DNA from: Rhodobacterales bacterium | GTDB lineage: Bacteria; Pseudomonadota; Alphaproteobacteria; Rhodobacterales; Rhodobacteraceae | Assembly (NCBI GenBank): GCA_026400325.1 | Contig: JAPLPF010000163.1 | Span: forward strand, 1-34,428 | DNA length: 34,428 nt | Direction of reading: 5' to 3' | Part shown: piece after piece, positions 1 through 34,428 of the stretch | How positions within the stretch are numbered: position 1 is the stretch's first letter | Layout: the number at the start of each line of letters is the position of its first letter | The notes under the pieces: model-generated | The model's database searches: none | What the model was told of the DNA's origin: nothing | The model's input: the letters and a program-made list of their open reading frames with translations, nothing else | Position numbers and translations under genes: made by a program

Positions 1-123
1 CTCGACGGCAGGATCGGCGTATTCGTTGGCGTTGCCGTCGGTGTGCTCGACGGCAGGATCGGCGTATTCGTCGGCGTTGCCGTCGGCGTGCTCGACGGCA
101 GGATCGGCGTATTCGTCGGCGTG
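1..123. repeat. 45-bp tandem repeat, at least 2.7 copies, coding
   Basis: Units start at 1, 46 and 91, each beginning ctcgacggcaggatcggcgt. Units 1 and 2 differ at only two positions, and unit 3 matches for about 33 bases before it diverges. The period is a multiple of three, so each unit encodes 15 residues rich in Thr and Pro on the minus strand. The near identity at DNA level points to recent expansion. The array continues past the left edge, so the true copy number is unknown. Confidence 0.9.
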
Positions 124-455
124 TCTGTGGGGGTGCTTGTTGGAGTACTTGTCGGCGTTGGCGAAAGAGTAAGTGTCGGCGTCGCCGTACCAGTTGGGGT
201 CATTGTTGGAATCGGCGGGGTCGAGGTCGGGACCGGCGTGCTGCGCCCACCGTCCTGATCATCCGAAAACAGAAACGCAAGCGCAGCAAGGCCACCAAAT
301 CCGGTTAAGAACTCGGACCAGTTCCAGTAGCCCGCAACCGGGGTGGGCGTCGGTGTCGGTGTGCTTTCCGCATTATCCTGGGCCAAAGCGGGCAGTGAAG
401 CCATGGCTATCGCCATCGCCGAAATGCAGTTCCGTATTGGTGTCCGCAGGTTCAT
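1..455 (-). CDS. Secreted Thr-Pro-rich tandem-repeat protein (partial, runs off left edge)
   Basis: Read on the minus strand from an ATG at 455, the frame stays open to the window edge (151 codons). It begins with a signal peptide of about 25 residues ending Leu-Ala-Leu-Ala before Gln26, then a short Thr-Pro run, an aromatic patch (Gly-Tyr-Trp-Asn-Trp) and a hydrophobic stretch at about 49-63 followed by acidic residues. From about residue 72 the chain is almost wholly Thr, Pro, Ser and Asn, ending in 15-residue tandem repeats. Such mucin-like sequence is a classic target for O-glycosylation of secreted proteins, and membrane glycosyltransferase genes lie directly upstream on the same strand; a substrate relation is inference. 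The C-terminus is outside the window, so any sorting or anchoring signal cannot be seen. I do not recognise a named family. Confidence 0.7.
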
Positions 456-473
456 CAGAAGTGCCTCAACACT

Positions 474-523
474 TTGTGCCAAAGCACAACATGATTCTAG
501 CAGAGTTTGACCTTGGCAAGCAA
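474..523 (-). promoter_or_regulatory. Possible promoter and 16-bp palindrome before the Thr-Pro repeat protein
   Basis: On the minus strand a TTGCTT-like -35 (518-523) and TAGAAT -10 (494-499) are separated by 18 bp. Just downstream, at 474-489, is a perfect palindrome (TTGTGC, 4-base loop, GCACAA) that would overlap the transcription start, where a repressor could bind or a short hairpin form. This would let the repeat protein be expressed apart from the operon ending at 575. It is a pattern match only. Confidence 0.3.
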
Positions 524-574
524 TGGAGTCTGCCGGATAATTCAATTCTCGCGCCGACCTGCGGCAAGGCTGCC

Positions 575-2584
575 CTATTCGAGGCAGGTCTCGGGCGCAA
601 TGCGAAGGATTGTCCCGCCCGAACCGCTGTAGACCGGACTGCCAAGCGCGGTAAGGCCGGTCTCATCAAGGTCCACGTACTCTCGCCGCTCGATCTTTCC
701 GATCACCACATAGCGGATGTCATATCGGCGGACGATGCGACAGCGTTCGTCCCTATCGGTGGTGGTGTAGAACCGGTCCACGTCATTGGCGCGATCATAG
801 GCCGCCGCCACATCATTGCGCCACAGCCACTGGTGGCCGGTCCAGCCGATCACCGCAGGCTGGCCGGTCAGGGCCGACACGCGAGAGGTGTCGGTGAACG
901 CCTTGCCCGTCGCTTCGACCAGCGCCTCGTCGGGGGCAAGGGGAAGGGAACGGGCGGCCTCGACCAGCGGACGCTCGTCGCCCAGAAAGGCCAGGCCGTC
1001 CAGGTTGCGGATGACCGAAGGCGGGGCATAGACATGCGGCAGGTAGGACAGCGTAAGCCCCAGCGGCACCATCGCCGCAAGGGCAACACCGGTCCAGATG
1101 CCGCGCCGGGCCAGGGCCGGGGCAAGGGCTGCACAAGCGGCGATGGCCAAAAGGCTTTGCGCGCGAAAGGTCAGCTTGAACATCGTGTTCGCACGGGCGT
1201 GGTCGTCACCGTAGATGTCTTTCAGGAAAATCACCTCGGGGATGGCCACCAGCAAGACACCTGTTACCGCGACCACGGCGATCGGCAAGAGCGGCACTGC
1301 CTGCGCCCGGCGCAGTGCCAGGACCGGGATCAGCAGCAACGCAGGCAGGACATGGGCGTAGATCACCAGCAACTGCCACAGCGGCGTGCGGAACGCGACG
1401 GGCAGCACCCCGTTGGCAAAGGGCCTGAAGCTGGCAAGGAAGGGGGCTGCGGTCAGGGCCGCGGCCGAAAAGGCCAGGATCGCGGCGGCCGCCAGGCTGT
1501 CGGCCCGGGCGGCAACGGCGGGCATTCCCGGCCCGGTCGGCCGCGACAGCACCACTGCCAGCGCCGCCACCGCGAGAAGTCCGATGATCGCCAGATCCCA
1601 GCTGTTCATCATCAATCCAAGGCCCAGCGTCCAGCCAAACGCCAGCGACTGTGTTGCCGTCGGCATCTGTCCAAGCAATCCGCGCCGCAGGATCGCCAGC
1701 ACCAGCGCCACCGCCACAAGAAACAGCGGCGTCGCCACCAGATGCGCGTGCAGATCGCCCGCAGCGATGCCGTAGGCGAAGAATTCGGTAAAGGCCTTGT
1801 CCAGAGTATCGGGATCAAACCCGATGAAACGGGTCGAATCAGGATAGTAGAACGCGGCCTTTGTGGTTGGCATCCAGCCCCGGAACAGCTGGTACAGGAC
1901 CGAATGGCCATTGCCACCATAGACAGTCAGGATCGCCGCGAACCCGCCCAGCACAAAGGCCAGCTTTTGCCCCCAGGGTGCCGCAAGCCGCGCGGTCAGG
2001 TGAAAGGCACCAAGCGCTGTCAGGGCAAAGATCGTGGCCATGGCCAGGGGATAGGCATGGTCGGGCGTGACCCCGGCCATGTTGCCCCAGGTCCCGACCA
2101 TCGCCTGCCCGACATAGTAGTAATTCAGCCCGTGGCCCGCGAACCAGGCATCCTGTGGCGGCATCGCCTCGGCCCGCATGGCGGCGGACAGAAAGCCCAT
2201 GTCGGTGAACTTTTCCAGCCCCGTCAGGTCGGCGTGGATCAGCTTGGCGGCAAGACCAAGCCAGAACAGCACCAGGAACGCAGCTTCTACCGTCAAGGCT
2301 CCGCGCAGGTCGCGGGGGCCAAGTCCTCCGCGCAGGGCCACAAGGGCCAGCAGAAGGACGCCTGCCTGCGAGGCCTTGTCGAACGGCAGGATCTGGAACG
2401 CGGCCAGGCACCACGGCACCCAGCCCGCGATCAGCCAGCCCAGAAGCTTGCCCATGATCCAGCCGCCGCCTTCGCCCGGCATCAGGCGCAGGGCCAGCGG
2501 CCGGGCCAGCACCCCGGCCAGCGCCAGCCAGCCCAGCCAGCGCAGGACGGATGCCCATTGGTCGGGGGGCAGGCTGCCGATCAT
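575..2584 (-). CDS. DUF2298-type multi-pass membrane protein, probable GT-C-like enzyme
   Basis: A 669-residue protein, almost wholly hydrophobic with many predicted membrane helices. Two landmarks identify the DUF2298 ('YYY') family: an Glu-Lys-Phe-Thr-Asp-Met-Gly-Phe motif near 124-131 and a [10 protein letters not shown] motif near 148-157. The family is known mainly from Chloroflexi and archaea and is poorly characterised; its layout resembles membrane glycosyltransferases that use lipid-linked sugars, but the reaction is unproven. The ATG at 2584 overlaps the stop of the upstream GT39-like gene as ATGA, implying translational coupling; a longer reading from 2626 would overlap that gene by 46 bp and is less likely. 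It is the last gene of the run 6220 to 575. Confidence 0.8.
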
Positions 2585-4197
2585 CGCGTCCGCCCCCAAA
2601 GCGCTGCCAAAGCTTGTGGCGAGCACTCCTCGGCCTTCGCCGGGGCCGTGATCCGCGTCGCAATGGCGACGGCGTCAAGCCGGGTTTCGTTGCGCAAGAG
2701 GGTCAGCGTTGGCCGGTCAAAGACAGTGCGGGTTTCCTCGCCCCCGAGGCCCGGCTCCAACAGCGCGCCAAAGGGGGAGGCCCTGCGGAAGGTGGCCACC
2801 GGGCGAAAGCCAAGCTCGCCCCGCAAGAGCGCCAGATAATAGCCGCAGGCCAGCGGGGCCTCATCCGGCACGCGGGGCAGGACGGCCCAGTTGCGGCGGC
2901 TGGCCACCAAAAGCCAGTCGGCCCCGGCAAGCCCGGTCGCGATGGCAATGGGGTCGGCACCATCCAGCGGCAGCACGACCGTGTCCAGCCCGCCGGTCAG
3001 GGCGGTGTCATGCGGCTCGACCGCGACCACGTCGCCGGGGCGGGCGTGGGCGGTCAGATCAGCCTCGGCCAGCAGCCGCGGGTCACGGGCCTGATAGCTT
3101 GCCGCAAGGTCCAGCCCGGTCAGGGCCATGAACGCAAGGCCCGCACCGACCAGCGCACGGGCGCTTTGCCATGGTATCCGGTCGAACACCTGCGCCACCC
3201 CGATCCCGGCAAGGACCAGCACCACGGGGAACACTGGGGCCAGATACCGGAAAAAGGCCGCATGCCATCCAAAAGTCAGCCCGGCGTAAAGGATGGCAAA
3301 GCCAAGTCCGGGGGCCAGGCCGCGCCAGGCGCTGCGCGGGGCAAGGACCAGCCCGACAAGCGCAAGCAACAGGCCCACCCCTCCGGTCCCACCCCAAAGC
3401 TGGCGCAGCTGATAGGCCGGGCCAAAATCGTCGCGGAACTGCCGGGTCCAGAACACCGGGTTGACGCCAGTGACGACGCCGTTCTCAAACCGCATCGTCG
3501 CCAGCCAGTCCTGCGTGGCAAAGATCAGCGACGGGGTGGCGACCACCGCCACCAGCACGGTCAGCGGCACCGCCCAGGCCAGCGCGCGTAGACAGGCGGC
3601 GTCCGGGCGGCCGGCCAGGACCAGTGCGATCAGCGGGATCACCGCCATCACCAGCGCCGAGGTTTTCAGCCCAAAGCCAAGCCCCAGCAACAAGGCCGTC
3701 CCCAGTGCCATTCCAGTCGTGCCGGTTGCCCCGTGCTGCCAGCGGACGGTTTGCAGCCAAAGGGCGGCAACCAGCAGGATCAGCGCGCTTTCCGTCGTGC
3801 CGAAATGCGCCCACTGGATCAACGGCGCACTGGCCCCGGCGGCCAAGGCAGTGGCCAACGCGGCCCCGCGTCCGGCCAGACGCCCGGCCAGCAGCGCCAT
3901 CACCCCTACCGCAGCAGTGGAAAACAGCGCTGACAGGGCGCGCGCCGACAGACGAAGGCAGTGCTCGGACGTCGTGTCGCAGAACGGCAGGGCGGCCAGC
4001 TTTGGCAGCCAGAGCGCAAGGTCGTTGTAGGCGTGGAAGTCAGGGACAAGCTTGCCCCAGCCAAGGCTGGTCGCCGCGCGGACAAGGTTGCCTTCATCAG
4101 GGTGCAAGCCTCGGCCGGCATCCCAGTTCAGGCCCTGCAGCCGCAGGATCAGCGCGGCAAGGATCAAGACGGGCAAGATCCAGCGTGACCTAAGCAT
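2581..4197 (-). CDS. GT39/ArnT-like membrane glycosyltransferase
   Basis: A 538-residue polytopic protein opening with a membrane helix and then the motif Leu-His-Pro-Asp-Glu-Gly-Asn at 31-37. The Asp-Glu pair in the first periplasmic loop is the hallmark of GT-C enzymes of the PMT/ArnT group, which move a sugar from a polyprenyl-phosphate carrier to a protein or lipid on the outer face of the inner membrane. The acceptor cannot be read from sequence. I chose the ATG at 4197, preceded by a G-rich ribosome site; an in-frame GTG at 4206 would add three residues. The start overlaps the exosortase-like gene by 8 bp and the end overlaps the DUF2298 gene, so the three are probably one transcript. 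Confidence 0.82.
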   Translation of the reverse strand: MLRSRWILPVLILAALILRLQGLNWDAGRGLHPDEGNLVRAATSLGWGKLVPDFHAYNDLALWLPKLAALPFCDTTSEHCLRLSARALSALFSTAAVGVMALLAGRLAGRGAALATALAAGASAPLIQWAHFGTTESALILLVAALWLQTVRWQHGATGTTGMALGTALLLGLGFGLKTSALVMAVIPLIALVLAGRPDAACLRALAWAVPLTVLVAVVATPSLIFATQDWLATMRFENGVVTGVNPVFWTRQFRDDFGPAYQLRQLWGGTGGVGLLLALVGLVLAPRSAWRGLAPGLGFAILYAGLTFGWHAAFFRYLAPVFPVVLVLAGIGVAQVFDRIPWQSARALVGAGLAFMALTGLDLAASYQARDPRLLAEADLTAHARPGDVVAVEPHDTALTGGLDTVVLPLDGADPIAIATGLAGADWLLVASRRNWAVLPRVPDEAPLACGYYLALLRGELGFRPVATFRRASPFGALLEPGLGGEETRTVFDRPTLTLLRNETRLDAVAIATRITAPAKAEECSPQALAALWGRTR

Positions 4198-5215
4198 TCC
4201 GCCCACCCCCAGCTTTGCGCCCGCGCGCAGCGATCAGGACGGGCAGCACGAGAAGATTCAGGTGAACCAGCGTGTTCTGTGCCAGCCGCAGAAGGGCGCG
4301 CAGCGTCTCGGGCGGCGAGAAGTCCTGGGTGGCGAAGGCTCCGGTTCCGTCCGGGACCAGCAGTATCGCCGGGGACTGCGCTGCGGCCAGCGCCCAGACA
4401 GAGGTGACAGCGGCCAGGGTCAGCGCCACCAGCATCGACAAGATCGCCGGGACCAGCCAAAGCGGGCGACGCGTGAAGGCCACCGCAGCCAGCACCACCG
4501 GCAACGCAAGCGCGAAATCTGCAGGGCGCAGCGGGGCCAGGAACAACCTGACCTGTCCCGCAGCATCCGACGCCAAAAGGTTGGTGCCGATGGTCCAACC
4601 GGCCGCACGATGCGCGATCTGGCCGACTTCGGGCCCGGCGAGGGCGGACAGAACCAGGTTTGCCGGTGGAACCAGGGCCTGCGCGACCGTGTCAGCCACT
4701 GCGAGCCACAAAAGGACCAGTGGCAGGGCAAGTGCCAGCAGCGGCAACGCACGCGACACGGGCAGCACGAGCAGGGCCAGAAGCACCACGGTCAACAGCG
4801 GAAAGACCACCACATGCACGGTGTCGAACGCATCCGGCGCCGCAGACAGGACAAGCGCCAGCACCACGATCCGCACAAGGTTGAAGACCTGGATCGCAAC
4901 CAGCCCCAGCGCCAGCCGCCGCAACCCGTCCCCGGCGCCCGCCGCAAGGCCCGCCAGTCCGGCGGCAAGCGAGATGGCAAGCCCATGGCCATCGCAGACC
5001 TCGCTTACCCTGACCGCCCATCCGGTCGCGCCGCGCAGCTCGGTGCCGTTGCGCAGGATGCCGGGGTCGAAAAGGTGCAAAAGCGGGGTTGCAACCTGCG
5101 CAAGCGCAAGGGCGACTGCATCGCCAAGGGCGCGTCCCGGTTCGCTGTCAGCCAATGCAAACCCGAAAGCAAGCACTGCAACGGCGCGTGCCACTCCAGC
5201 CAGATCCTGGCGCAA
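4190..5215 (-). CDS. Exosortase/archaeosortase-like transmembrane protein
   Basis: A 341-residue membrane protein. Three landmarks fit the exosortase catalytic triad: Cys74 in Val-Cys-Asp-Gly-His-Gly, Arg115 in Phe-Asn-Leu-Val-Arg-Ile, and His134 in Phe-Asp-Thr-Val-His, each at the edge of a hydrophobic segment. Exosortases are transpeptidase-like membrane enzymes that process exported proteins with a C-terminal tripartite tag and often sit beside polysaccharide genes, as here. The C-terminal half (about 150-341) adds further membrane helices and a soluble segment beyond the usual core, which is unusual. No target with a recognisable C-terminal tag is seen in the window. The start is TTG at 5215, the first possible codon after the in-frame TGA of the upstream barrel gene; a GTG at 5194 is an alternative. 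Confidence 0.68.
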   Translation of the reverse strand: MRQDLAGVARAVAVLAFGFALADSEPGRALGDAVALALAQVATPLLHLFDPGILRNGTELRGATGWAVRVSEVCDGHGLAISLAAGLAGLAAGAGDGLRRLALGLVAIQVFNLVRIVVLALVLSAAPDAFDTVHVVVFPLLTVVLLALLVLPVSRALPLLALALPLVLLWLAVADTVAQALVPPANLVLSALAGPEVGQIAHRAAGWTIGTNLLASDAAGQVRLFLAPLRPADFALALPVVLAAVAFTRRPLWLVPAILSMLVALTLAAVTSVWALAAAQSPAILLVPDGTGAFATQDFSPPETLRALLRLAQNTLVHLNLLVLPVLIAARGRKAGGGRNA

Positions 5216-5218
5216 GGA

Positions 5219-6220
5219 TCAGAACCGCAAGGTGTACTTGAGCTTGGCGTCCAGACCTTCAAAGTCGTCGTCGCCGAAGTTTGCCCCGATCCCGACGTCA
5301 AAGCCCGAAGCCGCGCCGGTTTTTTGTACCCCGACCCCTAGCCGCGATGCCCAATCCGACGTGTCACCGGGGTCAAGCGCCGGAGACAGCCCGGTATTGC
5401 CTGAAATGCGGAACAGCGCATCGGCGTCGACATAGGGCCGCATCGCACCCACTTCGCCCCAGAAACTGCGCGCCGAAAGCTTGCCCGAAAACTGGTCGCT
5501 GCTGAACCCTTCGACCGCAGCCCCCCCGCTTTCGGTGTAACTGTCGTTGTCCTGGTTCACATACATGAGGCCGAAGCCGAGCAGGATATCGGCATTGCCT
5601 GCCTTGGTCGTGTAGTCGCCGCTAAGGTCGATGAAACTGCGCTGCGCGCCGAAGCTGCCTTTGATCGCCCCACCGGACCGGCTGATGTCGTAGTCAAGGT
5701 CCATGTAACCGATGATGCCGGTCAGGAAGAACGCATCGTTGACCCGGTAATCCAGCCCCAGCGCAAGGCCGACGCCGGAATTGTCGATATGGCCATCGTT
5801 GTAGAGCGTGTCGGTGTCCAGTGACTCGACCAGAAGCCCGCCGAAGAGCAGGGTCTTGTCGTCGATCATCTGGCCCAGAAGCAGGCTGCCCGCAGCAAGC
5901 GATCCATCCAGTCGGCTGGTGTCAAGATCGCGGTAGTCAAAGCGCAAGGCGAGTGACCGTTCACCACCGACGCTGCCGCCGACACCCATCAGCGTGCCAG
6001 AGGTCGAAACCGACACATCCGCCGAACCGCCAGACTCGCGCAATGGGCGCATGTTGTCCTTTATCGAGCGGACCATCAGCTCTGTCGCCACCTCGGTCAG
6101 TTCCGGGACCACAATGCCGGCTGATCCGGGAATATTCTCGGCCAATGCCGGAACCACCCCGGCAAGCAGCGCCGTCAGGGCAAGAAATCCGCGAAGCCGG
6201 GCGACAAGTCGATGCAACAT
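5219..6220 (-). CDS. Autotransporter-type outer-membrane beta-barrel protein
   Basis: A 333-residue exported protein. The ATG at 6220 gives a signal peptide with basic start, hydrophobic core and Ala-Leu-Ala before Glu; earlier in-frame starts would spoil it. After a helical stretch (about 40-60, Val-Arg-Ser-Ile-Lys-Asp-Asn) come alternating amphipathic strands rich in Gly, Asp and aromatic residues, ending in Phe as BAM substrates do. This resembles the translocator domain of autotransporters but has almost no passenger, so it may be a stand-alone barrel or pore. It is first in the minus-strand run with the exosortase-like and glycosyltransferase genes, suggesting a role in surface display or export. 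Its TGA lies three bases before the next start and in the same frame. Confidence 0.75.
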   Translation of the reverse strand: MLHRLVARLRGFLALTALLAGVVPALAENIPGSAGIVVPELTEVATELMVRSIKDNMRPLRESGGSADVSVSTSGTLMGVGGSVGGERSLALRFDYRDLDTSRLDGSLAAGSLLLGQMIDDKTLLFGGLLVESLDTDTLYNDGHIDNSGVGLALGLDYRVNDAFFLTGIIGYMDLDYDISRSGGAIKGSFGAQRSFIDLSGDYTTKAGNADILLGFGLMYVNQDNDSYTESGGAAVEGFSSDQFSGKLSARSFWGEVGAMRPYVDADALFRISGNTGLSPALDPGDTSDWASRLGVGVQKTGAASGFDVGIGANFGDDDFEGLDAKLKYTLRF

Positions 6221-6268
6221 GTTATGGCCATGCAAGGTGTTCCGGATCACGCTAACAGCACGGCACGC

Positions 6269-6305
6269 TTTTTCCAATCGCATTGCTGGCCAAGCCGTGG
6301 AAAAA
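6269..6305. promoter_or_regulatory. Inverted repeat in divergent intergenic region
   Basis: A perfect 8-bp inverted repeat (TTTTTCCA at 6269-6276, TGGAAAAA at 6298-6305, 21-bp spacer) lies between the divergent barrel (-) and GT39-like (+) genes. It could be an operator shared by both promoters. No convincing -35/-10 pair was found, and T/A-run inverted repeats can occur by chance. Confidence 0.25.
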
Positions 6306-6383
6306 CGCGATCTGTGGCGAAGTCGGTGCAGGCGTGCCTATTCCTTGCCCACCAGCCTTTGTCCGAAGGAGCTGACCTTGCGC

Positions 6384-8087
6384 ATGAATTCCCGTTTCGA
6401 CCCGCCCCTGCCGGTGGTGCTGGCTGCGGCAGGGCTGTTTGCGGTCGCGCTGTGGCTGCGGCTGATGGGCACGGACTGGGACGCTTGGGCGAACCTGCAC
6501 CCGGACGAACGCCACATGGTCTTTGTCACCCAGGACATCCAGCGCGCGCTTGAGGCCGCATTGGCCGAGGGGCGGGGCTGGTGGTCGATCTGGTTCGGGC
6601 CGGACGCCGTGTTCGATCCGCGGGCCGAAGGCAAGCTTTACGTCTACGGCGATCTGCCGTTGATCGTGGTCACGCTGGTCAGCCGGGCGCTGGGTGCGAC
6701 GGACTGGGGCTCGACCCTGTGGCTGGGTCGCAGCCTTACGGCGGTGGTCGAAGCCTCGACCGTGCTTGCGGTTTTCATGCTGGGGCTTCGCCTTGTCGGG
6801 CGGCCGGTCGTGGCGCTCGCGGCGGCGGCACTGATGGCCATGGCGCCGACATCGCTGCAACTGGCGAACTTCTATACGGTCGATGGCTGGCTTTCGGCGC
6901 TGAGCCTTTGGGCTCTGGTGCCCCTTGCCGCGCTGATCGGGCCCGAGGGGCGGCTGCGTCATGCGGTGGCCGCCGGGGTGCTGGCGGGGCTGGCCGGGGC
7001 CTGCAAGGTGACGGCGGTGGCGCTGATCCTTCCTGCGCTGGTGGCGGTCGTGCTTGTCTGGCGCCAACGCGGGCCACGCGCAGCACTTTCGGCAGGGGCG
7101 GCGGGTCTGACGGCAGGGCTGCTGGTCTTCCGGCTGGCCAACCCGTCGGCCTTTGCCGGAACCGGGTTCTGGGGTCTGTCGCTGTCGCCCGACATGCTGG
7201 CCGACTTTGCCGAGGTCCGCGCCTATATCCGCGATCCCGGCCCGCCGTCGAACTGGCAGTGGCTGGCGGGGTATCCCACATCGGCCCTTGCGCGCGATGC
7301 GTTCCTGTTCGGGACCGGGCCCGTCCTGGGCCTTCTGGCGCTGGCGGGGCTTCTGCGCCGACCTGTCGGGATGGCATGGCTCCTCCTCGCCGCGCTGGCG
7401 GGCCATCTGGCGTTGAACGCGACGGGCGAAGTGCGTGCCTTGCGCTATCTGGCACCCGTGGTGCCGCTTGCCGCCGTGCTGGCCGTGCCGGTGCTGGCGC
7501 GGCTGCCCGCCCTTGCCCTTGGCATGGTGGTGGCACTTGGCGTCTGGTGGGGCTGGGGCATGGTGCGGCTGCATGACGGCCAGCACCCCCGCCTGATCGC
7601 GACGGAATGGATGCGGCGGCTGCCGCCCGACACGGCGGTAGCGTCCGAGAGCGCCTGGGACGACAGCCTGCCGGTCTGGCAGACCTTCCCCGCCGCCGAA
7701 TGGAGCGTGATGCCTGGCCCTTTCCGGTCGATCCCGCTGGGACTGACGGATTTTCAGGAACCGGACAGTCCGGCCCGGATCGCCGCCGCGCTGGATGAGG
7801 CAGAGTATTTGTCCATCTCCTCGGGTCGTCAGCTTGAAGTGATGCCGCGCCTGCCCGAACGCTTTCCGACGGTGACGAACTACTATGCGGCGCTGCTGTC
7901 CGGGCGACTTTGCTTTGAGCGGGTGCTGTATCTGGACCGGGGCTATCCGCTGCCGGGCTTTCGACTGGATGACCGGTTCGCGCAGGAACCCTGGCGGGTC
8001 TATGACCATCCGATCGTGCAGTTCTGGAAGAAACTGCCCTGCTTTGACCGCGCCAAGGCCGAACGGCTGCTGGCAGGTCAGGAGTGA
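6384..8087 (+). CDS. GT39/ArnT-like membrane glycosyltransferase (second copy)
   Basis: A 567-residue polytopic protein with an N-terminal helix and then Leu-His-Pro-Asp-Glu-Arg-His at 38-44, the Asp-Glu motif of GT-C enzymes using polyprenyl-phosphate sugar donors. It is a distant relative of the minus-strand gene at 2581-4197: the opening (Trp-Asp-Ala, then Leu-His-Pro-Asp-Glu) matches but the rest has drifted, so the two may add different sugars or use different acceptors. An AAGGAG ribosome site at 6366-6371 lies 12 bases before ATG 6384 but only 6 before an in-frame TTG at 6378, so the protein may be two residues longer. It is transcribed away from the barrel gene and converges on the GT4 gene with a 4-base gap. 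Confidence 0.8.
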   Translation: MNSRFDPPLPVVLAAAGLFAVALWLRLMGTDWDAWANLHPDERHMVFVTQDIQRALEAALAEGRGWWSIWFGPDAVFDPRAEGKLYVYGDLPLIVVTLVSRALGATDWGSTLWLGRSLTAVVEASTVLAVFMLGLRLVGRPVVALAAAALMAMAPTSLQLANFYTVDGWLSALSLWALVPLAALIGPEGRLRHAVAAGVLAGLAGACKVTAVALILPALVAVVLVWRQRGPRAALSAGAAGLTAGLLVFRLANPSAFAGTGFWGLSLSPDMLADFAEVRAYIRDPGPPSNWQWLAGYPTSALARDAFLFGTGPVLGLLALAGLLRRPVGMAWLLLAALAGHLALNATGEVRALRYLAPVVPLAAVLAVPVLARLPALALGMVVALGVWWGWGMVRLHDGQHPRLIATEWMRRLPPDTAVASESAWDDSLPVWQTFPAAEWSVMPGPFRSIPLGLTDFQEPDSPARIAAALDEAEYLSISSGRQLEVMPRLPERFPTVTNYYAALLSGRLCFERVLYLDRGYPLPGFRLDDRFAQEPWRVYDHPIVQFWKKLPCFDRAKAERLLAGQE

Positions 8088-8091
8088 TTGT

Positions 8092-9249
8092 TCAGGTCGG
8101 ACGGGCCACCTGGTCCGCCGCTTCGAAATAGGGCGCGCACGAGGTCTCGACCCCGAAAAGCGCGCGCAGGCGGGTCAGGTCGGCGCGCTGCGGCGGGCCT
8201 TCGGTCAGCACGCGGGCGATGCAGGCGCGCAGGTCATCGACGTCGCCCGGTTTCGACAGAAGGCCCATCCCGGTCTGGCGCACCGGTTCCCGCATCCCGG
8301 GCAAGTCTGACGCCACGACTGGAACGCCCTGCAGCATCGCCTCGACCTGCACGAGTCCAAAGCTTTCCTGCCGGTCGGTCGAGGGCAGGACCAGAAGGTC
8401 AAGCCCGCCATAGAACGCCTGCAAAGCCGCCCCGTGCAGCACGCCGTGATACCTGACGCGCCCATCCGAAGCATCGGCCGCCTGCAAGGTTCGTTGCCAG
8501 TCCGTCTCACCGATGATGTCCGAAGCGGGGCCGCAAAGATGCAGCACCACCTCGCGCCCCACCTTTTCAGACAGGCCGTCGAAAGCGTCCAGCAACAGCC
8601 CCAGACTTTTCTGCCGCGCCAGACGGCCGACATAGCCGATGTGCAGCGGGCCGTTGTCCTGGGGCCGTTTCAGCGCCTGAAACAGCTTGTCCTCGGGCGG
8701 GAAAGGGGTGGGGATGACGGCAAAGCGCAGCTTGCGGCGAAAGAGGCGGCAGAAGGTGGAGTTGTCGGCATAGTCCTTGGACACCACCTGAATCCGGTCG
8801 GCCAACACCCCCGCCACCAGATGAGACACCCCGGCAATCGCCCGCACGACCCGACTGGCGCGGTCCGCCGTCGAGATCGAGGTGACGTAGCTGATGATCA
8901 CCCGACGCCCCCGCAGCCGTGCGATGACCGCAGCCATTCCCGCCTCGGGGCAGGGCATGTGGATGCCGACCAGTGCCATCCCGCCCAAAGCCCGCCACAT
9001 CGTAAGCGGGTAAAGCGGCATGATCGGCGCCTTGCCGAGCCGTCCCGGCATCCAGGACCGGAACACGTTCACGCCATTGATCACCTCACGCGCTGCCGTG
9101 CCCTTTTGCCGGGCGCTGATGACGGCGGCGGGGTGACCCCGGCGAACAAAAGCCTCGGCCTGTTCGGCGGCAGAGATGGTCAGCCCGGACACGTTGGGAT
9201 GATAGTAGCTGAGGCAGACCAGCAGTCCCGGAGGCGAAGGGTCAGGCAT
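8092..9249 (-). CDS. GT4-family glycosyltransferase (GT-B fold)
   Basis: A 385-residue soluble or membrane-associated enzyme. The N-terminal half has the Tyr-Tyr-His-Pro-Asn-Val-Ser-Gly loop near 15-22 typical of GT4 acceptor domains. The C-terminal half has Gly-Tyr-Val-Gly-Arg-Leu-Ala-Arg-Gln-Lys near 205-214 and the E-x7-E nucleotide-sugar motif Glu295 to Glu303, followed by Gly-Val-Pro-Val-Val-Ala-Ser-Asp. It would transfer a hexose or similar sugar from a nucleotide donor with retention, likely building a lipid-linked glycan or exopolysaccharide unit on the cytoplasmic side. The donor and acceptor cannot be told. It is transcribed divergently from the methyltransferase, 76 bp away, and its neighbours are membrane glycosyltransferases. 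Confidence 0.85.
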   Translation of the reverse strand: MPDPSPPGLLVCLSYYHPNVSGLTISAAEQAEAFVRRGHPAAVISARQKGTAAREVINGVNVFRSWMPGRLGKAPIMPLYPLTMWRALGGMALVGIHMPCPEAGMAAVIARLRGRRVIISYVTSISTADRASRVVRAIAGVSHLVAGVLADRIQVVSKDYADNSTFCRLFRRKLRFAVIPTPFPPEDKLFQALKRPQDNGPLHIGYVGRLARQKSLGLLLDAFDGLSEKVGREVVLHLCGPASDIIGETDWQRTLQAADASDGRVRYHGVLHGAALQAFYGGLDLLVLPSTDRQESFGLVQVEAMLQGVPVVASDLPGMREPVRQTGMGLLSKPGDVDDLRACIARVLTEGPPQRADLTRLRALFGVETSCAPYFEAADQVARPT

Positions 9250-9325
9250 TCGGGACAGGACTTTCAGAGCGGCAGGTTGCCCGCTACCCTAGCCTCCGAC
9301 CCCGGCAAGAGGCAACCTTCGCACG

Positions 9326-10195
9326 ATGCGATATGATCTGGTTGACAGCGAATATCCGATAGAGCCTGACCCGGCCTTCCGCCGCCGCGCGGCATGGCTG
9401 CTGGCGGAACTGGAAGCGCGGATGCCGCAGGGAGGCCGTGTGCTGGATGTCGGGTGCGGGCAGGGGTTCTACCTGCCGCTTTACGCCCGGCTTGGCCTGA
9501 CCGCGACCGGGGCGGAACCGGATGCCCTGCCGCGGACCGAGGCGGCGCGCAAGGCTGCAGCCCTGGGCTTTGCGGTTGTTGATGCCCCTGCCGAACGCCT
9601 GCCCTTTGCCGATGCAAGCTTCGACGCCGCGGTGATGTCCGAGGTGCTGGAGCATCTGGCAGACCCGGGCCTGGCCTTGGCCGAGGCGGCGCGCGTGCTA
9701 GTGCCGGGGGGGCTGCTTTTGGTGACGGTGCCCCATGCCGACTATCCCTTTGCCTGGGACCCGGTGAACTGGCTGGCCGAAAGGCTGCGTATCGGCCCGG
9801 TGCGAACGGGCCTTTTTGCGGGTATCTGGGCGAACCATGAGCGGCTTTACCGACCCGGGGCGCTGTGTGACCAGATGACTGCGGCGGGCTTTCAGCCGGG
9901 CCGCGTGGTCCATCAGACGCGCTGGGCGCTGCCTTTCACGCACAACATCGTTTACGGCCTTGGCCGCGCGCTTCTTGAGGGTGGACTCTTGCCGAAAAGC
10001 TGGACCTCGGGCGGCCTGCGCGGGGGCGACAGCGCCACGCCCGGGCCCCAGAGCGCGCTGAACCCGGTGGCCTGGGGGGTCGGACTGATCCGGCTGGTGG
10101 ATCGGCTGAACGACGATGGCCGGGACGACGGGCCAAGCCAGAACCTTTGCGTTGTTGCGCTTCGGTCCGGTGAAATCACACCCCCTGTCGTGTAA
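9326..10195 (+). CDS. Class I SAM-dependent methyltransferase
   Basis: A 289-residue protein with SAM-binding motif I, Val-Leu-Asp-Val-Gly-Cys-Gly-Gln-Gly, at 39-47, an acidic residue after the second strand (Gly-Ala-Glu-Pro-Asp) and a Ser-Glu-Val-Leu-Glu-His-Leu motif, as in the Methyltransf_11/UbiE-like group. The C-terminal part carries a tyrosine/tryptophan-rich insert (Ala-Asn-His-Glu-Arg-Leu-Tyr) often seen in methyltransferases of glycan clusters. Beside a GT4 gene the likely job is methylation of a sugar or lipid intermediate, but the substrate is inferred from context alone. The start ATG has no strong ribosome site. The gene is followed by a decayed, gene-poor scar. Confidence 0.8.
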   Translation: MRYDLVDSEYPIEPDPAFRRRAAWLLAELEARMPQGGRVLDVGCGQGFYLPLYARLGLTATGAEPDALPRTEAARKAAALGFAVVDAPAERLPFADASFDAAVMSEVLEHLADPGLALAEAARVLVPGGLLLVTVPHADYPFAWDPVNWLAERLRIGPVRTGLFAGIWANHERLYRPGALCDQMTAAGFQPGRVVHQTRWALPFTHNIVYGLGRALLEGGLLPKSWTSGGLRGGDSATPGPQSALNPVAWGVGLIRLVDRLNDDGRDDGPSQNLCVVALRSGEITPPVV

Positions 10196-10338
10196 CGCCG
10201 AGTGCGCAGGGACGGCTGGATGCTGCTGCCGCAGGCGTCCATGCTGGAACTCCTCGCCATGGTCTGGATCAATCAGGCGATCTTGCGGGGCAAGGGCCGC
10301 AAATGGGCCTCCGCGGCTGTTTCAACAGGAGAAAACGG

Positions 10339-10383
10339 ATGACCGACCATTTGACGGGACGATGCCACTGCGGAGTGACCTGA
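10339..10383 (+). pseudogene. Truncated GFA (glutathione-dependent formaldehyde-activating)-family start
   Basis: Fourteen codons with an AGGAGA ribosome site 5' of the ATG encode Met-Thr-Asp-His-Leu-Thr-Gly-Arg-Cys-His-Cys-Gly-Val-Thr and then hit TGA. The Gly-x-Cys-His-Cys-Gly pattern is the first zinc-binding motif at the N-terminus of GFA/CENP-V-family proteins, which usually run to 120-150 residues. The rest of the gene is missing, and an insertion-sequence-like end begins six bases later, so the gene was probably cut by insertion and deletion. Confidence 0.5.
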
Positions 10384-10388
10384 GCCCC

Positions 10389-10457
10389 TGAACCGCCTCC
10401 AGTTCCTGGTAGAGTCCGTCCACGCAAGGAAACGGACAGTGAAGCAATCACGGTTCA
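10389..10457 (+). mobile_element. Probable left-end remnant of an IS3-family insertion sequence
   Basis: The sequence TGAACCGCC at 10389 resembles the terminal inverted repeat of many alphaproteobacterial IS3-family elements. Fifty bases on, after an AAGGA site, a GTG at 10439 starts codons for Lys-Gln-Ser-Arg-Phe, the usual opening of the small OrfA transposase subunit. Homology is lost after about 10457, with no OrfB, right end or target duplication seen. The call rests on remembered IS3 ends and a very short match. Confidence 0.4.
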
Positions 10458-10574
10458 TCTTGGCGAGAAAATTCTGCCTATGCGGCCTCTTGCTTTCGGG
10501 GGTCCGCCGGGCCACCTGCGCATCCTTTTGCGAATGAGGGTTCCTCAGCATCCAAGCTGCGAGCGTATCCTGCA

Positions 10575-12353
10575 TCATGCCGTAGACGGACGATCATGGG
10601 GTCCTGAACCCAACTGGATTGCGCTCTTGGAAATCAGTGCGCTGTGAATCCGGTTCTCTGCGTCGCGCAGTGCCTGTCGCGCGGACTTTCCGTGGAACAC
10701 GGCATCATGGATCTCGGTTCCCAGGATCGCCTCGATCAGGCTGAACTCGGGTATCGGGGGTCTGGCCCAGGTGACAAGTTCGTTCCTGCGGGCCAGTTGA
10801 TCCACCATGCTGACGATCGGCGACGAGGCAAGCGCCTCGGGGTCGGCACAGACGGAAAAGCGGGGCGCCACCGGGAACCCGTTTTTCACGTGCGCCTTCA
10901 TCGCCTCGGGTGAGACCATCCAGGCCAGCGCATTCATGATCTGGCGCTGCCGGGCTGGCGGAACGCGCGCGGGGATGGTCATCAGAAAGCCGCCGACGGG
11001 GGCCGCGATCTGTCGCATCTTGCGGGACGGTGGTGGCAGATAGGCCACGCGGCGCGCAACCTGAGAGCTGAGTTCGTGTTCGAACCGGGCGGCGCGCATC
11101 GTCCAGCAATAGGCCAGCCCGACCTGACCATACATGAAGTAATTCAGCCCGCGTTCCCAATCCACCTCGGCGATGTCGGGGGGGGACACTTCGGCCAGCT
11201 GCTTCATGTATTCGATCACATCAACTGAATCGTCGGTGTTGACCTGCAGTTTCAGTTTCTCGAAACGGTCGAAGGTCCAGCTTTCCCGATTGTGCATCGG
11301 GATATCGATGATGGTCTTCTGACAGGCGGCCAGAAAGAACATGAAGGAATTGGCGATGGGCATGCCGCGCTGACCGTTCCAGGCGATGCCGTAAAACTCG
11401 CCGGCCGGGCGGTGCAGGGCGCGGGCAGCGGCGATTGTTTCATCGAAGGTGCGGGGATGGGTCAGGCCGCGATCCTCGAACAGGTCGCGGCGGGCGGCCA
11501 GAATCTCGATCGTGCAGTAGAGCGGGATGCCGTATTGTGTTCCCTTCCAGTTTCCCGTGCCCCAGACCGAGGGATGAAAATCCAAGGGGTTGATGGCCGC
11601 ATCGTTCAGAAGCTCATCCAGGGGGGCAAGGCAGCCCTTTTCGGCAAATTCGCCAAGCCATGGCATGTTGAGGGCGACGACATCATGCTCTGGCGTCTCG
11701 GCGGCAAAGGCCTTGTGGGCGTTGGTGTAAAGGTCGGGCAGGCGGTGCAGCTGAAAGCTGCTTTTGCGGCTGAGGTCATTGCGGAAATCCGACCACATGT
11801 TCCGCATGGCGGAAAAATAGTTGTCGTCGTTCAAGAGGAACCGGATATCGCCGGGCACCTTGACGGCAATATCGTCCCCCCGGACCGGAGAGATGATCTG
11901 CGCGGCAAAGTAGCTGCCGCCGAAGTAGTATTCGTTCGCCTCGGTCCCCTTGCGCAGGCCGAAGGTCTTGGCCAGGTGGCCCTTCACATGGGTTGCATAG
12001 TCCATGAAGCTGTGCAGCAGGGTGTCGGTCGGCTCCAGAAAGTGGGTCTTGAGACCCCCGCCGCGTGGCACTTGCCGGATCTGATTGTCGGCGATCATCT
12101 TGATGATCATCCGGTTCCCGGTGCTGTAGGGCACGCCGGCAAGTGTCACCAGACCGGACTTGTCGATGGGCCGGCGGTGCAGGTGGGCATCGACCAGCTC
12201 CAGCACGATGTTCCAGAACACGTCCTTCGTCGCCCCCGGCACACCCGTGTCAAAGGGGGTACGCAGCTTGCGCAGGAAGTCGACGATGCGCGACAGCTCG
12301 TGGCTGGTAAGTTCTGACCCGGGGGCGGTGCCGGTGGCGGTGGAAGCGGTCAT
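10575..12353 (-). CDS. Winged-helix-like domain fused to a family-1 solute-binding domain, cytosolic (probable sugar-sensing regulator)
   Basis: A 592-residue protein with no signal peptide. Residues about 15-140 look like a MarR/GntR-style helix-turn-helix region: a helical start, Leu-Val-Thr-Leu-Ala-Gly-Val-Pro-Tyr-Ser-Thr-Gly-Asn-Arg as likely recognition helix, then a basic Arg-Gly-Gly-Gly wing. From about 170 the chain reads like an extracellular solute-binding protein family 1 (CUT1 type), with Asp-Val-Val-Ala-Leu-Asn-Met-Pro-Trp, Gly-Ile-Pro-Leu-Tyr and Trp-Asn-Gly-Gln-Arg-Gly stretches. Lacking export, it probably acts as a one-component sensor that binds the pathway substrate and controls the divergent operon; this is inference. 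ATG 12353 was preferred to a GTG at 12362. It lies 24 bp downstream of the dehydrogenase gene, probably in one transcript. Confidence 0.65.
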   Translation of the reverse strand: MTASTATGTAPGSELTSHELSRIVDFLRKLRTPFDTGVPGATKDVFWNIVLELVDAHLHRRPIDKSGLVTLAGVPYSTGNRMIIKMIADNQIRQVPRGGGLKTHFLEPTDTLLHSFMDYATHVKGHLAKTFGLRKGTEANEYYFGGSYFAAQIISPVRGDDIAVKVPGDIRFLLNDDNYFSAMRNMWSDFRNDLSRKSSFQLHRLPDLYTNAHKAFAAETPEHDVVALNMPWLGEFAEKGCLAPLDELLNDAAINPLDFHPSVWGTGNWKGTQYGIPLYCTIEILAARRDLFEDRGLTHPRTFDETIAAARALHRPAGEFYGIAWNGQRGMPIANSFMFFLAACQKTIIDIPMHNRESWTFDRFEKLKLQVNTDDSVDVIEYMKQLAEVSPPDIAEVDWERGLNYFMYGQVGLAYCWTMRAARFEHELSSQVARRVAYLPPPSRKMRQIAAPVGGFLMTIPARVPPARQRQIMNALAWMVSPEAMKAHVKNGFPVAPRFSVCADPEALASSPIVSMVDQLARRNELVTWARPPIPEFSLIEAILGTEIHDAVFHGKSARQALRDAENRIHSALISKSAIQLGSGPHDRPSTA

Positions 12354-12377
12354 CGGTTGCACGGTTGGGACCCTGGC

Positions 12378-13298
12378 TCAGGCCGAGATGTCGGCCTGCC
12401 ATTTCACCAAAGCGAAGAAATCCTGATCCCGCAACCCCGAATTGGCAGCAGCACGATAAAGTTCAAGGATCAGTCCGGTCGTCAGCAAGGGCACGCCGTT
12501 GGCGCGTCCGGCATCGCTGATCAGGCTGAAGTCCTTGATCATCTGCTCGATGGTGAAGGCTGGCGAATAGTCGGCAGAGACCACTGCATCGGTCTTGTAT
12601 TTGAAGAGGGGCGACGCGACAGCGCTTTCGCAAATGACGTCCATCATGCTCGCCCGGGAAAGCCCGCCGCTTTCGCCCAGCGCCACGGCCTCGGCCAGAA
12701 TGGCGGAACTGGCCCCGACAAGGGTGTTGATCACCAGTTTCATGTAGCGGGCCTCTTCACCCGCACCAAGGTAGAATTGCCGCGCTGACAGCACTTTGAC
12801 CATCGGCAGGACGGTGGTCCAGGCCTGTTCGTCACCGGAAGCAAGCACCGTCAGGGCAGCCTTTTCGGCAAGGGCCGTGCTGCCTGACAGCGGTGCGCGC
12901 AGGTAGGCGATCCCGCAATCCTGCAGGGCTGTGGCAATCTCGGTCGAACAATCCGGGGATACCGTGCTCATCTCGACGAAGATCGACCCGCGTGCCATGT
13001 GGTGCATCAGGCCAGTCGTGTCCTTTGTGCCCAGCACCACGTCGCGCAGCACCTTGTCATTGGGCAATGTGGCAAAGACGATGCCGTTCTGGCTGTGCTG
13101 GTCAAGCGTGCCCGCGCTGACAGCACCCGCACGTTCCAGATCCTGGACGATCTTGCGGTCCGGCTCTGTCACGGCCACTGTGGTGCCGGAAGCCAGAAGG
13201 TTGCGGATCATCGGCGCGCCCATCTTGCCCGCGCCGATCCAACCGATAGCCCGACCGCCCGGTTCCGCCCGAACCGTCTCTGCCATGTTCGCTTGCAT
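12378..13298 (-). CDS. NAD(P)-dependent beta-hydroxyacid dehydrogenase (6PGDH/3-hydroxyisobutyrate family)
   Basis: A 306-residue protein with a Rossmann motif Gly-Ala-Gly-Lys-Met-Gly at 22-27, a substrate-loop Ala-Pro-Leu-Ser-Gly-Ser at 135-140 and the catalytic Gly...Lys187...Asn191 pattern of beta-hydroxyacid dehydrogenases. It would oxidise a 3-hydroxyacid or reduce the matching semialdehyde. Asp after the second strand is replaced by Glu (Val-Thr-Glu-Pro-Asp), compatible with NAD use but not decisive. Start ATG 13298 has a GAGGGGTGGA site upstream; an ATG at 13286 is also possible. It is the first gene of the minus-strand pair with the regulator and faces the catabolic operon. Confidence 0.82.
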   Translation of the reverse strand: MQANMAETVRAEPGGRAIGWIGAGKMGAPMIRNLLASGTTVAVTEPDRKIVQDLERAGAVSAGTLDQHSQNGIVFATLPNDKVLRDVVLGTKDTTGLMHHMARGSIFVEMSTVSPDCSTEIATALQDCGIAYLRAPLSGSTALAEKAALTVLASGDEQAWTTVLPMVKVLSARQFYLGAGEEARYMKLVINTLVGASSAILAEAVALGESGGLSRASMMDVICESAVASPLFKYKTDAVVSADYSPAFTIEQMIKDFSLISDAGRANGVPLLTTGLILELYRAAANSGLRDQDFFALVKWQADISA

Positions 13299-13360
13299 GC
13301 CGAATTCCACCCCTCGCTCCACCGCTGACCATAAATCGCCGAAGTGGTGGCGGTTGGGGT

Positions 13361-13383
13361 AATTTCTTCGGATCGGCGAAATT
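13361..13383. promoter_or_regulatory. Imperfect 23-bp palindrome, candidate operator 1
   Basis: The arms AATTTC (13361-13366) and GAAATT (13378-13383) are perfect, with two further pairs (C-G, G-C) inside. It lies in the 276-bp region between the divergent beta-hydroxyacid dehydrogenase and catabolic operon. A related TCGCCGAA stretch occurs at about 13336-13343. The winged-helix fusion protein is the only regulator-like gene in the window and would be the first candidate to bind here. Confidence 0.4.
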
Positions 13384-13400
13384 TCATCAGACCGGCCAAA

Positions 13401-13421
13401 GTTGATTTGGTAACTATCAAC
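13401..13421. promoter_or_regulatory. 21-bp inverted repeat, candidate operator 2
   Basis: A perfect 6-bp inverted repeat GTTGAT (13401-13406) and ATCAAC (13416-13421) with a 9-bp A/T-richer spacer, about 150 bp before the first gene of the plus-strand operon. Two dyads of equal width 40 bp apart, roughly four helical turns, would suit cooperative binding by a dimeric regulator. No clear promoter boxes were found. Confidence 0.4.
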
Positions 13422-13574
13422 GTGGGAGTGAGTCACCGTCATTGCAGATGCGGGCCGCAGGCGGCCCCGACGGGGTTGCAGGGAAAGGGCATCTTTTCCC
13501 GGCTGCAGCGGATGTACAAAGGGGTGATGGCAGGGGCCGTGGTGCAGCCACGAGTCTGAGGGGAGGACGACGCA

Positions 13575-14642
13575 ATGCGGGCAATTCGGTTCCATGGGGC
13601 CAGGGACATCAGGGTTGAAGACGTGGCCGAACCGTCAGGGCTGCTGCTTCCCGATGATGTGCTGATCGCCCCGGCCGTCACCGGCATCTGCGGCACGGAC
13701 CTGCACGAGTACATCGCCGGGCCGATCGTGACGCCGAAAGAACCGCATGTCTTTACCGGGGCCAGCAACCCGCAGATTCTGGGACATGAGTTTTCCGCCC
13801 GTGTTCTGGCGGTGGGGGATGCCGTGGCCCATGTTAAGGCGGGGGATCGCATCTCGATCCAGCCGCTTCTGTCGCCGCGGAATGACTATTACGGCAAGCG
13901 TGGCCTTTATCACCTGTCGCCGAAGATGGGCTGTGTCGGCCTCAGCTGGGCCTGGGGCGGCATGGCCGAAAAAGCCGTCATCAAGGATTACAACGCCCAG
14001 CCGGTTCCGGACGGGATCACCGACGATCAGGCGGCGATGATCGAACCTGCGGCTGTGGCGCTGTATGGTGTGGACCGTGGCGGGGTCACGGCGGGGTCAA
14101 CCGTGCTGGTCTCCGGTGCCGGACCGATTGGCGCGCTGACGATCCTTGCGGCCAAGGCGGCGGGGGCATCCACCATCATCGTGTCCGAGCCGAACCCGAA
14201 CCGCCGGCGCATCATCGCCGAGATCGCGCCCTACGCCCATATCGTCGACCCGCGCGATGGCACGCTGGCACAGATCGTTGGCGACCTGACCGAGGAAGGC
14301 GTGGGCGTTGACGTGGCGCTGGAATGTGTCGGGCTTGAGGCGTCGCTGAATGCCTGCGTGCAGGCTGTGCGGCGGCAGGGCAGGGTCGTGCAGGTCGGTC
14401 TGCACATGAAGCCCGCCAGCATTGATGCAATGCTGTGGGCGCTGAAGGACATCACGGTCGAGGCAACCTGGTGCTACCCGACGCAAATCTGGCCGCGCAT
14501 TGCCCGGATGATCGCGGCGGGCACATTCCCGGTGGAGAAGGTGATTACCGCCCGCATCGACGCAAAGGACGTGGTCGCCAAGGGGTTCGAGGCGCTGCTT
14601 AACCCTACCGGCGAGCATCTGAAAATTCTGGTCACCACCTGA
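13575..14642 (+). CDS. Zinc-type MDR alcohol/polyol dehydrogenase (butanediol/sorbitol dehydrogenase-like)
   Basis: A 355-residue medium-chain dehydrogenase. Catalytic-zinc ligands are visible as Cys39 (Gly-Ile-Cys-Gly-Thr-Asp), His71-Glu72 (Gly-His-Glu) and Glu157 (Ile-Glu-Pro), and the coenzyme motif is Gly-Ala-Gly-Pro-Ile-Gly at 181-186. The lobe that in 2,3-butanediol dehydrogenases carries four structural-zinc cysteines is present (about 98-120) but has lost all but one Cys, so it likely folds without that zinc. It would oxidise a secondary alcohol with NAD(H). A strong GAGGGGAGGA site precedes the ATG. It is the first gene of the large plus-strand run, so it may act early on the imported compound. 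Confidence 0.85.
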   Translation: MRAIRFHGARDIRVEDVAEPSGLLLPDDVLIAPAVTGICGTDLHEYIAGPIVTPKEPHVFTGASNPQILGHEFSARVLAVGDAVAHVKAGDRISIQPLLSPRNDYYGKRGLYHLSPKMGCVGLSWAWGGMAEKAVIKDYNAQPVPDGITDDQAAMIEPAAVALYGVDRGGVTAGSTVLVSGAGPIGALTILAAKAAGASTIIVSEPNPNRRRIIAEIAPYAHIVDPRDGTLAQIVGDLTEEGVGVDVALECVGLEASLNACVQAVRRQGRVVQVGLHMKPASIDAMLWALKDITVEATWCYPTQIWPRIARMIAAGTFPVEKVITARIDAKDVVAKGFEALLNPTGEHLKILVTT

Positions 14643-14671
14643 CCGCTGGACCGAAAACAAGAAAGACAAGA

Positions 14672-15745
14672 ATGATGACCAAGGAAAACGTCGCTCTCAT
14701 CGTCGGGGCCACGGGGCTGTCTGGCAGCTATACCGGGCGGCTTTTGAAGGAGCACGGCTGGACCGTAGTGACCTTGTCGCGCAGCGCAGCCGATCTGGAG
14801 TTTTCCGATCGCCACATCGCCGCTGACCTGCAAGATGCGGCGTCGACCTCGGCGGCGCTCAAGGTGGCGGGGGACGTGACGCATGTGTTCTTCTGCACCT
14901 GGTCGCGTCAGGCGAACGAGGCAGAGAATGTTCGCGTCAACGCCCTGATGATCCGCAACCTGTTCGACGGGCTGGCGGGCGCGCCCATCAAACATGCGGC
15001 GCTGGTGACTGGCCTCAAGCACTACCTCGGGTCGTTCGACGATTATGCCAAGGTCAAGCCCTACACGCCCTTTCTTGAAAGCAGCCCGCGCCTGCCCGGC
15101 CTGAACTTCTATTACGCGCAGGAAGACGTGCTGTTCGAGATGGCGGAAAAGCGCGGCTTTACCTGGTCGGTGCACCGCCCGCACACGATGATCGGCTTTG
15201 TCATCGGCAATGCCATGAACATGGCCGTGACGCTGGCGGTCTATGCGAGCATCTGCAAGCACACCGGGCGGCCCTTCGTCTATCCGGGTTCGCCCGAGCA
15301 GTTGAATGCAGTCACCGACGTGACCGATGCACGCCTGCTGGCCAAGCAGTTGCACTGGGCCGCGACCACGCCCGAGGCGGCGAACACCCCTTTAAACACC
15401 TCGAACGGCGACGTCTTCCGCTGGACCTGGCTCTGGCAGCAGATCGCGGACTACTTCGGGATCGTAGCCGCGCCCTATCCGGGCCAGCCGACCCCGCTGG
15501 AAGGCCAGATGGCCGATGCGCAGACCGTCTGGTCCGAGATCGTGGCCAAGCATGGTTTGCAGGATATTCCGGTGTCGAAGCTGGCCTCGTGGTGGCACAG
15601 CGACGCGGACCTTGGCCGCACGCTGGAATGCTTCACCGACATGACCAACAGCCGGACGCTGGGGTTCGACGCCTACCAGTCCACCCGCAGCAGCTTCACC
15701 GACGTGTTCGACGAGCTGCGCGCCCGTCGCATCATCCCGGCGTGA
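14672..15745 (+). CDS. PRISE-type short-chain dehydrogenase (iridoid synthase/progesterone 5-beta-reductase-like)
   Basis: A 357-residue atypical SDR with Gly-Ala-Thr-Gly-Leu-Ser-Gly at 12-18. The PRISE hallmarks are there: Thr-Gly-Leu-Lys-His-Tyr-Leu-Gly at 113-120 with Lys116, and Asn-Phe-Tyr-Tyr-Ala-Gln-Glu-Asp with Tyr148, a 32-residue spacing equal to that of the plant enzyme's Lys146/Tyr178 pair. PRISE enzymes reduce activated C=C bonds of enones or enals with NADPH. In bacteria their substrates are largely unknown. Here it sits second in a catabolic operon, so it may reduce, or in reverse desaturate, a cyclic enone intermediate (inference). Two ATGs at 14672 and 14675 are equally possible. 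Confidence 0.8.
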   Translation: MMTKENVALIVGATGLSGSYTGRLLKEHGWTVVTLSRSAADLEFSDRHIAADLQDAASTSAALKVAGDVTHVFFCTWSRQANEAENVRVNALMIRNLFDGLAGAPIKHAALVTGLKHYLGSFDDYAKVKPYTPFLESSPRLPGLNFYYAQEDVLFEMAEKRGFTWSVHRPHTMIGFVIGNAMNMAVTLAVYASICKHTGRPFVYPGSPEQLNAVTDVTDARLLAKQLHWAATTPEAANTPLNTSNGDVFRWTWLWQQIADYFGIVAAPYPGQPTPLEGQMADAQTVWSEIVAKHGLQDIPVSKLASWWHSDADLGRTLECFTDMTNSRTLGFDAYQSTRSSFTDVFDELRARRIIPA

Positions 15746-15755
15746 GGAGGCACCC

Positions 15756-16040
15756 ATGCACTATGTTGTTCATTGCCTTGACCATGACGGCGCCGTTGAC
15801 AAGCGGCTGGCGAATTACGACGCGCACAAGGCCTATCTGGCGGCTGCACCCGTGAAAACCGTGATCTCCGGCCCGCTTATGGCCGATGACGAACAGACGA
15901 TGATCGGCAGCTGCTTTGTGCTGGAGGCCGACAGCCTGGCCGAGGTTGAGGCGTTCAACAGCAACGACCCCTTCGCCAAGGTTGGTCTTTGGAAGACGGT
16001 CTCGATTCGCCCGTTCTCCAAGCGCGTGGACAACCGCTGA
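15756..16040 (+). CDS. YciI-family small protein
   Basis: A 94-residue protein with the YciI opening (Met-His-Tyr-Val-Val-His-Cys-Leu-Asp), a mid-region Gly-Pro-Leu and Gly-Ser-Cys-Phe-Val-Leu-Glu-Ala, and the closing Asn-Asp-Pro-Phe-Ala-Lys-x-Gly-Leu-Trp motif. The ferredoxin-like family includes proteins with dehalogenase- or lyase-like active sites built on a His-Asp pair, visible here as His7 and Asp9-His10. It may help handle a muconolactone-like or polyhydroxylated intermediate, but no reaction can be assigned. A GAGGAGG site precedes the start, and its TGA overlaps the next ATG (TGATG). Confidence 0.82.
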   Translation: MHYVVHCLDHDGAVDKRLANYDAHKAYLAAAPVKTVISGPLMADDEQTMIGSCFVLEADSLAEVEAFNSNDPFAKVGLWKTVSIRPFSKRVDNR

Positions 16041-17044
16041 TGGCACATCCGGTCAAGATCGCCCTCGTGGGCATGGGGTGGTGGGGGCAGAAGATGCTCT
16101 CGGTCCTGCAATCGGCGCCTGGGGATATTCAGGTTGTGCGCGCGGTGGAGCCGAACATCGACTCGGTTCGCCAGCTGTGTGCCGACAAGGGCATCGCGCT
16201 TTCGGCAAACTATGCCGATGCGCTGAGCGACCCTGCGGTTGAAGCGGTGGTTCTGGCCACGCCCCATTCGCTGCACACCGACCAGATCGCGGCGGCAGTT
16301 GCGGCGGGCAAGCACATCTTCTGCGAAAAGCCGTTGGCCCTGACCAAGGCCGAGGCGGAACGCTCGGTCGCCCTCTGCCGCGATGCCGGGCTGGTGCTGG
16401 GCATGGGGCATGAGCGCCGGTTCGAACCGCCGGTGGCCGAGATGCTGGCAATGGCCGACGCGGGCACCCTGGGCCGCATCCACCAGATCGAGGCGAATTT
16501 CAGCCACGACAAATTCCTGTCGCTGGCCCGCGACAACTGGCGGCTCAAGGCCGATCAGGCCCCGGCGGGGGGGATGACGGCGACGGGCATCCACCTTCTG
16601 GACCTGTCGGTGCGGCTGCTGGGCGCGGCGGAAAGTGTGCTGTGCATCTGCGAGCAGCTGTCGTCGGACCTGCCGCAAGGCGATACGGTGGCGGCCTTCG
16701 TCAAGTTCAAGGGCGGCGGCACGTCCTACGTCTCGGCCTCGTTGGCCAACCCGTTCATCTCGCGCTTTGCGGTCTTCGGCTCGAAAGGCTGGATCGACAT
16801 CCGCGACAAGGCCCATGTCGAGGCGCCGGATGGCTGGATCGTCACCTCGGCCATGGCGGGTGGCCCGATCGTGACCCGCGAAATCGGCAAGGCCGAACCC
16901 GTGAAGGGCAATCTGGTGGCCTTTGCCCGCGCCGTGCGCGGGGCCGACTATCCGATCACCGGCGCGCATCTGGTGAACAACATCGCGCTTCTGGAGGCGG
17001 TCTTCGCCTCGGCGAAAAGCGGCCGCATCGAAACTGTGGCCTGA
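16040..17044 (+). CDS. Gfo/Idh/MocA-family oxidoreductase
   Basis: A 334-residue dehydrogenase with Rossmann motif Gly-Met-Gly-Trp-Trp-Gly at 11-16 and the family motif Cys-Glu-Lys-Pro-Leu-Ala around 95-100, whose Lys is catalytic. A second landmark is Asp-Xaa-Gly-type Ala-Thr-Gly-Ile-His-Leu-Leu-Asp near residue 180. Members oxidise or epimerise sugars and inositols with NAD(P), and some act on phthalate-type diols. With a sugar-type importer and two MDR dehydrogenases nearby, a polyol or cyclitol ring carbon is a reasonable target, but this is inference. The ATG at 16040 is fixed by the TGATG overlap with the YciI gene; an earlier start at 15989 would run through that gene. Confidence 0.85.
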   Translation: MAHPVKIALVGMGWWGQKMLSVLQSAPGDIQVVRAVEPNIDSVRQLCADKGIALSANYADALSDPAVEAVVLATPHSLHTDQIAAAVAAGKHIFCEKPLALTKAEAERSVALCRDAGLVLGMGHERRFEPPVAEMLAMADAGTLGRIHQIEANFSHDKFLSLARDNWRLKADQAPAGGMTATGIHLLDLSVRLLGAAESVLCICEQLSSDLPQGDTVAAFVKFKGGGTSYVSASLANPFISRFAVFGSKGWIDIRDKAHVEAPDGWIVTSAMAGGPIVTREIGKAEPVKGNLVAFARAVRGADYPITGAHLVNNIALLEAVFASAKSGRIETVA

Positions 17045-17068
17045 CCCTCGAACCTGACGGAGATCCTG

Positions 17069-18049
17069 ATGAAAGCGCTGATTTTCGATCAACCGAACAA
17101 GCCTGTCGTCACCGACATCCAGATGCCCAGCATCGGGGACAACGAGGTGATGGTCCGGTCGCGTCGGGTGGGCATCTGCCATTCGGATTACGAACTGCTG
17201 GCGGGCAACTACATCATCCCGATCTCCTATCCCGTGACCCCCGGCCACGAATGGGTGGGCGAGGTGGTCGAGGTCGGTCGCAACGTCAAGGGGTTGCAGC
17301 GCGGTGACCGGGTGGTGGGCGAATGCGTGATCCGCACGCCCGAACGCATCCACCACTTCGGCTTTTCGATGGATGGCGCGAACCGCGAATTCTTTGCGGC
17401 ACGGCCCGAATGGCTGCACAAGCTGCCCGACGGGGTGGATGACGCAAAAGGCGCGCTGATCGAGCCGTTCACCTGCGGCTACTACGCGGTGCTGCGGCAT
17501 GGCGGGGTGGATGCGTCGAACACCGTGGTTGTCTCGGGTGGCGGGACCATCGGCCTCGTCTCGGCTGCGGCGGCCATCGGCATGGGCGCAAAGGTGATCG
17601 TGGTCGATCCAGTGCCGCTGCGCCGCGAGATTGCGATGAAGCTGGGTGCCGTGGGCACGGTGGACCCCATGGCCGGGAACCCGATCGAGGCCGTGACCGA
17701 GATGACCAAGGGCGGTGCCGATCTGGTGATCGAGGCGGCGGGTCATCCGTCATCCTTGGCCAACGTGTTCGATTACGCCCGGCCCGAAGGCTTTGTCTCG
17801 ATGGTCGGCATCAGCATCGGCCAGAAGATCCCGGTCGAACTGGGCAAGATCCAGATCAAGGACCTGACCGTGCGCGGTTGCATCGGGTCACCCGGCGTCT
17901 GGCCCGCCGCGATCCGGTTTCTGGAGCGCACGGGGATCGATCTGTCGCCGATCCAGACCCACAGCTTTGCGCTGGATGACGCGATCGCGGCTTACGCGCT
18001 GGGCAAAGACCCGACCAAGGCCGTGAAGATCACGCTGGAAATCGCCTGA
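17069..18049 (+). CDS. Zinc-type MDR dehydrogenase, short form lacking the structural-zinc lobe
   Basis: A 326-residue medium-chain dehydrogenase. Likely catalytic-zinc ligands are Cys37 (Gly-Ile-Cys-His-Ser-Asp), His60-Glu61 (Gly-His-Glu-Trp) and Glu132 (Ile-Glu-Pro-Phe); the coenzyme motif is Gly-Gly-Gly-Thr-Ile-Gly at 157-162. It is shorter than the usual 340-360 residues because the four-cysteine lobe is missing. The nearest relatives are sugar-alcohol and idonate-type dehydrogenases. It lies between the Gfo/Idh/MocA gene and the ABC importer, with a CGGAG site before the ATG. Together with the operon's first gene it implies at least two alcohol oxidations on the substrate. Confidence 0.83.
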   Translation: MKALIFDQPNKPVVTDIQMPSIGDNEVMVRSRRVGICHSDYELLAGNYIIPISYPVTPGHEWVGEVVEVGRNVKGLQRGDRVVGECVIRTPERIHHFGFSMDGANREFFAARPEWLHKLPDGVDDAKGALIEPFTCGYYAVLRHGGVDASNTVVVSGGGTIGLVSAAAAIGMGAKVIVVDPVPLRREIAMKLGAVGTVDPMAGNPIEAVTEMTKGGADLVIEAAGHPSSLANVFDYARPEGFVSMVGISIGQKIPVELGKIQIKDLTVRGCIGSPGVWPAAIRFLERTGIDLSPIQTHSFALDDAIAAYALGKDPTKAVKITLEIA

Positions 18050-18083
18050 CAGGTCAGGGCGCAAAGGGGGGGAGGGAGGGGAA

Positions 18084-19115
18084 ATGGCACAGCACACACA
18101 GACCGCAGGAAAAGCCTCGCTTGACCTTGACCTGCGGTCGTTCAAGCCGACGCGCGGCTTTGTGACGGTGGTCGTCTCGACACTGGCGCTGCTGCTGGTC
18201 TGCGTGATTTTCGCGCCCTCGGCGGTGTCGGCGGGCGGCCTTGCCGGCAGCCTGCCCTTTGCCGCGATCATCGCGATTGTCGGCCTGGGGCAGATGCTGG
18301 TCGTGCAGCAAGGCGGGTTCGACCTGTCGCTGGCTGGGGGCGTGTCGCTGGCGGTGGTGATTACGACACACCTGTCGGGGGGGGATGATGCCCAGTTGTT
18401 CGGGGCCATAGGTCTGGCGTTCGTCTGTGCGGTGGTTGCAGGTCTGGTGAACGGTATTCTTGTGGGCGTGCTGCGTCTGAACGCCATCGTGGCGACCATC
18501 GGGATGAACGCGCTGCTCTATGGTGCGGTCTTTGCGGTGTCCGGCGGCGTTCCCCGGATCACGACCCCGCTGATGGCAGAGATTGCGGGCGGCAAGATCA
18601 TGGGCATCCCGCATTCCGTGCTTTTTGCCCTGGCCATCATGCTGATCGTCAGCTTCGTGCTGAAAAAGACCGTCGTCGGCCGCCGGTTCGAGGCGATCGG
18701 GGCCAACCCGGCGGCGGCCCATGCGGCGGGCCTGAACGTGCGGCTTTATCAGGCGATGGCCTATGTCTTTGCCCAGCTTCACTATTGCGTCGCGGGCATC
18801 CTGATTTCCGGGATCACGAGAGAGCCGACTGCCTTTCAGGGCGACAGCCTGCTGCTGCCATCGGTGGCCGTGGTCGTGCTGGCGGGAACCTCGCTTCTGG
18901 GCGGGCGCGGCTTTCCCATCTCGACCGTGATCGCTGCGTTCTTTCTGAACCAACTAAGCCAGTTCGCGCTGGCTGTCGGTGTGCCCTTCTCGGCCCAGAC
19001 CATCATCCAGGCATTGGCCCTGGTCTTCGGGATCGGCGTCTACTCGCTGCGCTGGAAACAGGCGGCAACCAAACGTGCACTAAAGTCCAAAACGGAGGAA
19101 ACGGACAATGTTTAA
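18084..19115 (+). CDS. Sugar-type ABC transporter permease (RbsC/BPD_transp_2 family)
   Basis: A 343-residue inner-membrane protein with about eight to ten helices and the family hallmarks: Gly-Gly-Phe-Asp-Leu-Ser near 95 in helix 3 and Ala-Gly-Thr-Ser-Leu-Leu-Gly-Gly-Arg-Gly near 268-277, the loop that contacts the ATPase. The family imports ribose, xylose, inositol, autoinducer-2 and similar compounds. The importer is unusual in that the second permease is fused to the ATPase (20244-22772), so the pore is probably a heterodimer. The ribosome site GGGAGGGG precedes the ATG, and the 3' end overlaps the binding-protein gene by 8 bp. Confidence 0.88.
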   Translation: MAQHTQTAGKASLDLDLRSFKPTRGFVTVVVSTLALLLVCVIFAPSAVSAGGLAGSLPFAAIIAIVGLGQMLVVQQGGFDLSLAGGVSLAVVITTHLSGGDDAQLFGAIGLAFVCAVVAGLVNGILVGVLRLNAIVATIGMNALLYGAVFAVSGGVPRITTPLMAEIAGGKIMGIPHSVLFALAIMLIVSFVLKKTVVGRRFEAIGANPAAAHAAGLNVRLYQAMAYVFAQLHYCVAGILISGITREPTAFQGDSLLLPSVAVVVLAGTSLLGGRGFPISTVIAAFFLNQLSQFALAVGVPFSAQTIIQALALVFGIGVYSLRWKQAATKRALKSKTEETDNV

Positions 19116-20169
19116 GGCAAAGACGATGACTGCCGCCTGTGCGGCAGCAACACTGACCATGGCCCTTGCTGCCACGACGGTGCTGGCTGAAACCCCGTCC
19201 TGGTGCGGGCCGAACCAGGCCTCGCTGGCGCTGCTGGACGGCTTTGGCGGCAACAGCTGGCGCCTTGTGACCACGGCATCGGGTGCGGAAGAGGCGGCCA
19301 AATGCCCGTCGATCACCCAGTACGAATATGCCGATGGCCAGGGCGACACGCAAAAGGCGATCTCGGACATCAACTCGATGGCGGCGCGCGGGATCAAGGC
19401 GATGGTGGTATTTGGCGATGCCGGCCCCGCCGTCCTGCCCGCGCTGACGAACGCACACCGCGCGGGCACCATCGTGGTGCCCTACCGTGTGAATGTCGGC
19501 GGAACCGAGGGCGAGAACTATGCCAAGTTCATCGGTTCGTCCTTCGTCGAGGATGGCGTCAGCTGGGGCAACTGGATCAAGGAGGTCCTGCCCGAAGGTG
19601 GAAACGTGCTTTTCCTCAGTGGTCCTGCCGGCAACAGCCAGGGCGTTGACGAACTGGCAGGCATGAAACAGGTGCTGGATGACAAATATGTCTTCATCAA
19701 CCCCGAACCCTTTGCCGTCACCAACTGGGATCCGTCGCTGACCCAGCAGGTCCTGTCGGCCGAGATCGCCAAGAACGACAAGATCGACGTGATCGTGTCC
19801 GACTTCGGCCCCTCGCTCGTGGGCGCGCTGCCGGTGTTCGCGGAATTCGGCCGGTCGATCCCCGCGCTTGCCACGTCGGACGGCAACTCGCTGTCCTGCT
19901 TCTGGGAGCAGAACAAGGACGCCAACCCCGACTTCAAACTGTTCACTGTCGCCACCGGCAACGACAACGTCCGTCTGGCCGTGCAGTGGGCTGTCGCCCT
20001 GGCGACCGGCGGCACCCCGCCGACCGACGAGATCTTCAAGGCTCCGGTCTTTGAAAACTCGGTCTCGGGCACGCCGAACCCGGTGACCTGCCGCCCCGAT
20101 CTGCCCGGCTCGATCTACCTGTCGGCAGAAATGGCGGATGACGCGCAGGCGAAAGCTGTCGGCCAGTGA
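19108..20169 (+). CDS. Periplasmic sugar-type substrate-binding protein (Peripla_BP_4 family)
   Basis: A 353-residue exported protein with a signal peptide (basic start, hydrophobic core, Val-Leu-Ala then Glu28). The mature part has the two-lobed type-1 fold seen in ribose/galactose-binding proteins, including an Asp-Gly-Phe-Gly-Gly-Asn-Ser-Trp-Arg start of strand 1, Tyr-Arg-Val-Asn in the hinge-side strand and Ala-Thr-Ser-Asp-Gly-Asn late. Aromatic residues near the start would stack on a ring. It delivers the substrate to the permeases encoded either side. A GGAGG site lies within the end of the permease gene. A strong hairpin follows the gene and probably raises its expression over the ATPase. 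Confidence 0.88.
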   Translation: MFKAKTMTAACAAATLTMALAATTVLAETPSWCGPNQASLALLDGFGGNSWRLVTTASGAEEAAKCPSITQYEYADGQGDTQKAISDINSMAARGIKAMVVFGDAGPAVLPALTNAHRAGTIVVPYRVNVGGTEGENYAKFIGSSFVEDGVSWGNWIKEVLPEGGNVLFLSGPAGNSQGVDELAGMKQVLDDKYVFINPEPFAVTNWDPSLTQQVLSAEIAKNDKIDVIVSDFGPSLVGALPVFAEFGRSIPALATSDGNSLSCFWEQNKDANPDFKLFTVATGNDNVRLAVQWAVALATGGTPPTDEIFKAPVFENSVSGTPNPVTCRPDLPGSIYLSAEMADDAQAKAVGQ

Positions 20170-20178
20170 TCTGGTCGT

Positions 20179-20204
20179 GGCCCCGGGCAGCGTTGTCCGG
20201 GGCC
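20179..20204 (+). terminator. Strong stem-loop after the binding-protein gene (attenuator or mRNA stabiliser)
   Basis: Perfect 8-bp GC arms GGCCCCGG (20179-20186) and CCGGGGCC (20197-20204) enclose a 10-base loop, nine bases after the binding-protein stop and 39 before the ATPase start. There is no T-run, so complete intrinsic termination is unlikely. Such hairpins after binding-protein genes commonly protect the 3' end and cut read-through, giving excess binding protein. Confidence 0.65.
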
Positions 20205-20243
20205 GCACCCTTCTAACTTCCCGCAGGGATGGCAGGACGAGGC

Positions 20244-22772
20244 ATGGCCAAGGTTGCAGTGATGAAACTTGTGGAAACCGAACCATTGCACAGCGCGCCT
20301 CGGGCCGCGCCGACCGTTCGGCTGTCCAATATCACCAAGGTGTTTTCCGGCGTCGTGGCGCTGTCCGATGTGTCGGTGGATATCCATCCGGGCGAGGTTC
20401 ACGCCATCCTGGGCGAGAACGGCGCTGGCAAATCCACGTTGATGAACATCATCTCGGGTGTCCTGCAGCCTGAAATCGGCGTGATCGAATTCAATGGCGA
20501 AGTCATCTCTCCGATGACGCCGGAACGCTCTGCCGCGCTGGGCGTGTCGATTTCCTATCAGCATCCGGCCGTGCTGGATGACCTGTCAGTTCTGGAAAAC
20601 CTGCGCGTGGCGCTGCCCGACCGCGTTTTCGCAGCGGGCGACCCCGCCGAGATTGCCCGCGCGATGCTGGATGACGTGGGCCTGCATGTTCCGCTGAATG
20701 CGCGGGCGGACAGCCTGACCGTGGCACAGAAGCACCTGCTTGAGATTGCCAAGGCCCTTGCCACCCGCCCCCCCGTCCTGATCCTGGACGAACCGACGGC
20801 GGCATTGGACCAGGACGCGACCGAAATGCTGTTCGCCCGCATCCGCAGCGTCGTGGCGCAAGGCACGGCCGTCATCTACATCACCCACCGCCTGGCCGAA
20901 TTGCGCCAGATCGCCCACCGGGTCACGGTGCTGCGCGATGGGCAGCATGCTGGCGGTGCGCTGGTACGGGACGTGACCGACGACGATCTTCTTGCCATGA
21001 TCGTGGGGCGCAGCCTCGCGTCGGCCTTTCCGCCAAAGTCCCAGGAAGCGGACCCCGAAATCAACTTCACCGTCAAGGGCCTGTCGGGCCGCAAGTTCCA
21101 CGACGTCAGCTTTGCCGTCGGGCGCGGCCAGATCATCGGCATCGCTGGAGTGGAAGGCAACGGCCAGTCCGGCGTGATGCGCGCCCTTGCCGGCCTTGAA
21201 CCGTGGAAGGGCGACGTGCGCCTGAAAGGCACCTCGCTTTCCCCCGCCGAGGTCAAGGCGAAGTCAGCCTACATGCCATCGGACCGCCACGAAGAGGGGA
21301 TCATCGCCGACCTGACCGTGCGCGAAAACGCGACCTTTTCCGCGCTGGATCAGTTCAGCAACCTTGGGATTCTCAGCCGCCGCAAGGAAATTGGCGAAGT
21401 GCGGAAGGTGTTCGGTTCGCTCTCGGTCAAGACGCCGGGACTGGACGCGGGGATCCTGTCGCTGTCGGGCGGCAATCAGCAGAAGGTGGTGATGTCGCGC
21501 GCGCTGATGTCGCGCCCCGGTTTCATTCTGGCGGACGAACCGACGCAGGGCGTCGATGTCGGTGCAAGGTTCGAGATTTACCGCATCCTGCGCGAGGTAT
21601 CGCAATCCGGGACACCGGTGATCGTGAATTCGTCGGACGCAGCCGAGCTTGAGGGCCTGTGCGACGTGGTAATCGTCATGTCACGCGGGCGGGTCGCTGA
21701 AACCCTGCGCGGTGACGATGTCACCGAAGGCCGCATCGTCGCGGCAGCGGTCAAGGCGCAATCGCATGTCACGGGTATCGGCGAGGCGACGAAGGCTGTC
21801 AAAGCGGCTACCAGCGGGCTGCGCCAGTTCATCCAAAGCGACAATGCCACCGTCGTGCCGCTGGCTGCGGTGGTGGTTCTGCTGGGCCTTTACGTCTTTG
21901 GCCAGAACGCGAATTACCTGTCGGCCTTCAACATCTCGAACATCCTCTTGCTGGCAACAGCGCTGGGGTTCATCGCGCTTGGCCAGACCATTGCGCTTCT
22001 GATGGGCGGGATCGACCTTTCGGTGGGACCGCTTGCCGGATTTCTGGTGGTTGTCGCGTCATTCTTCATCAACGACGGGCAATCGCCGCAAACCATAGCA
22101 TTGGGATTTGCGCTGATGTTTCTGGCCGCGCTGGCAGTCGGCACGATCAACGGCTGTCTGATCCGCTTTGCCAATTTCACCCCGATTGCCGCGACCCTGG
22201 CCATGTATATCGGCTTGCAGGGCATGAGTTTCGTGCTGCGTGACGGGCCGGGCGGCTACATCAACTTTGCGGTGATGGACACCATCGGCTGGAAGCTGGG
22301 TCCGCTGCCGGTGGCATTCATCGTGCTGGTGATCGTGGCGCTGCTGGCCGAATACGTGCTGCGCAAGCGCCGCCTTGGCTGGCAGTTCCGCGCGGTCGGA
22401 TCGCATGAGGAATCGGCGCGCCGGATGGGCATCCGCGTCACCTCGGTCATCATCGGCGGCTACATCGCGGTGTCGCTGTTCACGGCGCTGGGGGCGGTCA
22501 TGCTGATGGTGCAGATCGGCGTGGGCGATCCGGCGCAGGGGGTGAATTACACGCTGGCCAGCATCACGGCGGTTGTCCTCGGCGGCACCAGCCTGCGGGG
22601 CGGGCGGGGAACCTTTGTCGGCACGGTCATGGGCGCGGTCCTGCTGACCGAGGTGCTGAACGCGGTGTCCTTCCTTGGTCTGTCACAGACGTATCAATAC
22701 GTCTTTCAGGGCTCGCTGATCCTGGCTGCGGCGCTGATCTACTCGACAGCGCGGCGGCAAGCGGGGACCTGA
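20244..22772 (+). CDS. ABC transporter fusion: double ATPase (RbsA/MglA type) plus RbsC-type permease
   Basis: An 842-residue protein in three parts. NBD1: Walker A Gly-Glu-Asn-Gly-Ala-Gly-Lys-Ser at 57-64, a weak signature Leu-Thr-Val-Ala-Gln-Lys-His at 158-164, Walker B with Glu183. NBD2: degenerate Walker A (Gly-Val-Glu-Gly-Asn-Gly-Gln-Ser near 302-309), intact Leu-Ser-Gly-Gly-Asn-Gln-Gln at 407-413 and Asp-Glu-Pro-Thr-Gln-Gly-Val-Asp, as usual for RbsA proteins. From about 536 to the end is a whole permease with Gly-Gly-Ile-Asp-Leu-Ser and Gly-Gly-Thr-Ser-Leu-Arg-Gly-Gly-Arg-Gly. ATPase and permease are normally separate genes of about 500 and 320 residues, so their sum fits one fused polypeptide. 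ATG 20244 follows GGACGAGG; ATGs at 20229 and 20262 are alternatives. Confidence 0.87.
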   Translation: MAKVAVMKLVETEPLHSAPRAAPTVRLSNITKVFSGVVALSDVSVDIHPGEVHAILGENGAGKSTLMNIISGVLQPEIGVIEFNGEVISPMTPERSAALGVSISYQHPAVLDDLSVLENLRVALPDRVFAAGDPAEIARAMLDDVGLHVPLNARADSLTVAQKHLLEIAKALATRPPVLILDEPTAALDQDATEMLFARIRSVVAQGTAVIYITHRLAELRQIAHRVTVLRDGQHAGGALVRDVTDDDLLAMIVGRSLASAFPPKSQEADPEINFTVKGLSGRKFHDVSFAVGRGQIIGIAGVEGNGQSGVMRALAGLEPWKGDVRLKGTSLSPAEVKAKSAYMPSDRHEEGIIADLTVRENATFSALDQFSNLGILSRRKEIGEVRKVFGSLSVKTPGLDAGILSLSGGNQQKVVMSRALMSRPGFILADEPTQGVDVGARFEIYRILREVSQSGTPVIVNSSDAAELEGLCDVVIVMSRGRVAETLRGDDVTEGRIVAAAVKAQSHVTGIGEATKAVKAATSGLRQFIQSDNATVVPLAAVVVLLGLYVFGQNANYLSAFNISNILLLATALGFIALGQTIALLMGGIDLSVGPLAGFLVVVASFFINDGQSPQTIALGFALMFLAALAVGTINGCLIRFANFTPIAATLAMYIGLQGMSFVLRDGPGGYINFAVMDTIGWKLGPLPVAFIVLVIVALLAEYVLRKRRLGWQFRAVGSHEESARRMGIRVTSVIIGGYIAVSLFTALGAVMLMVQIGVGDPAQGVNYTLASITAVVLGGTSLRGGRGTFVGTVMGAVLLTEVLNAVSFLGLSQTYQYVFQGSLILAAALIYSTARRQAGT

Positions 22773-22774
22773 GC

Positions 22775-23839
22775 GTGAAGCAGGACTTCCTCTACCAGTC
22801 GCCGCCCTTGCGGGTGCGGTTCGCGGCGGGTGCTGTGGGCCATGTAGGCGACGAGATCGACGCAATCGGTGGCAGCCGCGCGCTGATCCTTGCGACGCCG
22901 TTTCAGAAAGCCGATGCCGAGGCGCTGGCCGCCCGGATCGGTGCCAAGGCGGCGGGCGTCTTTGCCGAGGCGCGGATGCACACCCCGATCGAAGTTACAA
23001 CGCAGGCGTTGCAGGCCTACGCCGAAAGCGGGGCTGACTGCCTTGTGTCCTATGGCGGTGGATCGACGATTGGCCTTGGCAAGGCAATCGCCTGGCGGAA
23101 TGATGCGCCCCATCTGGTCGTGGCCACCACCTACGCCGGGTCCGAAGTGACCGATATCCTTGGTGAGACGGAAGCCCGGGTGAAAACCACACGCCGCGAC
23201 CCGCGCATCCGGCCCGAGGCGGTGATCTATGACCCCGAACTGACCCTTGGCCTGCCCGTTGCGATGAGCGTTGCCAGCGGTCTGAACGCGATGGCCCATG
23301 CGATCGAAGGGCTTTATGCCACTGACGCCAATCCCGTGACCTCGATGATGGCAGTGGAAGGGATTGCCGCCTTGCAACGGTCGCTTCCCGGCATCTGCCG
23401 CAACCCGGCCGATCTGGGCGCGCGCAGCGAGGCGCTTTATGGCTCGTGGCTGTGCGGCACGGTGCTCGGCGCCGTGTCGATGGCGCTGCATCACAAGCTT
23501 TGCCACACGCTGGGTGGTGCGCTTGACCTGCCCCATGCCGAAACGCATGCCATCCTGTTGCCGCACACGGTGGCCTTCAACGCGATGGCAGCTGCAGAGG
23601 CACTTCAGCCGGCCGCAAGACTGTTTGGTGGCGATCTTGGCGGCGGTCTTTACGATCTGGCCACATCGCTGGGCGCGCCCCGGGCGCTTCGGGATTTCGG
23701 CGTTGGCCGCAGCGATCTGCCCCACATCGCCGACCTGGCCGTCAAGAACCCCTACGCCAACCCGCGCGAGGTGACGCGCGACGGCATTCTCGCTCTGCTC
23801 GAGGCCGGCTGGGCTGGTTCCCGGCCCGCCCCGATCTGA
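22775..23839 (+). CDS. Maleylacetate reductase (iron-containing alcohol dehydrogenase family)
   Basis: A 354-residue enzyme that reduces maleylacetate to 3-oxoadipate with NAD(P)H, the step after ring cleavage of hydroxyquinol or chlorocatechols. Visible are the coenzyme loop Tyr-Gly-Gly-Gly-Ser-Thr-Ile-Gly-Leu-Gly-Lys, the Thr-Thr-Tyr-Ala-Gly-Ser-Glu stretch and the His-rich region His-His-Lys-Leu-Cys-His-Thr-Leu-Gly-Gly through His-Ala-Glu-Thr-His, all typical of maleylacetate reductases rather than of general Fe-dependent dehydrogenases. Length matches the family (about 350). The GTG start is two bases past the fusion protein's stop, so the importer and this enzyme are co-transcribed. The gene for the preceding reaction, just downstream, is broken. 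Confidence 0.88.
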   Translation: MKQDFLYQSPPLRVRFAAGAVGHVGDEIDAIGGSRALILATPFQKADAEALAARIGAKAAGVFAEARMHTPIEVTTQALQAYAESGADCLVSYGGGSTIGLGKAIAWRNDAPHLVVATTYAGSEVTDILGETEARVKTTRRDPRIRPEAVIYDPELTLGLPVAMSVASGLNAMAHAIEGLYATDANPVTSMMAVEGIAALQRSLPGICRNPADLGARSEALYGSWLCGTVLGAVSMALHHKLCHTLGGALDLPHAETHAILLPHTVAFNAMAAAEALQPAARLFGGDLGGGLYDLATSLGAPRALRDFGVGRSDLPHIADLAVKNPYANPREVTRDGILALLEAGWAGSRPAPI

Positions 23840-23870
23840 CCCGGGCCAATCTGACCTGAAAGGACATGCG

Positions 23871-24675
23871 ATGACTGCTCAACCCGCCATTGACTACTTC
23901 ACCGAAAGCCATTCGATCGAGGCTGTGAACGGACGGATGGGCAAGGCCACCGACCCGCGTCTGGCCCATGTGATGGCCCGGTTGGTGACGCATCTGCACA
24001 CCTTCATCAAGGATGTGGACCTGACCCAGGCCGAATGGGCGGTTGCAATCGACTTCCTGACCCGCACTGGCCAGATCTGCGATGGCAACCGGCAGGAATA
24101 CATCCTTCTTTCGGATGTGCTGGGCGCCTCGATGCTGGTCGATGCGATCAACAACCGCCGCCCGACCGGCGCTACGGAAAACACCGTGCTGGGGCCGTTC
24201 CATGTGGACGGCGTGTCGGAATAGCGTGACCGATCTGGAGGGCACCCCGCTGGAAGGGGTGCGGATCGACGTCTGGTCCGACAATGAGGATGGTTTCTAT
24301 GACGTCCAGCAGCCCGGGGTTCAGCCGCGCCACAACAACCGCGGTGTGTTCGTCACCGGGCCTGACGGGCGCTACTGGTTCAAGGGGATCAAGCCCGTGT
24401 CCTATCCTATCCCCGACGATGGCCCGGTGGGGCAGATGCTGGGCCATCTGGGCCGACACCCCTTCCGCCCCGCGCACATGCATTTCATCGTAAGCCGCGA
24501 GGGTTTTGAAACCGTCGTCACCCATACCTTCGTGGCGGGCGATGACTATCTGCAATCGGATGCCGTCTTTGGGGTAAAGCAATCCCTGATCGCGCCGTTC
24601 GAACCTGTGGTGGGCGGCGATACGAAGTGGCGGTCGACCTTCGATTTCGTGCTGAACAGGGGGGAGGCGCAATGA
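23871..24675 (+). pseudogene. Hydroxyquinol 1,2-dioxygenase (intradiol), broken by internal deletion and frameshift
   Basis: Residues 1-117 from ATG 23871 are the helical dimerisation domain of hydroxyquinol 1,2-dioxygenases, up to Thr-Glu-Asn-Thr-Val-Leu-Gly-Pro-Phe-His-Val-Asp-Gly, then TAG at 24222-24224. The rest of the protein resumes in the next frame with Val-Thr-Asp-Leu-Glu-Gly and runs to 24675, keeping all four iron ligands: Tyr in Gly-Phe-Tyr-Asp-Val-Gln, Tyr in Tyr-Pro-Ile-Pro, and both His in Arg-Pro-Ala-His-Met-His. Intact homologues carry roughly 25 more residues between the two parts, so about 70-75 bp seem lost. A GTG at 24226 could start the second half alone, making two fragments. 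The missing first strand of the catalytic domain argues against function. The stop overlaps the next ATG. Confidence 0.8.
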
Positions 24676-25706
24676 CCGCAGATCGCACAGGCCCCCGCAT
24701 CGCCTTCTTGGGAACCGGGGCGCAGGGGGCGTCCATCGCCGCCGATTTCGCGCTGGCCGGGCTGGATGTCACTTTCATCGACCAGTGGCCCGCCCATATC
24801 GAGGCGATCCGCGCGAATGGCATCACGGTGAACCTGCCCACGCGGCAGATCAATGCCCGCGTGCCCGCGCTGCACCTGTGCCAGGTCGCGGAAATCAAGG
24901 AACCCTTCGATCTGATCTTTCTGGTGGTCAAGGCCTATGACACCACCTGGGCCACCCAGCTGATCAAGCCGGTCCTCGCCGAGGATGGCTTTGTGATCGG
25001 CCTGCAGAACGGCATGACGCATGAGGATATCGCCGCCGTGGTGGGCCGCCACCGGACCCTTGGCGCCGTGATCGAGATTGCGTCGAACATGTGGGTTCCC
25101 GGCGTGACAAACCGGCAGAACGACCACGACGAGTCGTGGTTTGCGATGGGTGCGCTTGACCCTGCGCAACAGCACCGCGTCGAAGCCGTGGCCGACATCC
25201 TGCGCCATTCCGGCCGGGTCGAGGTGACGGATGACATCCGCTCGGCCAAGTGGATGAAGCTGGTGGTCAATGCCGCCGAGCTGATCCCGTCGGCCATCAT
25301 CGACACCGCGCTCAACGACGCCGCCCGGGCGCCCGGGATGCTGGAGGTGATGCGCGAAGCCGGGTACGAGGCGATGCAGGCCGCCCTGTCCGATGGGGCC
25401 ACGATCATGCCGATCATCGGGATGCCACCCACGATGAGCAACGATCCGGAACGCTATGTCGACGAAATCCTTGACGAAGTCCTGCGGACCTTTTCGCGTG
25501 AGGATACGTTGACCACATCCCTGCAGGACTGGCGCAAGGGCCGCCGGGCCGAGGTGGAAGAGGTGAACGGCTGGGTCGTGAACACCCTGCGCGCGCATGG
25601 CCGCGATGCCCCGGTCAACCGGCGGGTGGTCGAGATCGCCTTGCAGATCGAGGCGGGCACGCTGGCCCCCCGGCCGGAAAACGTCCACCTGCTGACGGAA
25701 CGCTGA
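24672..25706 (+). CDS. Ketopantoate reductase-like (ApbA/PanE family) dehydrogenase
   Basis: A 344-residue protein with Rossmann motif Gly-Thr-Gly-Ala-Gln-Gly at 14-19, Val-Val-Lys-Ala-Tyr-Asp and Gly-Leu-Gln-Asn-Gly in the coenzyme domain, and the catalytic Lys in Ser-Ala-Lys-Trp-Met-Lys-Leu-Val-Val-Asn. The family reduces 2-keto acids to 2-hydroxyacids; biosynthetic PanE is about 300 residues. Its location between ring-cleavage and CoA-transferase genes suggests a catabolic 2-keto or 2-hydroxy acid rather than pantothenate synthesis, which is inference. ATG 24672 overlaps the dioxygenase stop as ATGA, so translation of this gene may have depended on coupling to the now-broken gene. Confidence 0.8.
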   Translation: MTADRTGPRIAFLGTGAQGASIAADFALAGLDVTFIDQWPAHIEAIRANGITVNLPTRQINARVPALHLCQVAEIKEPFDLIFLVVKAYDTTWATQLIKPVLAEDGFVIGLQNGMTHEDIAAVVGRHRTLGAVIEIASNMWVPGVTNRQNDHDESWFAMGALDPAQQHRVEAVADILRHSGRVEVTDDIRSAKWMKLVVNAAELIPSAIIDTALNDAARAPGMLEVMREAGYEAMQAALSDGATIMPIIGMPPTMSNDPERYVDEILDEVLRTFSREDTLTTSLQDWRKGRRAEVEEVNGWVVNTLRAHGRDAPVNRRVVEIALQIEAGTLAPRPENVHLLTER

Positions 25707-25719
25707 TCCGGGGGCCATG

Positions 25720-26052
25720 ATGCCGAACGTGAAGATCTACGTCGACGAAGGCCTCTATCCCGCTTGCCGCGAACGCCTGGTCGCCGCTCTGGGCCCGATC
25801 CTTGACATGCTGTGCGCGGACCTCGCCGTTGACCGGCCAGCCTGCCAGATGGCGGTGATGCCGGTGCTGGCGATGCCCGGCCTGCCCCCTGTCAACGTGG
25901 AACTCGCGATCATGCCGCGCCCCGAACGCACGCGGGTGGTGTTGCTTGGCGTCTGCGCCAAGCTGCGCGCGATGGTGGGTGCGGCAACCGGCGGCCATGT
26001 CGCCATCCGGGTCACCACGCTGGACCCCGAAACCTACATCGCCCTGAAATAG
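25720..26052 (+). CDS. Tautomerase-like small protein with potential N-terminal Pro
   Basis: A 110-residue protein. Two ATGs stand in tandem (25717 and 25720); the second is followed by a Pro codon, giving Met-Pro-Asn-Val-Lys-Ile-Tyr-Val-Asp, the style of 4-oxalocrotonate tautomerase-superfamily starts in which Met is removed and Pro1 is the catalytic base. The length would suit two fused beta-alpha-beta units. It could isomerise an unsaturated keto acid or lactone from ring cleavage. Beyond the start, I see no decisive motif, so the family call is tentative. It lies 14 bp after the ketopantoate-reductase-like gene and 11 bp before the CoA-transferase gene. Confidence 0.55.
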   Translation: MPNVKIYVDEGLYPACRERLVAALGPILDMLCADLAVDRPACQMAVMPVLAMPGLPPVNVELAIMPRPERTRVVLLGVCAKLRAMVGAATGGHVAIRVTTLDPETYIALK

Positions 26053-26063
26053 GACGCGACGAC

Positions 26064-26798
26064 ATGGACAAGACACTCCCTGATCTGGCCACCGCCGTTG
26101 CGGGCATCCGCGATGACATGACCGTGATGATCGGCGGCTTTGGCGGATCGGGCGCTCCCATCGAACTGATCCACGCGCTGATCGACCGCTTCGTCGCGAC
26201 GGGCCACCCGAGGGGCCTGACCGTCGTCAACAACAACGCCGGAAACGGCCACGTCGGCCTTGCCGCCCTGATCGAGGCCGGGATGGTGGCCAAGCTGATC
26301 TGCTCTTTCCCGCGTTCGGCCGATCCGGTCGTCTTCACCGAACGCTATCTCGCCGGAAAGATCGAGCTTGAACTCGTCCCGCAGGGCACGCTGGCCGAAC
26401 GCATCCGCGCCGGCGGGGCGGGGATTCCGGCGTTCTATACTCCCACCAGTTATGGCACCGATCTGGCCAAGGGCAAACCGGTCGAGGTGTTCGAAGGGCG
26501 CGCTTACGTGCAGGAACGCTGGCTGAAGGCAGATTGCGCGTTGATCAAGGCGCATCTGGGCGACCGTCTGGGCAACCTGACCTACCGGATGGCCGCGCGG
26601 AACTTCAATCCGCTGATGTGCATGGCCGCCGCGACCACCATCGTGCAGGTCAGCCGCATCGTCGCCCCCGGTGAGATCGACCCCGAGGCCGTCATCACCC
26701 CCGGCATCTTCGTGCAGGGCGTGGTGGAGGTGCCAGACCCCGCGCAGGAGGAAGACCTGAACCGCGCCGGTGCGCGCTATCCACTGGTGGCGGCATGA
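26064..26798 (+). CDS. pcaI: 3-oxoadipate CoA-transferase subunit A
   Basis: A 244-residue alpha subunit of a family I CoA-transferase. The glycine-rich oxyanion/CoA stretch Gly-Gly-Phe-Gly-Gly-Ser-Gly-Ala-Pro lies near 24-32, followed by Asn-Asn-Asn-Ala-Gly-Asn-Gly and the Pro-Gln-Gly-Thr-Leu-Ala-Glu-Arg-Ile-Arg-Ala-Gly-Gly-Ala-Gly-Ile-Pro-Ala-Phe stretch typical of PcaI/ScoA. With the beta subunit it moves CoA from succinyl-CoA to 3-oxoadipate. Substrate choice over acetoacetate is inferred from the flanking maleylacetate reductase and thiolase genes. Its stop overlaps the next start as ATGA, as is usual for the two subunits. Confidence 0.88.
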   Translation: MDKTLPDLATAVAGIRDDMTVMIGGFGGSGAPIELIHALIDRFVATGHPRGLTVVNNNAGNGHVGLAALIEAGMVAKLICSFPRSADPVVFTERYLAGKIELELVPQGTLAERIRAGGAGIPAFYTPTSYGTDLAKGKPVEVFEGRAYVQERWLKADCALIKAHLGDRLGNLTYRMAARNFNPLMCMAAATTIVQVSRIVAPGEIDPEAVITPGIFVQGVVEVPDPAQEEDLNRAGARYPLVAA

Positions 26799-27460
26799 AA
26801 CTCTCTCCCGCCCAGATGGCATGGCGCGCGGCGCAGGACATCACCGACGGCGCCTATGTCAACCTTGGCATCGGTTTTCCCGAAATGGTGGCGAAATTCC
26901 AGCCGCCCGGACGCGAGGCGATCTTTCATACCGAAAATGGCATCCTTGGCTTTGGTGAGGCCCCGCCTGCGGGGGCCGAGGATTGGGACCTCATCAACGC
27001 CGGCAAGAAGGCGGTAACGCTGAAACCCGGCACGGCCTTCTTCCATCATGCCGACAGCTTTGCCATGGTGCGCGGCGGGCATCTGGATGTGGCGATCCTT
27101 GGCGCCTATGAGGTGGCCGAGACCGGCGATCTGGCGAACTGGTCCACCGGGCCAAAGGGCGTGCCTGCGGTGGGCGGGGCGATGGACCTTGTCCACGGGG
27201 CCAGGCGCGTGGCGGTGATGACCGACCACGTCACCAAGGACGGCAAGCCGAAACTTCTGGAACGCTGCACCCTGCCGTTGACCGGGGTCGGATGTGTGAC
27301 CCGCGTCTACTCCAGCCATGCGGTGATCGACATTGTCGGCGGGCGCTTTGTGCTGCGGGAAAAGCTGCCCTCGCTGAGCCATGACGCGCTGCAATCGATG
27401 ACCGGGGCCGTCCTGCATCTGGACGGCCCCGTCGCTGATCTTGTCGTGCCCGACCTGTGA
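26795..27460 (+). CDS. pcaJ: 3-oxoadipate CoA-transferase subunit B
   Basis: A 221-residue beta subunit carrying the catalytic glutamate in Phe-His-Thr-Glu47-Asn-Gly-Ile-Leu-Gly, which forms the glutamyl-CoA intermediate. Gly-Ile-Gly-Phe-Pro near 25-29 and the closing Leu-Pro-Leu-Thr-Gly-Val-Gly-Cys-Val and Val-Ile-Asp-Ile-Val motifs also fit the family. It works as a heteromer with the A subunit encoded immediately upstream, and the 4-bp overlap suggests balanced synthesis. The product, 3-oxoadipyl-CoA, is the substrate of the next gene's thiolase. Confidence 0.9.
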
Positions 27461-27473
27461 AAGAAGCCCTGCC

Positions 27474-28676
27474 ATGACCGATGTCTTCATCTGCGACTAT
27501 ATCCGCACCCCCATCGGCCGGTTCGGCGGCAGCCTGTCCTCGGTCCGGGCCGATGACCTGGGCGCCGTTCCCCTGCGCGCGTTGATGGCGCGCAACGCAG
27601 GCGTGGACTGGGCTGCGGTCGAGGATGTGATCTTCGGCTGCGCCAATCAGGCGGGCGAGGACAACCGCAACGTGGCCCGCATGTCGGCCCTTCTGGCCGG
27701 GCTTCCGGTGACGGTGACCGGCACCACGATCAACCGGCTGTGCGGCTCGGGGATGGATGCGGTGCTGGTGGCCGCCCGGCAGATCAGGGCGGGCGAGGCT
27801 GACCTGATGATCGCGGGCGGCGTCGAAAGCATGTCGCGCGCGCCCTTTGTCATGCCGAAGGCCGAAGCCGCCTTCAGCCGCAACGCAGAGATTTATGACA
27901 CCACCATCGGCTGGCGCTTCGTCAACCCGCTGATGCACGCGCAATACGGCGTCGAATCGATGCCCGAAACTGGCGAGAACGTCGCCGAGGACTTCGCCAT
28001 CTCTCGCACCGATCAGGATGCCTTTGCGCTGCGCTCGCAGGCCAAGGCATCGGCGGCGCAGGCCAACGGGCGGCTGGCGGCCGAGATCACACCGGTGACC
28101 ATCCCGCAGCGCAAGGGCGATGCGCTGGTGGTGGACCGCGACGAACATCCCCGCGCCACGACGATGGAGGCTTTGGCCAAACTTGGCACGCCGTTCCGCA
28201 AGGGTGGCACGGTGACGGCGGGCAATGCCAGCGGGGTCAACGACGGAGCGGCGGCGCTGATCCTGGCCTCGGCAGCGGCGGCGCGGACATACGGGCTGAC
28301 GCCGATTGCGCGGGTTCTGGGCGGGGCCACGGCAGGGGTGGCGCCGCGGATCATGGGCTTTGGTCCGGTACCGGCCAGCAAAAAGCTGATGGCTCGGCTG
28401 GGGCTTCGGCAGGCCGACTTTGACGTGATCGAGTTGAACGAAGCCTTCGCCAGCCAGGGCCTTGCCACCCTGCGCGCCTTGGGGATCGCCGATGACGACG
28501 CCCGCGTCAACCCGAACGGCGGGGCGATTGCGCTTGGTCACCCCTTGGGCATGTCCGGCGCGCGGATCACCGGAACCGCGGCGCTGCAACTGGCCCTGAC
28601 CGAGGGACGCAGGTCCCTGTCAACCATGTGCATCGGCGTGGGCCAGGGCATCGCCATCGCGCTGGAGCGGGTCTGA
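27474..28676 (+). CDS. pcaF: 3-oxoadipyl-CoA thiolase
   Basis: A 400-residue thiolase, the usual PcaF length. The nucleophile is Cys90 in Asn-Arg-Leu-Cys-Gly-Ser-Gly; the second active-site blocks are [11 protein letters not shown] and Met-Cys-Ile-Gly-Val-Gly-Gln-Gly near the C-terminus, the Val form being common in PcaF. Asn-Glu-Ala-Phe-Ala is also present. It splits 3-oxoadipyl-CoA into succinyl-CoA and acetyl-CoA, ending the pathway in the TCA cycle. The ATG at 27474 lies 13 bp after the CoA-transferase stop with a GAAAG site. All catalytic residues are intact, so the lower pathway remains usable even though the dioxygenase gene is broken. Confidence 0.9.
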
Positions 28677-28727
28677 CAAAGGGCATCACAATCGCAGCTG
28701 GCTGCATCATGAGGGAGGAAATGGATC

Positions 28728-29246
28728 ATGGCTGAACGTGTCTATGGCATGCACCATATCGGCATCACCGTGCCCGATATCGAACAGGGGATCGCCTTCT
28801 TCAAGGCCGTCTTCGGCGCGGTCGAAGTGTTCCGCACCGGACCGTTTGACGTGGACGAGGCGTTCATGGAACGGCGGCTGGGAACGCCCCCGCACACCCG
28901 CATCCGCGATCTGGTTTTCCTGCGCTGCGGTGCAGGAACCAATGTCGAGCTTTTTGAATACAGTGGCGAGGACAGTTCTGCCCGGCCCCGGCGCAATTCC
29001 GAAATCGGCGGCACGCATCTGTGTTTCGAAGTGGAGGACGTGTTCGATTCCGTCGAACGCCTGCGCGCCGCGGGCATCGAATTTCTGGACGGTCCCAACA
29101 CCGTGACCGAAGGGCCGCTGGCGGGCTTCAACTGGATCTACTTTAACGCGCCATGGGGGCAGTCCCTGGAAATCGCCAGCTTTTCTGCACTGGGGTATGA
29201 GAAAGACACGCCTGAGCGCATCTGGCGGGCGAAGTCTCGGGGCTGA
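28728..29246 (+). CDS. VOC-family metalloprotein (glyoxalase/dioxygenase-like)
   Basis: A 172-residue protein with two beta-alpha-beta-beta-beta modules. Likely metal ligands are His in Met-His-His-Ile-Gly-Ile-Thr-Val-Pro-Asp near the start, His in Gly-Thr-His-Leu-Cys-Phe-Glu-Val in the second module, and Glu in Ser-Leu-Glu-Ile near 148. The family includes epimerases, glyoxalases, fosfomycin-type enzymes and extradiol dioxygenases, so the reaction is open; it is too short for a classical two-domain extradiol enzyme. A GAGGGAGGA site precedes the ATG. It is 51 bp past the thiolase and seems to be the last gene of the catabolic run, with the next gene on the opposite strand. Confidence 0.8.
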   Translation: MAERVYGMHHIGITVPDIEQGIAFFKAVFGAVEVFRTGPFDVDEAFMERRLGTPPHTRIRDLVFLRCGAGTNVELFEYSGEDSSARPRRNSEIGGTHLCFEVEDVFDSVERLRAAGIEFLDGPNTVTEGPLAGFNWIYFNAPWGQSLEIASFSALGYEKDTPERIWRAKSRG

Positions 29247-29448
29247 CACGGGACCAGACTGCATCTGTTCCACCCGGATCCTGAACGTGGGCGACTGCAA
29301 AGGGTGCGTTCGCCCACTCCACGACGGGGAAAACGCAGCAGGAAACGTTCGCTTTCACCTGACAGACAGGTGGGGTCAACGCCGGTAGGCCCGGCAATCC
29401 GCATGAACATTTGCCGGGTGTTCCGGCGCAATGGCAGCCAAGGTCAGA

Positions 29449-30252
29449 TCATTGTCCGAACGCGGCCTGAAGGAAGGCAAGGATCGGATCGAACCCGAAG
29501 ATTGCTTTGCCCAGAAGTTCAAACCCTATGATCAAAAGCGCCCAGGTGATGACCTTGTAGAAGGTCGCCTCGCTGACCATTCCGACCGTCTTCTTGCCGA
29601 CATAAACCCCCACAATCGCCGGCACCATCAGATAGACCGCAGTCTCCAGGCTGCCAAGGCTGACCTGCCCTGTCATCCAATAGGGGCCAAGTTTTGCCAG
29701 ATTGAGCGTGGCGAACAGAATGGTCGTTGTGCCCGCATAGCTCAGCCGATCAAGCCGCAGCGGTTGCACGTAGGTCTGATAGGGCGGGGCGCCTGCGTGA
29801 CTGATGTAACTTGTGAAGCCGGCAAGACTTCCCCAGAAAAGGCCAGAAAACAGTTTGGGTTCCCGAGCCGGGCCCGTGCTTCCACGGCCTGTCAGCATGT
29901 AGATCGCAAACATGATGCCGATGCCACCAACCAGTCCGGTGATGATGCTGCCGCCGCCCGGAAGATTGGCGTTGATCCAAGGAATGAACGTCCACCCAAG
30001 CCCGATGCCAAGCAATCCGGCCGGAATCATGATTTTGAGGACACGTTGGTCATAGCTGTGCCGATAGGCCCACAATCCAAAGCCATCGCTGATGAGGTAG
30101 ACCGGCAACAACAATCCCGCCGCCGTAAGCGGGTCAACCGCAAGGCTGAGCAGCGGGACGCTCAGGTTGCCGATCGCTGACCACCCACCTTTGGAAAAGC
30201 CCACGATCCACGCAACCAGAACAGCCACGCACCAGAATTCCCAACCCTGCAA
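29449..30252 (-). CDS. TauE/SafE-family sulfite/organosulfonate exporter-like membrane protein
   Basis: A 267-residue polytopic protein with the family pattern: Val-Gly-Phe-Ser-Lys-Gly-Gly in the first helix, a repeat of that motif in the second half (Leu-Ala-Gly-Phe-Thr-Ser-Tyr-Ile-Ser-His-Ala-Gly-Ala-Pro-Pro), and about eight helices. Members export sulfite, sulfoacetate or other organic anions. The substrate here cannot be told. I chose a TTG start at 30252 because GAGG lies seven bases before it; a GTG at 30303 would add 17 polar residues that spoil the N-terminus. It faces the VOC gene tail to tail across about 200 bp that hold only two short inverted repeats. A 27-bp palindrome sits just upstream. 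Confidence 0.8.
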   Translation of the reverse strand: MQGWEFWCVAVLVAWIVGFSKGGWSAIGNLSVPLLSLAVDPLTAAGLLLPVYLISDGFGLWAYRHSYDQRVLKIMIPAGLLGIGLGWTFIPWINANLPGGGSIITGLVGGIGIMFAIYMLTGRGSTGPAREPKLFSGLFWGSLAGFTSYISHAGAPPYQTYVQPLRLDRLSYAGTTTILFATLNLAKLGPYWMTGQVSLGSLETAVYLMVPAIVGVYVGKKTVGMVSEATFYKVITWALLIIGFELLGKAIFGFDPILAFLQAAFGQ

Positions 30253-30297
30253 GATACATCCTCGTTGACTGCGTGGGGTAGTTGCCACACGGCGGCG

Positions 30298-30324
30298 ATC
30301 CACACTAGCATCTATTGTGTGGAT
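30298..30324. promoter_or_regulatory. 27-bp operator-like palindrome upstream of the TauE/SafE gene
   Basis: Perfect 8-bp arms ATCCACAC (30298-30305) and GTGTGGAT (30317-30324) flank an 11-bp spacer, 46 bp upstream of the exporter's start codon on the minus strand. The size and position fit a dimeric repressor site, for example GntR-type, but no regulator is encoded next to it. It could equally serve the decayed plus-strand region to its right. Confidence 0.5.
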
Positions 30325-30620
30325 AGCGACGACCCTGTTGCGTGAAACGCCTTAGGTCCGGACTTCCCCTTTGCCCGGGCAGACCTGTCCCAGGGCTTCA
30401 GTGACGGGTATGCCGAGGGCTGTGAAACCGTTCAGGCCGGAAACCCGAAGTTGGAACGCGGCACTTGACGGTCGAAGTCTCGTGGCATGAGGCGCTGGCC
30501 AAGCAGTTTGACGCGGGGCACCTTCGTTTCGACGCGGCTTTGGCGGTGTCGGGTTTCCGGGGTTTGGCGTTCCTGCGGGGCGGGGTGATCGCGGTCGCGC
30601 CTCAGGGTGCGCAGTTCTCG
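30325..30620. other. Gap before the broken transporter gene, with a possible small-gene remnant
   Basis: About 300 bp with no intact recognised gene. A plus-strand frame ending at TGA 30466-30468 encodes a tail with Gly-Phe-Ser-Asp-Gly-Tyr-Ala-Glu-Gly-Cys, a pattern seen in small exported proteins, but no start or signal peptide remains. A longer frame from 30465 continues into the signal-peptide frame at 30621 and is probably not coding before that point. Confidence 0.35.
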
Positions 30621-31117
30621 ATGGCGATCAGAAAACTGGTCGCTTCAGGGGTTGTCGGCATTCTGGTCGCCGCGCAAATGTCTGCTTCAGCCCGTGGCCT
30701 GACTTGCAGCTTCCTTGGGCCACCAACGATATCGCACCGGACCAGCGGGGTGCGGGCCTTGCAGGTGTTGTGTTGAAGCAAACCGGCGGTTGGACGGTCG
30801 GGATGCTTGCCAATCATGTCTGGTCCATCAGCGATGAAGACGAGTTTGGCGAAAGCTCCAAGACTTTCGTGCAGCCCTTCCTTGGCTACACGACCAAAAG
30901 GGCAACTTCCTATGGCATCAACACCGAGGCTCAGTACGACTGGATTGCCGAGGAATGGTCGGTCCCGATCAATCTGACCATAGGGCAGATCATGAAGGCG
31001 GGCGGCAAGCCGTTGCAACGGACCGCAGGCGTCCGCTACTGGGCCGACAGCCCGCCCGGCGGACTGCAGGACTGGGGCGCACGTTTTGTCGTGACTTATC
31101 TGTTCCCAAAGGGCTAA
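30621..31117 (+). pseudogene. Outer-membrane transporter (phenol-degradation MetA-like barrel), deleted internally
   Basis: ATG 30621 begins a good signal peptide of 24 residues (Met-Ala-Ile-Arg-Lys, hydrophobic core, Ser-Ala-Ser-Ala). Just after it, near 30690, homology jumps to another frame that encodes the C-terminal part of a beta-barrel 'transporter' protein: Leu-Pro-Trp-Ala-Thr-Asn-Asp, Val-Val-Leu-Lys-Gln-Thr-Gly-Gly-Trp-Thr, Phe-Leu-Gly-Tyr-Thr-Thr, Arg-Tyr-Trp-Ala-Asp-Ser-Pro, ending Leu-Phe-Pro-Lys-Gly at 31117. Intact relatives have well over 100 residues between these parts, so most of the N-terminal half has been lost with a frameshift. The second part could be read from TTG 30704 but would lack export. 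It lies 23 bp before the prolyl-isomerase gene and was probably the first gene of that operon. Confidence 0.7.
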
Positions 31118-31140
31118 GCCAAGGCACGGCGGGGAAAGAC

Positions 31141-32031
31141 ATGGCGACGGCCCAGACTATTTTCGGACGACTTCTGCGTGAACCCCTGGTTCATTTCACC
31201 ATCCTTGCCGGGTTGCTTTTCGGCCTGCTGTCGGAACCGAACGCCTCGGACCCCGGCACCGATGCTACCCGGATCGTGATCTCAGGCGCCGAGGTCGAGC
31301 GGATGGCCACGGCCTGGGAACAACGCTGGCAGCGGCGGCCAAGCAAGGACGAACTGGCCGGGCTGGTCCGCGAAGCAGTCAGGGAACAGGTGCTTTACCG
31401 TGAGGCGCTGTCCCTGGGGCTTGACCGTGACGATGTGGTGATCCGCCGCCACCTGCGGCAGAAGTACGAATTCGTCACCCAGGATCTGGCCTATGACACC
31501 GATCCGGACGAGGCGACGCTGCGGGCCTATTACGACGCCCAGCCCGACCGGTACGTCCAGTCCGCCCAAGTGTCCTTCCGTCACATCCTGTTCAGCACGG
31601 ACCGCCGCGGTGCGGCAGCCGAGGCGGATGCCGCGCAGGCGCTGTCTGATCTGCAAACGGCAACGAACCCGGACGCCGCCGACCTGCTTGGGGATGCCAC
31701 GTCATTGCCGTCGGGTTTCGACGGGATTAGTGCCGATGAGGTCGAGGCCGTCTTCGGCCCGGACTTCGCCGCGGCACTCTTGGGCCTGGAACCGGGACGC
31801 TGGTCCGGCCCCATCCCCTCGGGCTACGGGCTGCACCTGGTCTGGCTTTCCGAGAAACGCGCCGGCGGTCCCATGGCCTTTGATACCGTGCGGCAGCGCG
31901 TCAGGGATGACTGGGTTTACGAACAGCGCGCGGCAGCAAATGACGCGATCTATCTCAAACTTCTGGACCGCTACGACGTGGTGGTCGAACCGATCCCATC
32001 GGCAGGCCAGGACAAGGGGGATGGCTCATGA
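31141..32031 (+). CDS. Membrane-anchored parvulin-type peptidyl-prolyl isomerase
   Basis: A 296-residue protein with one N-terminal membrane helix (about 17-30), then a SurA-like helical region (Glu-Leu-Ala-Gly-Leu-Val-Arg-Glu-Ala-Val-Arg-Glu-Gln-Val-Leu-Tyr-Arg-Glu-Ala) and a parvulin domain with Phe-Arg-His-Ile-Leu-Phe and Gly-Pro-Ile-Pro-Ser-Gly-Tyr-Gly-Leu-His-Leu-Val-Trp. The domain is probably periplasmic and would assist folding of exported or outer-membrane proteins. Catalytic competence is uncertain because the domain is short. ATG 31141 was chosen over an earlier in-frame start at 30955 that overlaps the transporter remnant. Its stop overlaps the next start (ATGA at 32028). Confidence 0.8.
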   Translation: MATAQTIFGRLLREPLVHFTILAGLLFGLLSEPNASDPGTDATRIVISGAEVERMATAWEQRWQRRPSKDELAGLVREAVREQVLYREALSLGLDRDDVVIRRHLRQKYEFVTQDLAYDTDPDEATLRAYYDAQPDRYVQSAQVSFRHILFSTDRRGAAAEADAAQALSDLQTATNPDAADLLGDATSLPSGFDGISADEVEAVFGPDFAAALLGLEPGRWSGPIPSGYGLHLVWLSEKRAGGPMAFDTVRQRVRDDWVYEQRAAANDAIYLKLLDRYDVVVEPIPSAGQDKGDGS

Positions 32032-33017
32032 TGCGCGGCCTGCTCGTGGCGCTTGCCGCGATGCTTGGCGTTGCACACCCGCTGGCGGCGCATGAATCTC
32101 GCCCGGCATTCCTTGATGTCCGCGAACTTGCTGCCGGACAGTACGAGGTGGTCTGGAAGCGCCCGATGCGCGGGGACTATGTCATCGGCTTCACCGTCGG
32201 CTGGCCGGAAGGGTGCACGCCGACGATCACGACCGAAAATCAGGTGCCGGGCGCAAACATTACTCGAATGCTGCTGGATTGCGGCGAAACGGGGCTGATC
32301 GGCGGCACAATCACCATCAACCGCCTGCCTGAAACCAGCGCAGAAGTCCTGGTCCGGGTCGAGTTCGCCGATGGTGCCAGCCAGACCCAGCTTCTGCGCC
32401 CGGCCTCGTCTTCGATGATCGTCGAAGGCCCGCGCAGCGCCTTGGCCGTGGGGGCGGAATACCTGCGTCTGGGCTTTGACCACATCCTTGCCGGCATCGA
32501 CCATCTGCTTTTCATCCTTGCGCTGACGCTGATCGTCGGGGGAAGCTGGAAACTGGTGAAGACCATCACCGCCTTCACCGTCGCGCACAGCATCACCCTT
32601 GCCCTGTCCACCCTTGGCGTCGTGCGGGTGTCGCAAGCCCCGGTCGAGGCCGCCATCGCCCTCAGCATCGTGTTTCTGGCCCGCGAGCTCTTGATGCTGC
32701 GGCAGGGGCAACCCGGGCTGACCTCACGGATGCCATGGCTTGTGGCCTTCATCTTCGGGCTTTTGCACGGGCTGGGGTTTGCCGGCGCGCTACGCGAGAT
32801 CGGCCTGCCGCAGGGGGATATTCCCCTTGCCTTGCTGGCGTTCAATCTGGGCGTCGAGGCGGGGCAACTGGCCTTTGTCGGCGCCGTGCTTGTGGTGCTT
32901 GGGGTCGGCAGGCGCATCTATTCCGACACGCTGCCAAAATGGCTCGGGGCAGTCCCGGCTTATGGAATCGGCACCGTTGCCGCGTTTTGGACCTTGGAAC
33001 GAATCATGAGTTCGTGA
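32028..33017 (+). CDS. HupE/UreJ-like membrane protein with N-terminal exported domain
   Basis: A 329-residue protein with a signal peptide ending Leu-Ala-Ala before His-Glu-Ser-Arg-Pro, a beta-rich exported domain to about 140, and a C-terminal block of about six helices carrying Gly-Phe-Asp-His-Ile-Leu-Ala-Gly-Ile-Asp-His, Val-Ala-His-Ser-Ile-Thr-Leu and Leu-His-Gly-Leu-Gly-Phe-Ala-Gly. These His/Asp motifs mark the HupE/UreJ family, several members of which are metal (nickel or cobalt) permeases. With no hydrogenase or urease nearby, metal supply to the adjacent DUF3604 PHP-like protein is a reasonable guess only. It is translationally coupled to the prolyl isomerase. Confidence 0.82.
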   Translation: MMRGLLVALAAMLGVAHPLAAHESRPAFLDVRELAAGQYEVVWKRPMRGDYVIGFTVGWPEGCTPTITTENQVPGANITRMLLDCGETGLIGGTITINRLPETSAEVLVRVEFADGASQTQLLRPASSSMIVEGPRSALAVGAEYLRLGFDHILAGIDHLLFILALTLIVGGSWKLVKTITAFTVAHSITLALSTLGVVRVSQAPVEAAIALSIVFLARELLMLRQGQPGLTSRMPWLVAFIFGLLHGLGFAGALREIGLPQGDIPLALLAFNLGVEAGQLAFVGAVLVVLGVGRRIYSDTLPKWLGAVPAYGIGTVAAFWTLERIMSS

Positions 33018-33050
33018 TTAGACTGACGAAAGCCCCGAAAGGAGACGACC

Positions 33051-34428
33051 ATGACGTCGACGACACTCCGCAGTTTCGTGCTTGCCGCCCTTACCGTCAG
33101 TCCGGCCGCTTTGCCTGTCTACGCGCAGGGAGATATCGTGGACACGCACGGTCACGATCTCTCCGCACTGGATGTCCAGAACAAGAAGCCGCCCTATTCA
33201 CCCAATGCCGGGCGCAATTTCCCGGACCGGCCACTGTTCGGCGAGACGCACCTGCACACGACCCTGTCGTTTGACGCAGGCACCTTCGGGGCAATCCTTG
33301 GTCCGCGTGATGCTTACCGCTTTGCCAAGGGTCAGGAGATCGTCTCGAACACCGGCCAACCCGTCCGCATTGCCCGGCCGCTGGATTTTACGGTGGTCAC
33401 CGACCATTCCGACAACATGGGCTTCTTCGCCGAATTCGCGGCCGGAAACCCCGACATCCTTGCCAACGCGACGGCAAAGGGCTGGTACGATCTCTTCAAA
33501 TCGGGCAACGGAAAGGAAGCGGCGATCCAGATCATCACCGCCTTCTCGAACGGCAGTTTCCCGACTGACATCATGTCGCTGCCCGGCACCAAGCTGTACC
33601 GGGACACCTGGAAAGACATCATTGCAGCCGCCGAGGAAGCGAACGAACCAGGACGCTTCACGGCGATGATCGGTTATGAATGGACCTCGCAATTCGCCGG
33701 AGGGGACAACCTCCACCGCAACGTGATCTACCGCGACGGCGGCGATCTTGCGGTGCAGATGGACCCGATGGTGACCTTGCCCCCGTTGGGCAGCCAGAAC
33801 CCGGTCGACCTGTGGAAATGGATGGGCGCTTATGAGGACAAGACCGGCGGTGACGTCCTGGCCATCGCGCATAACGGCAACCTGTCCAACGGCCTGATGT
33901 TCCCGACCATCGAACAGTTCGGCAAGCCGATAGATGCCGAATACGTCAAGGAGCGCGCGAAGTGGGAACGGATCTACGAGGTTACCCAGACCAAGGGGAC
34001 CGGCGAGACCCATCCCAGCCTGTCCCCCAACGATGAATTCGCCGACTTCGAAATCTGGGACAAGGGCAACCTGACCCTGACGGCTGCCAAGACGCCCGAC
34101 ATGCTGGAACGGGAATATGCACGCTCGGCGCTGTTGAACGGGATGAAGCTGGAAACCCAGTTCGGCACCAACCCCTACAAGTTCGGCATGGTCGGTTCGA
34201 CCGACAGCCACCTTGGATTTTCGTCCTTCGAGGAAGACAACTTCTTCGGCAAGACTGTGTCGATGGAACCGGGGCCAGAGCGGATCGGCAACGATTTCAT
34301 CAAGACGCCGATTGGTGCGATCAAGGAATGGGAGGTCGGCGCCGCCGGTCTTGCTGTCGTCTGGGCGACCGAGAACACCCGTGCGTCGATCTTTGACGCG
34401 ATGGAGCGCAAGGAAACCTACGCCACCA
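33051..34428 (+). CDS. DUF3604-family exported PHP-like protein (partial, runs off right edge)
   Basis: The frame from ATG 33051, with a GAAAGGAG site eight bases upstream, stays open for 459 codons to the window end. A signal peptide ends near Val-Tyr-Ala before Gln26. Family motifs are Phe-Gly-Glu-Thr-His-Leu-His-Thr at 63-70, Thr-Asp-His-Ser-Asp at 117-121, Ala-His-Asn-Gly-Asn-Leu-Ser and Gly-Ser-Thr-Asp-Ser-His-Leu-Gly. The His/Asp clusters resemble the metal sites of PHP phosphoesterases, so a periplasmic hydrolase with several metal ions is plausible. Function is unknown. Intact members run to roughly 600-700 residues, so perhaps a third is missing here. It follows the HupE-like gene by 33 bp. 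Confidence 0.85.
   Translation, partial: MTSTTLRSFVLAALTVSPAALPVYAQGDIVDTHGHDLSALDVQNKKPPYSPNAGRNFPDRPLFGETHLHTTLSFDAGTFGAILGPRDAYRFAKGQEIVSNTGQPVRIARPLDFTVVTDHSDNMGFFAEFAAGNPDILANATAKGWYDLFKSGNGKEAAIQIITAFSNGSFPTDIMSLPGTKLYRDTWKDIIAAAEEANEPGRFTAMIGYEWTSQFAGGDNLHRNVIYRDGGDLAVQMDPMVTLPPLGSQNPVDLWKWMGAYEDKTGGDVLAIAHNGNLSNGLMFPTIEQFGKPIDAEYVKERAKWERIYEVTQTKGTGETHPSLSPNDEFADFEIWDKGNLTLTAAKTPDMLEREYARSALLNGMKLETQFGTNPYKFGMVGSTDSHLGFSSFEEDNFFGKTVSMEPGPERIGNDFIKTPIGAIKEWEVGAAGLAVVWATENTRASIFDAMERKETYAT

Follow-up and report, generated by a model that had tools for sequence, protein, structure and literature searches.

A conserved bacterial gene block joining a sugar-type importer to the hydroxyquinol/3-oxoadipate pathway as a candidate route for cyclitol catabolism

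The hydroxyquinol lower pathway, known from resorcinol and 2,4,5-T degradation, shares the families of hydroxyquinol 1,2-dioxygenase (HQD), maleylacetate reductase (MAR), PcaI/PcaJ and PcaF with the gene block analyzed here, whose YciI protein resembles TftG, an enzyme of the 2,4,5-T route. However, the block replaces the feeding flavin hydroxylase by a sugar-type importer and polyol-type dehydrogenases. The quinate/shikimate route to protocatechuate is similar in that a polyhydroxylated cyclohexane is aromatized by oxidation and dehydration, without an oxygenase, and leads to 3-oxoadipate. It differs in its carboxylated substrate, its protocatechuate intermediate and its QuiC-type dehydratase, which is absent from the block. 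The canonical iol route and the IolG/IolM/IolN route of Thermotoga use enzymes from the superfamilies of the block's Gfo/Idh/MocA protein (GFO) and zinc-dependent dehydrogenases (ADH1, ADH2), but these fall well short of the IolG and IolM cut-offs, no other iol gene is recognized, and the block terminates in aromatic ring cleavage.

A partial counterpart has been described in Corynebacterium glutamicum. In its iolT2-rhcM2D2 operon, the inositol transporter IolT2 is combined with a maleylacetate reductase and a dioxygenase (PMC7764795), and the locus tags that come next (oxiC-cg3390-oxiD-oxiE) cover genes for verified inositol dehydrogenases (PMC9603128) alongside a putative sugar phosphate isomerase. 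In contrast to the block, two inositol uptake systems of this species are secondary transporters and not ABC importers, and PRISE and YciI are not named in the passages on the operon and on the cluster iol2 (PMC7764795, PMC9603128). The same passages report RNA levels with inositol or resorcinol resembling those with indole and a regulator whose DNA binding is hardly altered by inositol (PMC7764795), and on myo-inositol iol2 was dispensable while iolD was essential (PMC9603128). There, the authors link the operon to indole, hydroquinone and trihydroxybenzene and not to a cyclitol-to-hydroxyquinol route (PMC7764795). Among the open-access PMC papers listed by the literature searches, no description of such a route was found.

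The window, a stretch of 34,428 nucleotides from a Rhodobacterales bacterium (contig JAPLPF010000163.1), carries between 13575 and 29246 a run of 16 genes arranged head to tail on the forward strand with intergenic gaps of at most 59 bases (Table 1). Besides others, they encode a CUT2 sugar-type importer, two zinc-dependent dehydrogenases, a Gfo/Idh/MocA protein, PRISE, YciI, a maleylacetate reductase, a dioxygenase and PcaI/PcaJ/PcaF. We give an even chance to the reading that this block enables the cell to take up a sugar-like carbocycle and degrade it completely; a cyclitol is the most likely substrate, and its ring would be aromatized to hydroxyquinol without an oxygenase.

Table 1. Genes of the block and its divergently oriented neighbors (window coordinates)
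Gene	Product	Position	Strand	Supporting match
HTHSBP	one-component regulator	10575..12362	-	Pfam SBP_bac_1 1.9e-19, residues 210-487
HIBDH	beta-hydroxyacid dehydrogenase family oxidoreductase	12378..13595	-	Pfam NAD_binding_2 + NAD_binding_11
ADH1	Zn-dependent polyol-type dehydrogenase	13575..14642	+	Pfam ADH_N + ADH_zinc_N
PRISE	enone reductase-like SDR	14672..15745	+	Pfam PRISE 70.7 bits, gathering cut-off 27
YciI	TftG-like small protein	15756..16040	+	Pfam YCII
GFO	Gfo/Idh/MocA oxidoreductase	16040..17044	+	Pfam
ADH2	Zn-dependent dehydrogenase	17069..18049	+	Pfam
PERM	CUT2-type sugar permease	18084..19115	+	Pfam BPD_transp_2
SBP	periplasmic sugar-type binding protein	19108..20169	+	Pfam Peripla_BP_4 2.4e-23
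ATPperm	ATPase fused to second permease	20229..22772	+	Pfam ABC_tran x2 + BPD_transp_2
MAR	maleylacetate reductase	22775..23839	+	solved 3hl0 1.8e-133, 3w5s 4.7e-133
HQD	hydroxyquinol 1,2-dioxygenase, broken copy	23871..24675	+	Pfam Dioxygenase_N, Dioxygenase_C
KPR	ketopantoate reductase-like dehydrogenase	24672..25706	+	Pfam ApbA + ApbA_C
TAUT	110-aa protein, starts Met-Pro	25720..26052	+	
PcaI	PcaI-type 3-oxoacid CoA-transferase subunit A	26064..26798	+	TIGR02429 343.9 bits, cut-off 128.5
PcaJ	PcaJ-type 3-oxoacid CoA-transferase subunit B	26795..27460	+	TIGR02428 292.1 bits, cut-off 243.55
PcaF	3-oxoadipyl-CoA thiolase	27474..28676	+	TIGR02430 687.5 bits, cut-off 597
VOC	glyoxalase-fold protein	28728..29246	+	Pfam Glyoxalase + Glyoxalase_4

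Most of the inventory in a preliminary description of this DNA was borne out by the family searches. This applies to the lower half of MAR, PcaI/PcaJ and PcaF (solved MAR matches at E<1e-130, NCBIfam cut-offs exceeded), to the sugar-type importer, to the dehydrogenases (two zinc-dependent, one Gfo/Idh/MocA, one HIBADH-type and one KPR-like) with PRISE and YciI, and to the lack of any Pfam match to an aromatic hydroxylase or monooxygenase among the forward-strand genes of the block. Overlooked, however, were the ring-cleavage dioxygenase HQD, the regulator HTHSBP and the 110-aa protein. HQD sits between MAR and KPR, the latter scoring 147.4 bits on TIGR00745 (cut-off 141.35). Its N-terminal half (23871-24224, Dioxygenase_N 1.2e-32) and its C-terminal half (24229-24675, Dioxygenase_C 1.1e-33) lie in different frames, and DNA alignment with three relatives locates the damage in a stop ending at 24224, about 59 missing nucleotides and a frame change. 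An intact relative matches 6-chlorohydroxyquinol and hydroxyquinol 1,2-dioxygenases (8r2x and 1tmx, E 7e-126 and 6.7e-75), and at the family level it and the window copy can both be assigned to the intradiol hydroxyquinol 1,2-dioxygenases.

The importer has the domain set of a CUT2 system, with a Peripla_BP_4 binding protein, BPD_transp_2 permeases and a two-domain ATPase. In NCBIfam it comes closest to importers of allose, xylose, arabinose and ribose, without reaching any of their cut-offs: ATPperm reaches 384.4 bits on AlsA (cut-off 772) and PERM 97.3 bits on its nearest model, AraH (cut-off 378). The binding protein is only distantly related to solved sugar-binding proteins, too distantly for a PDB profile search to name a ligand, and a search of 289 genomes of the class at E-values up to 1e-50 returned the window's own copy as the sole match. 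Among the dehydrogenases, ADH1 scores 144.6 bits on IolM (cut-off 450) and 150-156 bits on threonine dehydrogenase models (cut-offs 380-458), and ADH2 has IolM as its best NCBIfam relative with 154.4 bits, so that neither qualifies as an IolM equivalog of the Thermotoga-type inositol route. Likewise, GFO is no IolG equivalog (112.3 bits, cut-off 355). It keeps the CEKP-motif Lys as well as the conserved His, while an Ala stands four residues before this His, where two aligned IolG proteins have Asp; judged from these residues and scores, it is not a canonical inositol dehydrogenase. Since no IolE, IolD, IolB, IolC or IolJ family was found by Pfam and NCBIfam among the block proteins scanned either, the canonical inositol pathway was rejected for the block. 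GFO homologs with 39-52% identity in other families have mixed neighborhoods and gave no indication of the substrate. An ADH1 homolog with 53% identity in Sinorhizobium medicae has a different neighborhood.

For PRISE, which matches progesterone 5-beta-reductase at 4.9e-74, membership of its family suggests enone 1,4-reductase activity. The best solved match of YciI is TftG, the 5-chloro-2-hydroxyhydroquinone dehydrochlorinase (1e-12), which makes it a candidate dehydrohalogenase or dehydratase acting on a hydroxyquinol-ring intermediate. A YciI protein with 33% identity also adjoins HQD in the conventional gamma-resorcylate cluster of R. johnstonii, where a flavin monooxygenase is present, and YciI is therefore not specific to cyclitols. 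TAUT has no match in Pfam, NCBIfam or PDB; its Pro-2 is invariant in all five aligned sequences, and it may be read as tautomerase-like. The reverse-strand HIBDH is a divergent 6-PGDH/HIBADH-type protein with all NCBIfam relatives below cut-off. Its ORF extends to 13595, but orthologs are shorter and translation probably begins near 13298. In HTHSBP, a sugar-binding-type domain is fused behind an N-terminal part without a reported Pfam domain, which we read as a DNA-binding-like head. The nearest solved chain is 5iai, a 'Sugar ABC transporter' (1.1e-30), and the regulator probably senses the pathway substrate through this domain.

A search for the conserved neighborhood, as proposed in the preliminary description, showed that the block recurs. 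Using PRISE with at least 79% identity, 17 distinct loci were collected, and those with named hosts belong to alphaproteobacteria. GFO, ADH2, PERM, SBP and ATPperm accompany PRISE at 16 of these loci, HQD and YciI are present in cis at 15 each, HTHSBP at 14, and the gene order is kept apart from rearrangements. In conjunction with dN/dS values of 0.051-0.178 for the 19 pieces tested between the window and the relative G285, this recurrence indicates that the block is not a chance assembly. Unless backed by other evidence, PRISE alone was rejected as a block marker below about 60% identity. The cluster was absent around PRISE homologs of 51-55% in four genomes from the same family, at the 12 loci examined out of 69 with lower-identity PRISE, and on the Palleronia and Paroceanicella plasmids. 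The Rhizobium blocks (PRISE 58-59%) are an exception to this limit and were located via other genes.

Searches starting from genes of the block itself, or from HQD and its neighbors, revealed more distant versions. Twelve plasmid records, ranging from Rhizobium to Rhodococcus, couple HQD with an importer that is sugar-type by annotation or homology, and in several of them HQD stays in the block even with an importer of another type. Two versions combine IolG with a gene of the IolE/QuiC fold. In Aureimonas, an IolG of 406.6 bits (cut-off 355) stands beside MAR, HQD and PcaIJF together with an AP_endonuc_2 TIM-barrel protein, whose best, sub-threshold NCBIfam match is the QuiC dehydratase and which has one match, at 39%, in the 289 genomes of the class. 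In Azospirillum, annotation gives HQD, a TIM-barrel gene, iolG, Gfo, an importer, Dabb and MAR. Cultured isolates with such blocks are Pseudooceanicola onchidii, Loktanella salsilacus, Aureimonas sp. AU20 and Rhizobium sp. WL3.

In the proposed pathway, the substrate taken up by the CUT2-type importer would most likely be an isomer of inositol or a deoxyinositol (for example quercitol), or else a compound closely derived from these. Ring alcohols would then be turned into ketones by the zinc-dependent and Gfo-type dehydrogenases. In the weakest step, YciI, perhaps joined by the 110-aa protein, is a candidate for dehydrating and tautomerizing the resulting beta-hydroxyketones, and PRISE would reduce a conjugated enone if the redox level calls for this. 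Hydroxyquinol (1,2,4-trihydroxybenzene) would be cleaved to maleylacetate by HQD, intact in relatives, and MAR, PcaI/PcaJ and PcaF would convert this via 3-oxoadipate to succinyl-CoA and acetyl-CoA, as expected from their families. Because inositol (C6H12O6) equals hydroxyquinol (C6H6O3) plus three H2O, no net oxidant is needed.

Import, oxidation and oxygenase-free aromatization to a trihydroxybenzene had already been suggested in the preliminary description, and this idea is the best supported of those considered. It draws on the deep synteny, the twelve plasmid records, the control of plasmid loci described below, the IolG-bearing Aureimonas and Azospirillum versions, the C. glutamicum operon, the TftG relationship of YciI and the sugar-binding-type ligand domain of the regulator. 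A contrast within the same genome adds to this: a second hydroxyquinol cluster on another contig combines a Liv-type importer, MAR and HQD with a flavin aromatic-ring hydroxylase (Pfam FAD_binding_3 1e-110, Rng_hyd_C 3.7e-21) of the kind that the window block lacks. On the other hand, the idea is weakened by the GFO score and its missing IolG Asp, the lack of an IolE/QuiC-type dehydratase gene among the window block genes scanned, the broken HQD, the inositol results from C. glutamicum and several loci discussed below. Furthermore, of seven genomes bearing the cluster, three encode an iolE above cut-off, and iolE-like pieces lie at contig ends in the genome of the window itself, so that plain myo-inositol may already be served by another route there. 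As an indicator across these genomes, iolE was uninformative.

An unlikely alternative, though the best of those considered, is that an aromatic or hydroaromatic compound is imported and hydroxylated by an enzyme encoded elsewhere or by an unrecognized small ABM-type oxygenase. The second cluster of the genome could supply such a hydroxylase in trans, a FAD_binding_3 protein (G144) and a Rieske oxygenase (L047) lie beside the regulator at two of the 17 loci, and genes for type II 3-dehydroquinate dehydratase are found close to the blocks of Loktanella and Paraburkholderia. 'Quinol monooxygenase' genes of the ABM type also occur with the Loktanella and Aminobacter blocks, but at only three of the 17 loci (G144, G005, L047) and not in the window. 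The importers of all twelve distant records, moreover, are of sugar type, which argues against an aromatic substrate. An annotation-based control covered the 8 kb around ten hydroxyquinol-dioxygenase plasmid loci from ten genera; eight of them had a flavin monooxygenase, hydroxylase or flavin oxidoreductase gene there. Such clusters hold the flavin gene in cis, mostly with Liv, TRAP or MFS carriers. Of the ten, only Aureimonas has a sugar importer within the run, and it lacks a flavin gene; Sagittula has neither.

Somewhat less probable still is the import of a phenolic glycoside, from which GFO would make a 3-keto sugar and whose released aglycone would be cleaved as hydroxyquinol. Some distant solved GFO relatives act on glycosides (DgpA), the Skermanella block includes a ThuA-domain gene, and Shinella and Aureimonas have AP_endonuc_2 genes, a fold also found among 3-keto-glycoside lyases. 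However, the Pfam results for the window block include neither a glycosidase nor a sugar kinase nor an AP_endonuc_2-type protein. On this ground, of the two substrates left open by the preliminary description, the cyclic polyol is favored over the phenolic glycoside. As annotated, the small Aminobacter set of HIBDH, YciI, MAR, HQD and an importer contains no enzyme for deglycosylation, and a hydroxylase would still be required to turn most phenolic aglycones into hydroxyquinol.

We regard it as improbable that an acyclic or pyranose sugar is oxidized to a keto-aldose, closed to a carbocycle by intramolecular aldol reaction and then aromatized. The sugar-type importers and polyol-type dehydrogenases would suit this, as would the small alpha/beta-barrel fold common to YciI, Dabb and ABM, which includes polyketide cyclases, but the block has no enzyme of known carbocycle-forming function and the Aureimonas IolG points to a ready-made ring. 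That a sugar operon merely adjoins an unrelated module for the aromatic lower pathway is very improbable: within the stretches examined, only two of the 17 loci have the CoA-transferase and thiolase genes in cis, and in L042 and L045 HQD and MAR (48-64% identical to the window's) are on the opposite strand, but the gaps in the window are short and HQD is retained through rearranged orders (G077, G247, L050, Rhizobium) and changes of importer type.

Returning to the cyclitol reading, it is possible, though we hold it at a little under even, that the blocks represent an undescribed aerobic pathway from cyclitols (inositols or deoxyinositols) via hydroxyquinol to 3-oxoadipate, in which hydroxyquinol would arise solely through oxidation and dehydration, existing in several versions and widespread from Alphaproteobacteria to Actinomycetota. 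If so, a non-aromatic sugar alcohol would be made aromatic only for its breakdown. This would tie cyclitol catabolism to the 3-oxoadipate pathway, with ring cleavage serving sugar-alcohol carbon, and would provide a rationale for the operon of an inositol transporter and hydroxyquinol genes in C. glutamicum. It would also offer enzymes for producing trihydroxybenzene from inositol-type feedstocks without oxygen.

The window forms the entire contig C93 of a draft genome totalling 3.56 Mb. Neighbouring genes of the sixteen-gene block overlap slightly or lie no more than 59 bases apart, and a simple scan predicted six terminators in 12300-30300, fewer than in shuffled sequences (mean 12.5). The divergent regulator looks like a one-component sensor derived from a periplasmic binding protein. 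The 110-aa protein begins with Met-Pro, is present in several blocks and had no match in Pfam, NCBIfam or PDB; it is possibly a distant tautomerase.

Genes of the block and the divergent genes beside it in the window
Feature	Order in block	Coordinates	Strand	Description
Regulator		10575-12362	-	divergent; apparent DNA-binding head and sugar-type solute-binding domain (SBP_bac_1)
HIBDH			-	divergent from the block; beta-hydroxyacid-dehydrogenase type
Whole block	1-16	13575-29246	+	sixteen genes
ADH1	1		+	Zn-dependent dehydrogenase
PRISE	2		+	enone-reductase-like SDR
YciI	3		+	TftG-like small protein
GFO	4		+	Gfo/Idh/MocA oxidoreductase
ADH2	5		+	Zn-dependent dehydrogenase
Permease	6		+	
Binding protein	7		+	
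ATPase-permease fusion	8		+	
MAR	9		+	maleylacetate reductase
HQD	10		+	hydroxyquinol 1,2-dioxygenase
KPR	11		+	ketopantoate-reductase-like
110-aa protein	12	25720-26052	+	
PcaI	13		+	
PcaJ	14		+	
PcaF	15		+	
VOC protein	16		+	

The preliminary description had linked a sugar-type importer to the lower hydroxyquinol pathway. This association is real, but the ring-cleavage gene had been overlooked: an intradiol dioxygenase is encoded between MAR and KPR. Its N-terminal domain runs into a stop codon at 24224, the C-terminal domain picks up in a different frame, and about 59 bases that three relatives retain are absent at the break (24224-24229). The intact HQD of the related genome G285 matches 6-chlorohydroxyquinol 1,2-dioxygenase (E 7e-126) and hydroxyquinol 1,2-dioxygenase (E 6.7e-75), whereas its matches to chains named catechol dioxygenase are far poorer (1.3e-35 or weaker). 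Since both halves of the window gene are under purifying selection relative to G285 (dN/dS 0.103 and 0.057), the break is either recent or an assembly error. A second, unbroken HQD with 59% identity is encoded on contig C119 of the same genome.

The search for a conserved gene neighbourhood that had been proposed earlier showed that the block recurs at 17 distinct loci, as well as in many lineages and several architectures. Among 295 genomes of the family, a PRISE homologue (E up to 1e-20) was found in 15, with at least 82% identity in seven including the genome under study, and the block is present in every one of the seven. Scanning species genomes yielded at least 11 loci with PRISE at 79% or above, labelled Cypionkella, Pseudooceanicola, Pseudorhodobacter (two), Roseivivax, Mesorhizobium, Rhodobacter or by a higher group only. 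Among the best 80 loci listed, none falls between 79% and 59% identity, and among the matches listed a Cypionkella MAG is the nearest named relative (92% in PRISE). The 17 loci combine both searches, which share one locus. PRISE is present in all of them by construction, being the search key, and some absences of other genes are due to contig or stretch ends. GFO, ADH2, permease, binding protein and ATPase fusion occur together at 16 loci, YciI at 15 and the regulator at 14. ADH1 and HQD are each found at 14, or 15 once one stretch is extended, MAR at 12, and PcaI/PcaJ/PcaF at two. L048 and L049 have no HQD in cis, although both genomes encode it elsewhere. At L042 and L045, HQD and MAR lie on the opposite strand (48-64% identity), and in G077, G247 and L050 the gene order is rearranged with HQD still adjoining ADH1 or MAR. 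Over 19 pieces tested against G285, dN/dS ranged from 0.051 to 0.178.

More distant versions were traced in plasmid records via the regulator, ADH1, GFO, ADH2, HQD and later a TIM-barrel gene, and 28 stretches were examined. A sugar importer and an intradiol dioxygenase are joined in twelve records, a non-random sample since all were reached via the block's own genes, HQD or HQD neighbours. Loktanella salsilacus carries the full block alongside quinate/shikimate genes. Rhizobium sp. WL3, R. tumorigenes (without PRISE) and Sinorhizobium sp. B11 carry a block with ADH1, GFO and ADH2 62-73% identical. Paraburkholderia largidicola combines a four-gene sugar importer with ADH1, HIBDH, YciI, HQD, MAR and PRISE; Skermanella has HQD, MAR, HIBDH, an SDR and an importer. 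Aminobacter MSH1 has a different sugar importer type with HIBDH, YciI, MAR, HQD and a regulator of the same family (34% identity). Shinella encodes an importer, an SDR, an AP_endonuc_2 protein, YciI and HQD, with a P450 gene past the regulator, and MAR is absent from the stretch. The remaining records are from R. leguminosarum A1, Rhodococcus opacus, Aureimonas and Azospirillum.

The regulator family recurs by sugar importers in several alphaproteobacterial operons, including some without HQD. It was found (33-35%) beside operons of Phaeobacter inhibens, Marinovum and Tritonibacter; none of the three stretches contains HQD, and those of Phaeobacter and Marinovum include a sugar importer. The plasmid operons of Phaeobacter (L177 4642-22977) and Marinovum (L178 6233-21592), both with the regulator family at 33%, also encode SDRs and 2-oxoacid-dehydrogenase-type proteins and perhaps serve a related substrate through a different lower route. 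Genes for type II 3-dehydroquinate dehydratase and shikimate dehydrogenase adjoin the Loktanella block (L166 29978-36095) and the Marinovum operon (L178 59-5277), and a type II dehydratase gene lies nearby in Paraburkholderia (L173 8556-9002). In genome G157, a PRISE homologue of about 50% identity lies by another sugar-type ABC importer (33% identity), with no HQD in that stretch (L035 and L036, joined, about 9020-15257).

Conventional hydroxyquinol clusters provide a contrast. The C119 cluster of the same genome (L138 3266-16000) encodes MAR, a Liv-type importer, HQD, a BKACE protein and a 587-aa flavin aromatic-ring hydroxylase, and similarly arranged clusters in Paracoccus, Phaeobacter and Martelella contain an annotated FAD-dependent monooxygenase or hydroxylase. 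As a control, HQD loci of ten genera were chosen from 345 plasmid records, one per genus out of the 60 best matches, a choice that left out several genera within those 60. By annotation, eight of them have a flavin monooxygenase, hydroxylase or flavin oxidoreductase within 8 kb of HQD, and their carriers are of the Liv, TRAP or MFS type. In this group of eight, the R. johnstonii stretch additionally contains a carbohydrate permease gene at its margin, some 7 kb away from HQD; Roseicitreum carries sugar-acid genes, yet no sugar importer in the stretch. The Sagittula locus has neither a flavin gene nor a sugar importer. In the Aureimonas stretch there is a sugar importer and no hydroxylase; HQD is about 11 kb distant from a gene for an FAD-binding oxidoreductase. 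G247, Phaeobacter gallaeciensis and Skermanella likewise have a BKACE gene near HQD; BKACE perhaps stands in for the CoA-transferase and thiolase.

The proposed route would convert a cyclitol to hydroxyquinol by oxidation and dehydration. By formula, hydroxyquinol equals inositol minus three H2O or 2-deoxy-scyllo-inosose minus two. The latter conversion is known acid chemistry. In a single run, Aureimonas encodes a sugar importer, an AP_endonuc_2 TIM-barrel protein, IolG (406.6 bits; the curated equivalog cut-off is 355), a second Gfo protein, Dabb, MAR, HQD, PcaI, PcaJ and PcaF. The top NCBIfam match of its TIM-barrel protein is 3-dehydroshikimate dehydratase QuiC, far below threshold at 46.5 bits; the Shinella protein gives 54.2 bits. 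A single Azospirillum run contains, by annotation, HQD, a TIM-barrel gene, iolG, Gfo, a ChvE-type importer, Dabb and MAR; its CoA-transferase is encoded on the opposite strand at a distance of about 10 kb, and PcaF is not present in the stretch. According to PMC7764795, the Corynebacterium glutamicum operon iolT2-rhcM2D2 combines an inositol uptake system with maleylacetate reductase and dioxygenase, under control of IhtR, which responds most strongly to 1,2,4-trihydroxybenzene. Judging from locus-tag numbering, it is directly followed by oxiC-cg3390-oxiD-oxiE, which PMC9603128 describes as encoding a putative sugar phosphate isomerase along with two inositol dehydrogenases whose activity has been verified biochemically.

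Other observations argue against the cyclitol reading. The window GFO keeps the superfamily Lys and His, but four residues ahead of the His, Ala replaces the Asp of two aligned IolG proteins; therefore, it is no standard inositol dehydrogenase. An IolE/QuiC-type gene was not found in the window block. YciI is no more than a candidate for its dehydrating enzyme; one of its relatives adjoins HQD in a gamma-resorcylate cluster, and YciI is absent at L049. An above-cut-off iolE occurs in three of seven cluster-bearing genomes, and the genome under study has iolE-like pieces at contig ends. In C. glutamicum, inositol barely altered IhtR binding (PMC7764795), and cluster iol2 was not needed on myo-inositol (PMC9603128). 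If the route exists there, its substrate is therefore probably another cyclitol. ABM genes accompany a few of the blocks, and at two of the 17 loci, G144 and L047, an oxygenase gene lies on the flank.

Because the block does include a ring-cleavage gene and the association is found again across many lineages in several architectures, the link between the importer and the hydroxyquinol pathway is stronger than originally described. A cyclitol is the best guess for the substrate, with the case for it about evenly balanced. Entry into the hydroxyquinol pathway by an oxygenase-independent, sugar-type route is well supported by comparison.
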